Source: Thermobifida alba
GTDB taxonomy: Bacteria > Actinomycetota > Actinomycetes > Streptosporangiales > Streptosporangiaceae
DNA: 64,000 nucleotides
Direction: 5' to 3'
NCBI RefSeq assembly: GCF_023208015.1
Contig: NZ_CP051627.1
Coordinates: 4,818,422 to 4,882,421, forward strand
Of the stretch, positions 1-64,000 are shown one piece after another. The notes below the pieces were generated by a model that saw only the letters and a list, made by a program, of their open reading frames with translations, was not told the DNA's origin and searched no databases. The translations under genes and the position numbers were made by a program. Each line of letters starts with the position of its first letter. Within the stretch, counting starts at the first letter, position 1.

Positions 1-2391
1 GACGACGGGCCGGACGGTTTCACCCCGACGGTCCCCCAACTCGAACTGCGGCGGGCCTTCCCCAGGGAGGGCTGCACCGTCCTCGCGGCGGCGGGAGGCG
101 GACAGCACAGCGCCGGCCCGCTCAGCCTGGGCGTGGCCAGGGCGCTGCGGGGGGCCGCGCCCGACCGCGACGGCGACGGCTGGATCGACACCGCGGACCT
201 GGGCGAGTACCTGGACCGCACCAGCGCCGCGGACCAGCGGCCCGTGCTCGTCACCGCCACACCCCCCGTCCCGCTGGCACGCCGGGCCTGCGGCCCGGCC
301 GCCTTCGAGCGGTCCGGCCACCCCGACCCGCGCTCCCTCCTCGCCGACCTCGCCGCGGTCGAGGGCCTGGACCTGGCCCGGTTCGGCGACACCGCACTGG
401 CCAGCCTCGCCCACGTGCCCGAACCGGGACAGGCCGAACCGGCCATCCCCATCAGCGCGGCCCCGATGAGCGAGGCCCACCACCGGGCGGTGGAGTCGGC
501 GATGAGCCGACGGCTCACCGTCGTGGCCGCCCCGCCCGGCAACGGCGCCGGGACACTGGCGACCGCGGCCGCGCACACCGCCGTCGCCTCCGGGCAGAAC
601 GTCCTCTTTGTCGCCTCCGACACCGCCTCCGCCGACGCCTTCACCGTCGACGTCCGAACCGAGCTGGAGACGGCGCACCTGCTCGTGGGCGGGCCGAGCG
701 GCGGACGTTCCCACGGCGCCGTCCACGGCACCCTCCAGGAGCGCCGCACGCGCAGCGAGGAGGAGACCGCGGCGCGGGCGGCGCTGTACCGGGACTGGGC
801 CGCAGTGTGCGTCGCCCGCGCCGCCATCGACGCGATCGCGCGCATCGAGCGGGACCTGGCGCTGCTGGCGGAGGCGCGCGGACAGATCATCGCGGCGGGC
901 TGGGACCCCAGGGCGCTGTTCCGCGGCAGCAGCCCCCGGGAGTGGCTGCGCTGGGCCGAACAGGCCACCCAGCGGTTCCCGTTCCGCCCGCTGCGGCGTT
1001 CCGGCGCGCGGCGCAGACTGGCCGCCGCGACCGATCCGGCGCTCCTGGCCCGGGTGTGCCAGATCGCCCGGGTGGAGCAGGAGTGGCGCAACACCCTCGA
1101 CATCCGGCGCCGCGCGACCGCGCTGGAGGAGCTGTACGCCGACCTGGTGGCGGCGCTGGAGGCGCACCGGCGGTCCAGCGCCGCGTACCTGGCGGTCCAG
1201 GCGCGAGCACGCCACAGCCGCGCAACGGACGGCCCCGACCAGGCGGGGGCGACCGCCCCGGTCTGGTCGGTCGCGGTGGGCCGGGCCCGCGACCTGCCGC
1301 CCCGGGCGGGCATGTTCGACCTGGTGATCGTCGAGCGGGCGGAGCGGTGCGGCATCGGCGAGGTGCTCCCGCTGCTCTACCGGGCCCGCCGCGCACTGGT
1401 CATCGGCGACCCGGCCGCGCCCGCCACCGGAACGGACGGGCGGGGACACGGAGCGGCCGCGGTCCCCGCCTACCGGGCGCTGGCCCGCATCCGCACCGAG
1501 ACGGGGGGACGGGTGCTCTGGCTCGACGAACACGACCGGTGCCAGCCCGCGATCGCGGCGCTGGCCGACCGGTGCTGCTACGGCGGCAGGACGACCGTGC
1601 TCACCGACCCCTGGAACCTGCCCGGCGACGCCGCCCGGCCGGTGCAGTGGCACGACGTGGTCGGCGAGTACGAGGCGGAGGACGGCGGCTCCTACGTCAA
1701 CCGCGCGGAGGCGCACCGGGTGGCGGCCGTGCTGACCGCGTTGGACGTGCGGCTGCCCGAAGGGGCGACCGTGGGCGTGACCAGCCCGTTCCACGGGCAG
1801 CGCGCGCTGCTGCGCAGACTCACCGGCCGCCGCCGCTACTCCCGCGGGATCCGGATCGAACCCCCGCACGCCTTCGGCCTGCGGCCGTGCGACGCGCTGG
1901 TGGTCTCCCCCGTGCTGAGCGGGGCCACCCCGCACCGTACGGTGGCGCGGACGCTGGCCGGCGCCCAGTGGTGGCATCCCGTGCTGACCGGGGTGGTCGC
2001 GCAGCTCGTCGTGGTGGGGGACCGCGGCTTCTGGACGGCCGGCGGCGGCGTGCCCGAGGCCGTGGCCGAGACGGCCGCGACGGGCACGGCGGAGGCCGAC
2101 GCGGAGGCTGTGCCGAGTCCGCTGCTGCGCGCCCTCAACGACCTGTCCGCCGAGGTCGAGACCGACGCCGTGGTGGCGGGCTACCGCGTGGACCTGTGCG
2201 TGACGGCGCCCGGCGGAAGGGTCCTGGTCCTGGTGGACCGCACCCGGGACGGCCGCGGACTGCGCCGCCTGCTCGACCGGCAGCAGCGGCTGCGGGAGGT
2301 GACCGACCTCCCGGTGCTCCGCGTCCCCCTCTGGCGCTGCCTCCACGATCCGGCGGACCTGGCCAAGGAGGTCCTGCTCGGCATGGTCTGA
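1..2391 (+). CDS. Caspase-like / degenerate SF1 helicase / nuclease-like fusion, 5' end outside window
   Basis: The frame is open from base 1, so the gene starts upstream; an internal GTG at 133 is not a convincing start. The first ~70 residues resemble the end of a C14 caspase-fold peptidase, with an EF-hand-like DRDGDGW loop common in actinomycete caspase proteins. Then comes an SF1 (DNA2/DUF4011-like) helicase: SEAHHRAVESA, a P-loop position reading APPGNGAGT instead of GPPGTGKS/T, VIVERAER where DEAxQ is expected, VIGDP, an NRAEA segment, SPFHGQ and a final VVVGD. The last ~90 residues resemble a Vsr/DUF559-type nuclease fold (AGYRVDL, then LVLVDR, then RLREVTDLPVLRVP), but the usual acidic/lysine residues are not clear. 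The missing P-loop lysine and altered DEA box argue against ATP hydrolysis. Such fusions are conflict/defence proteins in actinomycetes. The assignment rests on motif order and the catalytic caspase dyad lies outside the window. Confidence 0.6.
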   Translation, partial: DDGPDGFTPTVPQLELRRAFPREGCTVLAAAGGGQHSAGPLSLGVARALRGAAPDRDGDGWIDTADLGEYLDRTSAADQRPVLVTATPPVPLARRACGPAAFERSGHPDPRSLLADLAAVEGLDLARFGDTALASLAHVPEPGQAEPAIPISAAPMSEAHHRAVESAMSRRLTVVAAPPGNGAGTLATAAAHTAVASGQNVLFVASDTASADAFTVDVRTELETAHLLVGGPSGGRSHGAVHGTLQERRTRSEEETAARAALYRDWAAVCVARAAIDAIARIERDLALLAEARGQIIAAGWDPRALFRGSSPREWLRWAEQATQRFPFRPLRRSGARRRLAAATDPALLARVCQIARVEQEWRNTLDIRRRATALEELYADLVAALEAHRRSSAAYLAVQARARHSRATDGPDQAGATAPVWSVAVGRARDLPPRAGMFDLVIVERAERCGIGEVLPLLYRARRALVIGDPAAPATGTDGRGHGAAAVPAYRALARIRTETGGRVLWLDEHDRCQPAIAALADRCCYGGRTTVLTDPWNLPGDAARPVQWHDVVGEYEAEDGGSYVNRAEAHRVAAVLTALDVRLPEGATVGVTSPFHGQRALLRRLTGRRRYSRGIRIEPPHAFGLRPCDALVVSPVLSGATPHRTVARTLAGAQWWHPVLTGVVAQLVVVGDRGFWTAGGGVPEAVAETAATGTAEADAEAVPSPLLRALNDLSAEVETDAVVAGYRVDLCVTAPGGRVLVLVDRTRDGRGLRRLLDRQQRLREVTDLPVLRVPLWRCLHDPADLAKEVLLGMV

Positions 2392-2504
2392 CGGCCGGTG
2401 CGCGGCCCCGGGGAGGGGGACCCGGTCGCGGACGGGGCCGATAGGGTGCGAAGCGCCGGGAGAGCCGCACACCGCGGCCACGACGGGGAGGAGGCGACGG
2501 CACG

Positions 2505-3386
2505 GTGCCCGAGGGCCACACGCTGCACCGGTTGGCGATCCACTTCACCAAGGCCTACGGCGGGCAGCGGTTGCGCGCCACCAGTCCGCAGGGGCGTTTC
2601 ACCGACGGGGCGCGGCGGATCGACGGCCGGGTGCTGGGCGAGGCCGAGGCCCACGGCAAACACCTCTTCCTGGGCTTCGACTCGGGCGAGTGGCTCCGCG
2701 TCCACCTCGGCCTGTACGGGGCGTGGACCTTCGGTGACGCCGGGGGCGAGCGCAGCCTGGGCGCCCCGCGCACCGAAGCGGACACGGAGCGGACGCTCCG
2801 CCGCGACCCGGACGGGTACGTGATCCCGCCGCCGCCCACCGGAGCGGTGCGGCTGCGCCTCGTGGGCGCCGACGGCTGGGCCGACCTGCGCGGCCCCTCC
2901 GCCTGCGAGGTGCTGGACCCCGAGGGCAAACGGGCGGTCCAGGCCAGGCTCGGCCCCGACCCGCTGCGCGACGACGCCGACCCCGAACGGGTGTGGCGGA
3001 CGGTCAGCAGATCCCGCAGCGCGATCGCGGTGCTGCTGATGCGGCAGGACGTCGTCTCCGGCGTGGGCAACATCTACCGCGCCGAGTCGCTGTTCCGCAC
3101 GGGGATCGACCCCTACCGCGCCGGACGCGACCTGGACCGCACCCGGTGGGACGCGCTCTGGGCGGACCTGGTCCGCCTGCTGCACGACGGAGTGCGCGAC
3201 GGCCGGATCATCACCACCCGCCCCGAACACCGCGACAACCCCGCGCTGAACCCGCCGCCCCGCGAGGACGCCTGCTACGTGGCCTACCGCGCCGGACAGC
3301 CCTGCCGGGTCTGCGGGACCACGGTCCGCTCCGCCGAACTGGCCGGCCGCACCCTGTACTGGTGCCCGGGCTGCCAGACGGGCTGA
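2505..3386 (+). CDS. nei: Fpg/Nei-family DNA glycosylase (endonuclease VIII-like)
   Basis: This 293-residue protein is a bifunctional base-excision glycosylase/AP lyase that removes oxidised bases. The N-terminus PEGHT supplies the catalytic proline and glutamate typical of actinobacterial Nei proteins. A KHLF segment near residue 49 supplies the expected lysine, DVVSGVGNIYRAE near 182 marks the H2TH region, and the C-terminal zinc finger has CRVC and CPGC pairs. Length and domain order are normal for the family. The start is GTG at 2505, chosen because the mature protein must begin with proline after the initiator and because a strong GGGGAGGAGG site lies about ten bases upstream. The gene is monocistronic; the following genes are on the other strand. 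Nei rather than Fpg is inferred from PEGHT. Confidence 0.92.
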   Translation: MPEGHTLHRLAIHFTKAYGGQRLRATSPQGRFTDGARRIDGRVLGEAEAHGKHLFLGFDSGEWLRVHLGLYGAWTFGDAGGERSLGAPRTEADTERTLRRDPDGYVIPPPPTGAVRLRLVGADGWADLRGPSACEVLDPEGKRAVQARLGPDPLRDDADPERVWRTVSRSRSAIAVLLMRQDVVSGVGNIYRAESLFRTGIDPYRAGRDLDRTRWDALWADLVRLLHDGVRDGRIITTRPEHRDNPALNPPPREDACYVAYRAGQPCRVCGTTVRSAELAGRTLYWCPGCQTG

Positions 3387-3392
3387 GCCGCC

Positions 3393-3860
3393 TCAGCGCG
3401 GGGAGACCTCGCTGGTGACCTCCCAGGCGATCTCCTCGGCGAGGTCGTCGGTGAGTTCCGCGCCGGCCAGCCGCTCGGCGAGCAGACGCGCGTGGTAGAC
3501 CGCGTGCAGGCCTCTGCTCAGGGCCTCCGCCGCGCTCATCACCGCGTAGTCGTCCCACAGGTCCGGGTCGACCGCCAGCACCGCGATGTCGTCGTTGTAC
3601 GGGATCGCGTCGACCTCGTGCGCCTCGTACAGCTCCCGGATGTGCTCGGCCTCGACCACGGGTACGTCGCGCTCGGAGAGGTAGACCTCCGCCAGCACGT
3701 CGGCCTGCTCCGGTTCCAGCGCGGCGGGGTTGTAGCCGAAGTCCGCCGCGTAGGCGGCCAGCCGTTCGGCGATCGCCGCGGTCTGCCGCCGCACCGCTTC
3801 GGCGCTGGCGGGCCCGTAACCGGAGTTCCTGACGCGGCCCGCCAGCGCGTGGACGTCCAC
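3393..3860 (-). CDS. Conserved hypothetical protein, 155 aa
   Basis: I do not recognise the family. The start is GTG at 3860 (VDVHALAG), preceded by GAAGGAG at a ten-base spacing; a longer open frame upstream runs through the neighbouring gene and is rejected. The predicted protein is acidic and mostly helical, with no membrane segment or signal peptide. It contains VRRQTAAIAERLAAYA, YNPAALEPEQADVLAEVYL and YNDDIAVLAVDPDLWDDYAV, and looks like a small cytoplasmic protein. Codon use fits the surroundings. It lies tail-to-tail with nei and has its own promoter-like element (3908-3919) that is duplicated in front of another gene. Confidence 0.6.
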   Translation of the reverse strand: MDVHALAGRVRNSGYGPASAEAVRRQTAAIAERLAAYAADFGYNPAALEPEQADVLAEVYLSERDVPVVEAEHIRELYEAHEVDAIPYNDDIAVLAVDPDLWDDYAVMSAAEALSRGLHAVYHARLLAERLAGAELTDDLAEEIAWEVTSEVSPR

Positions 3861-3907
3861 TGCTGTGCCACTCCTTCGATGACCGTGCCCGTGACAACGG
3901 GGTCGAA

Positions 3908-3919
3908 GGACCATTATCG
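3908..3919 (-). promoter_or_regulatory. Promoter-like element CGATAATGGTCC (copy 1)
   Basis: Read on the minus strand this is CGATAATGGTCC, containing GATAAT, a good -10 match. It ends 47 bases before the GTG at 3860. The identical 12-mer occurs at 9172-9183, 49 bases before another minus-strand start. No clear -35 hexamer is seen at 17-18 bases. Confidence 0.35.
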
Positions 3920-3925
3920 CCGGGG

Positions 3926-4504
3926 TCAGCGGCCCTGGAGCGCGTCGATCGCCACCGACATGGCGATCACCAGCCGCCGGTCGACGTGCGGATCGGGGAT
4001 CTCGATGGTGTAGCGGTCGCGGATGCCCCACCTCTTGTCCACCGAGAACACGACGCTCCCGTCGCGGACGAAGTCGAAGTGGTAGGGCACGAAGGAGAGC
4101 GCGTCGACGAAGCGGCGCAGCACGGCGAGCGCGACGTTGCGCTCCTGCCCGGTGGTCTGGGCCAGGCCCGGCTGCTCCAGGTGCCAGGTGGAACGCAGCA
4201 GGGACTGCTTGAAGTCCTTGCGGAACAGGCCGATGGGGGCGCCGGAGGCATCGAAGACGTCGTAGGTGGCGCCCAGGTCGATGACGTTGCGCGCCTTGAA
4301 GCCCAGGACCGGCGACTGCTTGCTGTCGTCGGTGTAGAGGGTGACCTGCTCCCTGAAGGCCAACCGCTTCTGCTGGGCGAACGCCAGGAGCTGCCCCTCG
4401 CTGCCGTCGGGGTTGACGGCGCGGAACTCGTACTGGTTGACCACGGGGCGGATGCGCTGTCGCATGATCATCCGCGGCAGGCTCTGAAGCTGGTGGAAGT
4501 CCAT
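3926..4504 (-). CDS. LURP-one/scramblase-like (LOR fold) protein, 192 aa
   Basis: The protein starts at ATG 4504 (MDFHQLQSL) after an AAGG site. It has the look of the LURP-one-related/phospholipid-scramblase-like family: a short N-terminal segment, then repeated strands such as YEFRAVNPDGSEGQLLAFA, YDVFDASGAPIGLFRKDF and HFDFVRDGSVVFSVDKRW, ending in YTIEIPDPHVDRRLVIAMSV. Members adopt a closed 12-strand barrel around a central helix; their bacterial function is poorly known and may involve membrane lipids or ligand binding. No signal peptide is seen. The longer frame extending to 4780 overlaps the DUF72 gene and is rejected. Family assignment is from overall pattern only. Confidence 0.65.
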   Translation of the reverse strand: MDFHQLQSLPRMIMRQRIRPVVNQYEFRAVNPDGSEGQLLAFAQQKRLAFREQVTLYTDDSKQSPVLGFKARNVIDLGATYDVFDASGAPIGLFRKDFKQSLLRSTWHLEQPGLAQTTGQERNVALAVLRRFVDALSFVPYHFDFVRDGSVVFSVDKRWGIRDRYTIEIPDPHVDRRLVIAMSVAIDALQGR

Positions 4505-4629
4505 GTTCGCCTTCGTTCGGGAGTGTCCGGTTTCGGGAGGGAAACCGCACCTTCCGATGGGCGGACGGGCCACCGGGTTCCTGGTTCGGGGCGTCGATGC
4601 GTTTTCGTTACCTTCTGCGGCGGGGGAGG

Positions 4630-5541
4630 TCACGGCGCGGGACGCACCGGCAGGCCGGCCGCGCGCAGCAGCTCCGTGAACCGCTCGGCGTTGCGCACGG
4701 CGTAGTCGCGCAGGCAGTTGTTGAACAGCACGTGCACCGAGGAGGCCCGCTCGGCGAGGGCGCCCACCCGGGGCACCCACTCGGCCAGCTCCTCGTCGGA
4801 GTAGCGGTACCCGAACCGCCGCCGCTTGTCACCGCTGGTCCAGTGCTCGGAGCGGCCGTGGAAGCGCACCACCGCCAGGTCGGAGACGGCCTCGGCGAGG
4901 GGCGGGACCGAACTGGTGTGGCCCTGCGGCATGTCCACGCACACGTAGGGCAGGTCGTGCTCGCGCAGGAAGCCCAGGGTCCGCTCCCGGTGCTCGGCGT
5001 CCAGCCAGGTGCGGTTGCGGAACTCCACGCACACCCGCAGCGGCGCGCACCGGTCCCGGCACTCCAGCAGGTAGCGCAGGTTGGCTTCGCCGTAGGGGAA
5101 CCACTGCGGGAACTGGAAGAGCACCGCGCCGAGCCGGCCGGAGCGCCGCAGCGGCTCCAACGCGGCCCGGAAGCGCTCCCACACCTGGTCCACCAGAGCC
5201 CGCGACGCGTCGCGCAGGTAGAGGTTGCCCTTGCGGTTGATGGCGTTGGCCGCCGCCCCGTGCAGCTCCACCGGGAGCGCCGACACCCGGGTGGGATGGT
5301 GGGTGAACAGGGAGAAGGCCTTGATGTTGAAGGTGAAGCCGTCGGGGGTGCGCTCCACCCACAGCCGTGAGACCGACTCGCTGGGAAGCGCGTAGTAGGT
5401 GGAGTCGACCTCCACGATCGGGAACCGGGAGGCGTAGTGGCCGAGCCGCCGCTCGGGGGTGGTGGCCTCGTCCGGGTACCAGCCGGACTCGATCAGTGAG
5501 GGGTCCGTCCACGACGCGGTGCCTGTTCTGATGTCGCTCAT
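4630..5541 (-). CDS. DUF72 family protein (YecE-like)
   Basis: 303 residues, start ATG 5541 (MSDIRTGTASW). DUF72 proteins have a TIM-barrel fold; their reaction is not established. Visible family features are GTASWTDPSLIESGWYP at the N-terminus, FPIVEVDSTYYALP, GFTFNIKAFSLFTHHP, LGAVLFQFPQWFPY, CVEFRNRTWLD, YVCVDMP, VVRFHGR and near the C-terminus VHVLFNNCLRDYAVRNA, which is normally the FNNH/N motif. Length is normal. The gene is in the same direction as its neighbours, with ~125 bases to the next start, so transcription may be shared or separate. Family is certain; function is unknown. Confidence 0.88.
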   Translation of the reverse strand: MSDIRTGTASWTDPSLIESGWYPDEATTPERRLGHYASRFPIVEVDSTYYALPSESVSRLWVERTPDGFTFNIKAFSLFTHHPTRVSALPVELHGAAANAINRKGNLYLRDASRALVDQVWERFRAALEPLRRSGRLGAVLFQFPQWFPYGEANLRYLLECRDRCAPLRVCVEFRNRTWLDAEHRERTLGFLREHDLPYVCVDMPQGHTSSVPPLAEAVSDLAVVRFHGRSEHWTSGDKRRRFGYRYSDEELAEWVPRVGALAERASSVHVLFNNCLRDYAVRNAERFTELLRAAGLPVRPAP

Positions 5542-5637
5542 GGGACGAAGTTACCCAGGGTGACCGGTTGGACGCGAGGCTGGGGTCGCCGTCCCGGGAA
5601 GCGGGACGGGACGGCGGACACGGCGCGGCCGCCCCGC

Positions 5638-6624
5638 TCACGCCGAGCTGCGCGCGGCTCCCGAGCCCAGCTTCGCGGGCAGGTCGGAGACGGGCAGGGA
5701 CGGGTCGGGTTCGGCGACCACCACGACACCGTCGTCGCTCACGTCGCCGGGGCCGGGAATGGTCGTGCCGGGCAGCGAGACCGCCGCGCTCCCCCAGGCC
5801 ACCGCGCGCCGCAGCCGGTCCTCGGGCGCGGCGTCGTCGAACAGGTAGCCCGCCAGGGCGCTGTCCCCGGCGCCCACGGTGCTGCGCGGCACGACCGGCG
5901 GCCCGCCCGCCCACCAGACGCGTTCCGGCTCCACCAGCAGCGCCCCGCAGTCGCCCAGCGTCACCAGCGCCGCGCCGTTGCCCCAGGACAGCACCTCGCG
6001 GGTGGCGTCCACGACCTCGCCGAGCGTGGTCAGTTCCCGTCCCAGCAGCTCGGCGAGTTCGTGGTGGTTGGGCTTGAGCAGGTCGGCCGCGCCCGCCCGC
6101 ACCGTCTCGACCAGCGGCGCACCGGAGGTGTCCACGGCGATCGGGACGCCGTACCGGCGCGCCAGCGCCGACAGCCGCACGTAGAAGTCGGCGGGGGCGC
6201 CCTGGGGCAGGCTGCCGCCCGCCACCAGCCACGCCGGACGGTGCCGCAGCTGGGACTCGGCCGCCCGCAGCAGCGCCGCGACCTCGGCCTCGCTGAGGGC
6301 CGCCCCGGCGACGTTGAGCTGGGTGGTGGTGCCGTCGGCCTCGGCGGTGGTGATGTTGCACCGGGTCACGGCCGCCACGGGAACCGTCACCGCGGCGATG
6401 CCGTGCTCGCCCAGCAGGGCGGTGAGCTGGGCTCCCTCGGCGCCGCCCACGGGGAGCACCGCGACGGTCTGGGCGCCGTGGTTGCGCAGGGCGCGGGAGA
6501 CGTTGACGCCCTTGCCTCCCGCGTGCGCCATGGCGGTGTGGATGCGCAGCACCGCGCCGCGGACATAGGCGTCGATCTCCAGGGTGCGGTCGACACTGGG
6601 ATTGGGCGTGACTGTGAGGATCAT
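5638..6624 (-). CDS. 1-phosphofructokinase-like PfkB-family sugar kinase
   Basis: 328 residues, starting at ATG 6624 (MILTVTPNPSVDRT). This is a PfkB/ribokinase-family kinase of the hexose-phosphate branch (FruK/LacC). The start TPNPSVD and the AGGKGVNVSRAL motif match FruK, and STVGAGDSALAGYL holds the GAGD anion hole and catalytic aspartate. The likely reaction is fructose 1-phosphate + ATP to fructose 1,6-bisphosphate in the cytoplasm; tagatose-6-phosphate kinase is the main alternative. No fructose PTS gene is adjacent, so the sugar is not proven by context. A GGTCTAAACC near-palindrome ~100 bases upstream is a candidate operator for a GntR/HutC-type regulator. Confidence 0.82.
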   Translation of the reverse strand: MILTVTPNPSVDRTLEIDAYVRGAVLRIHTAMAHAGGKGVNVSRALRNHGAQTVAVLPVGGAEGAQLTALLGEHGIAAVTVPVAAVTRCNITTAEADGTTTQLNVAGAALSEAEVAALLRAAESQLRHRPAWLVAGGSLPQGAPADFYVRLSALARRYGVPIAVDTSGAPLVETVRAGAADLLKPNHHELAELLGRELTTLGEVVDATREVLSWGNGAALVTLGDCGALLVEPERVWWAGGPPVVPRSTVGAGDSALAGYLFDDAAPEDRLRRAVAWGSAAVSLPGTTIPGPGDVSDDGVVVVAEPDPSLPVSDLPAKLGSGAARSSA

Positions 6625-6721
6625 GCGCGCTCTCTTCTGGGTCGGCGGTGGTCGATCCCGGCGGCTCCCGGTCCGGGCCCGGGCGCTCGCCGGCCCGGGG
6701 GGCCGCTCCCATCGTAGACGG

Positions 6722-6737
6722 AAAGGTCTAAACCAAT
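6722..6737. promoter_or_regulatory. GGTCTAAACC-type operator (GntR/HutC-like)
   Basis: The sequence AAAGGTCTAAACCAAT lies in the 405-base gap between the divergent kinase and osmC-like genes. Its core GGTCTAAACC is one base off a perfect palindrome and resembles the dre-type site (TGGTCTAGACCA) bound by DasR-like GntR regulators of actinomycetes. It is ~100 bases from the kinase start and ~290 from the OsmC gene, so it more likely serves the kinase. Confidence 0.35.
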
Positions 6738-6916
6738 CGGGGACCGGGGGTGAATTGTGGCCGTACCGGGCACGCCGTCCCGCACGGGCGCCAACGACCC
6801 CGCGGCGGGTTAGGGGCGGGCCGGGACCGCGCCCTCCACCGTCCGGAAGCCGACCGGACCGAACACGACACGGAGGCGTTGCGGGCCCCTGCCGTACCGG
6901 AAGCCGACACGGATCA

Positions 6917-6930
6917 GGAATGATCGTTCC
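6917..6930. promoter_or_regulatory. Imperfect palindrome GGAATGATCGTTCC upstream of OsmC gene
   Basis: A 14-base inverted repeat matching its own complement at 12 of 14 positions, 100 bases before the OsmC start. The rest of 6625-7029 shows no gene and no other clear signal. It may be an operator, but no regulator can be named. Confidence 0.25.
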
Positions 6931-7029
6931 CGGGCGCACTACCGGTGCGCCGGACCGGGCAAGCACCGCGCACCCGGTCGAACAGCCACAGTCCAGTACG
7001 GAACAGAAACCGAGATTCGGGAGTCTGCC

Positions 7030-7455
7030 ATGCCGATCGTCTCCAACGCCCACACCGAGTGGCAGGGAACCCTGTTCGAGGGCAGCGGAACCGTCTTCTT
7101 CGACTCCTCCGACCTGCCCGAGCAGCAGGTCACCTGGAAGGCCCGCGCCGAGTCCCACGGCGGCCTCACCAGTCCCGAGGAGCTGATCGCCGCCGCCCAC
7201 TCCTCCTGCTTCTCCATGGCCCTGAGCAACGCCCTGGCCAAGGCCGGCACCCCGGCGACCAAGCTGAACACCCAGGCCCAGGTCACCTTCCAGCCGGGTG
7301 AGGGCATCAAGGGCATCCACCTGGTCGTCCGCGGCGAGGTCCCCGGCATCTCCGCCGACGACTTCGTCAAGGCGGCCGAGGGCGCCAAGGAGGGCTGCCC
7401 GGTCAGCAAGGCCCTGGCGGCCACGCCCATCACCCTGGACGCCGCCCTGGCCTGA
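7030..7455 (+). CDS. OsmC-family peroxiredoxin
   Basis: 141 residues from ATG 7030, with CGGGAG seven bases upstream. OsmC/Ohr proteins reduce organic hydroperoxides with two cysteines. Both are present: the HSSCFSM motif near residue 59 and the GCPVSKAL motif near residue 122. The N-terminus AHTEWQGTLFEGSG and the GGLTSPEELIAAAH helix are typical of the OsmC rather than the Ohr branch. Length is normal and no export signal is seen, so it acts in the cytoplasm. It is followed, after 126 bases, by an SDR gene with its own strong ribosome binding site. Confidence 0.9.
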   Translation: MPIVSNAHTEWQGTLFEGSGTVFFDSSDLPEQQVTWKARAESHGGLTSPEELIAAAHSSCFSMALSNALAKAGTPATKLNTQAQVTFQPGEGIKGIHLVVRGEVPGISADDFVKAAEGAKEGCPVSKALAATPITLDAALA

Positions 7456-7581
7456 CCGGGAGCGGGAGGAAGCGGGCGGTCCGGCGGACTCGTGGGGCCG
7501 CCCGCTTCGGCGTACGGCGCGTCCGGGGACCGGGGGGCGGGGCCCTCCGGCGGGACCGGAGGAAAGGAGGCGAACGAACGG

Positions 7582-8331
7582 GTGGTCGACTACGGACTCG
7601 ACGGCAGAGTCGCGGTGGTCACGGGCGCGGCATCAGGAATCGGACTGGCGTGCGCCAGGGTGCTCGCCGCCTCGGGAGCACGGGTCGTCCTCGCCGACAT
7701 CGACGCGGAAGCCGCCGCCCGCGCCGCGCGCGCGGTCGGGGGCGACACACTCGCGGTACGCACCGACGTCACCGACCCGGGCTCTGTCGACGCCCTGGTC
7801 GACACGGCCGTCGAACGGTTCGGGGCGGTGCACGTCATGGTCAACAACGCGGGCGTCAGCGGCGATCCGGTTCCGGTGGGCGACTACGACACCGAGAGCT
7901 GGCGCAGGGTGATGAGCGTCAACCTCGACGGGGTCTTCCACGGCACACGTGCCGCGATCCGGGCGATGCGCCACGGCGGCGGCGGTTCGATCGTCAACAT
8001 CACGTCGGTCCTGGGACAGGTCGGACACCCCCTGGCCGGCGCCTACGTCGCGGCCAAGCACGGGGTGGTCGGCCTCACCAGGGCGGCGGCACTCGACCAC
8101 GCCGCCGAACGGATCCGGGTCAACGCCGTCGGCCCGGGGTTCGTCCGCACCCCGCTGCTGGAGGCCGGGCTCGACGAGGCGAAGGAGGCCGAGCTCCTCG
8201 CCCGGCACCCGGTCGGCCGCCTGGGCACCGCCGAGGAGGTCGCCGAACTGGTCGGCTGGCTCGCCAGCGACGCGTCGAGCTTCGTCACCGGCTCCTACTA
8301 CGCGGTCGACGGCGGCTACCTGGCCCGCTGA
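7582..8331 (+). CDS. Short-chain dehydrogenase/reductase
   Basis: 249 residues. The start is set at GTG 7582 (VDYGLDGRVAVVTG) because GGAAAGGAGG sits at 7561-7570; an in-frame GTG at 7492 has no such site. Classical SDR features are in order: GAASGIG for cofactor binding, NNAGVSG, NITSV with the catalytic serine, YVAAKHG with the Tyr-x3-Lys pair, PGFVRTPL and a C-terminal GSYYAVDGGYLAR. Aspartate after the second strand (VVLADIDAE) suggests NAD(H). The substrate cannot be told. It is convergent with the next gene, 44 bases away. Confidence 0.85.
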   Translation: MVDYGLDGRVAVVTGAASGIGLACARVLAASGARVVLADIDAEAAARAARAVGGDTLAVRTDVTDPGSVDALVDTAVERFGAVHVMVNNAGVSGDPVPVGDYDTESWRRVMSVNLDGVFHGTRAAIRAMRHGGGGSIVNITSVLGQVGHPLAGAYVAAKHGVVGLTRAAALDHAAERIRVNAVGPGFVRTPLLEAGLDEAKEAELLARHPVGRLGTAEEVAELVGWLASDASSFVTGSYYAVDGGYLAR

Positions 8332-8375
8332 CCACGCCGCCCCGCCGCAGGTCCGCGGCGGGGCGGCGGCACGGG

Positions 8376-9122
8376 TCAGTCCAGCAGCCGCTGGGGGATG
8401 ACCTCCTCGCGCAGGGCGCGCAGGACGTCGTCGAAGTCCCCGATGTGGCCGACGTGCTCGGTGCGGCGGCGCACCTCGGAGCGGATGGCCTCGACCACGG
8501 TCGGGCTCTGCACCACCTCGGCCAGCGGTGCGCCGGCCAACGCCCGACGCCACTCCAGCAGGGTGTTCAGCCGCCCGTTGGCGACGGCGGCCCGGCTCAG
8601 GTGGAACAGGGCGTCCACCTTGGTCTTCGGCTCGGCCTCCCCCAGCAGGTCGACCTCCAGGATCAGCATGGGGGAGTCCTCGGCCGTCTCCGCGTGGTAG
8701 ACCTGCCACGCCCGGCCGTTGGTGAGCACCAGCCACTGGACGCCCTCGGCCGCGGCGCTGAGCCGCGCCGGGCGCAGGTTGCGCGCGCTGATGTCCTGGC
8801 CGCACCGCTTCGCCTCGACCAGGGCGAAGACCTCGTCCCCGACTTTCAGCCCGTAGTCGACGGCGTCGTTCTTGGTGCGGTACTCGGTGGTCACCTCGTC
8901 GTACTTGTTGTACCCCAGTCCCTCGCTGAGGAAGTCGGTGATCAGCAGACGGGTGTCGCCCTCGTTGGCGTCCCTGGCCACGAGGTCCTCCAGCGGTCCG
9001 GTGAGCTGCTCCAGCGCCGTGTGCAGCTGGCTGCGCGCGTCAGCCTCCCACTGCGGGATGGGGTCCTCGGGGGTGGCGAATTCTCCGGTCCAGGTCAGTA
9101 CCTGGGTGGCGTCCGGGTCCAT
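8376..9122 (-). CDS. Orphan type I restriction HsdR-N-like nuclease domain protein
   Basis: 248 residues, start ATG 9122. The N-terminal half resembles the HSDR_N/PD-(D/E)xK domain: RLLITDFLSEGLGYN, then EVTTEYRTKNDAVDYGLKV and EVFALVEAKRCGQD, giving the D-x(n)-E-x-K catalytic pattern, followed by QWLVLTNGRAWQVYH. The C-terminal part is helical with LLEWRRALAGAPLAEVVQSPTVVEAIRSEVRRR. No helicase, HsdM or HsdS follows, so it is not a complete type I system. Such stand-alone proteins are common in actinomycetes, with unknown partner or target. A promoter-like element (9172-9183) lies upstream. Confidence 0.7.
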   Translation of the reverse strand: MDPDATQVLTWTGEFATPEDPIPQWEADARSQLHTALEQLTGPLEDLVARDANEGDTRLLITDFLSEGLGYNKYDEVTTEYRTKNDAVDYGLKVGDEVFALVEAKRCGQDISARNLRPARLSAAAEGVQWLVLTNGRAWQVYHAETAEDSPMLILEVDLLGEAEPKTKVDALFHLSRAAVANGRLNTLLEWRRALAGAPLAEVVQSPTVVEAIRSEVRRRTEHVGHIGDFDDVLRALREEVIPQRLLD

Positions 9123-9171
9123 TGGTGTCTGAATCCCATTCCGTGCGATGTCGGGCGGAACAATGACCGTC

Positions 9172-9183
9172 GGACCATTATCG
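9172..9183 (-). promoter_or_regulatory. Promoter-like element CGATAATGGTCC (copy 2)
   Basis: The 12-mer is identical to that at 3908-3919 and, on the minus strand, ends 49 bases before the ATG at 9122, almost the same spacing as copy 1. The GATAAT core fits a -10 hexamer. The flanks differ between the copies, so a shared sigma factor or activator site is more likely than recent duplication. Confidence 0.35.
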
Positions 9184-9288
9184 ACCACGGCGCTCAGAAC
9201 CCCCGTCGTCACCGGGGTTCCGGCGCACCGGTGACCACGGGACCGGAGGACCGGAAACCGGGTCCGGGACGACGGCCGGGGACGGTCC

Positions 9289-9825
9289 TCACGGAGGCGC
9301 GGCCCGGTGGGACCGCCGGACCGGGGCGCCGCGGCGCAGGTACTCGGCAAGGGCGTCGTCGAGGGGGACGAGGTCCGGACGCAGCAGGCCGACCAGGAGA
9401 TCGCGGTCGTGCGCGTCGAGCAGCACCAGGGGGCGGCGCAGCCGCACGCTCCACGAGCGGGGGTCGGGGAAGGCGTGCAGTGCCGCCACGTGGTCGGCGA
9501 GGACCGGTCCCGTGCCGAACGGCGCCAGTTCGGTGACGCGCAGCGGGCAGCGCAGCGGGTACTCGCGGTCGCCGAACCGCACCGGGGCGGTGTCGCGGGT
9601 GACGGGGGCGGCCACGGTGGCGAGCGCGACGACGCGGCCCCGGTCACGGGTGGGATTGCGGAAGCAGCCGCGGGTGGTGTAGATGAGCAGTTCGTCCCCG
9701 GCGGACAGCCGGGAGGCCTGGCCCGCCCGCGCGGCGGGGAACGCGGTCTGCCGGGTGGACAGCACCCACGCCAGCGCCTCCCGGTCGCCGATCACCATCA
9801 GGTACGCGCTGCGCTCACCGCTCAC
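9289..9825 (-). CDS. EVE/PUA-like domain protein, 178 aa
   Basis: The start is GTG 9825 (VSGERSAYLMVIGD); its ribosome binding site is weak. The pattern ALAWVLSTRQTAF, then LSAGDELLIYTTRG, then RVVALATVAAPV resembles the EVE/PUA-like barrel, which in other proteins binds modified bases in DNA or RNA. The remaining part carries several Arg-Pro-Leu strands and no catalytic motif. No nuclease domain is attached. It may be a nucleic-acid-binding or regulatory protein; the family call comes from overall pattern. Confidence 0.55.
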   Translation of the reverse strand: MSGERSAYLMVIGDREALAWVLSTRQTAFPAARAGQASRLSAGDELLIYTTRGCFRNPTRDRGRVVALATVAAPVTRDTAPVRFGDREYPLRCPLRVTELAPFGTGPVLADHVAALHAFPDPRSWSVRLRRPLVLLDAHDRDLLVGLLRPDLVPLDDALAEYLRRGAPVRRSHRAAPP

Positions 9826-9885
9826 GGTCCGACCGTACCGGGTTCGGCGCCCCGCGGGGAGCGCCGCCGGGGCACGCCCGCCGGG

Positions 9886-10561
9886 TCAGGTGGCGCGGAC
9901 CCGCCGAACGCCGTGGGCGGCGCGCAGGTCGGCGGCGCTCCAGCCGCGTTCCCGGACCCGGTGCGGCAGCAGGGCCCCGGCGAGGAGGGCGGCCTGGTGT
10001 TCGGACCGGGCGCGGACCGCGGCGACGGCCCCGGCGCGGTCCGGGACCGTGTGGAGCGGGTCCAGGCCGGTACGGAGGATGTCCTTCGCGGCGTCGACGA
10101 ACGGTTCGGAGGGGTCGGGGGGCGCGATTCCCGGGGAAGCCGTCCGCGTACGGACTGGCCGATCGCGTCGGCGGTGTCGAGAGCCTGGCCGGCGCCGATC
10201 CGGGCCCCACGGGAAGCCTGCCGTGCCGGGCGTAGGAGCGTCAGGTGGACACCCCTGGAGGACGTGGACCTTCCGGTGCACCGGATCGTGCTGGGCGTGG
10301 GCGGTCTCCTCGTCCTCCCCGTCCTCGTCGTCGGGGTAGGGCCGGATCCGCGCGGAGGGTTCCTCGGCTGCGGCGAGCGTGAACTCCGCGCTGTCGCGGG
10401 CCGGGGCCCACAGGATGTCGGCCACGGTGCGGTGGTCGCGCTGCTCCTCGGCCGAGGCGGCCGGCAGAACACCGGAGCGATCCGCGTTCCCCGTCTCCCG
10501 CGGCCATGGCCGCCTGGCGCCACGGCTCCAGCTCCGCCCTCCGCTCCCGGAACCCCCGCAT
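9886..10561 (-). pseudogene. Frameshifted hypothetical gene downstream of the HTH gene
   Basis: Protein-like sequence continues across three reading frames on the minus strand. From ATG 10561 one frame reads MRGFRERRAELEPWRQAAM. Around 10485 a second takes over with SGVLPAASAEEQRDHRTVAD and runs to VHRKVHVLQG at ~10255. A third gives LTLLRPARQASRGARIGAGQ to ~10135, and the second frame returns with DPSEPFVDAAKDILRTG to the stop at 9886. The last two shifts compensate each other, leaving ~120 bases of out-of-frame, Arg/Pro-rich filler. The switches fall near short C or G runs (CCCC, CCCGGGG, GACGGGGA), so sequencing error cannot be excluded. A 179-residue frame from GTG 10425 remains open. The family is unknown. 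Confidence 0.5.
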
Positions 10562-10673
10562 CACGTCCGGCGGCGTCCCTTCCGACTGCAGTGGTGCCCC
10601 TCCGCCACGGGGGCGGCCGCTTTGCCGGCTCCCCGCGGAGCCCGGGGCGGGCAGCGCGGTTTCCCAAGGGACG

Positions 10674-11594
10674 TCACCGTGACGCGAACTCCAGGGGGTC
10701 GCCCTCCGCGACCGCGCCCAGGTCGTCGGCTCCAGCGGAGAACTCCCGGTCCGGGTAGAGGGCGACCAGGCCGATCCAGTCGCGCACCGTCGCCCCCGCC
10801 GGCAGTTCCACCGGGACGCTTCCCGGCCGCCGGGCCGCGCTGACGACCTGGGCGAAGACCCCGGTGGTGATGGTCGCGACCACCACCGGGCGGCCGTGGG
10901 CGCGCAGGCGGGCGAAGACCGCCGCGGCCTGGTCGTCGGGCGAGCACACCACGACGGTGTGGCGGCCCCGGGCGTCCCGGACCTGCGGATGCCGCAGCAG
11001 GTACTCGATGAAGCGGGGGGTGTGGCGGGCGTGCTCCACCAGGCGTGTGGCGATGTCCGGGGTGTCCTCGCGGCCGGGCAGCATGTCGAAGTCCACGTCG
11101 AGGCTGACCCGGATCGGCCGTGCGCCGTGCCGCAGCAGCCAGTCGATCTCGGTGGCCTCGGCCCGGGTGGGCCGGTTCTCGCCGTCGTCCAGGCCGATCC
11201 CGCGCAGCCAGGCGTTGACCTCCGACCACAGCCACACCAGGGACCGGCCGACGGTGCCCTCCGGGGCGGGGAAGGGGGCTTTGTCGCGGCGCTGCCCGTG
11301 CACCCACTGGGTGACGTTCTGGCGGCTGCGGCCGGTGCGCTCGGCGATGTCGGACACGCCGACCAGGTCGGGGTCCAGGCGCAGGATCCGCATCGCGGGA
11401 GCGAGTGTCCGGGCACGCGCCACCACGGCCCCGGCGGCGGCGACCGCATCCGGTCCGCTGCCCGAGACCGTCATGCGGTGCACCCCGTGGGAGCAGGACA
11501 GTACGGCGTCCAGTTCGTCGGTGAGGGCGCCGACGGCGGCGTGGTCGTCGAGGCTGATCCCGTCCACAACGAAGACGAACTCGTAGTCGGGCAA
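10674..11594 (-). CDS. HTH DNA-binding protein paired with HicA-like gene
   Basis: 306 residues, start TTG 11594 with AAAGGGA six bases upstream. Residues ~1-70 (YEFVFVVDGISLDDHAAV) form an alpha/beta segment. Residues ~78-120 hold a helix-turn-helix (GVSDIAERTGRSRQNVTQW) followed by SLVWLWSEVNAWLR, a pattern of actinobacterial DNA-binding proteins. The C-terminal ~180 residues contain two nucleotide-binding-like strands (HTVVVCSPDDQAAAVFARL, RPVVVATITTGV) and are not recognised. The HicA-like gene lies 88 bases upstream in the same direction, so this may be an antitoxin/autorepressor; this is inferred from the arrangement. It could equally be an independent regulator. Confidence 0.55.
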   Translation of the reverse strand: MPDYEFVFVVDGISLDDHAAVGALTDELDAVLSCSHGVHRMTVSGSGPDAVAAAGAVVARARTLAPAMRILRLDPDLVGVSDIAERTGRSRQNVTQWVHGQRRDKAPFPAPEGTVGRSLVWLWSEVNAWLRGIGLDDGENRPTRAEATEIDWLLRHGARPIRVSLDVDFDMLPGREDTPDIATRLVEHARHTPRFIEYLLRHPQVRDARGRHTVVVCSPDDQAAAVFARLRAHGRPVVVATITTGVFAQVVSAARRPGSVPVELPAGATVRDWIGLVALYPDREFSAGADDLGAVAEGDPLEFASR

Positions 11595-11682
11595 CGCGTT
11601 CCCTTTCCGGAGGGCGGGCGCGACTGGTGGGGGAGGGCGGGCGCCCGGCCGCCCTCCAGTCTCGCACCGCTGTTGACGAACG

Positions 11683-11970
11683 TCAACGAGGCTGGGCGGG
11701 GCGGCCGTCCGGCTCCTCCCGTACGGGAGCGCGCCTCGGGTCGTCGGGGGGCAGCGGGCAACGCCGCGCCTCCCGGAGAATGCGCCGGGCCGCCTGGCCG
11801 GGGTTGCGGGGCGTGCCCGGCACCTGGATGCGGGAACAGCCGCACGGACAGCGCAGCCGCCCCCAGTGGCCCTCGCCGTGGAGCGTCCACCCGTCCGCCA
11901 CCAGCGTCCGCAGCACTTCGCGGACCTCGCTCTTCTGGTGTGCGGAGGGGTTGAGCTCCTTACCGGTCAA
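11683..11970 (-). CDS. HicA-like small protein (putative toxin), ~95 aa
   Basis: The coding signal begins near LTGKELNPSAHQKSEVREVL. The proposed start is TTG 11970, with GGAG eight bases upstream; the frame is open further, so the start is uncertain. The core reads LRTLVADGWTLHGEGHWGRL, CPCGCSRIQVPGTPRNP and ARRILREARRC. This recalls the double-stranded-RNA-binding-like fold of HicA mRNA interferases, with the usual GSH replaced by a GHWGRL histidine and a VPGTP loop. The tail is Pro/Arg-rich. The following gene encodes an HTH protein, the partner expected for a toxin-antitoxin pair. The fold is inferred from pattern. Confidence 0.5.
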   Translation of the reverse strand: MTGKELNPSAHQKSEVREVLRTLVADGWTLHGEGHWGRLRCPCGCSRIQVPGTPRNPGQAARRILREARRCPLPPDDPRRAPVREEPDGRPAQPR

Positions 11971-12118
11971 CTGCGGGACTCCCGACCTGTCGAAGGGGCG
12001 CGGCTCGGCAGCGGCCGATCCGGGGGGCCCGTGAACCACCTCAACCGGGGCAGGACACGGGAAACCCAGTATTCCAGGAGGAGACCCCCACTGCCGGACA
12101 GACCGGTCCCGCGGCGGC

Positions 12119-13525
12119 TCAGCCCGCTCCACTCACCGCGGCGGGGGCGACGGCACGGGGCAGGCGGGAGGCGAGCTCCCACAGCGGCCCCTCCAACGCC
12201 TCGCTGAAGGTCGGGAACGGGTGCACGGTGTCCACCAGGGTCGCCACCGGAAGTTCGGCGCGCACCGCCTGGGAGACCTCCGAGATCCACTCCTCCGCCC
12301 GTCCGCCCACGGCGGTCGCCCCGACGAGGACGCCGCGCGCGGAGTCCGCCACCAGTTTCACCCAGCCTTCCCGCGCGTCGTCGATGGCCGAGCGGACCGT
12401 GCCGGAGACCGGGAAGGCGGCGACGAGCGGGTCGACACCCGCCGCGCGGGCCGACGCCTCGGTGTGCCCGACCGAGGCCAGCACCGGATCGGTGTAGACC
12501 GTGCGCGGCACCCCGCGGTAGTCGGCGCGCACGACGTGCCCGGACAGGTTGGCCGCGACGACCCGCCCCTGGTAGTGCGCGGTGTGGGTGAACGGCGAGA
12601 CCCCCGTGACGTCACCGACCGCCCACAGGTTCTGCGCACCCGCGACCCGGCAGCGGTCGTCGACGGTCAGGGGCGCCCCCGGTTCCGGGTGAAGCCCCAG
12701 CACCTCCAGGCCCAGACCGGAGGTGTCCGGTCTCCGACCCGTCGCGAACAGGATCCGGGAGGCCTCCACCGTCCGTCCGTCGGCCAGCCGCACCCGGGCG
12801 CCGCCCCCGTGCCGCCGGGCCCCGGTCGGCGTCGTGTTCCGCAGCACCCGGACCCCGACCCGTTCCAGGGCCTGCGCCACCTCCTCGGACGCCTCGTCCT
12901 CCTCCCGCGGGATCAGGCGGGGGCCGCGCTGGACGAGCGTCACCGCGCACCCGAACGCGGCGAACAGGTACGCCGTCTCGCAGCCCACCGCACCGCCGCC
13001 CAGCACCAGGAGGGACTCGGGATACTCGTCGGTGCTCATCGCCTGCTCGCTGGTCCACGTCGGGCACTCGGCGAGCCCGGGAACGTCGGGGACCTCGGGG
13101 ACCGAACCAGTGTTGAGCACCAGGTCGCGGTAGCCGACCTCGGTGTCCGCCACCTCCACCACGCCGGGCCGGACGACACGGCCCCGGCCGCGCAGCAGTT
13201 CGGCCCCGGTCCGTTCCAGCGCGGCGGCGGCCGCGCCGTCGTCCCGCCCGTTGACCAGACGCTCCCGGTGGGCCACCGCCCGGGAGTAGGCCTCCCGTGC
13301 CGGGACCGCGCCGGTGAACAGCCCGGTGAACCTGCCCTCCCGGGCCAGCCGCCACGCGGTGGCGGCCCGCAGCATCGCCTTGCTCGGCACACAGGCGAGG
13401 AACGGGCAGCGGCCGCCGACCAGAGCCGGTTCCACCACGGCCACCGAGCGGCCCCGCACCCCGTTCCAGACCAGTTTCGCTCCGGCGCCGGCACCCAGGA
13501 TCACGACATCGAAAGAACGCACCAC
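12119..13525 (-). CDS. FAD-dependent pyridine nucleotide-disulfide oxidoreductase
   Basis: 468 residues from GTG 13525 (VVRSFDVVILG); GGGAGGGGAGGGG lies just upstream. The domains follow the Lpd/MerA/Sth order: FAD-binding VVILGAGAGAK, redox motif GGRCPFLACVPSK (a Cys-x4-Cys pair as in GGTCxNxGCxPSK), LLVLGGGAVGCETAYL for NAD(P), FATGRRP, NLWAVGDV and the C-terminal dimer interface with VDTVHPFPTFSEAL carrying the catalytic His-Pro and Glu. The redox cysteines, histidine and glutamate are all present, so it should be active. No dehydrogenase-complex or mercury gene is near, so lipoamide, mercuric or mycothione substrates cannot be separated; the name should stay generic. Confidence 0.85.
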   Translation of the reverse strand: MVRSFDVVILGAGAGAKLVWNGVRGRSVAVVEPALVGGRCPFLACVPSKAMLRAATAWRLAREGRFTGLFTGAVPAREAYSRAVAHRERLVNGRDDGAAAAALERTGAELLRGRGRVVRPGVVEVADTEVGYRDLVLNTGSVPEVPDVPGLAECPTWTSEQAMSTDEYPESLLVLGGGAVGCETAYLFAAFGCAVTLVQRGPRLIPREEDEASEEVAQALERVGVRVLRNTTPTGARRHGGGARVRLADGRTVEASRILFATGRRPDTSGLGLEVLGLHPEPGAPLTVDDRCRVAGAQNLWAVGDVTGVSPFTHTAHYQGRVVAANLSGHVVRADYRGVPRTVYTDPVLASVGHTEASARAAGVDPLVAAFPVSGTVRSAIDDAREGWVKLVADSARGVLVGATAVGGRAEEWISEVSQAVRAELPVATLVDTVHPFPTFSEALEGPLWELASRLPRAVAPAAVSGAG

Positions 13526-13855
13526 GCCCCTCCCCTCCCACGGGTCTGTCCAGGCGGCTACCCGCTGACACGGGACGGAACCGGGAAACGGCGGGGCCGC
13601 ACGGCAGCGGTACGCGGGGGGCGCGACGACACCCCGGACGACCGCCCGCGTCCGCGCAGGCCATCGCCCGGGACGGCTGGGGAGGCAGGCGCGGTTTCGC
13701 GCGGGGACCGTGGTCCAGCCCCCGGGACTGCTCCCACACCGCCACCGGGGGCGATGCCGGACGAAACCACGGAGGTCCGACAATCCGGTTTCCACCCGCT
13801 TCGAGGGGCGCCGGGTCTACGATCCTTGGGTCACGTCATCCCCCGGAGGTCCCCC
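13526..13855. other. 330-base intergenic region between divergent genes
   Basis: No gene is seen. The left edge holds the G-rich ribosome binding site of the oxidoreductase. On the plus strand TACGAT at 13818-13823 is a possible -10 for the next gene, ~33 bases before its ATG, with no convincing -35. The remainder is GC-rich without repeats. Confidence 0.4.
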
Positions 13856-15040
13856 ATGGTTTTTCACTACGGCCGTCTCACCAGGGACGGTGGAGCCGAC
13901 CCGCGTGAGCTCACCTTCGCCGTCCTCGCCCTGCAGACGACCGGCCTGGACGTGGACTGGGGGGCGCGCCTGTGCGAGGTGGCCGTGGTACGGATGCGCG
14001 GCGACGGCACCGTCCTCGACGAGTACGCCACCCTCGTCAACCCGGGGATCCCCGTGGGCAACACCGAACTCCACGGGATCACCGACGCCTGGATGGTGGG
14101 CGTGCCCGGATTCGAGCAGATCGCCGGGGACCTGGTCAGCTACCTCGGCGACGCCGTCGTCGTCGGCCACGACCTCTTCGCCGCCGAACGGTTCCTCGCC
14201 GCCGAGTTCGACCTCCTCGGCATCCCCCTGACCAACCTGCCGGGCCTGTGCACCCTGACCGCCTTCCGCACCCACCTGAAGCACCCCGACCACCGCTTCG
14301 ACTCGCTGTGCCGGACCCTGACGGGGCAGTGGCCGGTCGCAGAGCACCACGCCCTGGAGGACGCCCGCTGCCTCGCCGCGATGCTGGCGACCCTGCTCAC
14401 CACCGCCCCCCAGCCGCTGGGCTGGGAGGGGCCCGTGTCGGCGGCCCTGCCGATGCTGGCCTGCGGGGGCGACGTCGCACCGCGCGCCGCCATCCCCCGC
14501 CGGGCGGCCGAGGACGACCTCGACGCACTGGCCGCGCGACTGCCCCTGATGAACAACGCGCCGCACCCCCGCCCGGACGGGCTCGCCAACTACCGCATGG
14601 CGCTGGAGCAGTTCACCGCCGACGGCACGGTTCCGGCGGAGCACGCCGAGCGGCTGGCGATGCTGGCCGCCCGCGCCGGACTCACCCAGCACACCGCCCG
14701 CGAGGTGCACCGCGAGGCGCTCGCGCGGCTCCCCCAGCGCGTCGGCGCGACCAGCGGCGGCACGGCCGGTACGGTCGCCGTGGGGGTCGGCGGACACGGC
14801 GGGACCGCGGCGCCCGACTGGCGGCAGGTGTGGCGGCCGCGCGAACTGACCCCGGAGGAGTACCGCGTCCAGTTCGCCGAGCCCGGCGACACCACCCCGG
14901 AGGACCTCGTCATCGACCCGCCGGAGGCCGGCTCCCGCAAGGAGTTGGAGAAGCCGAGGTGGGAGATGAAAACCGTCCTGTTCGTGACCGTCCTGCTCGT
15001 GCTCGCCGTGGCCTGGCAGTACGTGGTGTGGGTGGTCTGA
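13856..15040 (+). CDS. DEDDh exonuclease homologue with missing catalytic residues and C-terminal membrane anchor
   Basis: 394 residues from ATG 13856, with GGAGG six bases upstream. Residues ~20-185 have the DnaQ/PolC exonuclease layout, but Exo I reads VLALQTTGL where DxE is required (usually VxDxETTG), so both metal ligands are replaced by Ala and Gln. In Exo II, GHDLFAAERFL replaces GHNxxFDxxFL and also lacks the aspartate. Only the Exo III part (HHALEDARCLAAM) is intact. A variable middle region follows, then WRPRELTPEEYRVQF. The last ~23 residues (TVLFVTVLLVLAVAWQYVVW) form a transmembrane helix. It is probably a membrane-tethered nucleic-acid-binding or structural protein, not a nuclease; function is unknown. 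Confidence 0.75.
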   Translation: MVFHYGRLTRDGGADPRELTFAVLALQTTGLDVDWGARLCEVAVVRMRGDGTVLDEYATLVNPGIPVGNTELHGITDAWMVGVPGFEQIAGDLVSYLGDAVVVGHDLFAAERFLAAEFDLLGIPLTNLPGLCTLTAFRTHLKHPDHRFDSLCRTLTGQWPVAEHHALEDARCLAAMLATLLTTAPQPLGWEGPVSAALPMLACGGDVAPRAAIPRRAAEDDLDALAARLPLMNNAPHPRPDGLANYRMALEQFTADGTVPAEHAERLAMLAARAGLTQHTAREVHREALARLPQRVGATSGGTAGTVAVGVGGHGGTAAPDWRQVWRPRELTPEEYRVQFAEPGDTTPEDLVIDPPEAGSRKELEKPRWEMKTVLFVTVLLVLAVAWQYVVWVV

Positions 15041-15072
15041 ACGCAGCGGCGGCCCCGTCCGCGCGACCCCGG

Positions 15073-15993
15073 TCACCGGACGCGCAGGCCGCGGACGACA
15101 CTCAGGATCCGGTCCGGATCGCGCAGGTCGGACCAGGTGAAGCGGACGATGCGGATACCGGGGACGGCGAGTTCCAGGGCGTCGCGGCGACGGTCGCGGC
15201 GCGGGGCCCCCGCCGGCTCGGACCGCCCTCCTTCGTCGGCCTCGACGAGCAGCCGACGGTCCTCCCACCACAGGGCGCCGACGGCGACGAGACGGCCCCG
15301 CGCGTCGTGGAACGGGTGCCGCACAGCGTCGGGCGGCACGCCGCCGTCGACGCACACCAGCCTGATCCGGGTCTCCAGCGGACTCCGCGCCCGGCCGTCG
15401 GCCAGCGTCCACCACGGCCGGGAACGGGCGCTGCCGGGGCGGCCGGCGTTGGCGGCGGCGAGCGCGGGCAGGTCCGCGGCGCGGACGAGCCCCTGGTTGA
15501 GAGCGGAGTCGAGCAGGCACACAGCGGTGGCGCGGTCGGTGTCCACCAGCACGTCGCGCAGGGTCCGCTGCGGCGTGGTCACCCGCAGCGGACCGTACAC
15601 GGTGACCTCGCCGGGACCGGTGGCCCAGAAGTGCTCGACGACCCCGCCCCCGCCGCGCCGGGACCGTGACGCGGGCACGGTCAGGTGCACGTCCCCCGGC
15701 CAGGGCGGCAGCCCCCGCAGCCGCCACAGGCGGGCGGCGGTGTGCGTGCTGGCGACCGCCGCGGGCCCCCACGCCAGCTGCGCCGCCGTCACCGCGGCCA
15801 GCAGACGGCCCCGCTCGGTGGCGGACGTGTGCTCCCCGACCAGGTAGACGTCCCGGTGCAGCGGGAGCCACGCGCCCTGGCGCACCAGGGAGCGCAGCAG
15901 CGGGCCGGTGACGCCGTGGCGCAGCGCCTGCCTCCGGCTGATGACCCCGTACTGTGCGGCCGCGAACGCGCTCGCGGCCCGAATCGTGTCCAT
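15073..15993 (-). CDS. AbiEi-like N-terminus with DUF559-type nuclease-like C-terminus
   Basis: 306 residues from ATG 15993. The N-terminal ~60 residues (AAQYGVISRRQALRHGVTGP, then LVRQGAWLPLHRDVYLVG) are the winged-helix type found in AbiEi antitoxins. The middle contains TTPQRTLRDVL and AVCLLDSALNQG, also typical. The C-terminal ~100 residues resemble DUF559/REase_MTES_1575 (SPLETRIRLVCVDGGVPPDA, LVAVGALWWEDRRLLVEADE, DRRRDALELAVPGIRIVRFTW), with the E and D/E positions partly preserved. Actinomycetes carry many such proteins; they are usually stand-alone, with no AbiEii toxin beside them, as here. Nuclease activity is possible but unproven. Confidence 0.7.
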   Translation of the reverse strand: MDTIRAASAFAAAQYGVISRRQALRHGVTGPLLRSLVRQGAWLPLHRDVYLVGEHTSATERGRLLAAVTAAQLAWGPAAVASTHTAARLWRLRGLPPWPGDVHLTVPASRSRRGGGGVVEHFWATGPGEVTVYGPLRVTTPQRTLRDVLVDTDRATAVCLLDSALNQGLVRAADLPALAAANAGRPGSARSRPWWTLADGRARSPLETRIRLVCVDGGVPPDAVRHPFHDARGRLVAVGALWWEDRRLLVEADEGGRSEPAGAPRRDRRRDALELAVPGIRIVRFTWSDLRDPDRILSVVRGLRVR

Positions 15994-16357
15994 GCGCCGA
16001 TCATGCGTCCCGTCCCCGGGGTGCGGCCGACCGGATTCGCGGGCTGTGGACAACCCCGCCGGCCCACCCGTCGAGGAGCTGCCGGGACCGGGCACGGCCG
16101 TCCGTCCCGGGCCCCGGCCGTCCGGGGCTCTCCGGCAGGGGCGCGCGGACGGGGACTCAGCGCGCGGCCCCGAGGACGGACCGGCGCCGGACTGACCGCC
16201 CGGCCGACCGGGGGCGGCCCCGTCCGCGGCACCGCCCCCGGCCGCCCTGACGGCGCCGGGGAGGAGAGCACCCGGGGTTTCCCGAGACACCCGGATAGCC
16301 GACCGGGGACGCGGGTAGCGGGCGGGCGACCTGTCACAGCTCGGAGGGAGCCCCGCC
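15994..16357. other. 364-base intergenic region, nothing recognised
   Basis: The region between divergent genes is uniformly GC-rich. Open frames exist but show only shadow composition (Arg/Pro/Gly-rich). I see no RNA gene, repeat or clear promoter; the only signal is the CGGAGGGAG ribosome binding site of the next gene at its right edge. Confidence 0.4.
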
Positions 16358-16981
16358 ATGGGCACGCTGACCGCCACCACGTTCCTGTCCCTGGACGGCG
16401 TCATGCAGGCGCCGGGAGGGCCCGACGAGGACCGCGAGGGCGGATTCGACCTGGGCGGCTGGCTGGCCCCCTACGTCGACGAGGACATGAACGGGCGCAT
16501 CGCCGAATGGTTCGCCCGGGCCGACGCCTTCCTCCTGGGACGCAGGACCTACGAGATCTTCGCGGCGTACTGGCCGCGCGTCACCGACGCCGACGACCCG
16601 GTCGCCGGGCCGCTGAACACCCTGCCCAAGTACGTCGCCTCCCGCACCCTGGACCGCGCCGAGTGGGCCGATACCACCCTGCTCGCCGACGACCTGCCCG
16701 CGCGGGTCGCCGAGCTGAAACGCCGCACCGCCCGGGAGGTCCAGGTCCACGGCAGCGGCGGCCTGCTGCGCACACTCGTCGCCCACGACCTCGTCGACGA
16801 GTACCGGTTGTGGATCTGCCCGGTGCTCCTGGGGCGCGGCCAACGCCTGTTCCCGGAGGGGACCGCACCGAAGGCGCTGAGCCTCGTCGACACGGCGACG
16901 ACCGGAACCGGCGTCGTGCTCCACACCTACCGCCCCGCCGGGCAGGTGCACACCGGCGAAGTCGGCACTGCGGAGCCCTGA
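16358..16981 (+). CDS. RibD_C / dihydrofolate-reductase-like protein
   Basis: 207 residues from ATG 16358, with a CGGAGGGAG site. The RibD C-terminal/DHFR-like fold is recognised by TATTFLSLDGVMQAPGG at the start, AFLLGRRTYEIFAAYWP near residue 55, KYVASRTL near 90, VQVHGSGGLLRTLVAHDLVD near 128 and LWICPVLLGRGQRLFP near 150. These proteins bind NADPH; many are stand-alone reductases of unknown substrate (YwjB/YyaP type). Length is normal. No riboflavin gene is adjacent, so a role in riboflavin synthesis is not supported. Confidence 0.85.
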   Translation: MGTLTATTFLSLDGVMQAPGGPDEDREGGFDLGGWLAPYVDEDMNGRIAEWFARADAFLLGRRTYEIFAAYWPRVTDADDPVAGPLNTLPKYVASRTLDRAEWADTTLLADDLPARVAELKRRTAREVQVHGSGGLLRTLVAHDLVDEYRLWICPVLLGRGQRLFPEGTAPKALSLVDTATTGTGVVLHTYRPAGQVHTGEVGTAEP

Positions 16982-17071
16982 GCGGACCCCGTCGGCCGCT
17001 CCCGGCCGTACCGCGTGGCCCGGTCCGTCCACGGTTGCCCGCTTCGCACGGCGCCTGTCCCCGCCAGGGGC

Positions 17072-17077
17072 TATTCT
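17072..17077 (+). promoter_or_regulatory. Possible -10 (TATTCT) of pglW
   Basis: TATTCT lies 34 bases before the ATG at 17112 in an otherwise GC-rich 130-base gap. No TTGACA-like -35 is visible at the proper distance. Confidence 0.3.
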
Positions 17078-17111
17078 TCGCCCGTAGTAGTCGTGGCAGG
17101 GAGGCGTGTCG

Positions 17112-20100
17112 ATGGCCGACCGGTGGTGGGGGCAGCGCTCCGAGCACGTGTGGGAGCAGGAGGCCCTCGAACACATCCGGGCGCTGATGCCGCAGCGCGA
17201 GCCCTACCGCGCCTGGCAGTGCTTCTCCTTCACCGCGGACTCCGGGCAGATCCGCGAGTGCGACCTGTTCGTCGTCACCCCGGCCGGGGCGTTCCTCGTC
17301 GAGATCAAGAGCCACCCGGGGCGGGCCGCCAACCGCGGCGGCACGTGGACGTTCTACGGCGACCGCGTCCGCACCATCGACAACCCGCTCCACCTCACCA
17401 ACCAGAAGGCCAAGGAACTCAAGAGCCAACTGGAGCGCGCGGCCCGCAGGCTCCGGATCCACGACTACCGGTCGCCGTACTTCACGCCCGCCGTCTTCCT
17501 GTCCGCCCCCGACCTGCGCTGCGAGTTCGACGACATCCAGCGGCAGCACGTCTACGGCCGCGAGAAGCTGGAGAAGCAGACCGGGCTGCCCGGCATCTGG
17601 AGCGGGCTGCTCGACCGGCACACCGGACGCCGCGGCCCCGACCACGTGTTCTTCCGCTCCATCACCCGGCTGATGGAGGAGATCGGGGCGAAGTCCATCC
17701 CCCGCAGCCTGGAGGTCGGCTCCTACGTCCTGGACGGCCGGGCGTTCGACAGCGGCCCCACCTGGACCGACTACCTCGGCCAGCACACGGTGCTCAAGAG
17801 CAAGCAGGGCCGGGTGCGCGTCTACCACTACGGCACCGCCGAGGACGACACGGCCAGGGAGTCGGTGCGGCGGGCCGCCGAACGCGAGTTCCGCTCCCTC
17901 GACGGCGTCGCACACGAAGGCATCGTCAAGGCCGAACACTACGAGGTGATCGACGGCCGCGGCCCGGCGATCGTGTTCGAGCACCGCAAGAACTGGCAGC
18001 GCCTCGACCACTACATGCAGGAGAACGGCGCCGACCTGGACGCCTACACCCGCATCGAGATGGTCCGCCAGCTCGCCGAGGCGGTCAACCACGCCCACCG
18101 CAACCGGCTGTTCCACCGCGCCCTGGCCGCCCGCAGCGTCTGGGTGGAACTCGACGGCAACTACCCGCGGCTGCGCATCGCCGACTGGCAGGTCGCCGCG
18201 CGCCGGGGCACCGCGTTCGGCAGCAGCGGGCACACCACCCGGACCGCCACCCACCACCTGGGAGAGGCCACGGCGGTGCGCGCCCTGGCCGACCACGTCG
18301 AGGCCGCCGCGCAGGCCTACCTCGCCCCCGAGTTCCCCGCCTTCGACGGCGACCCGCGCGCGCTCGACATGTTCGGCCTGGGCGCGCTGGCCTTCCTCGT
18401 CTTCACCGGCCGCCCGCCGGGCCAGAACCGCCAGGAGGTCAGCGGACACATCCGGGAGCACGGCGAACTCGCCCCCGCCGCGGTCGACGACGACATCCTC
18501 CCGGCCATGGACACCCTGGTGCGCGAGGCCACCCGGCGCACCCCCGCCGAACGCACCCGCTCCCCCCGCGAGTTCCTCCGCCGCATCGACGAGATCGAGG
18601 AGTTCCTGACCCGTCCCGACGTCGTCACCGACCCGCTCGTCGCGGTCAAGGGCCAGGAGGTCGTCGAGGGCTGGAAGGTGGAGAGCGTCCTCGGCAGGGG
18701 CGCCACCTCCCGCGCGCTGCTCGTGGCACGCGACGGCGAGCAGCGCGTCTTCAAGGTGGCGGTCAGCGACAGCGCCGCGGACAAGCTGCGCCGGGAGGCC
18801 GAACAGCTCCAGAAGCTGCGCGACCGCCGGATCGTCGCGACGGTCGGCGAGGACCCGGTCCTGGCCATCGGCGAACGCACCGCTCTGCAGCTCGAACTCG
18901 CCGGAGACCTCACCCTCGCCGACTACCTGCGCCTGGAGGGCGGGCTCGGCGTCGAGGAGCTGCGCCGCTTCGGCGTCGACCTGTTCGAGGTCGCCGACTA
19001 CCTGGAGGACCAGCGGGTCTTCCACCGCGACATCAAACCCGCCAACCTGGGGGTGCGCGAACGCAACAAGAAGAGCCGCGAACTGGTGCTGTTCGACTTC
19101 TCCCTGGCGGGGACCCCCACCAGGGACACCCGGGCCGGAACCCCCGGCTACCTCGACCCGTTCCTCGACCCCGAGGGGAAGGAACGCGGCTACGACAGCG
19201 CCGCCGAACGCTACGCCATCGCGGTCACCCTGCACGAGATGGCCTCCGGCGAGCTCCCGGTGTGGAGCGAGGACGGCGTCGAACCGCGTTTCCTGCCCGA
19301 CGACGTCCAGCACCCCCGGTTGAGCGAGGAGGACTTCCCCGACCAGGTCCGCAGGCCGCTCACCAGCTTCTTCCGGCGTGCCCTGCACCGCAGGCCCGAG
19401 AACCGGTTCGACACGCTCGCGGAGATGCGCGACGCCTGGGAACGGGCCTTCCAGGAGGTCGAGGACCGGCCGGTCACCACCCCCGACAGCGCCGCCGCGG
19501 CCGCGGCGGACGACGAGACCACCCGCCGGCGCAACGCCGAGAACGCCACCTCCACAACCCCGCTGTACCAGGCGGGACTCAGCCCCGACGCCCTGGACGC
19601 GGCCGTCCGCCTGCTGCGCTGCGAGACGGTCGGCGACCTGCTGGAGAAACCGGTCGCCGAGATCCGCCGCATGCGCGGGGTGCCCCTGCGGGCCCGCAAC
19701 GAACTGGCCGGCCAGGTCAACCGGTGGCGCAGGAAGCTGGCGCAGGCCGAGCCCGTCGTGCCGGTCAGCGCGAAACTGTCCGTGGACGGCGACACCGACG
19801 ACAGGACCCTGGCCAAGCAGCAGGCCAGCCTCGACAAGGTGATCCGCCAGTTCCTGCCGAAGACCACCGACAAGAACCGCGACTGGGTGCGCACCGCCCG
19901 GGAGCTGCTCGGCCTGCCCGAGGACGCCCTCGCCCAACCGGTGTGGCGCACCCAGAAGGAGGTCGCCGAACGGCTCGGCCTGAAACAGGTGTCGGTGTCG
20001 CGGCACCTGGCGGCCGCGCGTCGGCACTGGGAGAAGAGCGTCCTGCGCACGGCGGTGCGCGACGACATCGTGGCGATCCTCGCCCGGCACGGCCGCCTCC

Positions 20101-21389
20101 GCGAGGTGCGGCAGATCGCCGACGAACTGCTCAGCCTGCGCGGCACCACCGCCGAGATCCCCGAGACCCGCGCCGCCTACGCCCTGGCGGCGGTGCGGGT
20201 GGTGGCCGAGTGCGAGGAACGCCTGGAGGAGCCCGCGTTCGTGCTGCGGCGGGTCCGTTCGCACACCGACACCGCGAGTGTGCTCGTCGCCCAGGTCGTC
20301 GACGACGACCCGAACGTCCCGGTCGAAGCCGACCTGCTCGACTACGCGGTGGCGCTGGGCCGCGAGGCCGACCGGCTGGTGCGGTTCGACGACACCGCCC
20401 CGCTGCCCGCTCCGGCGGACGTGCGTGCCGCACTGCGCGCCGTCCCCACCAAGCGGGGGATGACGCCGCTGTCCGACGTCGACCTGGTCACCCTGGCCGC
20501 CGCGGCCTCGGAGAACGCCCGGGTCACCGCGCGCCTGGAACTGTATCCGCGGTCGCTGGGCCTCATGCGGGCACTCGACGTCGCCCAGGCCGTCAGCTAC
20601 CTCGGCGCCCCCGGCGTCACCCCGCAGCAGATCCTCGACCGGGTACGGGCCCGGTTCCCGCAGCTGGACCTGCCCAACGAGCACGAGCTGCGCACGCAGC
20701 TGCGGAAACGCTTCCACAACCTCGCCAGCCGCCGCGCCCCCGACGGCACCGAGTACTGGTACCTGCCCGCCGTGGTCAGCTCCCGGTCCGCCACGCACAC
20801 CTCCACCACCGGCGGTGTGCTGGAGGCCCCGGGAGAGCACGAGCGGGCGAGCCGCCGTCTCGACCAGGCGGCGGCCCGGGGCGGCTACCTCGCCGTCAAG
20901 ACGTCGCTGGGGGACGCCGAACGGGTGGCGGCGCTGCTGGCCGACCGCCCCGACGTCGCCGCGTTCGACGTCGCCGCGGAGTTCGTGCGGATCCTCACCG
21001 AGATGATCGAGCAGTACGGCGGACCCCCGTGGGACGTGGTGGTCGCCGCCGACGTCCCCGGCGGGCCCCCGGAGTTCGGCAACATGGTCGCCGAGGCGTG
21101 CGCGATCCTCGGCGACCGTGTCCGCGCGGCGGGCCCCGACCGTCCCGTCTTCCTGCACGGCGCCACCCCGCTGGCCCGCTACCCGGCAGGCCGCGACCTG
21201 CTGCGCACCCTCGCCCAGCAGGCCCGGGAGAGCGGCACCGCGCCGCACGGCCTGTGGCTGCTGTGCCCGATGGGCGATCCGCGGCGCCCGGCCCGCCTCG
21301 ACGACGAGTCGGCGGGCGCGATCACCGAGGCGGAGCAGGTGCGGCTGCCCCGCGGTTTCGGCGCGACGGAGACGGCGCTGGCGGGGTGA
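17112..21389 (+). CDS. pglW: BREX type 2 NERD-kinase PglW
   Basis: 1425 residues. ATG 17112 is chosen over GTG 17106 because AGGGAGG ends only one base before the GTG but seven before the ATG. Residues ~1-130 form a NERD nuclease-related domain (D51, then VEIK with E64 and K66). Residues ~215-480 form a kinase-like domain with a broken catalytic loop (HRALAARS for HRDxKxxN, DWQ for DFG): a pseudokinase. Residues ~515-790 form a complete Ser/Thr kinase (GRGATSRAL, VFKV with K548, HRDIKPANLG with D640, DFS, GTPGYLDPF). The rest is helical, with a sigma-like HTH (QKEVAERLGLKQVSVSRHL). This architecture matches PglW of the Streptomyces Pgl/BREX type 2 system, a kinase needed for phage exclusion. 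It stands alone in its transcription unit, 13.8 kb from pglY. Confidence 0.88.
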   Translation: MADRWWGQRSEHVWEQEALEHIRALMPQREPYRAWQCFSFTADSGQIRECDLFVVTPAGAFLVEIKSHPGRAANRGGTWTFYGDRVRTIDNPLHLTNQKAKELKSQLERAARRLRIHDYRSPYFTPAVFLSAPDLRCEFDDIQRQHVYGREKLEKQTGLPGIWSGLLDRHTGRRGPDHVFFRSITRLMEEIGAKSIPRSLEVGSYVLDGRAFDSGPTWTDYLGQHTVLKSKQGRVRVYHYGTAEDDTARESVRRAAEREFRSLDGVAHEGIVKAEHYEVIDGRGPAIVFEHRKNWQRLDHYMQENGADLDAYTRIEMVRQLAEAVNHAHRNRLFHRALAARSVWVELDGNYPRLRIADWQVAARRGTAFGSSGHTTRTATHHLGEATAVRALADHVEAAAQAYLAPEFPAFDGDPRALDMFGLGALAFLVFTGRPPGQNRQEVSGHIREHGELAPAAVDDDILPAMDTLVREATRRTPAERTRSPREFLRRIDEIEEFLTRPDVVTDPLVAVKGQEVVEGWKVESVLGRGATSRALLVARDGEQRVFKVAVSDSAADKLRREAEQLQKLRDRRIVATVGEDPVLAIGERTALQLELAGDLTLADYLRLEGGLGVEELRRFGVDLFEVADYLEDQRVFHRDIKPANLGVRERNKKSRELVLFDFSLAGTPTRDTRAGTPGYLDPFLDPEGKERGYDSAAERYAIAVTLHEMASGELPVWSEDGVEPRFLPDDVQHPRLSEEDFPDQVRRPLTSFFRRALHRRPENRFDTLAEMRDAWERAFQEVEDRPVTTPDSAAAAAADDETTRRRNAENATSTTPLYQAGLSPDALDAAVRLLRCETVGDLLEKPVAEIRRMRGVPLRARNELAGQVNRWRRKLAQAEPVVPVSAKLSVDGDTDDRTLAKQQASLDKVIRQFLPKTTDKNRDWVRTARELLGLPEDALAQPVWRTQKEVAERLGLKQVSVSRHLAAARRHWEKSVLRTAVRDDIVAILARHGRLREVRQIADELLSLRGTTAEIPETRAAYALAAVRVVAECEERLEEPAFVLRRVRSHTDTASVLVAQVVDDDPNVPVEADLLDYAVALGREADRLVRFDDTAPLPAPADVRAALRAVPTKRGMTPLSDVDLVTLAAAASENARVTARLELYPRSLGLMRALDVAQAVSYLGAPGVTPQQILDRVRARFPQLDLPNEHELRTQLRKRFHNLASRRAPDGTEYWYLPAVVSSRSATHTSTTGGVLEAPGEHERASRRLDQAAARGGYLAVKTSLGDAERVAALLADRPDVAAFDVAAEFVRILTEMIEQYGGPPWDVVVAADVPGGPPEFGNMVAEACAILGDRVRAAGPDRPVFLHGATPLARYPAGRDLLRTLAQQARESGTAPHGLWLLCPMGDPRRPARLDDESAGAITEAEQVRLPRGFGATETALAG

Positions 21390-21875
21390 TCAGGAGGAGC
21401 CCCGGGGGCTGGACCACCGATTCCGGGGACTGACGTCTTCGCGCAGGACACGGTGGAGTTCCTCGGAGCGGCGTTGCACCCGGTCAGGCGGCGCACCCTC
21501 CTAGCGGATCGCGTCGTGGTGCGCAGCACCCGCGTCGGTGGGCCGTCCCGACGTGGCCGCGCGTGTCCTCCACAGGCCGCCGATGAGTCTGCGTTTGAAC
21601 ACCTCTCTGCCCGGGGGAACAGAAGTCGGCCTCGGCGGTGCCTTCCGCCTCCCGGGAGGAGGTTGACACCCGAAGACCGGGCCGACGGTCACCGGAAACC
21701 CGGCGGACGGTGGATCTGCCTGGCCCGGCTGTTGGCCAGCACCGTCCACCCGACGCCTTCGTGTGCGGCATGGGACTGAACCCGCCGCAGGCGGCGGAGC
21801 AGGTTTCTGGCCGTACCTCCGAAAACGTCGCAATGACGTATGAGGTGATTCCGGGGAGGAGTGGGAAGTGCACCG
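21390..21875. other. 486-base convergent intergenic region with inverted repeats
   Basis: Between the ends of pglW and mcrC. No convincing gene is present; frames here change composition and carry no known motif. At 21398-21410 AGCCCCGGGGGCT is a short GC palindrome just after pglW. At 21825-21840 ACGTC and GACGT flank five bases. The sequence becomes AT-richer from ~21,830 rightwards, as at other edges of the locus. Confidence 0.4.
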
Positions 21876-21887
21876 TCATTCCCCGGA
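21850..21887. terminator. Inverted repeat between convergent pglW and mcrC
   Basis: TCCGGGGA (21850-21857) is exactly complementary to TCCCCGGA (21880-21887) across 22 bases. No T-run follows. Its position at the mcrC stop codon, between convergent genes, suits a bidirectional terminator, but the loop is long. Confidence 0.3.
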
Positions 21888-23411
21888 GCGCAGGACCGCC
21901 GAAACTTCCGTGGAACGGAGGTTTCTCACGACCATCGGAAAATGTCCTCCGAAATCGGACACGGACAATTCTCCGGAGGTTCCCTTTGTGGTTCGGCGGA
22001 ATTCGCTTGAGTCGGTGTGCGGGTGGGAACGGTGCCGGGACGAGTGGGCCACCAGGATTCGCCGGGTCACGGCCCCGGCCGTGCCGCCACCGTCGCGGCC
22101 GGACGTGCGGGAGGGCGGTGGCGACACGGCCGCGTGGACTACGGGACGGCTCCGAGGACCGCGGAGGTCGTGGCCCGCCGTGTCGTCCAGGTTCTCCAGA
22201 AGCGCGGGCAGGTTGACGGCCACGGTCCTGATCCGGGCGAGCGGGGAACCGTCGACATGCCGTACCGACAGGCCGACCGGTGGCGTGTCGGCCGTTGTCG
22301 GATACAGCGCGCAGGCCGCCGCCGGGGTAGTCCCGCTGCTCAACGCGGACGCGTAGAGGAACAGCTGGTACAGGTCGCCCTGGCTGATCCTGCGGTCCGC
22401 GTAGAGCTTGTACTTGATGTCGACGGGCAGTTGCCAGGCATCCGATCCCGCGCTGCGGGTCAGCAGGACGTCGGGGCGGACCTCGGTGTAGCAGCGTCCG
22501 GTCGCCTCGTCGCGGATCACCCTGCGGTTCCTGTACTGGCCGTGGGCCGTGATCCCGCTGTTTTTCGCCCCCTCCCGCAGCAGTTGGGTGATGAACCTCT
22601 CGAACAGCGTGTTCATGTCGACGAGGAAGACCCGCCCCCTGCCGATGTCGCTGCTGTAGAGGTCGGCGAAACCACCCCTGCCCAGCAGACTCAGCGCCCA
22701 GTGGTGTGCGGCGCGGTAGTGGCTGTTGTGACGGTGGTAGTCCAGCCTGGGACGCACTTCGCGCGGGTCCAGCCTGGCGGGCGGGCTCAGCGCGGCGAAG
22801 TCGGCGGCCACCCGGCGGGCCCGCGCCCGCACACCCGCGTCGTCGGCGGTGCGGGCCGCGACCGCCAGCCCGGACGCGCACAGCCGGTTGTCCAGGATGT
22901 CGCTGTCGAACTCCTCGAACCGGCACTCCAACCGGTCCAGACGGCCGAACTGGCGCAGTACCTGGCGGTCGGGCAGCAGCCGCCCGCGCACGGCGGGAAG
23001 GGCTTCCTCCCGGCGCACGTAGTCGCGGCGCGGCCCGCGGGCCAGTAGGTTCTCGCATTCGACGGTGAGCAGTTGGCACACCAGGTCGCGCAGGTGCAGT
23101 CCCTCAACTGGCAGCGACCGGAGCAGGTCCAGTGAGGGCAGGGAGTTCAATCTGTCCGTGTAGTCGACCATCCGCAGGACGTTCAGTTCGTCGCCCGCCA
23201 GTTTGGGCACCACGCGAACACGCGCGCAGTCCAGTTCCACCACCCCGACGTACGAGGTGGCCCGGATTTTCAGGTTCCCGTCCGCGAGCCAGTCCAGCCG
23301 CAGCCGTTTGCGCAGCTCACGGTCCTGGGCCAGGGACTGGTCGGCCTCGGTGGGCGACAGGCCGCTGATGGTGAGGGACTGGTACTCGGTGAGGGTGATC
23401 TCCTCCGTCAT
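21876..23411 (-). CDS. mcrC: McrC-like nuclease subunit of McrBC restriction
   Basis: 511 residues from ATG 23411, overlapping the mcrB stop by four bases. Family features are SYVGVVELDCARVRVVPKL, the VRGRLLPDRQVLRQFGRLDR segment, CRFEEFDSDILDNR and the C-terminal PD-(D/E)xK core VRPDVLLTR then LPVDIKYKLYA (D and K near residue 333), followed by QGDLYQLFLYASAL. McrC is the nuclease partner of the McrB AAA+ motor in modification-dependent restriction. The last ~80 residues after GPRSRP are low in complexity, run into AT-richer DNA and do not look like McrC. The frame may have lost its original stop and gained a tail. The core appears intact. Confidence 0.85.
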   Translation of the reverse strand: MTEEITLTEYQSLTISGLSPTEADQSLAQDRELRKRLRLDWLADGNLKIRATSYVGVVELDCARVRVVPKLAGDELNVLRMVDYTDRLNSLPSLDLLRSLPVEGLHLRDLVCQLLTVECENLLARGPRRDYVRREEALPAVRGRLLPDRQVLRQFGRLDRLECRFEEFDSDILDNRLCASGLAVAARTADDAGVRARARRVAADFAALSPPARLDPREVRPRLDYHRHNSHYRAAHHWALSLLGRGGFADLYSSDIGRGRVFLVDMNTLFERFITQLLREGAKNSGITAHGQYRNRRVIRDEATGRCYTEVRPDVLLTRSAGSDAWQLPVDIKYKLYADRRISQGDLYQLFLYASALSSGTTPAAACALYPTTADTPPVGLSVRHVDGSPLARIRTVAVNLPALLENLDDTAGHDLRGPRSRPVVHAAVSPPPSRTSGRDGGGTAGAVTRRILVAHSSRHRSHPHTDSSEFRRTTKGTSGELSVSDFGGHFPMVVRNLRSTEVSAVLRSGE

Positions 23412-25930
23412 CGTTTGCTCTTCACCAGCAGTTCGGCGTAGAGGGCCGCCACGAGTTCCTCGTCGGTGAGGTCGTGCAGCCGGTAGTTCGCCGCGTCCAC
23501 GATCCGCTGTCCGAGGAGTCCGGCCAGCAGGGTGTAGTCGTCGTAGGCGTACTCCTGCAGGATGGGCAGCACCTCGGCGCGGATCACCGCGGCCAGGGTG
23601 GCCTCGTCGTCGACGACCCTGCCGCCGGGAAGGAAGAAGGAGTGGCCGATCTGGCGTTCCCGGCCGAACTCCGCCACCACCCGCTCGTTGAGTCTGCGCA
23701 GCAGGTCGCCGAGGTCCACACGGCCCACGTGGCTGTCGGCCAGCACTTCCGGGTCGGGCAGCAGTTCGACGAAGGCGAACCGGCGGCGCAGCGCCGCGTC
23801 GAGCAGGCGGATGCTGCGGTCGGCGGTGTTCATGGTGCCGAGGAGGTGGACGTTGGACGGGACCGTGAACTTCTCCCCGCTCTGCGGCAGCACCACGGGC
23901 AGGCCGCGTTTGTCCCGTTCGACCAGGGTGATCAGCTCGCCGAAGATCCGGGGCAGGTCGCCGCGGTTGATCTCGTCGACCACCACCAGGTAGGGCAGGC
24001 CCGGGTTCGCCTCTGCGGCCCGGCACACCCGTTTGAAGACCCCGTCGACCAGTTCCAGCCGCAACCCGTCGCCGTCGCCCCGGACTGGACGGAACCCCTC
24101 GATGAAGTCCTCGTACCCGTAGGCGGGGTGGAAGGTGATCTGCGTCAGGTGCCCCGTCCCGTGCTCGCCGGGCCGGGACAGTTCGGTGATTGCGTCGCGG
24201 AACTCCCCGGTGCCGTAGTCGGCCAGCGGGTCCAGGTGGGGAGCCACCCGTTGGGCGAGCCACCACAGTGCGAACCGCAGCACGGTGAAGGTCTTGCCGG
24301 TGCCCGGCGGGCCGTACAGCACGGCCTGGCCCTTGCGTTCCAGTTCGACGGTGAGCTTCTCGAACAGGGGCTCCGGCGGTGGGAGGGGGACTGCGGCGGC
24401 GGGGGCGGCGTCCGGCCGGGACGTGGCACCGGGGTGTGCGGCGTTCCGTTCGATCGTCCTCCACAGGGAGGCCGAAACGGTGCCCACGACGGCCGACGTC
24501 CAGCGTTTCTCCGGCCTGGGCAGGGTCTGCCGGTAGGACGTGTCCCATTCGACGGACACCGTGTGCCGGAACTCCGGGCGGTCGGCGCGCCAGACGTAGC
24601 CGTCGTCGGTCACCGTGCCGACAGCCAGGACCCGGTCCGCACCCTGGTGGGCGACGATCCGGTCACCCGGTTGCAGTTGGGTGAGCAGCCACAGCTCCGA
24701 AGCCGATTTCCGGGCCTCCTCGGCGCGGCCTCCCATGGGGGCGTCGGGCCGGGAGCGCGCGAACGCCGCGGCGAGGTCCTCTTCGGAAGCGTAGGCGGTG
24801 AGGTCCCCCACCGTGTCCCCGCCGACGCAGATGTAGCCGCCTCTCAGACAGTCGTCCCAGTACCGGTCCGGTCGGGCCGGCGCGACGTGCAGCGTGGTGA
24901 TGCTCGCGCGCGGATCAGCCCACCAGTACAGGAAGCGCATCACCTCGATCGGGTGCCATTCGGACAGGACGTGGTGAGTGTCGACGAGTTCCTTGAGGTG
25001 CTGGTGCGACGTGAAGACGTCGAGGTCGGTGGCCTTCTCGCCGCTGAGCAGTTCGATGAAGTGCCGCCGGTGGTCACGGGAGTAGACGGGCAGCAGGCGG
25101 TCGGGGAAGTAGCAGAAGAGCGTCTTGCTGGCCATCGCCGGTCCGGACCGCAGTGCCCTGATGCCGTCGATGTCGGAGACCCGTCCCTCCGCTGTGGCGG
25201 CGAACGCCGCCACGAACCCGCCGCGGAGGTCCTGCCACGCCTCGTTCACGTCGGCGAAGGCGGCGTCGTGGTGCCACCGCTGCTCGTTCTTGCGGTAGTA
25301 GATGATGTGCTTGCCCGCACTGCCGCCGCTGATGCTGCCGAGCGCGGGAGTCTGGAACTCGACGAGTCGGCAGAAGTTGTCCGGCCGGTCGGGGTGACCG
25401 AGCGCGTAGCGTTCCACCGGCATCTCGGACCAGTCAGCCAGGGGGAACTCCCGCTGCACCCGTTCGATCTGCTGCCCGGCCTCGGCGACGTCACGGGCGT
25501 GGGAAGCGCGGTCGAACGCCCTCAGAGCCCGGCTGAGCCGCCTCTTCAGAGGGCGGAAGTTCATCCCCCGAGCGTTCTTGTGCACCAGACGCAGCACGCA
25601 CCGCACACAGACGTACAGGGGAGTGCCCTGGTCGTTGACCAGGCCGTGGGAGCGGGCGAACTCCTGAGCCGCCCTCTTACCGGTCCGCTGGGCCTCGAGG
25701 AGTCCGCGGCCCAGGGTGCGGTCGGGGTCGGGGACGCGCCGGTAGTCCGCCGCGACGCGGACGTGCTGGCAGTCCTCGGAGTGGTGGATGACGGTGCTGC
25801 TCTTCGGAATGAGCACCCATCCGGGGGAGGGCTGGAACTCCCACAGCCAGCCGTCGAAGGCGACGAGTTCGTTCTTCCCGGTGGCGGGGGACGCCGACAG
25901 TTCCTCGTCCGGTTCCGGTGCGCTGTCCAC
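23408..25930 (-). CDS. mcrB: McrB-like AAA+ ATPase with modified-base-reader-type N-terminus
   Basis: 840 residues from GTG 25930, with GGAGG four bases upstream. The C-terminal ~310 residues are an McrB AAA+ motor: GPPGTGKT near residue 540, THP-like QITFHPAYGYEDFIEGFRP, VVVDEINRGD as Walker B, LLGTMNTADRSIRLLDAALRRRF as sensor/arginine finger, and GHSFFLP. The N-terminal ~500 residues replace the classical McrB reader: a His/Cys set (HHSEDCQH, CVRC), a helical region with MASKTLFCYFPDRLLPVYS, then a PUA/EVE-like barrel (GGYICVGGDTVGDL, LQPGDRIVAHQG, RVLAVGTVTDDGYVW). Such barrels read modified bases in related proteins. With mcrC it forms a two-gene operon nested inside the BREX locus. Confidence 0.88.
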   Translation of the reverse strand: MDSAPEPDEELSASPATGKNELVAFDGWLWEFQPSPGWVLIPKSSTVIHHSEDCQHVRVAADYRRVPDPDRTLGRGLLEAQRTGKRAAQEFARSHGLVNDQGTPLYVCVRCVLRLVHKNARGMNFRPLKRRLSRALRAFDRASHARDVAEAGQQIERVQREFPLADWSEMPVERYALGHPDRPDNFCRLVEFQTPALGSISGGSAGKHIIYYRKNEQRWHHDAAFADVNEAWQDLRGGFVAAFAATAEGRVSDIDGIRALRSGPAMASKTLFCYFPDRLLPVYSRDHRRHFIELLSGEKATDLDVFTSHQHLKELVDTHHVLSEWHPIEVMRFLYWWADPRASITTLHVAPARPDRYWDDCLRGGYICVGGDTVGDLTAYASEEDLAAAFARSRPDAPMGGRAEEARKSASELWLLTQLQPGDRIVAHQGADRVLAVGTVTDDGYVWRADRPEFRHTVSVEWDTSYRQTLPRPEKRWTSAVVGTVSASLWRTIERNAAHPGATSRPDAAPAAAVPLPPPEPLFEKLTVELERKGQAVLYGPPGTGKTFTVLRFALWWLAQRVAPHLDPLADYGTGEFRDAITELSRPGEHGTGHLTQITFHPAYGYEDFIEGFRPVRGDGDGLRLELVDGVFKRVCRAAEANPGLPYLVVVDEINRGDLPRIFGELITLVERDKRGLPVVLPQSGEKFTVPSNVHLLGTMNTADRSIRLLDAALRRRFAFVELLPDPEVLADSHVGRVDLGDLLRRLNERVVAEFGRERQIGHSFFLPGGRVVDDEATLAAVIRAEVLPILQEYAYDDYTLLAGLLGQRIVDAANYRLHDLTDEELVAALYAELLVKSKR

Positions 25931-25949
25931 GGGGCCTCCGATCTTTTGG

Positions 25950-25963
25950 GGAATTCACGGAAG
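25950..25963 (-). promoter_or_regulatory. Leader element CTTCCGTGAATTCC before mcrB
   Basis: On the minus strand CTTCCGTGAATTCC ends 19 bases before the mcrB start. CTTCCGTGAGATTCC (34853-34867) sits 22 bases before the giant ATPase start. The near identity and equal placement suggest a shared operator or transcript leader. Confidence 0.4.
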
Positions 25964-26026
25964 GCGTGCACGCGAGGCACATCATGCCCGAAGCGTGGGA
26001 CAGAAGACGGACGAATTCTCTTTTTG

Positions 26027-26057
26027 TCGGAGTCCGAACAATTGATGAGAATTATGT
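26027..26057 (+). repeat. Composite element A: TCGGAGTCCGA palindrome plus GAATTATGT
   Basis: A perfect 11-base palindrome (26027-26037) is followed after 11 bases by GAATTATGT (26049-26057), in an AT-rich pocket of the 216-base gap upstream of mcrB. The same two parts in the same order occur at 45339-45378. The two copies bracket the ATPase, beta-CASP and pglYZ-brxD-brxHI block. Confidence 0.35.
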
Positions 26058-26146
26058 CGAAGATTCAGCGGAAACTCCGCGACCCTGTCCCCAGTGCCAC
26101 CGGCGGTCGCCGGAATGGCCCTGGGGCAGGGAGCGCCGGAGCCCGG

Positions 26147-28414
26147 TCACCCCAGTACCGCGGTCCTGCCCTCCACGCCCTGGCTCCACGCATACCCCCG
26201 CGAGGCCAGCACCGCGCCGAACCGGCGCTGCGCGCCCGGCCTGCCGTGGACCAGGCTCACCCGCTCCGGGGCCGCCTCGGCCACGATCTCCAGCAGGCCC
26301 CGCCGGTCCGCGTGCGCCGACAGTTTCATGTCCGCCACGCGCGCCCGCACCACGACCTCCTCCGACCAGCCCCTCCCGTCCAGGGGCAGCCGCCGGTCGC
26401 CGCCGTCGCGCAGCCGTTCCAGCATGCCGCCCGGGGTCTCCTCGTCGGTGTGCCCGGGAATGAGCACCGCACTGCTCGGGTCCGGCAGGATCGCCCGCGC
26501 CCACTCCACGACCGGGCCGCCGGTCAGGTTCGCGGACGGGCTGATCACCACGCCGCGCCGCAGCCGCGCGACCTCCTCGGCGCGCCGCCGCGCGTCCACC
26601 GGCCGCACCTGGCCGCCGAACAGGTCCAGCGGGGCCGTCCCGGCGGCCGCGGCCTGCTCGTACTGGCGGGCGATACGCGCGGCCAGGCCGTCCACCAGCA
26701 CCGGCACGTCCGGCAGGTGGGCGCCCAGCAGGCCCGCCACCTCCTGGGCGCGGCCCAGCGCCATCGCGGGGATCAGCACCCGGCCGTGCTGCTCCCACAC
26801 CTCCCGGACCGTGGACAGCAGGCGCGCCACCCCGTCCTCCCGGCTGGGCAGGTCCATGTCGCAGCAGGTGGATTCCAACACCAGCAGGTCCGCGCCGCGC
26901 GCCGACTCCGGCAGCGCGTACCCGGACACGGTGTGCTGGCCGAAACCGGAGATGTCGCCGGTGACCACCACCCGCCGGTCCCCCGCGCGCAGCACCACGC
27001 CCGCCGCGCCCAGGATGTGCCCGGCGGGGAACAGTTCCACGACGACGTCGCCGACCCGGTGCTCCACGCCGACCGGCAGCCGCAGCAGCGCCCGCCGCGC
27101 CGCGTCGGCCTCCGCCAGCCCGTACAGCACGGCCGTGCCCGTGTCGCCGTGGCGGGCGCGCTCCTCCGCCTTCCCGCTGGTGATCCTGGCGGTGTCCCGC
27201 CACATCGTCGGCAGCAGCTCCGCGGTCTCCGGGGTGGCGACCACCGGGAACGGGCCGCGTTCGGCCAGCAGCGCGGGCACGTAGCCGCCGTGGTCGTTGT
27301 GGGCGTGGGTGACCACGACCGCGTCGACGCGGCGGCCGTCCAGGTCGGCGAGCCCCGCCGGACCGGCGGCGGAGCCGTTCGCCATGGTCAGGCCCGCGTC
27401 CACCAGGATGCGGGTGGACGCGGTCTCCACCAGCACGCACGAGCCGCCGATGCCGGTGCCGCCGCCCAACTGGGTGACCCGCAGCTCCCGCGTCCCGCCC
27501 ACCGCCAGGACCAGGCCGGGCGGGGCGCTCTCCGGTTCCGGTTCGGGCACGGCCAGCGCGCGCAGCGCCGCCACCAGCGCCTCCACGGACAGGCCCGCGC
27601 GTTTCGCCGCGGCGTGGAACGGCAGCCGCCGCCCGTCCACGGCCAGGTCGCCGTGCTCGCGCCGGCGCGGGTCGCGGCCCGCGTGGTCGTCCTCGGCGCG
27701 GCCCGGTTCGGCGGCGTCCCACACGCCCACCAGCCGACCGGCGAGCACGCGCGGATCGGTGTGGTCGGCCAGCGCGGACTCCCACCGCCGTTCGGCGTCG
27801 TCGAGTTCCACCGCCAGTTCCTCGGCGCGGGCACGCTCGACCGCGGCCTCGGTGCGGGCGGCGGCCCGTTCGGCCTCGGCGGTTTGCCGTTGCCGGTCGA
27901 GTTTCTTGACACGTCTGCGCAGATCGGCCCGGGCACGCTCCAACCACTTGATGCGCTTGGCCGGGTTGCCGCCGAAGGAATCAGCGGGGGACGCCGCTTC
28001 CCCGACACCGTTGTGCGTGCTGCGGTCCTCCGCTGCGGGAACGGGCGGAGAAGCGGACTCCCGCGCCCGCGGGTCCGCCTCTTCGGTCCCCGGTTCGACC
28101 GCGAGCAGCGACTCCGCCAGCACGGCCGCCGACGCCGCCACCCCCGGGGCGGGGTGCAGCAGCAGCCGTCCCAGCGCCTCCGCCTCCGACATCCCGTCGG
28201 CTGCGGCCGCCCACACCGGTTCCGGGGCCCGAGCGCGCACCGCCGCCCGCAGCGCGGGCACCCGCACCAGCAGGCTCAGCAGCCACTCGGGGCGGGCCTC
28301 CGCCAGTTCGGCGGCGCTCCGCTCCGGGCCGGTGAACGCCGGCCGCTCCCACACCACCGACGCCGCCAGGTGCAGCGCGGTCACCTCCGCGGTCGTACCG
28401 ACGGTCACGCTCAC
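26147..28414 (-). CDS. Metallo-beta-lactamase/beta-CASP protein with coiled coil
   Basis: 755 residues. GTG 28414 overlaps the stop of the giant ATPase by four bases, so the two are translationally coupled. Residues ~1-150 are helical and unrecognised. Residues ~155-215 are a strong coiled coil (RARADLRRRVKKLDRQRQTA). From ~310 a metallo-beta-lactamase fold begins: VVVTHAHNDHGG near residue 372 gives the HxHxDH zinc site, then FPAGHILGAAG and VVVTGDIS. The beta-CASP part shows LVLESTCCD, VLIPAMALGRAQE, VVISPSANLTGG, VLIPGHTDEE and MKLSAHADRRGLLEIV near 703. CPSF-like enzymes of this kind cut RNA, and some cut DNA. The zinc ligands appear complete, so a nuclease is likely. A long N-terminal helical extension is unusual. 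Confidence 0.82.
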   Translation of the reverse strand: MSVTVGTTAEVTALHLAASVVWERPAFTGPERSAAELAEARPEWLLSLLVRVPALRAAVRARAPEPVWAAAADGMSEAEALGRLLLHPAPGVAASAAVLAESLLAVEPGTEEADPRARESASPPVPAAEDRSTHNGVGEAASPADSFGGNPAKRIKWLERARADLRRRVKKLDRQRQTAEAERAAARTEAAVERARAEELAVELDDAERRWESALADHTDPRVLAGRLVGVWDAAEPGRAEDDHAGRDPRRREHGDLAVDGRRLPFHAAAKRAGLSVEALVAALRALAVPEPEPESAPPGLVLAVGGTRELRVTQLGGGTGIGGSCVLVETASTRILVDAGLTMANGSAAGPAGLADLDGRRVDAVVVTHAHNDHGGYVPALLAERGPFPVVATPETAELLPTMWRDTARITSGKAEERARHGDTGTAVLYGLAEADAARRALLRLPVGVEHRVGDVVVELFPAGHILGAAGVVLRAGDRRVVVTGDISGFGQHTVSGYALPESARGADLLVLESTCCDMDLPSREDGVARLLSTVREVWEQHGRVLIPAMALGRAQEVAGLLGAHLPDVPVLVDGLAARIARQYEQAAAAGTAPLDLFGGQVRPVDARRRAEEVARLRRGVVISPSANLTGGPVVEWARAILPDPSSAVLIPGHTDEETPGGMLERLRDGGDRRLPLDGRGWSEEVVVRARVADMKLSAHADRRGLLEIVAEAAPERVSLVHGRPGAQRRFGAVLASRGYAWSQGVEGRTAVLG

Positions 28415-31400
28415 CGGCCCTCCTCGAAGACCGCGGCGAACCGGGAGGACCGGTAGGCCGCCAGCAGCACCGGCTCCGGGGCCAGGCGGCCGCCGTCCAC
28501 CGGCACCAGTGCGCCGAGGCCGCGCAGTACCCAGACCAGCCCCAGCAGGTCGATCGCGCCGTGCCCGGCCGCGTCGAACAGGCCCGGCCGCTCCTCCTCG
28601 GCCAGTTCCAGCAGCAGCACCAGACCGTCCTCGGGCTCGGCCATCTCGGAGTGCTCGGCGATCTGCGCCCACGCCGCCAGCACCGCGGGGTGGGCGGTGA
28701 CGCCCGTGCTCGCCACGAAAGCGTCCGGATCGGCCAGCAGGTGCGCTTCGACCTGCGCCAAGGCCTCCTGCGGGGTGCGTCGCTCGCCGCCCACGACCTC
28801 CCGGACCACCTCGTTCACCAGGCTCGGCCACCCCCCGGTGACCCGGAACAGTGGCTCGTGGAAGGCCTCCTTGGCGATCGGCTCGAAGTCGTCCAGCAGC
28901 CGCCACTGGCCCACCCCCGACCGGCCGAAGCGGCGCAGCTCCACCACGTCGACCCGGGACAGGGTCTCGGCCTGCGGCTCCGAGACGGGACGGCCCAGCG
29001 CGCCGCTGATCAGCGGCGCGTGCACGGGACTGGCCAGCAGCACGACGTTCAACCCGCCGCCCGCGTCCGCGCGCAGTGCCGCCTCGGCCGCCGCGACCTG
29101 CGCCAGCGCCGCCTCCACGGGCTCGGCCAACTCGACCAGCACCACGTCGCGGCCTCCCGCCAGCCGCACCGCCTCCGCGAACTCCACCCCGCCGGGACGC
29201 ACGTGGTGGCAGCGGCCCTGCACCTTCGCGACCGCGTCCGCCAGCACCCGCGGCACCCGCGACAGCTGCAGCGCGTCGGAGCCCACCACCAGCCGGGGGC
29301 GGCCGTCGGGCTGACCGAGCCGCGCCGCCTGCGCCGCCGTCAACGGCGACAGCTCCGGGCCGTCGGCGTAGTAGGCGCGGTAGTAGGCGGGGTCGAAACT
29401 GTCGTCGGGCAACTGGTAGGTGGAGTCCGCCTCCTGCAGTTCCCGCTCCACCCTGCCGCGGCCGCCCAGCAGGTTGAGGATGTGCGGGGTCCGCAACCGG
29501 AACTCCCCGTCCTCCTCGGCGAGCACGCCCAGGTCCACGCACTCCTCCAGCAGCGCGCCGAACTCGTCGGGCGAGCAGCCGTCGAACGCGGTCGGCCACC
29601 AGAACCGGCACTCGGCCAACAGGTCCTTCTCGTCCACGGTGGAGTCGCGCGCGTCCATCGTCCGCAGCGCCACCGCGTAGGCGATCACCTTGTAACGGCG
29701 GTCCAGGTCCAGCGTCCACTCGAACCGGTCCCGGAACGCCTTGTCCAGGTCGGTGTCGTCGCGGACCGCCTGCACGTCCTCCACCGTCACCTCGTAGGGC
29801 AGCTCCACCGTCGACCGGCGCAGCCGCTTCAGCAGCAGGTCGCCGAAGTACTGCACGATCGCCGGGGCGTTGTTGGCCTGCGCGATGATGTTGACCGCCA
29901 GGTCCTCCGGCAGGTGGAAGCCGAGCGTGCGCAGCGGCCTGGTCAGCAGGTCGAACGCGTCCTGGAAGGCGAGCGGGCCGATGCCCAGCGGCTCGCCCAG
30001 GTTCGCGAACGGCTGGTTCGGGTAGCTGCGGAACCGCGCGATCTTGTGCAGGCCCGCGAAGACCGCCTTGACCCGGTTGTCGGTGGCGTTCATCAGCTCC
30101 CGCAGCGCCACCACGTTCGCGAACTGGTGCTCGCGCGCGTCCAGGTTGAGGAACTCGTCGGCCTCGTCGAAGAACATCAGCAGCCGCCGGTCCGGGTGGG
30201 CGCGCGACCAGCGGCGGACCGCGTCGCACACCTCCTGCCGGGTCGCCGGGACCGGTGCGGACTCCGGCACGATCCCGTGCTCGGGCAGCGCGCCGCCCAA
30301 CCGCGCCCAGAACGCCGCGATCTGCAACTCCGACCGGCCGATCTCGTAGATGTCGAGCTGCACCACCACCGGCCGGTCGCTCTGCGCCCGCAGCCGGCGG
30401 CCCGCCTCGGCCAGCAGCACCGACTTGCCGAGCTGGCGGCCGCCGTAGACGAAGTGCGCGCCCGAGGGCGCCATCACCGCGTTGAGGTCCTCCTCACGGC
30501 CGTAGAACATCTCCTCGGGGATCATCCGCTCCGCCTGGAAGGGCCGGGTCGCGGTGAACGGCGCGATCAGCCGCACCGTGGTCGACCACTCCGGTTTGGC
30601 CAGCGCCGCCAGGTAGCTGACGACCGCGTCGTCGACCACCGCCACCACCGGGTCGGGGTTGCCGCGCGCCAGGGACGCCAGTTCCTGGCGCTGCTCGTAG
30701 GTGAGCAGCCCGAAGTAGAGGACCAGGACCGTGCGGTCGCGGGGCACCTCGCTCAGCCACTGGAACATCTCGCGCGGCTCGGGCCGCTTCCACACCAGGT
30801 GCAGCAGCAGTTCGCTGCCCGCGGGGCCGGGGCGGACCATCTTGGAACCGAACGCCGGGAGCAGCGGGTCACCGGTCAGCTTCACCCCGGTCAGCGACAT
30901 CCGCAGCAGCCGCTCCCGGTGCTGCGGCTGGGTGGCCAGCGGGTCGACGGGGACGGTGCCCTCCACGCCGAGCAGCAGCAGGATCTTCTCCACCGCGCTC
31001 TTGAGGTTGCCGGAGCTCTTCGCGCCCTGCGCCACTGTGCGCCACTGGCGCAGCGCGTCTCCCGCCGTGGTGCGCTCCCGGTGGGAGCTGTGCGCCGCCA
31101 GCAGGTCGGCGAACAGCTCCGGGTGCTCGGCGACCGGTGCGGGCTCGTCGCCGGACCTGCGGTTCAGGTGCCGCAGCAGTTCGTCGAAGACCGCCTGGAG
31201 CGGGTGCTCGCCCCGGCGGACCCGGCGCTGCGTCCGCTCCAACGCCTTCGGGAAGGCCGGGTAGAACGCGGAGAAGTGGTCGACCTCCTCGTCGCGGCGC
31301 ACCACGAACCCCCGGTTGGCCCGCAACTGGGCGAGCGTCTCGTCGGCGCTGGTGACCTGGCCGTGGTCCAGGTAGCGGCGGAGCCGGTCGGCGTAGCGGG

Positions 31401-34400
31401 CGACCTGGTCGGAGGTCTCGGCGGCGCGACGCACCTCCTCCCGCCGCCCGGAGATGCGGGCCTCGCACAGCCGGTCGGCCTCCGCGCGCAGCCCGTCCAG
31501 TTCCGCGGCCATCACGTCGAAGTCGCGGCGTTCGGACCCGGAGAGCAGCAGCTCCACACCACCGCGCAGCCGCGCGAACTCCTCCTCCGACAGCGCGCCG
31601 TTGCGCCAGCGCATCGCCGCGTCGGTCTGGAACGCCTCGCACGCCTCCCGCAGCCGCGACCACTCCTCGTCCACCCGGGCCGACACCTGTTCCACCAGCC
31701 GGTCCGCCAGGGCGGGGTCGTCGACGCGGACCAGGTCGGCGACCAGTTCCGCGCCGACCAGGTCGCCGCGTTCGATGCGCTGCCCGCACACGTCGGCCGG
31801 GTCGCGGTCGTCGCGCAGCACCTCCGCCAGTTCCTCCAGGGTCGGCGGGGCGGCGACCTCCCCGGACGGCGACACCCGGATGCGGGGGACGAGCAGCACG
31901 TCCCGGTTGAGGACCAGCGTGGGGGCGAGCCCGCCCGCCTGGGGGACACGGCCGCGCAGCAGCGCGTGCACGTCGTCGAGCAGGTGCCGGGCACCGCGCG
32001 CCGCCGCGCCCAGCAGCGGGTTGTCGCCGTCGACCAGGGCGTCCAGTTCGGCGGCGGCCCGCTCGTACTGCTCCACCATGACCTGGCGCAGGTCGCCGAG
32101 GCCGCGTCCGGCCGGGCCGTGGCCGTGCGAGTCGTCGAGGGCACGCATGTGGTCGACCGCGGTGATCCACTCGTTGGCGGCGTCGCGGACGTCCTCGGTG
32201 TACTTGCGCAGCGCGGTGCGGGCGCCCGCGATGATCGTCTGGTGCCGCTTCTTGTTGGGGACGCCCCGGCGGGACTCCCGGTACAGGCGGTCGATCAGGT
32301 TGTCGACGGCGTCGGGGACGAGCAGTTCCGACACCAGGCGGCGGCACTCGCCCAGCCGGGCGGCGTTGTTGGAGGCGGGAATGTCGAGCAGGTCCCACAG
32401 CGCCCCGCCCGGGGAGACCATCTGCCGCCACAGGGCGCTGGCGGCCTGGTAGTTGATGGTGCGGGAACGGGCGTTCTCCCGGAGCACGGCGGCCCGGTGC
32501 ACCGCGTCCTCGTGCTCCTGCCGGGCGAGGTCGGCGTCGCGCAGCAGTTCCCCGGTGTGCGACAGGTCCAGGTAGACGCCGGACTGGGCGGCGGTGCGGA
32601 ACGCCTCGCCGATCGTCTGCAGGGCCGGGCGGCCCGAGGTGACGGCGGAGGTCTGCACGATGAGCTGGAACGCCTCGGTGATGGGCGCGACCAGGACGGC
32701 GCGGATCGCCGCGGCCCACGCCAGCAGCCGGTCGGCGGGGTCGTCGGGCAGGTCGTCGGCCAGGGCCTCGGCGCGGACGCGGAACGCCTCGACCATCGGC
32801 CCGGTGGTGCCGCGGAGCTGTTCGGCGCAGGCGGCGGCGTCGCGGATGGCGGCGATGTTCTCCGGCAGTCCGGCGGCGCGGTTCAGCCATCCGGCGAGCG
32901 CGAACCGGCGCTGCTGGAGGGCCTGCTGCTCGTGTCGGACGAGGGCGGGGGTGCGGCGGGCCGGAGCCGGGGCGGCCACGGGGAGGAGGGCGGGGGCCTG
33001 GGCGGCAGGGTCCGTGGACCGCTCGTCGTCCGGTGCGGCGGCCGGGGGAGCGGCCGGTTCCGGGGCGTGTTCCGGGGCGGGCCGGGAGGCGGCGGCCGAC
33101 GGGCCCGGCTCGGGAGCCGCCGGTCCGGTGTCCTGCGGGGCGGGGTCAGGGGCCGGAGCGGTCGCGTCGGGGGTCGTCTCCGGGGCGGCGTCGGAGACGG
33201 TCTCCGGGACAGGGGCGGGGGTCGCTTCGGGGAGAGGGCGGTCGGGGTCCTCGGCGGGTTCCGCGGCGGCCGTGTCGGGCGGCGGGGGAGGGGCGGACTC
33301 GGCGGCCAGCACCGCGTCGAGCTCGGCCAGCGCGTCGTCGAGGGGCTCGGGTGCGGGGACGTCGCCGGCGTCCGAAGGTCCGGCGGCGGCCGCCTCCGCT
33401 TCGGGAGACGCGGGTCCGGCCGCGGGAACCTCCTCCGGCACCCCGGCGGCTGTGACGGCCGGTCCCGGCGCGGCGGCGGGCCCGCCCAGGGAGAGCTGCC
33501 CGGACAGCGCGGCCATCACCACGGAACCCCACTCCTGCGGGATGCGCTCCCCGAGTTCCGTGCCCAGGTGGAGCAGGGCCGAGTCGTAGGGGTTCTGCCG
33601 CTGCCGGTCGACGAGTTCGGCGAGCAGCCGCAACCACTCCACCGCGGCCTCGTCCGCGGTCCGGGCGGCGGTGCGGATTCCGCTGAGCACCGACTCCAGC
33701 GTCGCCGGCCCGGTCAGTGTGGCGAACCGGGACAGCAGGCCCGCCCGTGCGGCGTGGGCGCGGGCCGCGTCGAACTCGGCCGCCAGTTCCGCCAGCGACG
33801 CGGGGAGGGCGGTGCGGCCGGTGACCGCGCACACCGCGGCGCCGATCCGGTCCAGGTCGGCGACCAGGCGGGTGAGCCGGTCCAGGTCGGCGGAGTCGGG
33901 GCGGCGCCGTTCGGCCACCGCGTCGTGGACCCGGCGGGCCGCTCCGGCGGCGGCCTCGAACGAGGCGGACAGCCGGTCCAGGTCGGCGGCCAGCGCGTCG
34001 AGGCCGGGAGAGGTGGACTGCACGGAGGTCTCCGGAACGGGGGCGGTCGGCGGGGCGGGGGAGGCGGCGGACTCCTCGGCGGAGGCCGCGGGCGCGGGGT
34101 CCGCGGCCTCCGCCGCGAGGCGCTGGGCCGCCTCGGCGGCGAGCTCGGTGAGGCGCGGCAGGGACAGCGGGTGCTCCGGAAGGTCGGGGCGGTGGCGGCG
34201 CATGGCCTGCCATGCGGCCGCTGCCTTGCCGGCGACGTCGGACGGGGCCGCCGGGTCCGCGAGCAGCAGCCCGACCGCGAGCGGAGGGGCCGGACGGCAG
34301 CTCAGGACGGCCATCTGCAGGGCGAGCAGGCGCGCCACGTCCGGAAGGCGGCCGACGAGTTCCAGGCAGGAGAGCAGGCCGGAGCGGGAGGCGACGACCT

Positions 34401-34830
34401 CGCGGGCGCCGTCCGGTCCCGACAGCAGGGCCGCGCAGGCGTCCGCGTCGAGCCCCAGCGAGCCGGGGTCGCGGGTCAACGAGGCCACCGGGTACGCCCG
34501 CAGCAGCAGGTAGCGTCTGCGCTCCTCCTCCGAGGAGCGGCGGTACAGGGAGTGGTGGAGTGTTTTCGCCTCCTCCAAGAGGACCCGTGTCCCGGAGGAC
34601 CAGGGCCGCTGCAGGGGCGGGGAGTCGACGGGCGGGGGCAGCGCGTCCAGCAGGTCGCGGAACTGCCGCACGTCGAGCCGGACCGGCCGGAAGGCTCCGG
34701 TGTCCAGGCCGGCGCCGTCCGCGTCCGCCGCAGCGCTGCCGAGCGCGTTCTGAAAGGCCGCGTCACACCCGGGGGAGCAGGTGTGAAGAGCGTCGAGTCC
34801 CTGGTCGTCCTCGGAGTTGCGACTCGCCAT
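28411..34830 (-). CDS. Giant P-loop ATPase (2139 aa), defence-locus protein of unknown family
   Basis: ATG 34830 (MASRNSEDDQG) follows an AAGGACAAGAGG ribosome binding site; the frame extends upstream but without one. Residues ~1-440 are helical. Residues ~450-650 are an Ala/Pro/Glu-rich linker. Residues ~650-1420 are a long helical/coiled region. Near 1445-1475, MFYGREEDLNAVM and FVYGGRQLGKSVLLAEAGR give a P-loop of the STAND/AAA type; RRLLMFFDEADEFL near 1550 is Walker B. A winged-helix-like region and a second alpha/beta domain follow (RLVVGSDALQLSRVP, GLNVVLLASPVHAPL), ending near ALVPVDGGRLAPEPVLLA. It heads the operon with the beta-CASP nuclease and is divergent from pglY. The size and layout suggest a sensor/scaffold ATPase, which is inference. 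I cannot assign a family name. Confidence 0.7.
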   Translation of the reverse strand: MASRNSEDDQGLDALHTCSPGCDAAFQNALGSAAADADGAGLDTGAFRPVRLDVRQFRDLLDALPPPVDSPPLQRPWSSGTRVLLEEAKTLHHSLYRRSSEEERRRYLLLRAYPVASLTRDPGSLGLDADACAALLSGPDGAREVVASRSGLLSCLELVGRLPDVARLLALQMAVLSCRPAPPLAVGLLLADPAAPSDVAGKAAAAWQAMRRHRPDLPEHPLSLPRLTELAAEAAQRLAAEAADPAPAASAEESAASPAPPTAPVPETSVQSTSPGLDALAADLDRLSASFEAAAGAARRVHDAVAERRRPDSADLDRLTRLVADLDRIGAAVCAVTGRTALPASLAELAAEFDAARAHAARAGLLSRFATLTGPATLESVLSGIRTAARTADEAAVEWLRLLAELVDRQRQNPYDSALLHLGTELGERIPQEWGSVVMAALSGQLSLGGPAAAPGPAVTAAGVPEEVPAAGPASPEAEAAAAGPSDAGDVPAPEPLDDALAELDAVLAAESAPPPPPDTAAAEPAEDPDRPLPEATPAPVPETVSDAAPETTPDATAPAPDPAPQDTGPAAPEPGPSAAASRPAPEHAPEPAAPPAAAPDDERSTDPAAQAPALLPVAAPAPARRTPALVRHEQQALQQRRFALAGWLNRAAGLPENIAAIRDAAACAEQLRGTTGPMVEAFRVRAEALADDLPDDPADRLLAWAAAIRAVLVAPITEAFQLIVQTSAVTSGRPALQTIGEAFRTAAQSGVYLDLSHTGELLRDADLARQEHEDAVHRAAVLRENARSRTINYQAASALWRQMVSPGGALWDLLDIPASNNAARLGECRRLVSELLVPDAVDNLIDRLYRESRRGVPNKKRHQTIIAGARTALRKYTEDVRDAANEWITAVDHMRALDDSHGHGPAGRGLGDLRQVMVEQYERAAAELDALVDGDNPLLGAAARGARHLLDDVHALLRGRVPQAGGLAPTLVLNRDVLLVPRIRVSPSGEVAAPPTLEELAEVLRDDRDPADVCGQRIERGDLVGAELVADLVRVDDPALADRLVEQVSARVDEEWSRLREACEAFQTDAAMRWRNGALSEEEFARLRGGVELLLSGSERRDFDVMAAELDGLRAEADRLCEARISGRREEVRRAAETSDQVARYADRLRRYLDHGQVTSADETLAQLRANRGFVVRRDEEVDHFSAFYPAFPKALERTQRRVRRGEHPLQAVFDELLRHLNRRSGDEPAPVAEHPELFADLLAAHSSHRERTTAGDALRQWRTVAQGAKSSGNLKSAVEKILLLLGVEGTVPVDPLATQPQHRERLLRMSLTGVKLTGDPLLPAFGSKMVRPGPAGSELLLHLVWKRPEPREMFQWLSEVPRDRTVLVLYFGLLTYEQRQELASLARGNPDPVVAVVDDAVVSYLAALAKPEWSTTVRLIAPFTATRPFQAERMIPEEMFYGREEDLNAVMAPSGAHFVYGGRQLGKSVLLAEAGRRLRAQSDRPVVVQLDIYEIGRSELQIAAFWARLGGALPEHGIVPESAPVPATRQEVCDAVRRWSRAHPDRRLLMFFDEADEFLNLDAREHQFANVVALRELMNATDNRVKAVFAGLHKIARFRSYPNQPFANLGEPLGIGPLAFQDAFDLLTRPLRTLGFHLPEDLAVNIIAQANNAPAIVQYFGDLLLKRLRRSTVELPYEVTVEDVQAVRDDTDLDKAFRDRFEWTLDLDRRYKVIAYAVALRTMDARDSTVDEKDLLAECRFWWPTAFDGCSPDEFGALLEECVDLGVLAEEDGEFRLRTPHILNLLGGRGRVERELQEADSTYQLPDDSFDPAYYRAYYADGPELSPLTAAQAARLGQPDGRPRLVVGSDALQLSRVPRVLADAVAKVQGRCHHVRPGGVEFAEAVRLAGGRDVVLVELAEPVEAALAQVAAAEAALRADAGGGLNVVLLASPVHAPLISGALGRPVSEPQAETLSRVDVVELRRFGRSGVGQWRLLDDFEPIAKEAFHEPLFRVTGGWPSLVNEVVREVVGGERRTPQEALAQVEAHLLADPDAFVASTGVTAHPAVLAAWAQIAEHSEMAEPEDGLVLLLELAEEERPGLFDAAGHGAIDLLGLVWVLRGLGALVPVDGGRLAPEPVLLAAYRSSRFAAVFEEGR

Positions 34831-35178
34831 ACCTCTTGTCCTTCTGCTCACTGGAATCTCACGGAAGCAGAGAAAAGGACCGCGATCAACCCGAAGGATG
34901 AGGAAAAAAGGGGGGGTCACGGAGAGTGCCGCCCTTCTCCCGCGCCGTGGGGGAAGGGCGGCCGAACGGGACGGAAGGGAGTGTGATGCTTAATTGCGGA
35001 AAACAGTGATGAAATCGTCGTCAACACATAGAATGAGTCCGCATGTCCTCTCCGTCGGCGGGCGGGCGCTGTCGTCGGTGACGGCCATACTCTTGGAGAG
35101 GCGTGCCGCACGGTCCGGTGCCCCCACCGGCCGCGCGCAGCCCACATCCCCTGAAGTGCGAGAAGGGTCCCCTCGGCG
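34831..35178. other. 348-base divergent promoter region between giant ATPase and pglY
   Basis: No gene. The region is clearly AT-richer than its surroundings around 34870-34915 and 34985-35040. On the plus strand TAGAAT (35029-35034) could be a -10 for pglY, ~145 bases before its start. On the minus strand TTGACG is visible around 35015-35025 but without a matching -10. It must hold the promoters of both operons and is the natural site for coordinate control. Confidence 0.45.
34853..34867 (-). promoter_or_regulatory. Leader element CTTCCGTGAGATTCC before giant ATPase
   Basis: Second copy of the element at 25950-25963, differing by one inserted G, 22 bases before the ATG at 34830. Confidence 0.4.
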
Positions 35179-38100
35179 ATGACGACGTCTCCCTCCACCG
35201 CCAGCGGCAAACGGTTCATCGGCGACCTCATCGAGATCCCCGAAGCCATCCACGACGGCGACCTGGTGTTCAAGGTCTCCGAAGGCGTGGACGAGGAGAA
35301 GCAGGCCCAGGCGCTCCGCGACTACGTCGTCACCCCGCAGCTCGCCCGCAACTTCGACGAGGCGCTCACCACCATCAAGGGCGCGCTCGCCCAGCGGCAG
35401 TCCCGCGCCACCTACCTCAACGGCTCCTTCGGCTCCGGCAAGAGCCACTTCATGGCGGTGCTGCACGCCATCCTCAACCACGACCCCGTCGCACGCGGCC
35501 TGGCGCGGATGCCCGACGTCCTCGCCAAGCACGACGACTGGCTGGAGGGCAAGAAGTTCCTGCTCGTCACCAGCCACCTGGTGGACGCCGAATCCATCGA
35601 GGCGGCCATCCTCGGCGGCTACGTGCGCACCGTGCGCCGCCTGCACCCCGACGCCCCCGTCCCGCCCGTCTACCGGGCCGACGGCCTGCTCGCCGACGCC
35701 CGCGACCTGCGCGCCAAACTCGGCGACGAGAAGTTCATCGCCGACCTGCCCGCCCCCGAGAGCTCCGCCGCCTCCAGCGCGTGGGGCAGCACCCGCTGGG
35801 CCGCGGCCGCCCGGTGGACCCCCGACAAGCTCGACGAGGCGTTCGCCGTGCCCGCCGGGACCACCGACCCCGACCAGGTCAGACTCCGCAACGGACTGGT
35901 CAGCGCCCTGCTCGGCAGCCACTTCAGGCGCTACACCGACGTCGTCCACGGCGACCGGGAAGCCTTCGTCACCCTCGACGACGGCCTGTCCGTCATCAGC
36001 CGCCACGCCAAGGAGGAACTCGGCTACGACGCCGTCGTGCTGCTGCTCGACGAACTGATCCTGCGCTTCACCCGCTTCCTCGGCGGCGACGAGGCGCAGA
36101 TCAACGCCGAGGCGCAGAAGATGTCCAAACTGGTGGAGTCCTCCGAGTCCTACCGGCCCGCGCCCGTCATCAGCTTCGTGCCGCGCCAGCGCGACCTGCG
36201 CGACCTCGTCGGCACGAACGTCACCGGCGCCACCGGCGGCCTGTTCGACACCCTCAAGTACTGGGACGGCCGGTTCGGCCACATCAAACTGGAGGACGGC
36301 AACCTCACCGAGGTGGTGCGGCACCGGCTGCTGCGCCCCGCCACCCCCGAGGCCGCCGACGAGATCAGCGCCGCCTTCGAACGCATGCGCAACACCCGCC
36401 CCGAGGTGCGCGACACCCTCCTCGACTCGCCCGGCGGCGAAGCCGACACCTGGGAGGACTTCCGCGCCCTCTACCCGTTCAGCCCCGCCCTGCTGCACGT
36501 CATGGTGGACCTGTCGGCGGCCCTGCAACGCCAGCGCAGCGCCCTCAAACTCATGCGGCAACTGCTGGTCAACCACCGCACCAGCCTGCCCGTGGGACAG
36601 CTCGTGCCGCTCGGCGCGGTCTTCGACGTCCTCGTCGAAGGCGAGGACCGCCCCTTCCACGACCGGCTCAGCGCCGAGTACGAGAAGATCCGCGACTTCT
36701 ACCGCAACAAGGTGCGCCCCTGGCTGCTGCGCCGCCACAAGCTCACCGAGGAGGACGCGGCCGGCCTGGACGTGCGCCACCCGTTCCGCGCCGAGGACCT
36801 GCTCGTCAAGACCATGCTGCTGGCCTCGCTGGTGCCGAACGTGCCCGCGCTCAAGGAGGTCACCGTCAGCCGGATGATCGCCCTCAACCACGGCATCATC
36901 CCCGCGCGCCGCACCGGCCAGGACGTCACCAGGACCGCCGCGTTCTTCCGGGAGCTCGGCACCCAGTTCGGCGAGGTCCGCGTCGGCCCCGGCGACAACC
37001 CCACCGTCACCCTCAACCTGCTGCGCGTCGACACCGAGTCGCTGATGCGCAGCAGCTACAACGCCGCCAACGACCAGGCCATGCGGCGGCTGTTCAAACG
37101 GCTGCTCTGGGAGGAGCTGGGGCTCGACCCCGACGCCACCCGCACCGAGATCACCTGGCGCGGCACCCTGCGCACCGTGGAACTCGACTTCGGCAACGTC
37201 CGCTCCGAGGACTCCCTGATGCGGCAGCGGTTCGTCCCGGAAACCCCCGGCGCGGTGCGCGTCGTCGTCGACTACCCCTTCGACGAGGGCGCCCACCGGC
37301 CCGTCGAGGACCGGCAGCGCGTCCAGGAGCTGCGCGAGGAGTTCACCGAGCCGCCCGCCACCCTCGCCTGGCTCCCGCACTTCCTGTCCGACAGCCGGCA
37401 GCAGGACGCGCGGCGGCTGCTGATGATGGAGCACCTGCTGCAGGACGGCGTCATCGAGGAGAAGGCCCCCGACTGGAGTTCGGAGGACCGCCGCGAGGCC
37501 CGCCAGCAGCTCGACAACCAGGCCCACCGGATCCGGGAGCAGCTGCGGGACCTGCTGCGCGGCGTCTACGGCGCCACCAACGCCGACGACACCGACCTCG
37601 GCGAACGCGTCCCGCAGCACGTCGAGGCGCTGCTGCCCAACGTCGACATCGTCATCGAGGCGGGCAGCCAGCTCCGCGACGCCCTGCACCGCATCGCCGG
37701 GAAGCTCCTCGACCACCTCTACCCCGAGCACCCCGACTTCTCCGCCGTCACCGGAGCCAGGCGGGAGGTGCGCCGCAGCGACCTCACCGCCGTCCTGCAG
37801 GCCGTGGAGAACGCCAAGGCCGACCGGTTGCAGCGGTACGAGCCCGCGGCCAAGAGCGAACTCCCGGTGCTGCGCCGCGTCGCCCAGCCGCTGGAGATCG
37901 CCACGGTCAGCGAGGTATTCATCCTGCGCGACACCTGGCTCACCGCGCTGGACGACGCGGCCCGCACCGAGCAGCCCGACACCACCGACATCCGGGTCCG
38001 CGACCTGAAGAAGTGGATCCGCGAACGCGGCGAGGGCAAGGGACTGCCCGACGACATCGTCGACCTGCTCGTGCTGGTCTACGCGGTGCAGTCCGACCGG

Positions 38101-38973
38101 GCGTGGATCCGCGCGGGCAAACGCTACACCGGCGCCGAGATCGGCAGGCTCGACGGCGACATCGTGCTGCGCCGCCAACCGCTGCCCTCCGAGGAGGACT
38201 TCGACGCCGCCAACCGGCGCGCCAGGCAGCTGTTCGGCCTGGAACCGCAGCCGGTCCGCAACGCCCGGGCCGTGCAGCGGCTCGCCGAACAGCTCAAGGA
38301 GCGCGGCAGCACCTGGCTCGCCGCCACCGAGACGCTGCTGACCCAGCTGCAGCGGCGCGCGGTCCTGCTCGGCGTGGACGAGGAGGCGCCCCGGCTGCGC
38401 ACCGCCCAGGCCACTTACGAGCTGCTGGGCCGACTGCGCGCCCTCGCCGACGACACCGAACTGGTCACCGCGCTGGCCCGCGCCGACCTGCCGGGGGACG
38501 CCGCGGTCTACAAGGTCAGCATGGAGACCGCCGGAAACGTCGCGGCGGCGCTGGACAGCGCCCGCTGGGAGACCTTCGACACCCTGCTCGACCTCGTCGA
38601 CGGCGGAGGCGAGCACGCGTCGGAGGCCGCCGCACTGCTGCAGACGCTGCGGACGGCGGCACGCCACAACGAACAGGAGAAGAAGCTCGCCACCGAACTG
38701 GACCGGGTGGCCGGCAGGGCGTTCGAGCTGATCCGCAGGAGCGTGACGAAGAAGCAGGACCCGGTCGTCCACGGCTCCGGGCCGACCGGGGGAGGCGGAG
38801 TGGCCCCGCCCGTCGTCCACCCCGACCCGGTCATCGGGGAGGTCGCCGCCGAGGCCAGCGCCGTCCTGACCCCCGGACAGGACGTGGCCGCCGCCGTCAC
38901 CCGCCTGCGCGGCCGGCTCGGCATCCCCGACGACGCCGACATCGAGATCACCGTGCGGGTGGTGCGCCGGTGA
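35179..38973 (+). CDS. pglY: BREX ATPase PglY (BrxC family)
   Basis: 1264 residues from ATG 35179, with GAGAAGGG eleven bases upstream. This is the large BREX P-loop ATPase. NGSFGSGKSHFMAVLH (lysine near residue 89) is the Walker A, VVLLLDELILRFTRFLGGDE near 290 is the Walker B region, and ISFVPRQRDLRDLVG follows. The rest contains the family's helical segments (VLLRRQPLPSEEDFDAANRR, LFGLEPQPVRNARAVQRL). Length is typical of PglY/BrxC (~1200). In Pgl systems it is essential for phage exclusion and probably acts with PglZ on DNA. It is the first gene of a four-gene operon whose members overlap or abut; its stop overlaps the pglZ start by four bases. Confidence 0.9.
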   Translation: MTTSPSTASGKRFIGDLIEIPEAIHDGDLVFKVSEGVDEEKQAQALRDYVVTPQLARNFDEALTTIKGALAQRQSRATYLNGSFGSGKSHFMAVLHAILNHDPVARGLARMPDVLAKHDDWLEGKKFLLVTSHLVDAESIEAAILGGYVRTVRRLHPDAPVPPVYRADGLLADARDLRAKLGDEKFIADLPAPESSAASSAWGSTRWAAAARWTPDKLDEAFAVPAGTTDPDQVRLRNGLVSALLGSHFRRYTDVVHGDREAFVTLDDGLSVISRHAKEELGYDAVVLLLDELILRFTRFLGGDEAQINAEAQKMSKLVESSESYRPAPVISFVPRQRDLRDLVGTNVTGATGGLFDTLKYWDGRFGHIKLEDGNLTEVVRHRLLRPATPEAADEISAAFERMRNTRPEVRDTLLDSPGGEADTWEDFRALYPFSPALLHVMVDLSAALQRQRSALKLMRQLLVNHRTSLPVGQLVPLGAVFDVLVEGEDRPFHDRLSAEYEKIRDFYRNKVRPWLLRRHKLTEEDAAGLDVRHPFRAEDLLVKTMLLASLVPNVPALKEVTVSRMIALNHGIIPARRTGQDVTRTAAFFRELGTQFGEVRVGPGDNPTVTLNLLRVDTESLMRSSYNAANDQAMRRLFKRLLWEELGLDPDATRTEITWRGTLRTVELDFGNVRSEDSLMRQRFVPETPGAVRVVVDYPFDEGAHRPVEDRQRVQELREEFTEPPATLAWLPHFLSDSRQQDARRLLMMEHLLQDGVIEEKAPDWSSEDRREARQQLDNQAHRIREQLRDLLRGVYGATNADDTDLGERVPQHVEALLPNVDIVIEAGSQLRDALHRIAGKLLDHLYPEHPDFSAVTGARREVRRSDLTAVLQAVENAKADRLQRYEPAAKSELPVLRRVAQPLEIATVSEVFILRDTWLTALDDAARTEQPDTTDIRVRDLKKWIRERGEGKGLPDDIVDLLVLVYAVQSDRAWIRAGKRYTGAEIGRLDGDIVLRRQPLPSEEDFDAANRRARQLFGLEPQPVRNARAVQRLAEQLKERGSTWLAATETLLTQLQRRAVLLGVDEEAPRLRTAQATYELLGRLRALADDTELVTALARADLPGDAAVYKVSMETAGNVAAALDSARWETFDTLLDLVDGGGEHASEAAALLQTLRTAARHNEQEKKLATELDRVAGRAFELIRRSVTKKQDPVVHGSGPTGGGGVAPPVVHPDPVIGEVAAEASAVLTPGQDVAAAVTRLRGRLGIPDDADIEITVRVVRR

Positions 38974-41726
38974 CCGCCCCCGCCACAACCGCCCCGCCCG
39001 TCACCGTCGACGCGGTCCGCGGCGCGCTGCGGCGCGCCCTGGCCCGCCAGGAACGGCGCGCCGAACGCGGCCACGCCTCGGCGGCGGCCCGCGCGGTCGC
39101 GCTGCGCGCCGCCCCCGAATGGTCCGGACCCGACGAGATCACCGTCGAGCACCGGGGCCGCACGGTCCGCGCCCGCGTCGCCCCCGCCCCCACCGTGCTC
39201 GCCGTCCTCGCCGAACTGGGCCGCCCCCGCGACGCCGAATACCTGGTGCTGCTCACCCCGTGCACCACCAGGGACCTCGGCGACTCCCTGCTGTCCCGGA
39301 TCGTCGGACACGAGGTCACCGCCGTCAACAGCTGGGAGCTGCTCGCCGACGAGTTCGGGCTGCGCATGCTCGACCCGCGCCTGCACTCCCGCGAGCTGGC
39401 GTGGCTCGCCAACGCCCTCTACGACGTCGGCACCGGAGCCGAGTGGCGCCGGGGCACCACCGTCCTCAAACTCGACGACGCCCTGCACCGGGTGGCCGCC
39501 GTCCGCTTCGGCCACCACGCCGCCGACCGGCTCGACGCCGCCGCCCTCCTCGACTGGACCAGGGACCCCGTCCGCGTCACCCGCTTCACCACCCTGCCCG
39601 CGGAAGAGCGCGACGGGCTGCGCCGCGCCCTGGAGGAGCACGTCGGCGCGGTCGCCCGGGTCGTGTTCCGCCTCCTCGACCGGCAGCAGGTCTACGACGC
39701 GCTGCCGGTCGGACTGGTCCTGCGGGAACTGCTCGACGCCGACACCGCCGGCCTGCCCGGCATGGCGGAGGCACGCATCCGCGTCGAGGAACGCTTCCTC
39801 GGCGCACCCCCGCCCAGCGTCGACGACCTGCGGCGGTTCGCCGACAGCTGCGAGGCCGCCCTGCTGCGTCTGATGGACGGCGCCGAACACGACGCCGCCA
39901 TCGGCGCCAGCGCGCGCGCCGAGGAGATCCTCGCCGCCGTCGGCGCGGACGCGGCCGCCGAGAACAGCCGCGTCCTGGCCACCGGGCTCCAGGCCCGCCT
40001 CGCCGCGCTCGGCGCGCAGATCAGCCTCCTGGTCCGCCCCGACGCGCCCGACCCCGACCCCCACGACCTCGCCCCCGTCGAGGAGGCGTTCGCCCGGCTC
40101 CGGGACCACCGGCGCTGCGACCCCACCGCACCGGAGTTCACCGGCGCGCTCAACGCCGTGCGCCTGCTGCGCTGGCTCGCCTCCGAGCAGCCGCCCCGCA
40201 ACACCGTCGCCGACGGGGTCGCGGCACACCTCGCCGACACCGCCTGGGTGGACCGCGCCGCCAGCACCCTGCACACCACCCACACCGACAGCCCCGCGCT
40301 CGGCGCGGCCTACCGCCAGTTGTACGCGCGCGTCCGCGACCGGCGCGCCGCCGTCGACGAGACGTTCGCCCGCCGGGTCGCCGCGTGGACCGAGGTGTCG
40401 TCGCACACCGACCACCTGCTGCTCGCCGAGAACCTGCTGCACCGCGTCGCCCTGCCGGTGGCGAAGAAACGCGCCCCGCTGATCGTGGTGCTCGACGGGA
40501 TGAGCGCCGAGGTCGCCGTGCAGCTCGCCGAGGAGATCACCGCGGACGGGCAGCTTCTCGAAGCCGCCCGCAGTGAACGCGGACGCGAGGGCGCGCTGGC
40601 CACCCTGCCGTCCATCACCACCTGCTCGCGGACCTCGCTGCTGTGCGGCGCCCTCACCACCGGCGGCCAGAGCGAGGAACGTGCCGGGTTCGCCGCGCTG
40701 TGGCGGCAGGCGTCGTGGGGAGGGCGGCCCAGCACCCTGCTCTACCAGCGGGACCTCGCCGCCGGCGCCGGGGACCGGCTGCCCACCGAGGTCTACGAGG
40801 CCATCGGCGACCCCGAGCGGGTCGTCGCCGCCGTCCTCAACATCGTCGACGACTCCCTGGCCAAGGGCCGCGAAAGCGACACCGCCGCCTGGCGGACCAG
40901 CCGCATCGGCAAACTCCCCGCGCTGCTGGACGCCGCCAAACGCGCCGGACGACCCGTCATCCTCACCTCCGACCACGGCCACGTGTGGGACCGCGACGAG
41001 AACCGCAGAACCGGCGACGGCGAAGCCGCCCGCTACCGCACCGGAACCCCCGGCGACCGGGAACTGCTCGTCACCGGCGACCGGGTGCTCGCCGGAGGCG
41101 GCAGCATCGTCGTGCCCTGGGACGAACGGATCCGCTACACCTCCCGCCGGGCCGGCTACCACGGCGGCATCTCCACCGCGGAGATGGTCATCCCCGTGCT
41201 CGTGTTCGTCCCCGACCGGAGCCTCATCCCCTCCGAGTGGCACCGGCATCCACTGCGCCCCACCCAGCACGAACCCGCCTGGTGGAACCGGGAACTGGCC
41301 GCACCCACCCGGCACGCCCCCGCCGGCCCGCCCCGGCCCGCCGCCCGGAAGGGGCGCCCGCAGGCCGTCCAGGACGACGCGCTGTTCGCCCCCGAAGAAG
41401 CCGTCCGCACCCTGGGCCGGCGCGTCGTGGACTCCTCGGTCTTCACCGAAATCCACGGCCAGGCGCCGCGCAGCCCCGCCAAGGAGGAGATCGCGGCCGT
41501 CATCGACACGCTCGCCGCGGTCGGCGGCGACCGGCCCCGCCTGCCCGTCGAACGGGTCGCCAAAGAAGCGGGCAAGGAACCGTTCCGCGCGGTGCGGTTC
41601 CTGAAGATGGTCGCGAAGGTACTGAACGTGGAAATGTTCCCGGTACTCGTGCTCACCGACGCCGACCGCGCCGTGGAACTCAACATCCCCCTGCTCAAGG
41701 AGCAGTTCCCGGAAGGGGCGTCCTAG
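38970..41726 (+). CDS. pglZ: BREX phosphatase-like protein PglZ
   Basis: 918 residues from GTG 38970, which overlaps the pglY stop (GTGA). The frame continues upstream through pglY but that part is shadow. The PglZ domain, an alkaline-phosphatase-superfamily fold, spans ~500-760: PLIVVLDGMSAEVAVQLAEE near 507, LPSITTCSRTSLLCG with the nucleophile-position Thr/Ser cluster, ILTSDHGHVWDRDENRR near 668 and GYHGGISTAEMVIPVLVF near 730. These aspartate/histidine motifs are the metal ligands of the superfamily. The N-terminal half is helical. PglZ is the universal BREX signature gene, which makes the identification of the locus firm. Confidence 0.93.
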   Translation: MTAPATTAPPVTVDAVRGALRRALARQERRAERGHASAAARAVALRAAPEWSGPDEITVEHRGRTVRARVAPAPTVLAVLAELGRPRDAEYLVLLTPCTTRDLGDSLLSRIVGHEVTAVNSWELLADEFGLRMLDPRLHSRELAWLANALYDVGTGAEWRRGTTVLKLDDALHRVAAVRFGHHAADRLDAAALLDWTRDPVRVTRFTTLPAEERDGLRRALEEHVGAVARVVFRLLDRQQVYDALPVGLVLRELLDADTAGLPGMAEARIRVEERFLGAPPPSVDDLRRFADSCEAALLRLMDGAEHDAAIGASARAEEILAAVGADAAAENSRVLATGLQARLAALGAQISLLVRPDAPDPDPHDLAPVEEAFARLRDHRRCDPTAPEFTGALNAVRLLRWLASEQPPRNTVADGVAAHLADTAWVDRAASTLHTTHTDSPALGAAYRQLYARVRDRRAAVDETFARRVAAWTEVSSHTDHLLLAENLLHRVALPVAKKRAPLIVVLDGMSAEVAVQLAEEITADGQLLEAARSERGREGALATLPSITTCSRTSLLCGALTTGGQSEERAGFAALWRQASWGGRPSTLLYQRDLAAGAGDRLPTEVYEAIGDPERVVAAVLNIVDDSLAKGRESDTAAWRTSRIGKLPALLDAAKRAGRPVILTSDHGHVWDRDENRRTGDGEAARYRTGTPGDRELLVTGDRVLAGGGSIVVPWDERIRYTSRRAGYHGGISTAEMVIPVLVFVPDRSLIPSEWHRHPLRPTQHEPAWWNRELAAPTRHAPAGPPRPAARKGRPQAVQDDALFAPEEAVRTLGRRVVDSSVFTEIHGQAPRSPAKEEIAAVIDTLAAVGGDRPRLPVERVAKEAGKEPFRAVRFLKMVAKVLNVEMFPVLVLTDADRAVELNIPLLKEQFPEGAS

Positions 41727-43064
41727 GTGAACGCCGTCAGCGCCGCCCGCCGCCGCGAGGTCCTCGACGCACTGCGCCGCGGCACCGTGCCGCAGTCCGG
41801 TCTCGACCTGTTCGCGGTCGGCCTCGACCGCTTCGAGACCGTCCTCGACGGCGAACTCGCGGCGGTGGCCGCGGGCAGCGCCGGATTCAAGGCGGTGCGC
41901 GGCGAGTACGGGGCCGGCAAGACGTTCTTCTCCCGCTGGCTCGCCGAACGCGCCAAACGCGCCGGGTTCGCCGTCACCGAGATCCAGGTCTCCGAGACCG
42001 AGACCCCCCTGCACCGGCTGGAAGCCGTCTACCGGCGGCTCACCGAACGCCTCGCCACCGCCACCCAGCCGCCCAGCGCCCTGCGGGAGATCATCGACAA
42101 CTGGGTCTACACCCTCGAAGAGGACGTCCTCGACCGGGGCACGGTGCCCACCGGCGCCGACGGCCCCGACGAGCAGGCCCTGACCGCCGAGGTCGCCGCC
42201 CTCCTGGAGCAGCGGCTCGCCGCCGTGGCGCGCAGCAGCCCCGGGTTCGCGCTGGCGCTGCGCGGCTACCACCGCGCCCAGTCCGAAGGCGAGAAAGCGA
42301 CCGCCGACGCGCTGGTCGCCTGGCTCGGCGGACAGCCCAACGTGGCGGCCGCCGCGAAACGCTACGCAGGAATCAAGGGCGACCTCGACCACTTCGGCGC
42401 ACTCGCCGCCCTCCAGGGCCTGCTGACCCTGCTGCGCGACTGCGGCCACCCCGGGCTGCTCGTCGTCCTCGACGAACTGGAAACCCTGCAACGGGCCCGC
42501 TCCGACACCCGCGACAAGGCCCTCAACGCGCTGCGGCAGCTCCTCGACGAGATCGCCGCCGGACGCTTCCCCGGCCTGTACCTCGTCATCACCGGCACGC
42601 CCGCCTTCTACGACGGGCCGCAGGGCGTGCAGCGCCTCGCCCCGCTCGCGCAGCGCCTCGCCACCGACTTCATGGCCGACCCGCGCCACGACAACCTGCG
42701 GGCCGCGCAGATCCGCCTGCCCGGCTTCGACCTGCACCGCCTGCACCGGCTCGGCACCGCCGTGCGCGACCTCTACGCCGCCGGCGCCGAGCAGCCCGAC
42801 CGGGTGCGCGACCGCGTCGACGACGCCTACGTGCGCGACCTCGCCGAAGCCGTCGCCGGGGAGCTCGGCGGCCGGATCGGCGTGGCGCCCCGCCTGTTCC
42901 TGCGCAAACTCGTCGACGTCAGCGACCGGGTCAACGACATCGCCGACTTCGACCCCCGCGTCCACTACCGGCTCACCGTGCGCGCGGGCGACCTCACCGA
43001 CACCGAACGCAACGCCTGGACCCGGCGCGCCTCCTCCGCCGACGAGGTGGAACTCGACCTGTGA
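41727..43064 (+). CDS. brxD: BREX ATP-binding protein BrxD
   Basis: 445 residues. GTG 41727 immediately follows the pglZ stop; GGAAGGGG lies about ten bases upstream. The sequence fits the BrxD (DUF2791-type) ATPases: FEAV-like KAVRGEYGAGKTFFSRWLAE (Walker A near residues 58-68), ATEIQVSETETPLHRLEAVYRRL, GLLVVLDELETLQRARSDTR near 247 (Walker B) and a sensor stretch YLVITGTPAFYDGPQG. Length is normal. BrxD accompanies BrxHI in BREX types 2 and 6. Its stop overlaps the brxHI start by four bases, indicating coupled translation. Confidence 0.9.
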   Translation: MNAVSAARRREVLDALRRGTVPQSGLDLFAVGLDRFETVLDGELAAVAAGSAGFKAVRGEYGAGKTFFSRWLAERAKRAGFAVTEIQVSETETPLHRLEAVYRRLTERLATATQPPSALREIIDNWVYTLEEDVLDRGTVPTGADGPDEQALTAEVAALLEQRLAAVARSSPGFALALRGYHRAQSEGEKATADALVAWLGGQPNVAAAAKRYAGIKGDLDHFGALAALQGLLTLLRDCGHPGLLVVLDELETLQRARSDTRDKALNALRQLLDEIAAGRFPGLYLVITGTPAFYDGPQGVQRLAPLAQRLATDFMADPRHDNLRAAQIRLPGFDLHRLHRLGTAVRDLYAAGAEQPDRVRDRVDDAYVRDLAEAVAGELGGRIGVAPRLFLRKLVDVSDRVNDIADFDPRVHYRLTVRAGDLTDTERNAWTRRASSADEVELDL

Positions 43065-45196
43065 CCGCGGCCAGCAGCCTCGACCTGCTCCACCCCACCC
43101 TCACCCACCACGTCGTCAACACGCTGGGCTGGCCCGCGCTGCGCCCCCTGCAACGCGAGGCGCTCGCGCCGCTCACCGCCGGGGAGGACGCGGTGCTGCT
43201 CGCGCCCACCGCCGGCGGCAAAACCGAGGCGGCGCTCTTCCCGCTGCTCACCGCGATGGCCCGCGACGGCTGGGACGGCGTGTCGCTGCTGTACGTGTGC
43301 CCGCTGAAAGCCCTGCTCAACAACCTGCTGCCGCGTGTGCAGAGCTACGCCGGGTGGCTGGGCCGCACCGCCGCCCTGTGGCACGGCGACGTCACCGCGG
43401 CCGCCCGCCGACGCATCCTACGCGACCGCCCCGACGTCCTGCTCACCACGCCCGAGTCGCTGGAGGCGATGCTGGTGAGCACCAAGGTCGACCACCGCGC
43501 CTTCCTCGGCGGGGTGCGCGCCGTCGTCGTCGACGAGGTGCACGCGTTCGCGTCCGACGACCGCGGCTGGCACCTGCTCGCCGTCCTGGAGCGCCTCACC
43601 CGGCTGTGCGGGCGGCCCGTGCAGCGCGTGGGGCTGTCCGCCACCGTCGGCAACCCCCGCGACCTGCTCACCTGGCTGCAGGGCAGCGGCGCCGGGACAC
43701 GCCCCGGCCGGGTGGTCGCCCCCGGGGTGCGGCCGCCCACCGCCCCACCGCCGGACCAGGGCCCGCCGCCCGGGGAGGTGGAACTCGACTACGTGGGCTC
43801 CCCCGAGAACGCCGCCACCGTCATCGCGGCCCTGCACCGCGGGGAGAAGCGGCTGGTGTTCTGCGACTCGCGGCAACTCGTGGAACGCATCGGCGCGGCC
43901 CTGCGCGCCAGGGGCACCACCGTGTTCCTGTCGCACGCCTCCCTGTCCGTCGACGAACGCCGCCGCGCCGAGCAGGCGTTCGCCGAGGCCCGCGACTGCG
44001 TCATCGTCGCCACCTCCACCCTGGAGCTCGGCATCGACGTCGGCGACCTGGACCGGGTCGTCCAGGTCAACGCGCCCGGCACGGTCGCCTCCTTCCTGCA
44101 GCGCATCGGCCGCACCGGCCGCCGCGCCGACACCACCCGCAACTGCCTGTTCCTCGCGCTCCACGAACCCGGACTGCTGGGCGCCGCCGGACTGCTGCGC
44201 CTGTGGGGGCGGCACTGGGTGGAACCCGTGCACCCCACCCCGGAGCCCCGGCACATCGTCGCCCAGCAGCTGCTGGCGCTGTGCCTGCAGGAGTCGCAGG
44301 TCGGCGAGCGGCTGTGGGCGGAGTGGTGGGACGGCCTGGAACCGTTCGGCCACGGCGAACCGGTCCTCGCCCACCTGCTGCGCGAGGGCTTCCTCACCCG
44401 CGACGGCGGCATGCTCCTGGTCGGCCCCGAGGCGGAGCGCCGGTTCGGGCGGCGGCACTTCGCCGAACTCACCGGGGTGTTCACCGCGCCCCCGGAGTTC
44501 ACGGTGCTGCACGGCCGCACCGAGATCGGCCGCACCAACCCGGCGCTGCTCGCGGCGGCCGAACCGGGGGAGGGGCCGCGCAGGCTGCTGCTGGCGGGCC
44601 GCAGTTGGGCGGTGACCTGGGTGGACTGGAAGCGGCGGCGCTGCTTCGTGGACCCGGTCGACGACGGCGGCGGGAGCGCGCGCTGGGACGCCGCGGGCCA
44701 CACCGGCTGGTCGTTCGAACTGGCCCGGGCGGTGCGCGAGGTGCTGCTGGGCGCCGACCCGCCGGTGAAGCTGACCCGGCGCGCCGCCGACGCCCTGGCC
44801 AAGGCCCGCGACCGGCACGCCGACCACGTCCACGCCGACGGCACCGTCGTCACCCGCGGCGGCGGCGGCGTGCGCTGGTGGACGTGGGCGGGCACGCGCG
44901 CCAACCTCACCCTGCGCGCCACCCTCACCGGACTCGTCGACCCCGCCCAGCGGGTCGGCGACACCGGTCTGCGGCTGTGCGGCGACACCGACCCGGCCCG
45001 CTGGCGGGCGGTCCGGGAGGCCGCGGTCGACCGGGTCGCGTTGCCGCAGGTGGACGACAGGGCCCTGGAGGGGTTGAAGTTCACCGCCGCGCTCCCGCGC
45101 CACCTCGCCGAACGCACTCTCGCGGCCCGGTTGGCCGACGTGGCGGGGGCGCGGGCGGTGCTGGCGGAGCCGACCCGGTTCGTGGTGGGGGAGTGA
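43061..45196 (+). CDS. brxHI: BREX helicase BrxHI (Lhr-like DEAD/DEAH)
   Basis: 711 residues from GTG 43061, overlapping brxD. A superfamily 2 helicase: Q-like WPALRPLQREALAPL, APTAGGKTEAALFPLL (Walker A near 52), LLTTPESLEAMLVS, VVVDEVHAF (DEVH near 157), RVGLSATVGNP, CVIVATSTLELGIDVGDLDRVV and QRIGRTGRR near 350. The C-terminal part has Lhr-like winged-helix segments (HIVAQQLLALCLQ). All helicase motifs are intact. It closes the pglYZ-brxD-brxHI operon; a GC hairpin follows directly after its stop. The name follows from family plus position. Confidence 0.9.
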   Translation: MTAASSLDLLHPTLTHHVVNTLGWPALRPLQREALAPLTAGEDAVLLAPTAGGKTEAALFPLLTAMARDGWDGVSLLYVCPLKALLNNLLPRVQSYAGWLGRTAALWHGDVTAAARRRILRDRPDVLLTTPESLEAMLVSTKVDHRAFLGGVRAVVVDEVHAFASDDRGWHLLAVLERLTRLCGRPVQRVGLSATVGNPRDLLTWLQGSGAGTRPGRVVAPGVRPPTAPPPDQGPPPGEVELDYVGSPENAATVIAALHRGEKRLVFCDSRQLVERIGAALRARGTTVFLSHASLSVDERRRAEQAFAEARDCVIVATSTLELGIDVGDLDRVVQVNAPGTVASFLQRIGRTGRRADTTRNCLFLALHEPGLLGAAGLLRLWGRHWVEPVHPTPEPRHIVAQQLLALCLQESQVGERLWAEWWDGLEPFGHGEPVLAHLLREGFLTRDGGMLLVGPEAERRFGRRHFAELTGVFTAPPEFTVLHGRTEIGRTNPALLAAAEPGEGPRRLLLAGRSWAVTWVDWKRRRCFVDPVDDGGGSARWDAAGHTGWSFELARAVREVLLGADPPVKLTRRAADALAKARDRHADHVHADGTVVTRGGGGVRWWTWAGTRANLTLRATLTGLVDPAQRVGDTGLRLCGDTDPARWRAVREAAVDRVALPQVDDRALEGLKFTAALPRHLAERTLAARLADVAGARAVLAEPTRFVVGE

Positions 45197-45198
45197 AC

Positions 45199-45213
45199 CG
45201 GGCGGTCCGCCCG
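45199..45213 (+). terminator. GC hairpin after brxHI
   Basis: CGGGCGG and CCGCCCG are exact complements around a single T, starting three bases after the brxHI stop. There is no following T-run, as is common for actinomycete terminators; the one-base loop means the real stem would open a little. Confidence 0.4.
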
Positions 45214-45338
45214 TGGCACCGCGGTCATGTCCCTGGAGCCATAATCGCGTGCCGAAATGGCACCAGAGCCATGGTGGACGGCTGCAGCGCGCGGCGCCCC
45301 GTGCCCCGGTCACCGACCCAGCAGACCGAAACACGAAG

Positions 45339-45378
45339 TTTCGGACTCCGAAATCAAAGAATCAGAACGGAATTATGT
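45339..45378 (+). repeat. Composite element B: TTTCGGACTCCGAAA palindrome plus GAATTATGT
   Basis: A perfect 15-base palindrome (45339-45353) is followed after 16 bases by GAATTATGT (45370-45378). Element A at 26027-26057 shows the same order and orientation with an 11-base palindrome core. Sequence between the two parts is only loosely similar. Confidence 0.35.
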
Positions 45379-45654
45379 TCTGAAACTGCTGGGAGAAAAT
45401 GATTTCCGATGCCAGCTCCAAGGGGTCGGGGGCGGGTGGCATCCCTCCGGGGGAAGCAGAAGTCAACAGACAAGAATGGAGAGACGAAGGGTATTCTGTG
45501 TTCGTGGAGAAACGGAGCGTCACCGGGATGTGCGTCCGTGTGAATGGGGGAGAAAGGACTCCAGGTCAAAGTTCTGGTCCGAGAAACCCTCGACCCGGCT
45601 CCGAAAGCATCTCAGTTGGTTCCTCCGTGTGTCGTTAGGTAAGGACGGAAGAGA

Positions 45655-46032
45655 ATGAGAGCACTCTCCGAGCAACTGGTCCCGGACTTCTTCTGGAACG
45701 CGGTCGAACCGCTGCTGCCGAGGCAGAAGCCCCGCCCCCAGGGAGGAGGACCCAGGCGGGCCGACAACAGGAAGGTCCTCACCGCCGTGGTCTTCGTCGT
45801 CTCCAGCGGGTGCGGCTGGCAGGAGCTCCCCGGGGTTTTCGGTGTCTCCCCCTCCACCGCTCACCGGCGCTTCAGGGAGTGGGCCGAGGCGGGGATCTGC
45901 ACCTCCCTGGAGCGCCGGACCGAGGAGCTCGACCTGGCCCCGCACGAAAGGGAATGGATCAGGACCGTCCTCGACCTGGCGTACCAGCGCTCTGAGAGGG
46001 TCCCGGCCGCAAGCGCCGCACGGAGCAGCTGA
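45655..46032 (+). CDS. Truncated IS5-family transposase OrfA (DUF4096)
   Basis: 125 residues from ATG 45655. The sequence has the DUF4096 N-terminal transposase pattern: LVPDFFWNAVEPLLP, GPRRADNRKVLTAVVFVVSS, CGWQELPGVFGVSPSTAHRRF and EWAEAGICTSLERR. IS5/IS1182-type elements of this group normally continue, often by frameshift, into a DDE catalytic part. Here the frame stops at 46032 and no DDE motif follows in any frame before the MMPL gene. Terminal inverted repeats are not found. It is probably a remnant marking a past insertion, or a captured DNA-binding fragment. Confidence 0.7.
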   Translation: MRALSEQLVPDFFWNAVEPLLPRQKPRPQGGGPRRADNRKVLTAVVFVVSSGCGWQELPGVFGVSPSTAHRRFREWAEAGICTSLERRTEELDLAPHEREWIRTVLDLAYQRSERVPAASAARSS

Positions 46033-46197
46033 CCCCGGAACGCAAGCCGCCTCGGTCACACGAGAAAACCGGTGTCACACCTTTCACAGTAGAAGAAACA
46101 CGTTGTTCTTGTTCATTATTGAACCAATGTCTCCTACTGAGATGAAACAGAACTCCAAGAGATAGAGAGCAGGGCGGCGAGCGCTTATTTTCATCTC

Positions 46198-46226
46198 TTG
46201 TGCCGGTCTGAAGCTCCTGGTACTTT
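46198..46226 (+). promoter_or_regulatory. Candidate promoter of the biosynthetic operon
   Basis: TTGTGC (46198-46203) and TACTTT (46221-46226) are separated by 17 bases and lie ~68 bases before the MMPL start. The upstream 46033-46190 stretch is AT-rich, with a GTTCA-TTAT-TGAAC palindrome at 46111-46124 that could be an operator or the end of the IS remnant. No gene lies in this gap. Confidence 0.35.
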
Positions 46227-46293
46227 CCCCACGTGTCCTGCTGGACGGGCCTGTGTCTCCGTCCTACATCCCAAGGGGAATGGTGATGACGGC

Positions 46294-48504
46294 GTGAAAT
46301 CGAGCCGCCTTTATCGTCTGGGTCGCTATTGTGCTGAGCACGTCTGGACGGTTTTCCTCGTCTGGGCCCTTGTCATAGGAGGCTCGTTCACGCTTTTCAC
46401 CTTCTACGGGGGCCAGACCAGTGACACGATCTCGGTGCCCGGGTCGGAAGCCGAAGAAGCCCGTGAACGCCTCGGCGAACACTACCCCGAGCTGTCCGGG
46501 GCCACCGCCCAGGTCGTGTTCCACGTCGACGAGGGAACCCTGGCCGAAGCGGAGCGGATGGCGGCGGTCGCCACCGCGCTCCAGCAGGTAGCCGACCTCG
46601 ACAACGTCACCGGGGTCACTGATCCGTCCCAGTCCCCGCTGGCGGTCAGCGGCGACACCGCGACCGCCTACGCCGACGTCTTCTACGACGTCCCCGTAGG
46701 AGACATCGGCGCCGAAGGGTTCCAGGAGCTCAGCGACGCCCTCGAACCGGCCCGGGACGCAGGAGTCGAAGCCTACGCGGGCGGGGAGCTCGGCTTCGCC
46801 ACCAGCGGCGCCGAAACCGGGAAAGCCGAAATGGTCGGCCTTGGCGTGGCACTCGTCCTGCTCGTCGTCATCTTCGGCTCGCTGCTGGCCGCCGGGCTCC
46901 CCATCCTCACCGCGCTGTGCAGCGTCGGCGTCGTCACCGCCCTCCTCCACGTCGCCGCGGTCCACTATGAGATCCCCGCGGAAGCACCGGACGTCGGCAT
47001 GATGCTCGGACTGGGCATCGGCATCGACTACGCGCTCCTCGTCGTCAGCCGCTACCGGGAAGAACTGACCCGAGGGCACGACGTCCTCGACGCGGTGGGC
47101 AACGCCGTCACCACCTCCGGCCGCAACGTCATGTTCGCCGGACTCACCGTGATCATCGCGGTCGCCGGTCTCTACCTCAGCGGAATCCCCGCGATCACCG
47201 CGCTCGCCACCGTGTGCGCCTCGGTCGTCTGCGTCTCGGTCCTCGCCTCCATCACCCTGGTCCCGGCGGTGCTGGGACTCGGCGGGCACCGCTTCATGCC
47301 GCGGCGGTGGAAGGCCGCCGCCGCGGACACCACCGCACCGGAAGCGGGGCAGGACACCGCGTCCCGGTGGCGGCGGTGGGCCCTGCACGTCGCCGACCGC
47401 CCCTGGCGCTACCTTGCCCTGGGCACCCTCATCCTCGCCGCGCTGAGCGTGCCCGCGGCCAGCATGGAACTGAGCATGCCCGACTCCGGCAGCACCGCCG
47501 AAGGAACCGACGCCCGCAGCGCCTACGATCTGATCACCGACGAACTCGGCCCCGGCCACAACGGACCGCTCACCGTTATGATCAGCGGCCCCGACCCGGA
47601 GCAGAACACCGCGCTCCTGCAGGACGTGACCCGGATCCTGGAAGCGGACGCCTATACCGAAGCCGTCACCGACGCCCTGCCCTCCGCCGACGGTGAAGCC
47701 GTCGTCCTCCAGGCGATTCCCACGGTCTCGCCCGCCGACCCCGCCGTGACCGACATGATCGAACGGATCCGCGGCGAATTCGCCGGCCTCGACAGCGGCG
47801 AGGCGGACATCCTCGTCACCGGTCCCACCGCCGTCTACTCCGACCTGACCGAAGTACTGGAAGACGCCATCCCCGTCGTCGTCCTGGCCGTGGTCGGCTT
47901 CTCGATGCTCCTCCTGCTCGTCGTGTTCCGCTCCATCGGTATCGCCGTGACCGCCGCCGTCTTCAACCTGCTCGGCATCGGAGCGTCCTTCGGAGCCCTC
48001 GTCATCGTGTTCCAGTGGGGGTGGGGACTGTCCCTGTTCGGTCTGGACGAGACGCAGGCGATCGCCTCGTTCGTGCCGATCGTGCTGTTCGCCATCGTGT
48101 TCGGCCTGAGCATGGACTACGAGGTCTTCCTCATGGGAAGGGTCCGTGAGGAGTACGTCCGGACCGGCGACAACCGCCAGGCCCTCGCCAACGGGATGTC
48201 CCAGACCGCCCGCGTCATCACCTCGGCCGCGCTCATCATGGTCAGCGTGTTCCTCGGCTTCGCCTTCGCCCAGGAGCCGCTGCTGAAGATGCTCGGCCTG
48301 GGACTCGCGGTTGCCGTCGCGGTGGACGCCACCGTGGTGCGGATGCTCATCATCCCCGCCGCGTTCGCCGCCCTGGGCAAGGCCAACTGGTGGATGCCCC
48401 GCTGGCTGGACCGCCTCATCCCCCACTTCGACCCGCATGGCCCCGCGGAGAAGGCCGAGCCGCCGACAGCCGCGGTGCAGAAGGCCGAGCAGGCCACGGG
48501 CTGA
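46294..48504 (+). CDS. MMPL/RND-family transporter
   Basis: 736 residues. GTG 46294 (MKSSRLYRLGRYCAEHVW) gives a cytoplasmic start before the first membrane helix; the longer frame upstream lacks support. The protein has the MMPL plan: one helix, a ~150-residue extracellular domain (GQTSDTISVPGSEAEEARE), a bundle of about five helices with IGIDYALLVVSRYREEL (the GxxxDY motif), a second loop and a second bundle with FGLSMDYEVFLMGRVREEYVRTGD. Both Asp-Tyr motifs used for proton coupling are present. MMPL proteins export lipids and polyketides. As first gene of the operon it is the likely exporter of the product; import or lipid trafficking remains possible. Confidence 0.88.
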   Translation: MKSSRLYRLGRYCAEHVWTVFLVWALVIGGSFTLFTFYGGQTSDTISVPGSEAEEARERLGEHYPELSGATAQVVFHVDEGTLAEAERMAAVATALQQVADLDNVTGVTDPSQSPLAVSGDTATAYADVFYDVPVGDIGAEGFQELSDALEPARDAGVEAYAGGELGFATSGAETGKAEMVGLGVALVLLVVIFGSLLAAGLPILTALCSVGVVTALLHVAAVHYEIPAEAPDVGMMLGLGIGIDYALLVVSRYREELTRGHDVLDAVGNAVTTSGRNVMFAGLTVIIAVAGLYLSGIPAITALATVCASVVCVSVLASITLVPAVLGLGGHRFMPRRWKAAAADTTAPEAGQDTASRWRRWALHVADRPWRYLALGTLILAALSVPAASMELSMPDSGSTAEGTDARSAYDLITDELGPGHNGPLTVMISGPDPEQNTALLQDVTRILEADAYTEAVTDALPSADGEAVVLQAIPTVSPADPAVTDMIERIRGEFAGLDSGEADILVTGPTAVYSDLTEVLEDAIPVVVLAVVGFSMLLLLVVFRSIGIAVTAAVFNLLGIGASFGALVIVFQWGWGLSLFGLDETQAIASFVPIVLFAIVFGLSMDYEVFLMGRVREEYVRTGDNRQALANGMSQTARVITSAALIMVSVFLGFAFAQEPLLKMLGLGLAVAVAVDATVVRMLIIPAAFAALGKANWWMPRWLDRLIPHFDPHGPAEKAEPPTAAVQKAEQATG

Positions 48505-48545
48505 CCGGGAACAGGCCTTCCCCAGACTTGGAGAGCTGAAGAACG

Positions 48546-49067
48546 ATGGAAGCCCCGAAATTCCACTTGGAACGCGGTCTGCTCAGCGGAGCGCACACCG
48601 ACCGCCGACCCGGGCGCACCTGCGCCGTCGAACACTCGGTCCGGCTCGCCGCCCCGCCCGAAGAAGTGTTCGACTTCTGCCTGAGCGAGACCGGGTTCAC
48701 CTCGATCATGCCCTACCGGGTCCGCGTGCTCGGCCAGTCGGCGAAGGACCTCGCCCCCGGGGAATCGGTCGCCTTCTCCATCTACCTGGCCAAAGTGCTG
48801 CCGATCCGGTGGGTGGCCTACCTCGACGAGGTCAACCGTCCGCAGCAGTTCGTCGACCTGCAGACCAGAGGCATCTTCCGCTACTTCCGGCACACCCACT
48901 CGTGCCGCCCGGACCGGGAAGGCACCCACTACACCGACCACGTCGAGTACGCCACCCGCCTCGGCCCCCTCCTGGACCGGACCCTGATCAAAGCAGAACT
49001 GAACCGCATGTTCCGCCACCGCCACCGCCGGATGGCAGAACTGCTCGGAGAACGCCAGAGCCCATGA
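48546..49067 (+). CDS. SRPBCC-fold (START-like) protein
   Basis: 173 residues from ATG 48546, with GGAGAGCTG upstream. The helix-grip START/SRPBCC pattern is visible: EHSVRLAAPPEEVFDFCLSE, FTSIMPYRVRVLG, FSIYLAKVLPIRWVAYLDE and GTHYTDHVEYATRLGPLLDR, ending in the long C-terminal helix RTLIKAELNRMFRHRHRRM. Members bind hydrophobic ligands; in polyketide clusters some act as cyclases or aromatases, others as lipid carriers. No catalytic residue can be pointed to. Its stop overlaps the next start, so it belongs to the operon. Confidence 0.75.
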   Translation: MEAPKFHLERGLLSGAHTDRRPGRTCAVEHSVRLAAPPEEVFDFCLSETGFTSIMPYRVRVLGQSAKDLAPGESVAFSIYLAKVLPIRWVAYLDEVNRPQQFVDLQTRGIFRYFRHTHSCRPDREGTHYTDHVEYATRLGPLLDRTLIKAELNRMFRHRHRRMAELLGERQSP

Positions 49068-50203
49068 GCCAGAGAACCGTGGTCCCCGTCGGGACGGACC
49101 GCACCCTGGTCCGAGCATGGGTGTCGGTACCCCGCCGCAGCCGGGCTGGCGACCCCACATGGGTCCCCCCGCTGAAGTCGGATGCCAGGGCAGCCCTCGA
49201 CCGGTCCGCCAACCCTCTCTACCGGCACGCCGCGATCGAACACTTCGTCCTCCTGGAAGGGCGGAAACCCGTCGGACGCGTCGCCGCGACGGTGTACCCC
49301 GCCTACAACAGGAAGTTCGGAGGACACACCGGCTTCTTCGGATTCCTTGACACCCCCGAAGGAGACGGCGAAGCAGCCCGGCTCCTGCTGTCCCACGCGG
49401 AGCAGTGGCTCGCCGAGCAGGGCATGACCCGGATTCTCGGCCCCTACAACTACTACAGCGGCCAGGAGATGGGCCTGCTCGTCGAAGGGTTCGACGGGCC
49501 CCCGGCAGCGTTCCAGCCCGGTGGCCGCCCCAGCGACCGGGAACTGGTGGAGAAGGCCGGATACCGGTACGCGTTCGGGATGAACACCTACTGCCTGGAA
49601 GCCGGGCACCTCCGCCGTCTGGCTCCCGCGGTCATCGGCGCCGGGCAGCGAGCCGCCGAGCAGCTGGGAGTGACTGTGCGGCGGATGGACCGGGCCGCCC
49701 TGGACGCGGAACTGGAACTGGTCCGGAACCTGTTCAACCGGTCCTTCCACGACAACTCCGAGATCGTGCCGTACCCGCAGGACGTGTTCGCGGGCATCGT
49801 GGGGCAACTCAAACCCTTCCTCGACGAGCGCCTCGTCAGCTTCATCGAATGGGAGGGCCGCACGGTGGGATTCGTCCTGTCCCTCCCCGACCTCAACGAG
49901 CTGCTCCTGCGGCTCAACGGCTCCCTGCGCCCCTGGGACCTGCTCCGCATCCGCTCCCTGGTACGCAGGACCAGGGGAATGGTGGTGCTCCTGGCCGGGG
50001 TGCTGCCAGAGGTGCCCATGGGAATCTCCCCCGTCCTCTTCGGACAGATCCTCCAGGGGGCGGTCGACGGGGGCTACGAACGCGTCCACACGACCTGGGT
50101 CCACGACTCCAACCGGACGATGAACCGGCTCATCCAGCACACCGCCGGGCTCCGGCCCCACCGCCGGTACGCCATGTTCGAAAAGGAATTGGCGGCACCA
50201 TGA
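49064..50203 (+). CDS. GNAT-superfamily acyltransferase-like protein
   Basis: 379 residues from ATG 49064, overlapping the previous stop. It belongs to the conserved GNAT-like family with the signature DPTWVPPLKSDARAALD, HAAIEHFVLLEGRKPVGRVA, GHTGFFGFLDTPEGDGEAAR and GMTRILGPYNYYSGQEMGLL. The second half repeats an acyltransferase-like fold (VRNLFNRSFHDNSEIVPYP, RLVSFIEWEGRTVGFVLSLP, YERVHTTWVHDSNRTMNRLI). These double-GNAT proteins are frequent in lipid and polyketide clusters but have no agreed reaction. Here it could N- or O-acylate the product, possibly the amine predicted from the fusion enzyme; this is inference. Confidence 0.65.
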   Translation: MSQRTVVPVGTDRTLVRAWVSVPRRSRAGDPTWVPPLKSDARAALDRSANPLYRHAAIEHFVLLEGRKPVGRVAATVYPAYNRKFGGHTGFFGFLDTPEGDGEAARLLLSHAEQWLAEQGMTRILGPYNYYSGQEMGLLVEGFDGPPAAFQPGGRPSDRELVEKAGYRYAFGMNTYCLEAGHLRRLAPAVIGAGQRAAEQLGVTVRRMDRAALDAELELVRNLFNRSFHDNSEIVPYPQDVFAGIVGQLKPFLDERLVSFIEWEGRTVGFVLSLPDLNELLLRLNGSLRPWDLLRIRSLVRRTRGMVVLLAGVLPEVPMGISPVLFGQILQGAVDGGYERVHTTWVHDSNRTMNRLIQHTAGLRPHRRYAMFEKELAAP

Positions 50204-51192
50204 TCCTGGTGACAGGAGCGTTCGGCTGCCTCGGCTCGACCATGGTCCGCGCCCTGGTGGAACGGGGGGAGCGGGTGGTCGCCCTGGCCCGCCCCGGAGA
50301 GTCCCCGGGGACCCTGTCCGACCTGGCCGACCACTTCGAGACCCGCACCGCCGACGTCCGCGACCCCGAGGCCGTGGCCAGGGCCATGCGCGGGATCGAG
50401 GGGGTCTTCCACCTGGCCGGCGTCGCCACGCTGACCACCGCGGCAGCCCGGGCCATGTACGAGGTCAACGTGCTTGGCACCGCCAACGTCATGCGGGAGG
50501 CACGCAGAGCCGGGGCCCGGGTCGTCCACACCTCGTCGGTCTCCGCGATCGGCCTGCCACCGTCGGAGCAGCCCGCCGACGAGGACTTCCCGTTCAACGG
50601 CCACCTTTTCCGCCACCCCTACCCGAGGACCAAGCACGCCGGGGAGCAGCGCGTCCTGGACGAGGTGCGCCGCGGACTCGACGCGGTCATCCTCAACCCC
50701 GGCGCCGTGATGGCCCCGGGAGGGGACGGGCGCAGCGCCTGGCCCGCTTTCGTGGGTGCGGTCTGCCGTGGAAAACTCCCCTTCGCCCCTCCCGGAGGGT
50801 TTTCCATGGTCGCCGCAGAAGAATTCGTCACCGCCCAGATCCGGGCCTTCGAAAAGGGAACGGTCGGGGAAAGGTACATTGTCGCCACCCAGAACATGAC
50901 GTTTCTGGAACTGATCTCGTCCATCGCCGGAGCTGCCGGGGTCCGCCCCCCTCGCAGAACGGTCCCTCCCCGGGTCCTCGCCGCGGCCGCCTACGCCTCC
51001 CTACCGTTCATCCTCCTCGTCAAAGACCCGGAACGCAGGCCCCTGGTGTCCCCGGAGAACCTCGTCTACCTGAACCGAAACCTCTATTACGACTCCAGGA
51101 AGTCTCGGGAACACCTCGGCGTCGCACCGGGATCGATGGAGGAGTCGATCCGGTCGGTGGTCTCCTGGGGGAGGCGCCACGGGATCTTCTGA
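50200..51192 (+). CDS. Extended SDR (NAD-dependent epimerase/3-beta-HSD-like)
   Basis: 330 residues from ATG 50200, overlapping the previous stop by four bases. Extended SDR features are VTGAFGCLGS for NAD(P), VFHLAGVAT, HTSSVSAIG with the catalytic serine, HPYPRTKHAGE giving Tyr-x3-Lys, and ILNPGAVMAPG. The C-terminal lobe (ENLVYLNRNLYYDSRKSREH LGVAP-type ending) resembles the dihydroflavonol reductase/3-beta-hydroxysteroid dehydrogenase group rather than sugar epimerases. A role in reducing or oxidising a beta-keto/hydroxy group on the chain is reasonable but unproven. Confidence 0.8.
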   Translation: MILVTGAFGCLGSTMVRALVERGERVVALARPGESPGTLSDLADHFETRTADVRDPEAVARAMRGIEGVFHLAGVATLTTAAARAMYEVNVLGTANVMREARRAGARVVHTSSVSAIGLPPSEQPADEDFPFNGHLFRHPYPRTKHAGEQRVLDEVRRGLDAVILNPGAVMAPGGDGRSAWPAFVGAVCRGKLPFAPPGGFSMVAAEEFVTAQIRAFEKGTVGERYIVATQNMTFLELISSIAGAAGVRPPRRTVPPRVLAAAAYASLPFILLVKDPERRPLVSPENLVYLNRNLYYDSRKSREHLGVAPGSMEESIRSVVSWGRRHGIF

Positions 51193-51269
51193 TCCACCCA
51201 GAAAACCCAGAAAAACTCCACCTCCCTGTTCTGTCCCCGGTCACCCCTGTGCCTTTTCAAGGGAAATTC

Positions 51270-51557
51270 ATGCCACAGCCAATGACGGAAATCTCGTTCA
51301 ACGAAGTCCAGAAAGCCATTCGAGAAAAGATCGCCGGAATCCTGGAGAAAAACGAGGAGGACCTCGACGTGGAAGCCTCGTTCTCCGATCTGGGGCTCTC
51401 CTCGGTGAAAGCGGTCGAAGTCGTCGCGGACCTGGAGGACTCCTACGACCTGGTCCTGCCCCCGACCCTCTTCTACGACCACCCGAACATCTCCTCAGCC
51501 GCCGGGTTCATCGCCCGCTGCCTGGCGGACAGGACCGAGCACGGAGGCGCCCCGTGA
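51270..51557 (+). CDS. Free-standing acyl carrier protein
   Basis: 95 residues. ATG 51270 is preferred because AAGGGA lies six bases upstream; GTG 51249 and ATG 51282 are in frame alternatives. The fold is that of an ACP: a first helix NEVQKAIREKIAGILE, then SFSDLGLSSVKAVEVVADLE with the phosphopantetheine serine in LGLSS, and LPPTLFYDHPNISSAAGFIA. It sits directly before PKS 1 and overlaps it by four bases. It may deliver the starter unit, or serve as the carrier recognised by the reductase or desaturase at the end of the operon. Confidence 0.85.
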   Translation: MPQPMTEISFNEVQKAIREKIAGILEKNEEDLDVEASFSDLGLSSVKAVEVVADLEDSYDLVLPPTLFYDHPNISSAAGFIARCLADRTEHGGAP

Positions 51558-54500
51558 CCGCCGAAGGGTACGCCGTCATCGGCATGGCCTGCCGCTTCCC
51601 CAAAGCCCCGGACCTCGACAGCTTCTGGCGGCTGATGGAGGAAAGGGGAGACGGGATCAGCGAGGTCCCCCCGGAACGCCTCGGCGTCTCCGCCGCCGAC
51701 GCGGGAACCCGGTGGGCTGGACTGGTCGACGGACTCGACCGGTTCGACCCCGACTTCTTCGGCATCCCCGCCGTCGAGGCACGCCACATGGACCCCCAGC
51801 AGAGAATGCTCCTGGAGGTCGCCTACGAGGCACTGCAGCACGCCGGAATCCCCGCCGCGTCGCTGCGGGGCTCCCGCACCGGCGTCTTCGCCGGCGCCGC
51901 GAGCTTCGACCACGGCGCCAACACCGTCGTCCCCGGAACGGAAGCCAACCCCTACAAGACCACCGGGTCCGCCCTGGGCATCATCGCCAACCGGCTCTCC
52001 TACGTCCTGGACCTGCGCGGCCCCAGCCTCACCATCGACACGGCGTGCTCCTCGGCGCTGGTCGCCCTGGCCGCCGGGATCGAGTCGCTGCGCTCCGGGC
52101 AGAGCGACCTGGCCGTGGTCGGCGGCGTGAACGTGCTCCTCAACCCCGCCATGACCGCGAGCTTCGCCGCGGGCAACTTCATGGCCTCCGACGGGCGCTG
52201 CAAACCCTTCGACCACCGGGCCGACGGCTACGTCCGCAGCGAGGGCGCAGGCGTCGTCGTGGTCAAACGGCTGGCCGACGCCCTCGCCGACCACGACCGC
52301 GTGCACGCCGTCGTCCGCGGCGTCGGAGTGAACCAGGACGGCCGCTCCAACGGGATCTTCGCCCCGAACCGGTACAGCCAGGAAGAACTGCTGCGCCGTG
52401 TGTACGCCGAAGCCGGAATCGCCCCCGAGACGGTCGACTACGTCGAAGCCCACGGAACCGGAACCGCCCTGGGGGACCCCATCGAGGTGTCGGCCCTCGC
52501 CGAAGTCCTCGCCCAGGGCCGCACCCCCGGAGGGGAGCTGCGGATCGGCTCGGTCAAATCCAACATCGGCCACCTCGAAGCGGGGGCGGGGATCGCAGGA
52601 CTGATCAAGGTCGTGCTGTCGCTGACCCACCGCCGCCTGCCCCCCGTCCTGCACTTCGAGAAACCCAACCCGTATCTGCGCCTGGATCGGATCGCCGTCA
52701 CCGTGCAGGACACCGGGGAAGCATGGCCCGAACCGCAGGGCCGGCCGCGCCGCGCCGGGGTGAGCTCCTTCGGATTCGGAGGGACCAACGCCCACGCCGT
52801 CCTGGAGGAGTGGGTCCCCCCGGCATCCGCCACCGGCCCCGAACCCGCAGGCGCCGAGCCCCGCCCCCACCTGCTCCCCGTCTCGGCCCCCACACCCGAA
52901 CTCCTCCGGCAGACCGCCCGCAGGTGGGCGGACTTTCTCGCCGGCGCGGAACAGACCACCCCCCTGGAGAACATCGCGGCAACCGCGGCCCACCGCAGGG
53001 ACCACCACCGGACCCGGGCCGCGATCGTCGCCGACACCACCGAGCAGGCGGTCCAGGCGCTGACCGCGCTCAGCCGCGGCGCCCCGCACCCCCGCCTCGT
53101 CGGACCGCCCGAGACCGGGCCGGGCCGCAAACCCCAGGTCGTCTACCTCTTCCCCGGAAACGCCACCCTGCGGGAAGGGATGGAGGAGCGGCTGGCCGCG
53201 GCCTCACCCGTGTTCCGCAGGGCCTGGGACGAGGCCCGCGCCGCTCTCGCCGCGGCCGGCGGGGCCGAACAGGAACCCGGCAGCGCCGCGGCCCGCCAAA
53301 GCACCGACACGGACCAAGGCCGGCTGTTCGCCGTGCAGGTGGCCCTGGCACGGATGTGGCAGGACTGGGGGATACCGCCGTCCGGGGTTGTCGGACACGG
53401 CGTGGGAGAGGTCGCCGCCGCGCACGTCGCGGGCGCCCTCACCCTGGCCGACGCCGCCCGTGTCGCCACCGCACTCGGGACCCTCGCGCACAGGCTCGGC
53501 GACCGCGGGGCGGTGCTCGTCACCGACCTGGACCCCGAGAAGGTGCGCCTGGCTGCCGCGGAGTACGGCGGTCGACTGGGAGTCACCGCCTACGACACGC
53601 CCCGCTCCACCACCGTGACCGGAGAAGCAGCCGCGGTGCGCGCGCTCGCAGAACGGATCCGCGCCCTCGGAGGAGAAGCCGAAACCGTGCCGGCCCCGGC
53701 CGTCCACGGCCCCCTAGCCGCACCGCTGCTGTCCGGATTCATCGCACAGATCGGCCAGATCACCCCCACCGAAGGGAGCGTCCTCCTCTTCTCCACCGTC
53801 ACCACGCATGCCGTGGCCGGCACAGAACTCACCCCCCAGTACTGGGCGCGCACCCTCAAGGAGCCGGCCCGGCTGGCAGAAACAGTCCGCCGCCTCACCA
53901 CAGGAACACCCACCCTCGCCCTGGAAGTCTCCCCCCACCCCCACCTGGTCGGCGCCGTCACCGACGTCCTCACCACCGGGACCGGCGCGGAACACCCTGC
54001 ACCCCCCGCCTCCGGACACCGCGGAGAAGACGAGCACACGGCAGTGCTGCGCGCCCTGGCCACGCTCTACACAGCCGGAGCCGACCCGCGGTGGCCGGTC
54101 ACCCGGGAACTCCCGCCCGTGCCGCTGCCCGCGCACGGGTGGCGGCACCGGCAGATCCCCCTCGCCCCGGCACGGGGCACCGCCCCCGGCACCCCGGCAC
54201 CCGCCCCCCTGCTCGGTGCCGCCACCCCCTACCTTCCCGAGCCCGGGACCACGCTGCACCCCCTCGGATGCCTCCACCGCGAAGCCCCCTACCTCGCCGA
54301 CCACAGCGTCGACGGACGCCCCGTGGTCCCCGGCGCGGTGTGGATCTCCGCCGCCGCGGAAGCAGCCGCCCGCTCGGCACAAGGCCCCGTCGAACTCCTC
54401 GACCTCGACATCACCGAACTCACCGGACTGCCGGAACGGGAGGACCAGCGGCCGCAACTGGTTCTCCGCGGCCCCGGCAGCGACGGCACGGGCGAAGTGC

Positions 54501-56842
54501 TGTCCGCCGACGGAAACACCCCGCGCCGCCACCTCCGCTACCGCTACCGGACGGAAAGCCGCTTCGACCCGGTGCACGTGCCCGAGCCCCCGCCCGCGGA
54601 CGCCGACGTCCTCGACGGCGCGGAACTGTACCGGAGGCTCGCCCAGCGGGGCCTCGACTACGGCCCCGCCTTCCGAGGCGTGCTCCAGGTCAGGAGCGGC
54701 GGCGGACTCGCCTCGGGGACACTCCGCGAACCCCGGGCCGGAGACCACGCCGACGCCCTGCTCCCGCCCGCAGTACTGGACTCGTGCTTCCACATCCTGG
54801 AAGCGCTCGTCGGTGACCTTCCCGGTCTCGCCGTCCCCGTCGGCCTGACCCGCATGCTGCTCCGCGGCGGCAAGGCGGCGCGGATCGCCGAATGCCGGGT
54901 GCGGCTGCGCAGCAGACAGGAGACCGCGGTGACCGCCGACCTGGTGCTGCTGGACCCGGACGGCGCACCGGTGGCGGCCTTTGAAGGACTGTCCGCCAGG
55001 TTCGTCCACCGCGCGGACCGCACCGCCGCCCAGGCCCGGCACCTCGCCTGGCAGCCGTTCGCCACTGCCACGGCGCAGGACCGGACCGTGCAGGTGGTGC
55101 TCGCCGAAGGCGAAGACCCGGACAGCGGGGAGAAGCTGGCCGCGGAACTGGTCCGGGCCGCCGCAGGACGGCTGACCGCCGCCCACGGCCCCAGCCCCCA
55201 CACCGCCACCCCTGCCGGACCCCAAACCGACGTGTTCGTCTGCCCCCTCCCCGGACCGGACGCAGACCCGGCCGACTCCGCCCACCGGGCGGCCGGTGCC
55301 GCACTGAGCTTCCTCCACACCCACCTCAAGGAGACCGCGTCGGGGGCCGACCGGAGGGCCGTGGTCCTCGCCCTTGCCCCCGCCGACCGGCCCAGCGCCC
55401 GGATCGCCGCGGCCGCGGTCGCAGGAGCTGTCCGCACCGCCATCAACGAACACCCCAGGGGAAACATCCACCTGGTGGAAGCGGAGGCGTCCAGCCCTGT
55501 GGAAGCCGCTGCCGCCCTCGCGAGCCTGCTGTGTGCCGCGAATCCGCCCCGCCAAGCGAGGATCCGCGGCGGCACCGTCGAGACACCCCGCCTGGTGGAC
55601 GCGGCCCTGCCGCCCCCCGACCGGGGGAGCACCCCCATCCGCGCGGACCGCGCCTACCTGGTGACCGGCGGGCTCGGCTCCCTGGGACTCGCCGTCGCCC
55701 GGTGGCTGGTGGCGCAGAAGGCGGGGGCCGTCATCCTGGCCGGCCGCCGCAGGCCGTCCGGCTCCACCGCCGAAGTGCTGCGGGAACTGGGCGCGGCAGC
55801 AACGCAGGTCCACACCGTCCAGGTCGACGCCGCCCAAGCCGAAGCAGTCTCCGCCCTGCTGGGGCGGATCGGCCCGGAAAGCGACGGCCAGGTGACTCCG
55901 CTGCCGCTCGGCGGAGTGTTCCACTGCGCAGGAGTGCTCGCCGACGCGGTGTTCACCGAAACCACCGGCGAGCACCTCGCCACGGCCCTCTCCGGCAAGG
56001 TCGCCGGGGCGTGGAACCTCCACACGGCCACCGCAGGCCACCCACTCGACCTGTTCGTCCTCTTCTCCTCCCTGGCCGGAGTCGTCGGATCACCCGGACA
56101 GACCGCCTACGCCGCAGCCAACGCCGCCCTGGACGCGGTTGCGCGGGTACGCGCCGAACTCGGCCTGCCCGCCCAGAGCATCGCCTGGGGGCCGTGGACC
56201 ATCGGCCTGGCCGGAGACCACCGCTCCCGCCTGCAAGCCGCAGGCCTGCACCTGTGGACACCGCAGGACGGCATGGACTTCCTCACCCGCGCCTTCCGGC
56301 ACGCATCCCCCAGCCTGGTCGCCGCGCACGTCACCGAACACGCCGCGGCAGCCATCGGCCCCGTCGCCGCCGAACTGGCCGCGGCCCCGGGAACCCGGAG
56401 CCCGGGACCGTCCGAGAGCCGCCTCCGGGAAGAACTGCAGCGCCTCCCGAACCGCGAACGGCGGCTGCGGCGCATCCAAGAGGAAGTGCGCAGGCTCGCC
56501 GGGGAAGCACTGGGCACCGGGGCCGGAGACGTCCCCCTCCACGACTCCTTCCAGGACCTGGGCCTGGACTCGCTGCTCGCCGTCAACCTGCGTAACACCC
56601 TGGAAGAAGTGTTCCGACTGCGGCTGCCCACCGCGCTGCTCTGGTCCCGCCCCACGGTGGCCGACCTCGCCGAAGAGCTGCTCGACCGCATCCAGGGCCG
56701 CACGGACCCGCCGACGGCCGGAGTCCCCCGGACCGCTCCCGCCGCCCGCCCCGCGCCCGCCGGTGAACCGGACCCCTTCGCCCTCACCGACGAGGAGCTC
56801 ATCAGCGAACTCAGCCGCCACCTCGCAGAGAAGGAGAGTTGA
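51554..56842 (+). CDS. Type I polyketide synthase, KS-AT(degenerate)-DH-KR-ACP
   Basis: 1762 residues from GTG 51554. KS (~4-425) is active: DTACSSAL with C165, EAHGTGT with H300, NIGHLE with H340. The AT-like domain (~530-830) has FPGNATLREG instead of GQGSQ and GHGVGE instead of GHSxGE, with Gly616 in place of the nucleophilic serine, so it should be inactive. DH (~890-1160) has ADHSVDGRPVVPG with H917 and a VLDSCFH aspartate at 1076. A structural half-KR precedes KR (~1365-1545) with GGLGSLG and AYAAANA (Y1519). ACP has GLDSLL with S1673. There is no ER or thioesterase. One module of this kind gives a trans-type double bond per cycle. The acidic C-terminal helix (LTDEELISELSRHL) may dock onto PKS 2. 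Confidence 0.92.
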   Translation: MTAEGYAVIGMACRFPKAPDLDSFWRLMEERGDGISEVPPERLGVSAADAGTRWAGLVDGLDRFDPDFFGIPAVEARHMDPQQRMLLEVAYEALQHAGIPAASLRGSRTGVFAGAASFDHGANTVVPGTEANPYKTTGSALGIIANRLSYVLDLRGPSLTIDTACSSALVALAAGIESLRSGQSDLAVVGGVNVLLNPAMTASFAAGNFMASDGRCKPFDHRADGYVRSEGAGVVVVKRLADALADHDRVHAVVRGVGVNQDGRSNGIFAPNRYSQEELLRRVYAEAGIAPETVDYVEAHGTGTALGDPIEVSALAEVLAQGRTPGGELRIGSVKSNIGHLEAGAGIAGLIKVVLSLTHRRLPPVLHFEKPNPYLRLDRIAVTVQDTGEAWPEPQGRPRRAGVSSFGFGGTNAHAVLEEWVPPASATGPEPAGAEPRPHLLPVSAPTPELLRQTARRWADFLAGAEQTTPLENIAATAAHRRDHHRTRAAIVADTTEQAVQALTALSRGAPHPRLVGPPETGPGRKPQVVYLFPGNATLREGMEERLAAASPVFRRAWDEARAALAAAGGAEQEPGSAAARQSTDTDQGRLFAVQVALARMWQDWGIPPSGVVGHGVGEVAAAHVAGALTLADAARVATALGTLAHRLGDRGAVLVTDLDPEKVRLAAAEYGGRLGVTAYDTPRSTTVTGEAAAVRALAERIRALGGEAETVPAPAVHGPLAAPLLSGFIAQIGQITPTEGSVLLFSTVTTHAVAGTELTPQYWARTLKEPARLAETVRRLTTGTPTLALEVSPHPHLVGAVTDVLTTGTGAEHPAPPASGHRGEDEHTAVLRALATLYTAGADPRWPVTRELPPVPLPAHGWRHRQIPLAPARGTAPGTPAPAPLLGAATPYLPEPGTTLHPLGCLHREAPYLADHSVDGRPVVPGAVWISAAAEAAARSAQGPVELLDLDITELTGLPEREDQRPQLVLRGPGSDGTGEVLSADGNTPRRHLRYRYRTESRFDPVHVPEPPPADADVLDGAELYRRLAQRGLDYGPAFRGVLQVRSGGGLASGTLREPRAGDHADALLPPAVLDSCFHILEALVGDLPGLAVPVGLTRMLLRGGKAARIAECRVRLRSRQETAVTADLVLLDPDGAPVAAFEGLSARFVHRADRTAAQARHLAWQPFATATAQDRTVQVVLAEGEDPDSGEKLAAELVRAAAGRLTAAHGPSPHTATPAGPQTDVFVCPLPGPDADPADSAHRAAGAALSFLHTHLKETASGADRRAVVLALAPADRPSARIAAAAVAGAVRTAINEHPRGNIHLVEAEASSPVEAAAALASLLCAANPPRQARIRGGTVETPRLVDAALPPPDRGSTPIRADRAYLVTGGLGSLGLAVARWLVAQKAGAVILAGRRRPSGSTAEVLRELGAAATQVHTVQVDAAQAEAVSALLGRIGPESDGQVTPLPLGGVFHCAGVLADAVFTETTGEHLATALSGKVAGAWNLHTATAGHPLDLFVLFSSLAGVVGSPGQTAYAAANAALDAVARVRAELGLPAQSIAWGPWTIGLAGDHRSRLQAAGLHLWTPQDGMDFLTRAFRHASPSLVAAHVTEHAAAAIGPVAAELAAAPGTRSPGPSESRLREELQRLPNRERRLRRIQEEVRRLAGEALGTGAGDVPLHDSFQDLGLDSLLAVNLRNTLEEVFRLRLPTALLWSRPTVADLAEELLDRIQGRTDPPTAGVPRTAPAARPAPAGEPDPFALTDEELISELSRHLAEKES

Positions 56843-56847
56843 TCGGC

Positions 56848-59800
56848 ATGGTCAACGCACTGTCCCCGGAGCACCGGCGCCTGCTGGCCGGGGCCCTGCG
56901 GAAGGTCCAGGAGGCAGAACGGCTCCGCGAGGAGGCGGAACACGCCCTCCAGCAGCAGCGGAACGGCATCTCCGAGCCCGTCGCGGTCCTCGGCATGGGA
57001 CTGCGGCTGCCGCCGGACGTCGAATCGCCCGAAGAACTGTGGAGCCTCCTGGTGGAAGGGAGGGAAGCCGTCGGATGGATCGGCCCCAACCCCGACGGCC
57101 GCCGCGGCGGGCACCACCGCTGGCGCAGAGCGGCCCGCCTGGACGAGATCGACTCCTTCGACTCGGCCTTCTTCGGCATGACCCCGGACGAGGCCGACCG
57201 GCTGGACCCCCAGCAGCGCCTCGTGCTGGAAGCCTCCTGGGAAGCACTGGAGGACGCGGGACTGCCCGCAGACCGGCTGCGCGGCTCGGCAACCGGCGTC
57301 TACATGGGCATCTACAACAACGACTACCTGCTGTCCCTGGCCCGCAACGACGTGGAGCCCGACGTCTACACCGCCCCGGGCGTCGCCCACAGCATCGTGG
57401 CCAACCGGCTCTCCTACCTCCTGGACCTGAGCGGCCCCAGCCTGGCCGTGGACACCGCCTGCTCCTCCTCCCTGACCGCCGTGCACCTGGCGGTCCGCGC
57501 CCTGCGCGCAGGCGACTGCGACTACGCGATCGCCGGCGGGGTCAACGCCATCGTCGACCCCTACTCCACACGGTTGACCGAACGGGTCCTCCCCCTCGCC
57601 CCCGGTGGACGCTGCCTCAGCTACGAGGAAGGAGCCGAAGGCATCGTCCGCGGCGAAGGGTGCGGCATCCTGATCCTGGCCCGGGAATCCGACGCACGCC
57701 GCCAAGGCCTCCCGATCCGTGCCCTGATCAGGGGAAGCGCCGTCAACCACGACGGCCGCACCAACGGGCTCACCGCCCCCAACCCCAGGGCGCAGGCGGC
57801 CGTGCTCGCCCGTGCCCTCCGCGATGCGGGACTCGACGGCTCCGACATCGACTACGTCGAAGGCCACGGCACCGGCACCCCCCTGGGCGACCCCCTGGAA
57901 ATGGAGGCCCTGGAAGAGGTCTACGGCACCGGGCCCGGCCCCTGCCTGCTGGGATCAGTCAAACGCCACATCGGGCACCTGGAGGCCGCCGCCGGGGTGG
58001 CCGGGATGATGAAGGCGATCCTGGTCCTCGAACACGGAACCGTCCCCGCACAGCCCGGCTTCACCCGGCTCAACCCGGAGATCCCGCCGGGGGACCGGCT
58101 CCGGGTCGCATCGGAGCCGACCGACCTGCCCGACCGGGGCCGCCCGCCCCGGGCCGCCGTCAGCTCCTTCGGCTTCGGAGGCGCCAACGCCCACGTCGTC
58201 ATAGAACACCCCGGAACCCTCGACCGTCCTCCCGCCCCCCGCTGGACCGGGCCCCTCCTGCTGCCCCTGTCCGCGCGCAGCCCCGAAGCCCTGCGGCAAC
58301 TGCGGTCGAGCTACGCCGACCTCCTCGACGGGGCAGACGAGGCCACGGCCCGCGACGTGTGCGCGGCCGCCATGAACCGGCGCTCCCACCTCCCACTGCG
58401 AACCGCCGACACCGCCGCATCCGTGCAGGAACTGCGGGACCGGCTCGTCGCGCCCAGACCCCCCGCAGAGCCGGCGGAAGAACCACCCCAGGTCGTCCTC
58501 GTCTTCAGCGGCCAGGGAAGCCAATGGCCCGGAATGGGCGCGGAACTGCTGGCACTCCCCGACACGGCAGAGGAACTGGAGGCCTGCGACGCCGCTGTCC
58601 GGAAGATCACCGGACACCCCCTTATCGACCTCCTCAGCGACGAGGAGGAGCTGCTGGAGCAGACCGGCCCCGCGCAGATGGCGGTCGCCGCCGTCCAGCT
58701 CGCCCTCACCTCCTGGCTGCGCCGACGGGGCGTGCACCCCACCGCGGTGATCGGGCACAGCATGGGCGAACTCCCCGCCGCGGTGGCAGCGGGGGCCCTC
58801 ACCAGAGAGGAAATGTTCACCGTGCTCGACCGCCGGGCCCAGGTCATGGACGCCGCCCGGGGAGGCCGCATGATCAGCGTCGCCCTCGACGAGGAGCAGG
58901 CCGCGGCGTGGGCCGCCCGGTACGACCGGGTCGGCGTCGCCGCCGTCAACGGCCCCGCCTCCACCGTCCTCGCCGGTCCGCGCGGCCCCATCGAAGAGAT
59001 CCGTGCCCGGCTGCGGGACGAAGGGGTCCGCTGCATCCCCCTGCCCGTCGACTACGCCTTCCACAGCCCCCTGCTGGACGGCTCCGACACCCTCCTCGAA
59101 GCGGCCCTCGCCGACCTGCCCGCAAGAACCGTGGACCTGGACTTCCACTCCACGGTCACCGGCCGCCCCGTGGAGCGGCTGGACGCCCGCTACTGGGCCC
59201 GGAACCTGCGCGCCCCCGTCCGGTTCGCCGACGCCGTCGCCTCACTCGGCGACGTCGCCACCAGCGTCGTCATCGAATGCGCCCCCCACACGGTGCTCTC
59301 CACCGACCTGCAGCGGACGTTCGACGACCGGGGGGTCCGCCCCCGCGTCCCGCCCGTGGCGACCATGCGCCGCGGCACGTCCGCCGCCGCAACCCTCACC
59401 GGGGCGCTCGCCCACCTCTACGAGGCGGGCTGCGACATCGACTGGACGCGGGTGGCCCGCCCCGCCCGCAACCGGGTCGCCCTGCCCACCTATCCGTGGC
59501 AGCGGCGCCGGCACTGGTTCACCCCGTCCGCAGACCAGAACACCGGGCAGGCCCCCGAACAGACCGGCCAGGAGGCGGCCCCCGTGCGCCTGGACCGCGC
59601 AGAACTTCTGGGCGTGCTCCGGGGCTGGCTGGCCGACGCCGTGGAAGTGCCGGTGGAACAGGTCGACCCGGCGGCGCCACTGACCGACTGGGACATCGAA
59701 TCCCTGGTGGTCGTCGAGATCCGCAACCGACTGGAACGGCGCTACGGCACCGAGTTCCCCCTCGCCGCCTTCTTCGAAGCGGGCTCCCTGTACGCGCTCG

Positions 59801-59946
59801 CGGAGGAACTGGCCGGAGGCGGCGGACAGGAAGAGCAGGAGACGGCACCGGACGACGCCGAACTGGACCAGCTGCTGGACCGGATGGACGAGATGAGCGA
59901 CGCCGAGATCGAACTCGCGATCGCCCGCCTGGAAGGAACCGAATAG
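56848..59946 (+). CDS. Type I polyketide synthase, KS-AT-ACP
   Basis: 1032 residues. ATG 56848 is chosen because AAGGAGA lies ten bases upstream; TTG 56839 is an alternative. Residues 1-40 are a coiled-coil docking segment (RKVQEAERLREEAEHALQQQ). KS (~46-460) keeps DTACSSSL with C205, EGHGTGT and the IGHLE histidine. AT (~530-830) is complete: FSGQGSQWPG, GHSMGE with S638 and a YAFHS motif, mixed between malonyl (HAFH) and methylmalonyl (YASH) types, with malonyl favoured. ACP has DIESLV with S952. There is no reductive domain. The module would add an unreduced unit, and its AT may also load PKS 1, whose own AT is degenerate. Confidence 0.92.
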   Translation: MVNALSPEHRRLLAGALRKVQEAERLREEAEHALQQQRNGISEPVAVLGMGLRLPPDVESPEELWSLLVEGREAVGWIGPNPDGRRGGHHRWRRAARLDEIDSFDSAFFGMTPDEADRLDPQQRLVLEASWEALEDAGLPADRLRGSATGVYMGIYNNDYLLSLARNDVEPDVYTAPGVAHSIVANRLSYLLDLSGPSLAVDTACSSSLTAVHLAVRALRAGDCDYAIAGGVNAIVDPYSTRLTERVLPLAPGGRCLSYEEGAEGIVRGEGCGILILARESDARRQGLPIRALIRGSAVNHDGRTNGLTAPNPRAQAAVLARALRDAGLDGSDIDYVEGHGTGTPLGDPLEMEALEEVYGTGPGPCLLGSVKRHIGHLEAAAGVAGMMKAILVLEHGTVPAQPGFTRLNPEIPPGDRLRVASEPTDLPDRGRPPRAAVSSFGFGGANAHVVIEHPGTLDRPPAPRWTGPLLLPLSARSPEALRQLRSSYADLLDGADEATARDVCAAAMNRRSHLPLRTADTAASVQELRDRLVAPRPPAEPAEEPPQVVLVFSGQGSQWPGMGAELLALPDTAEELEACDAAVRKITGHPLIDLLSDEEELLEQTGPAQMAVAAVQLALTSWLRRRGVHPTAVIGHSMGELPAAVAAGALTREEMFTVLDRRAQVMDAARGGRMISVALDEEQAAAWAARYDRVGVAAVNGPASTVLAGPRGPIEEIRARLRDEGVRCIPLPVDYAFHSPLLDGSDTLLEAALADLPARTVDLDFHSTVTGRPVERLDARYWARNLRAPVRFADAVASLGDVATSVVIECAPHTVLSTDLQRTFDDRGVRPRVPPVATMRRGTSAAATLTGALAHLYEAGCDIDWTRVARPARNRVALPTYPWQRRRHWFTPSADQNTGQAPEQTGQEAAPVRLDRAELLGVLRGWLADAVEVPVEQVDPAAPLTDWDIESLVVVEIRNRLERRYGTEFPLAAFFEAGSLYALAEELAGGGGQEEQETAPDDAELDQLLDRMDEMSDAEIELAIARLEGTE

Positions 59947-62562
59947 ATGAACAGCAACGCCGACAGCGGAGCGCGGCGGCGCCACCTGGCCGAACTGCTG
60001 CAGAAGAGGGGAAGGGCAGCCAAGGCGGTGCGCAGGTGGCGGGACGAACCGTTCACCCGGCACGTCAACCCGCAACTGGCCCGGATGCTGCACGGCGTCG
60101 GCCTGGACACCGCCTACGTCCGCGGCGAAGGAAGCTGGCTGTGGGACGCGGAAGGCAACCGCTACCTGGACTTCACCGGCGCCTACGGGGCACTCCCGTT
60201 CGGCCACACCCCTGAGCGGATCTGGTCCGCCATGGCCGCGTTCCGGGAATCCGCGGAACCGGTGTTCGCCCAGCCCTCCCTGCTCCGGGCCGCCGGCGAG
60301 CTCGCCGGACGCCTCACCGAGCTCGCCCCCCGAGGCCTCGACCGCGTCGTCTTCGCCAACAGCGGCGCTGAATCGGTCGAAGTGGCCATCAAGATCGCCC
60401 GCTCGGCGACCGGCCGCCTCAGAGTGCTCTCCACCGACCACTCCTTCCACGGCAAGACCCTGGGAGCGCTCTCCGCCACCGGCCGCCCCTCCTACCAGGA
60501 GGAGTTCGGCGCCCCCATCGAAGGCTTCACCCAGATCCCCTTCGGGGACGCCGACGCGCTGGAACAGGCCCTGGAAGGCGGAGAGTTCGCCGCCTTCATC
60601 GTCGAACCGATCCAGGGGGAGGGCGGGGTGAACGTCGCACCCCCCGGATACCTCCAGAAGGCCCGGGACCTGTGCACCGAACACGGAACCCTGTTCATCC
60701 TCGACGAAGTCCAGACCGGGCTGGGACGCACCGGCCGGCTCTTCGCCGCGGAACGGCACGGGGTCTCACCCGACATCATGACCCTGGCCAAGGCACTGGG
60801 CGGCGGCGTCCTCCCCACCGCCGCGGTACTGACCCGCTCCGACCTGGTCACCGAAGGCTTCGCCTTCCGGCACACCTCCACCTTCGGCGGCAACTCGCTG
60901 TCCGCCAGGGTCGGACTCCGAGTCCTGGAGCTGCTCACGGACGACGACCACGCACTCCTCCGCAGGGTCGAAGCCCTCGGGGAACGCCTCCGGGAAGGAC
61001 TGGAGAAGATCCGCGACGACTACCCCGGCGTGATCACGGACGTCCGCGGCGAGGGATTCCTCCTGGGTGTGGAGTTCACCGACGACATCAACGCGTTCGG
61101 CGGCCAAGGCCTGCTCGGCTCGCTCGCCGCCGACGAGAACCTCGCCATGGTGCTGTGCGGGTACCTGCTCAACGCTGAACGCATCCGGCTGGCCCCCACC
61201 CTCTTCGGCGCCCGGGTCCTGCGCGTGGAACCCCCCCTCACCGCGACCGAGGAGGAGTGCGACCACTTCCTGGAAGGGCTGCGGCGCGCCGTCCGACTGG
61301 TGTGGAACAACGACGCCGGGACACTGGTCGGGCACCTCGCAGGGCGCCGCCCGGAACCGGGGCGCGCCCCCGCCCACCCCTACCGGGGGACCCCGCCCTA
61401 CCACCCCCCGGAGCCGGAAGAGCGGCGCTTCGCGTTCGTCGTCCACCCCCTGCACACGGACATGCTCCGCGAACTCGACGAGAGCCTCGACCGCTTCACC
61501 ACCGGTGAACTCGACCGGCTGATGGAAAGGTTCGACGCGGCCAGCTGCATCCTCAACCCCGCCCCCTTCGTGGTCGGAGCGGCCCCGGTGCGCTCCGCCA
61601 CCGGGGCCCGCGCCCACTGCGAACTGATCGGCCTGCCCTACACGGCGGAACGGCTCCTGGGGTTCTCCGGCAGCAAGGCCACCCGGGTCATCGCCGAAGC
61701 CGTCGAACTGGGGGTGGAACGCGGGGCCGAACTGGTGGGCCTCGGCGCCTATTCGTCGATCGTGACAGCCAACGCCACGACCCTCCCCGACTTCCCGGTG
61801 CCGATCACCACGGGCAACGCCTTCACCGCCGCCTCCGCCGCCCAAGGGGTCCTCGACGCCGCGGAGCTGCGCGGCGTCGACCTGGGGGTGTCGCGTGTCG
61901 CCGTCATCGGTGCCAGCGGGTCGATCGGTTCGATGGTCGCCCGGCAGCTCGCCGCCCACGCCGGAACGCTCGACCTGGTGGGCAACCCCACTCAGCCGCA
62001 ACGCGCCCGCAGGGCACTGCACGCGGTGACGGTGCAGATCGCCGAGGAACTGCGGCGGCACGGCGGCACGTCCCCGGCGGTGCAGATCGCGGCGGAGGCC
62101 CGCTCGCCCGAGGACGCGGCGCAGGCCCTCATCGACTCTGGGACAGTCACCGTGGGCACCGACGCCCAGGCGGCGGTCCGCCGCTCCGGGATCGTGGTGA
62201 CCGCGACCTCGTCCCCGCATGCGCTGCTCACCCCGGAGATGTTCGCACCGGACGCCATCGTCTGCGACATCTCCGAACCCTCCAACGTGCCGCCCCTGGC
62301 CGAGCACCGCCCGGACGTCCTCCTCTTCGACGGGGGGATCGTCGCCCTCCCCGGACTGCAGGACCTGGGGGTCCGCTACGGCCTGGAAAGCGGCCACGCC
62401 TACGCGTGCATGACGGAGACCATGCTCATCGCCCTGTCCGGTGAAGAAGACCTGGTGAGTGTCGGATCCACGCTCACCACCGGTTCGGTGACACGGCTGC
62501 GTGAACTCGCCGCCGTCCACGGATTCGAGAACGCCGCGCTGCGGTTGTGGCGTTCCTTCTGA
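59947..62562 (+). CDS. Class III aminotransferase fused to acyl-ACP-reductase-like domain
   Basis: 871 residues from ATG 59947, with GGAAGGAA upstream. Residues ~40-455 are a class III PLP aminotransferase: VFANSGAESVEVAIK, FIVEPIQGEGGV, LFILDEVQTGLGRTGRLF and LAKALGGG with PLP lysine K282. Residues ~490-871 match the cyanobacterial long-chain acyl-ACP reductase (AAR) plan: LVGLGAYSSIV, ITTGNAFTAASAAQGV, AVIGASGSIGSMVARQLA for NADPH near 652, then GIVALPGLQDL and HAYACMTETML with C821 at the position of the AAR catalytic cysteine. The predicted reaction is acyl-ACP to aldehyde to primary amine, releasing the polyketide chain. A comparable aminotransferase-reductase fusion (TamH) works in tambjamine biosynthesis. 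Substrate chain length is unknown. Confidence 0.85.
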   Translation: MNSNADSGARRRHLAELLQKRGRAAKAVRRWRDEPFTRHVNPQLARMLHGVGLDTAYVRGEGSWLWDAEGNRYLDFTGAYGALPFGHTPERIWSAMAAFRESAEPVFAQPSLLRAAGELAGRLTELAPRGLDRVVFANSGAESVEVAIKIARSATGRLRVLSTDHSFHGKTLGALSATGRPSYQEEFGAPIEGFTQIPFGDADALEQALEGGEFAAFIVEPIQGEGGVNVAPPGYLQKARDLCTEHGTLFILDEVQTGLGRTGRLFAAERHGVSPDIMTLAKALGGGVLPTAAVLTRSDLVTEGFAFRHTSTFGGNSLSARVGLRVLELLTDDDHALLRRVEALGERLREGLEKIRDDYPGVITDVRGEGFLLGVEFTDDINAFGGQGLLGSLAADENLAMVLCGYLLNAERIRLAPTLFGARVLRVEPPLTATEEECDHFLEGLRRAVRLVWNNDAGTLVGHLAGRRPEPGRAPAHPYRGTPPYHPPEPEERRFAFVVHPLHTDMLRELDESLDRFTTGELDRLMERFDAASCILNPAPFVVGAAPVRSATGARAHCELIGLPYTAERLLGFSGSKATRVIAEAVELGVERGAELVGLGAYSSIVTANATTLPDFPVPITTGNAFTAASAAQGVLDAAELRGVDLGVSRVAVIGASGSIGSMVARQLAAHAGTLDLVGNPTQPQRARRALHAVTVQIAEELRRHGGTSPAVQIAAEARSPEDAAQALIDSGTVTVGTDAQAAVRRSGIVVTATSSPHALLTPEMFAPDAIVCDISEPSNVPPLAEHRPDVLLFDGGIVALPGLQDLGVRYGLESGHAYACMTETMLIALSGEEDLVSVGSTLTTGSVTRLRELAAVHGFENAALRLWRSF

Positions 62563-62578
62563 CCCCCCGGAGGTAACT

Positions 62579-63721
62579 ATGTCGACCCCCTCAGAACAGC
62601 TTCCCTCCGTGCTCCAGGACCGGAAGCGCTACGAAGCCGCCATGGCCTTTTCGGTGCGGGACGCCCACCGGGCGGTGAAGGACCTTTTCGTCCACAGGAT
62701 GGGGATCTACTGGAGCGACTTCCTGGTGTCGCTGGCTGTCGGATACGCGGCCTTCTGGGCCGCCCGGCCCGTCGGCTACCTCACGCTCCCGGGGATCCTG
62801 CTCTTCCTCGTCTCGGTGTTCGCCCTCTACCGCTGCTTCGCCTTCATCCACGAAATCGCCCACTTCCGGAGCAAGCCGAGTTTCCGGACGTTCCGGAGGG
62901 TCTGGAACCTGCTGTTCGGCATCCCCATGATGGTCCCCGCCTTCATGTACGAAGAGCACCGGGAGCACCACAACAAGCGGTGGTACGGGACTCCACGGGA
63001 CGCCGAATACCTCCCCCTGGCACGGCTCTCCCCCCGCCACACGGTCACCGTGGTCGCCGCCTCGTTCCTCCTGCCGTTCTTCGGCCCGATCCGCTTCGGC
63101 CTGCTGACCCCCGTCGCCTGGTTCTCCGGCGCCACCCGCCGGTACCTGTACCGGAGCATGTCCACGATCAAGATCGACCTGGAGTACCACGGGCGGCCGC
63201 CCGCCAACCGGGCGGAGCGGATCTCCTGGACCGCCCAGGAAGCCGCCTGCTTCGTGTTCGTCCTCGCCTGCGCCGCCCTGTTCCTGACCGGAGTGCTTCC
63301 CGTGGACCGGCTGGCCCAGTGGTACGCGCTCTACACCTCGATCGCCCTGGTCAACTCCTTCCGCATCCTCGGCGCACACCGCTACCTGGGTGACGAGGAA
63401 GAGATGAGCGTGGTCGAACAGATGATGGACACCGTCAACTACCCCGGCCGGCGCCCGGTGCGGGAACTGTGGGCCCCGGTCGGGCTGCGCCTGCACGCCC
63501 TGCACCACCTCTTCCCCGGGCTGCCCTACCACGCTTACCCGGAGGCCCATCGGAGGCTGGTCGCCGCACTGCCGCCCGACTCCGCCTACCGGCTCACGGA
63601 GAGCCGCGGGCTGCCGCGGACGCTCGCCACCCTGTGGCGCACCGCCCGGCAGCACCAGAAGGCCGGACTGCTGCTGACCCTCCAACCGCGCGGCCTCGAC
63701 CGTCCGGAAGGCGCCCAGTGA
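62579..63721 (+). CDS. Membrane fatty acid desaturase family protein
   Basis: 380 residues from ATG 62579, with GGAGGT four bases upstream and 16 bases after the fusion gene. The three histidine boxes of the membrane di-iron family are present: HEIAH (near residue 92), HREHHNK (near 127) and HALHH (near 305). Hydrophobic pairs around DFLVSLAVGYAAFWAAR, LTLPGILLFLVSVFALYRC and FVFVLACAALFLTGVLP give about four membrane helices. Such enzymes desaturate or hydroxylate acyl chains with O2 and an electron donor, none of which is encoded nearby. It may act on the ACP-bound chain, the amine or a starter. Hydroxylase activity is a real alternative. Confidence 0.85.
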   Translation: MSTPSEQLPSVLQDRKRYEAAMAFSVRDAHRAVKDLFVHRMGIYWSDFLVSLAVGYAAFWAARPVGYLTLPGILLFLVSVFALYRCFAFIHEIAHFRSKPSFRTFRRVWNLLFGIPMMVPAFMYEEHREHHNKRWYGTPRDAEYLPLARLSPRHTVTVVAASFLLPFFGPIRFGLLTPVAWFSGATRRYLYRSMSTIKIDLEYHGRPPANRAERISWTAQEAACFVFVLACAALFLTGVLPVDRLAQWYALYTSIALVNSFRILGAHRYLGDEEEMSVVEQMMDTVNYPGRRPVRELWAPVGLRLHALHHLFPGLPYHAYPEAHRRLVAALPPDSAYRLTESRGLPRTLATLWRTARQHQKAGLLLTLQPRGLDRPEGAQ

Positions 63722-63846
63722 CCGGTGCGTGCGATCCCCCTCCGAAGGTGCGGCCCGGGCGGGGGAGTGCGCTCACCGGCCGGCGGCGCGGAGGGGTGGG
63801 CCGCATCCCCGGAACGGGACCGGGACCCCTCCGCGCAGCTCCGGCT

Positions 63847-63860
63847 TGGGAGCGCTCCCG
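63847..63860. promoter_or_regulatory. CelR/CebR-type operator TGGGAGCGCTCCCG
   Basis: Matches 13 of 14 bases of the TGGGAGCGCTCCCA palindrome bound by the cellobiose-responsive LacI-family repressors CelR (Thermobifida) and CebR (Streptomyces). It lies 123 bases before the next start. The rest of 63722-63983 holds no gene; a short CA-rich stretch lies between operator and start. Confidence 0.7.
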
Positions 63861-63983
63861 GGCGGTTTGGGGGCACAACCACGCCAGCAACCGCCCCCAC
63901 CGCCAGCGGGCGGGCACCACCACCCGACAGCAGAGGGACCGGAGCCACCACACCCCCCATCCCGCAACCCCAAGGAGACGACC

Positions 63984-64000
63984 ATGGTGACCAGCCGGAG
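63984..64000 (+). CDS. Start of a gene cut by the window end, probably cellulose-regulated
   Basis: ATG 63984 follows AAGGAGA at an ideal spacing (63972-63978). Only MVTSR is visible. The upstream CelR/CebR-type operator suggests a cellulase, beta-glucosidase or cello-oligosaccharide transporter gene; the product cannot be determined from five residues. Confidence 0.5.

Follow-up and report, generated by a model that had tools for sequence, protein, structure and literature searches.

A type 2 BREX locus of Thermobifida alba without pglX, and a PglX gene elsewhere in the genome that probably serves it

How a type 2 BREX system can lack the PglX methyltransferase is the question raised by positions 17112-45196 of the window, by which we mean the whole stretch of 64,000 nucleotides of Thermobifida alba DNA that was analyzed. 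Full-length pglW, pglY, pglZ, brxD and brxHI genes were found there (Table 1), with the start of brxHI set by codon and frame scoring at 43061, not 40643. The Walker A motifs read GSFGSGKS in PglY and GEYGAGKT in BrxD; BrxHI carries GGKT/DEVH/SAT, PglZ carries LDGM and SDHG, and PglW has HRD, with DFS in place of the usual DFG. An earlier interpretation made from the DNA letters (the sequence-only reading) had listed these five proteins with their key motifs, and had placed McrBC and an ATPase/beta-CASP operon between pglW and pglY; profile scores and motifs agree with it on both points. The McrB of this cargo has GPPGTGKT/DEIN; the beta-CASP protein has the motif HAHNDHGG and gave 0 PADLOC matches at E up to 1e-15, and the AAA ATPase gene adjoins the beta-CASP gene in all 15 loci inspected. 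When the window was searched by tblastn with six PglX proteins, the best E was 0.38, so that it holds neither pglX nor a detectable remnant of it, and the claim that the locus has no PglX methyltransferase stands.

Table 1. Features of the BREX locus and its cargo, in window coordinates
Feature	Position	Strand	Evidence
pglW (NERD + kinase), 1425 aa	17112..21389	+	PADLOC PglW 1550.6 bits; NCBIfam NF033442 1544.6 bits; Pfam NERD, Pkinase
13.6-kb cargo between pglW and the pglY upstream region	21390..34996		DNA alignment with G002: similarity ends at 21389, restarts at 34997
mcrC-like nuclease subunit	21876..23411	-	Pfam McrBC 147 bits; DIKYK motif
mcrB-like AAA subunit with N-terminal extension	23408..25930	-	Pfam AAA_5 47.6 bits; NF008457 125 bits (below cut-off 637); GPPGTGKT
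beta-CASP/metallo-beta-lactamase nuclease, 755 aa	26147..28414	-	aCPSF1-like 171.5 bits, Cas14-like 169.9 bits, both below cut-off
AAA ATPase, 2139 aa, partner of the beta-CASP gene	28411..34830	-	AAA_22 22.8 bits (below cut-off 27); GRQLGKS, FFDEAD
Conserved pglY upstream region	34997..35178 (34997-35032 and from 35063)	+	81-82% DNA identity with G002, partly common to G003
pglY (brxC)	35179..38973	+	PADLOC BrxC 1455.6 bits; NF047891 1034.7 bits, nearly whole model, below cut-off 1700
pglZ, type 2	38970..41726	+	NF033446 869.2 bits (cut-off 200); PADLOC PglZ 905.2 bits
brxD	41727..43064	+	Pfam BrxC_BrxD 456 bits; PADLOC BrxD 682 bits
brxHI	43061..45196	+	PADLOC BrxHI 1060.6 bits, residues 811-1514 of over-long frame

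The absence of pglX at this locus is unusual, beyond chance. Within the GTDB family, pglX lies no more than 30 kb away on the same contig for 78 of 90 PglZ_2 loci, mostly directly before pglY (62 at less than 5 kb; median 4126 bp); outside the family, among 394 genomes of the class, it lies within 19.1 kb in 31 of 38 such loci. By these counts PglX is normally constant and linked, much as the sequence-only reading had assumed for type 2 systems. Of 1309 taxa with type 2 systems, about 80% are reported to have PglW (PMC12839542). The 12 family loci without pglX within 30 kb include those of three Thermobifida genomes (G000, G002 and G003), locus C27 of G303, a genome in which another locus has pglX, and seven from assemblies of 80 to 800 contigs, among them G302, in which no PglX exceeded the cut-off. 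In G333, the remaining one of the 12 and an assembly of one contig, only pglX fragments (534226-535534, none above the cut-off) lie beside pglZ, and pglW and pglY likewise match in pieces only; a pglX-degenerate BREX locus does exist elsewhere, in this genome. The seven unlinked class loci outside the family (G549, G526, G573, G678, G035, G561 and G037) come from assemblies with between 40 and 1310 contigs; no PglX of G035 or G037 exceeds the cut-off, and G561 has its PglX split into two pieces, on a contig other than that of the locus. Before the 90 loci were counted, the second pglZ piece of G064 (C82:49-840), whose inclusion would make G064 a linked case, was dropped, together with six fragments sharing a frame with their neighbors (three of pglZ, three of pglX), and one pglX row, the third copy of G002, was added. 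Because two candidates per genome were scored in the family and class searches, third PglX copies may be missed in them; all candidates were scored in the 41-genome searches.

A whole-genome search for PglX-family proteins with NF033451 yielded two genes above the cut-off, at C1:272270-275911 (1826.8 bits) and C1:3196271-3199843 (1596.6 bits), in a genome that has one PglZ_2; in the controls, 8 of 14 genomes gave a signal and 0 of 14 exceeded the cut-off. The first match, PglX1, has no stop in frame, and its gene (C1:272252-275947, about 1231 aa) has an XRE-type regulator of its own. PglX1 carries the motifs DPTCGSG and GNPPYITV, scores 1693 bits as PADLOC PglX, and is encoded about 312 kb from the window locus, as the nearest intact copy. 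The description of a BREX without PglX thus holds for the locus but fails for the genome, where PglX1 is intact at 1827 bits; the sequence-only reading's other suggestion, a distant methyltransferase, is supported by this intact type 2 PglX and by its co-occurrence with the BREX lineage in the genus.

That co-occurrence was seen among four Thermobifida genomes (G000, which carries the window, G001, G002 and G003), where a survey of BREX loci found the same split between pglX and core in sister genomes. The locus has no intact linked pglX in three of the four (G000, G002 and G003), each of which has an orphan PglX1 belonging to one clade. In G003, pglY is preceded by a pglX stump of 72 codons that contains a stop and shares 87.5% identity with the orphan of that genome, against no more than 61% with linked PglX among the best 12 matches (the contig ends about 4 kb past pglY, and pglW is on another contig). 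In G002, which has two BREX systems and whose PglX copies group with the matching subtype, pglW stands directly before pglY, with neither cargo nor pglX; the stretch conserved upstream of pglY is a probable promoter. At the window site of G001, pglW, pglY, pglZ and brxD have been lost and brxHI (93%) and the AAA/beta-CASP pair kept, and the genome has no PglX1. The other BREX of G001 is ordered pglW-X-Y-Z-brxD and lacks brxHI; that genome encodes a single close BrxHI, alone at the old window site, the second-best match reaching 36%.

A single clade (SH-aLRT 99, quick method) unites the three PglX1 proteins, with the linked PglX of G013, G062, G093 and G246 next to it, and PglZ and PglY of the same three loci also form one clade (100/100) with the same neighbors. 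The PglX, PglY and PglZ trees agree broadly, with the order of forks inside the genus left unsettled by the PglX1 tree. The site of PglX1 differs per species, and the close matches common within the 35-38 kb compared are its regulators. For the same species pairs, dS is 0.69-1.62 in PglX1 and 0.19-0.53 in pglY/pglZ, an excess that points to exchange of PglX1 or to another codon bias; low GC3 is likewise a feature of those linked pglX genes that were measured, and one linked pair has a dS of 0.65. The most divergent stretch among the three PglX1 has a mean identity of 26%, versus 64-90% in the other blocks.

We consider it quite probable that this is a type 2 BREX whose pglX gene has departed from the operon and whose PglX is supplied in trans. 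The observations at its base are gene content, co-occurrence in four genomes, related ancestry, the pglX stump of a sister species and the limits of the insertion. Because a pglX gene lies at some distance in the same genome and related species have the same split, the system probably has all its parts, in scattered places, rather than being free of methylation. PglW, PglY, PglZ, BrxD and BrxHI would be made from the window locus and PglX from the orphan gene; PglX1 would probably join the core proteins in trans and put an N6-adenine methyl mark on host DNA, and, as ordinary BREX does, a complex centered on PglZ would attack phage DNA that lacks the mark.

PglX1 could also be a solitary methyltransferase. 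That it is unrelated to the window BREX, which would then be a decaying relic sharing no function with it, seems improbable to us: pglX at varying sites elsewhere, the reduction of the G001 locus to brxHI and fairly high dN/dS values of PglY/PglZ (0.26-0.51) would fit decay, but each of the five locus genes is full-length and retains its motifs, and locus and PglX1 are kept together in three species and are both missing in G001. Such co-loss would be predicted, since PglX was toxic in the absence of PglZ in Streptomyces coelicolor (accessible part of PMC4365076).

The sequence-only reading had also proposed a true PglX-free derivative that does without methylation, recognition or killing having passed to McrBC and the AAA/beta-CASP pair; we regard this as very unlikely. 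The locus has no pglX and cargo fills the usual pglX position, as such a derivative would have it; yet the genome encodes an intact related PglX, and a co-conserved pglX elsewhere was what that reading had itself named as evidence to the contrary. Nor does the 13.6-kb cargo stand in for PglX, because the sister locus of G002 has neither pglX nor cargo. The AAA/beta-CASP pair was also rejected as a replacement on the grounds that in Actinorugispora it occurs near a BREX with its own linked pglX, and that relatives of the AAA protein, found in 55 of 341 family genomes, lie by their coordinates within 10 kb of PglZ_2 in 2 of these. McrBC and the AAA/beta-CASP pair would rather be separate defense modules inserted between pglW and pglY.

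It is still less likely, indeed highly improbable, that the second paralog, PglX2, partners the window locus in place of PglX1. PglX2 has an intact frame at a heme-gene site in all four genus genomes, matches the profile over 2-1183 of 1185 (1597 bits; DUF7008 460 bits) and scores 1412 bits as PADLOC PglX; its GC3 in the T. alba genome is 0.96. However, the catalytic motif (N/D)PPY has been lost in three of four species: motif IV reads SPPH in G000 (TSPPHT in full), EPPH in G001 and SPPA in G003, with DPPY only in G002. A Y-to-A change in this motif (Y381A) abolished Pgl in S. coelicolor and left activity almost undetectable (PMC4365076, accessible part). In addition, PglX2 falls with the other BREX subtype, and G001 retains it despite the loss of the core at the window site. 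A '1 TGA' flag on the T. alba PglX2 was rejected as a sign of a broken gene, the stop being the natural end of the frame (of the flagged matches, this one was checked individually). A catalysis-free PglX paralog with a full frame would naturally separate the binding and methylating roles of PglX.

A wider arrangement may be envisaged, tentatively and with some doubt: a BREX distributed over the genome, with a fixed core, a relocating regulator-pglX cassette that acts in trans and exchanges its target-recognition part from species to species, and a long-resident PglX2, its catalysis lost in most species, as a non-enzymatic part (e.g., a decoy or regulator binding PglZ); brxHI of G001 would likewise act from another site. 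Should PglX act in trans, a single cassette swap could alter specificity and leave the core unchanged. Operon-based defense finders would call the window locus incomplete or a new PglX-free type, which the genome contradicts.

The locus resembles the type 2 BREX/Pgl of S. coelicolor (pglWX, pglYZ, brxD, brxHI) in its standard families PglW, PglY, PglZ, BrxD and BrxHI, in the order W-(X)-Y-Z-D-HI and in that the genome encodes a PglX belonging to the same family. The S. coelicolor pgl genes form two operons 6 kb apart (PMC4365076, accessible part), whereas in Thermobifida pglX is far removed, with its own regulator, and the gap is filled with McrBC and the AAA/beta-CASP pair. Actinorugispora endophytica (L105/L118) and G013 have closely related, complete pglX-to-brxHI loci (identities: PglY 71-73%, BrxD 85%, linked PglX 73% to the orphan) and, unlike the window locus, keep pglX directly before pglY; A. 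endophytica has the AAA/beta-CASP pair too, about 3 kb from brxHI.

Type I restriction systems offer a parallel in their orphan specificity genes, where the DNA-recognition subunit is encoded away from the operon; the divergent 26% stretch of PglX1 belongs to the same comparison. In Thermobifida, by contrast, the whole methyltransferase is displaced, not the specificity subunit alone. No description of a split, orphan or inactive PglX came to light in the text consulted among the matches listed, and the term 'beta-CASP' was absent among the matches listed for beta-CASP and defense, neither of which proves absence in print; the main text of PMC12839542 contains none of the strings casp, metallo-beta, lactamase, McrB, split and unlinked. 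Another large methyltransferase-type defense gene, drmMI of DISARM, lies nearby in the T. alba genome, in an operon running across the contig ends; an MmeI_TRD match at C1:3611, rejected as a PglX candidate, is this DrmMI, which scores 1597 bits as DrmMI versus 33 bits as PglX.

The Thermobifida alba genome (G000) is a single contig (4,903,256 bases, 100% complete) with the window at C1:4818422-4882421, and gene frames placed by codon scoring give all five type 2 BREX genes in the window as full-length and in one direction, with four opposite-strand genes filling the gap between pglW and pglY. Motifs are present in the locus proteins, with DFS instead of the usual DFG in PglW. Six PglX queries found no pglX similarity in the window (best E 0.38), which bore out the sequence-only reading that the locus lacks this gene. 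The headline of that reading, a BREX system without PglX, holds for the locus but not for the genome: the NCBI type 2 PglX model gave two genes above its cut-off genome-wide, of which PglX1 (C1:272270-275911; frame start near 272252 by codon scoring) is intact, carries DPTCGSG and GNPPYITV, and scores 1693 bits against the PADLOC PglX model. A DISARM operon spans the contig ends, so the contig was treated as circular; PglX1 then lies ~312 kb from brxHI, counted from 4863617 to the contig end at 4903256 and on to 272252. A distant methyltransferase, the first of the two alternatives offered, was called correctly. The genome has one type 2 PglZ.

Genes of the BREX locus and of its cargo (window positions)
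Gene	Position	Strand
pglW	17112-21389	
mcrC	21876-23411	opposite to BREX genes
mcrB	23408-25930	opposite to BREX genes
beta-CASP nuclease	26147-28414	opposite to BREX genes
AAA protein, 2139 aa	28411-34830	opposite to BREX genes
pglY	35179-38973	
pglZ	38970-41726	
brxD	41727-43064	
brxHI	43061-45196	

An IS4/5-type transposase piece (DUF4096; window 45655-46032) lies directly downstream of brxHI. The DISARM operon, ~36 kb past brxHI, runs drmD and then drmMI, drmA and drmB (stretches L003:16820-19960 and L002:509-16180), an order that we take to be class 1. An LmuB-like and a second McrB-like gene lie near it (L003:5206-13649), GmrSD-type and HipA-type genes occur a few kb from pglX1 (L053:12373-15331), and one gene near DISARM (L003:12702-13649) shares 96% identity with a gene close to pglX1 (L053:15441-16373).

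Within the genus sample (four genomes), PglX1 occurred in all three genomes with the locus and not in the one without it, small numbers though these are. G002 has the locus at the same site, with the same upstream genes nearby and 83%, 84%, 79%, 89% and 90% identity for PglW, PglY, PglZ, BrxD and BrxHI, and its pglY follows pglW after ~300 bases, with neither pglX nor cargo between. G003 retains pglY to brxHI (75-87% identity) on a contig that stops ~4 kb past pglY, with pglW (78%) on a separate contig, C63; its pglY is preceded by a pglX end of 72 codons, with stop, that shows 87.5% identity to the orphan PglX of G003 and at most 61% to linked PglX among the best 12 matches. PglX1 of G002 and G003 is 78% and 75% identical to the T. 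alba copy. At this site G001 has lost pglW, pglY, pglZ and brxD, with brxHI (93%) and the AAA/beta-CASP genes remaining, and PglX1 was absent among all six G001 candidates scored. Another BREX locus of G001 (C1:1303750-1325000) stops at brxD, without brxHI, and the sole close brxHI of that genome (L119:7501-9636) is isolated at the old locus, ~0.92 Mb away. By eye, a second BREX locus of G002 is adjoined by CRISPR-like genes (Cas2-like and reverse-transcriptase-like; L064:2703-7466).

In the family, 90 type 2 PglZ loci by our count were spread over 82 of 341 genomes; pglX lay within 30 kb on the same contig in 78 of these loci (<5 kb in 62), and since pglX-pglZ gaps reach 20 kb, cargo between the two genes is not rare. 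Among the 12 unlinked loci, an intact but remote pglX is clear in T. alba and G002 and probable in G003; G333 has pglX fragments only, and the others are in assemblies of at least 80 contigs or in a genome with a second locus. Outside the family, 394 class genomes held 38 such loci, 31 linked and 7 unlinked, the latter all in assemblies of 40-1310 contigs. PglX-family genes above cut-off also occur in genomes without a type 2 PglZ above its own (G107:C3, G326:C22, G133:C42, G122:C1, G274:C44); in the PglX tree, the genes from G122 and G133 belong to a deep clade. Work on S. coelicolor describes a PglX that methylates DNA and is toxic without PglZ, and a requirement for PglW kinase and PglY ATPase activities (PMC4365076). 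Most likely, the T. alba locus would work as ordinary BREX with PglX supplied in trans, a known system in a new arrangement.

The second paralogue, PglX2 (C1:3196271-3199843 in the PglX model search; C1:3196244-3199840, L055/L056), lies ~1.64 Mb from the locus and occupies one site in all four genus genomes (L070, L071 and L072 in G001, G002 and G003), with rraA-like and Prim-Pol-like genes on either side and presumed hemL and hemB genes nearby. Its frame is intact (~1,200 aa) with DPACGSG as motif I, and motif IV reads TSPPHT in T. alba, TEPPHA in G001, TSPPAV in G003 and ADPPYT in G002; in our survey of 50 PglX frames out of 105 listed matches, the other 46 all had NPPY. The catalytic motif IV is lost in three of four PglX2 copies, and a Y-to-A change in NPPY abolished Pgl in S. 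coelicolor (PMC4365076). The dN/dS of PglX2 (0.34-0.64) exceeds that of PglX1 (0.12-0.24) and hemB (0.13-0.24) and is near that of pglY/pglZ (0.26-0.51), which indicates purifying selection of low strength; the gene may also be decaying slowly. We propose that PglX2 may be a decoy or regulator, and we regard this pseudoenzyme-like protein as a more surprising side finding than the split arrangement.

DNA similarity to G002 stops at the pglW stop codon (21389) and resumes at 34997, within a segment preceding pglY that G003 partly shares, so the cargo is an insertion of ~13.6 kb. Its AAA/beta-CASP part is at the same site in G001 and may therefore predate the split from that species. Relatives of the AAA protein were found in 55 of 341 family genomes, with none in G002 or G003 (identity 88% and 74% in the nearest two, at most 47% elsewhere), and the beta-CASP gene adjoined the AAA gene in all 15 best-scoring loci. 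Against PADLOC, neither the AAA protein (E up to 0.001) nor the beta-CASP protein (E up to 1e-15) had a match, and the pair, with its AAA protein of ~2,100 aa, was matched to no named system. It is not dependent on PglX absence. In Actinorugispora ~3 kb separate the pair from brxHI, and in G001 the pair adjoins a lone brxHI; it also lies near brxD/brxHI relatives (64%) in G091 and near a brxD relative (BrxD 63%) in G106, where the stretch ends. In G007, G340 and G342, 20-kb stretches around the pair showed no such neighbours. The G091 and G106 pair loci (L135, L136) also contain a short PglZ-like C-terminal frame. The PADLOC SngB/SngC models match BrxD and BrxHI of the window as well, and vWA-, phosphatase- and kinase-like genes, judged by eye, stand beside the AAA gene in L135 and L136.
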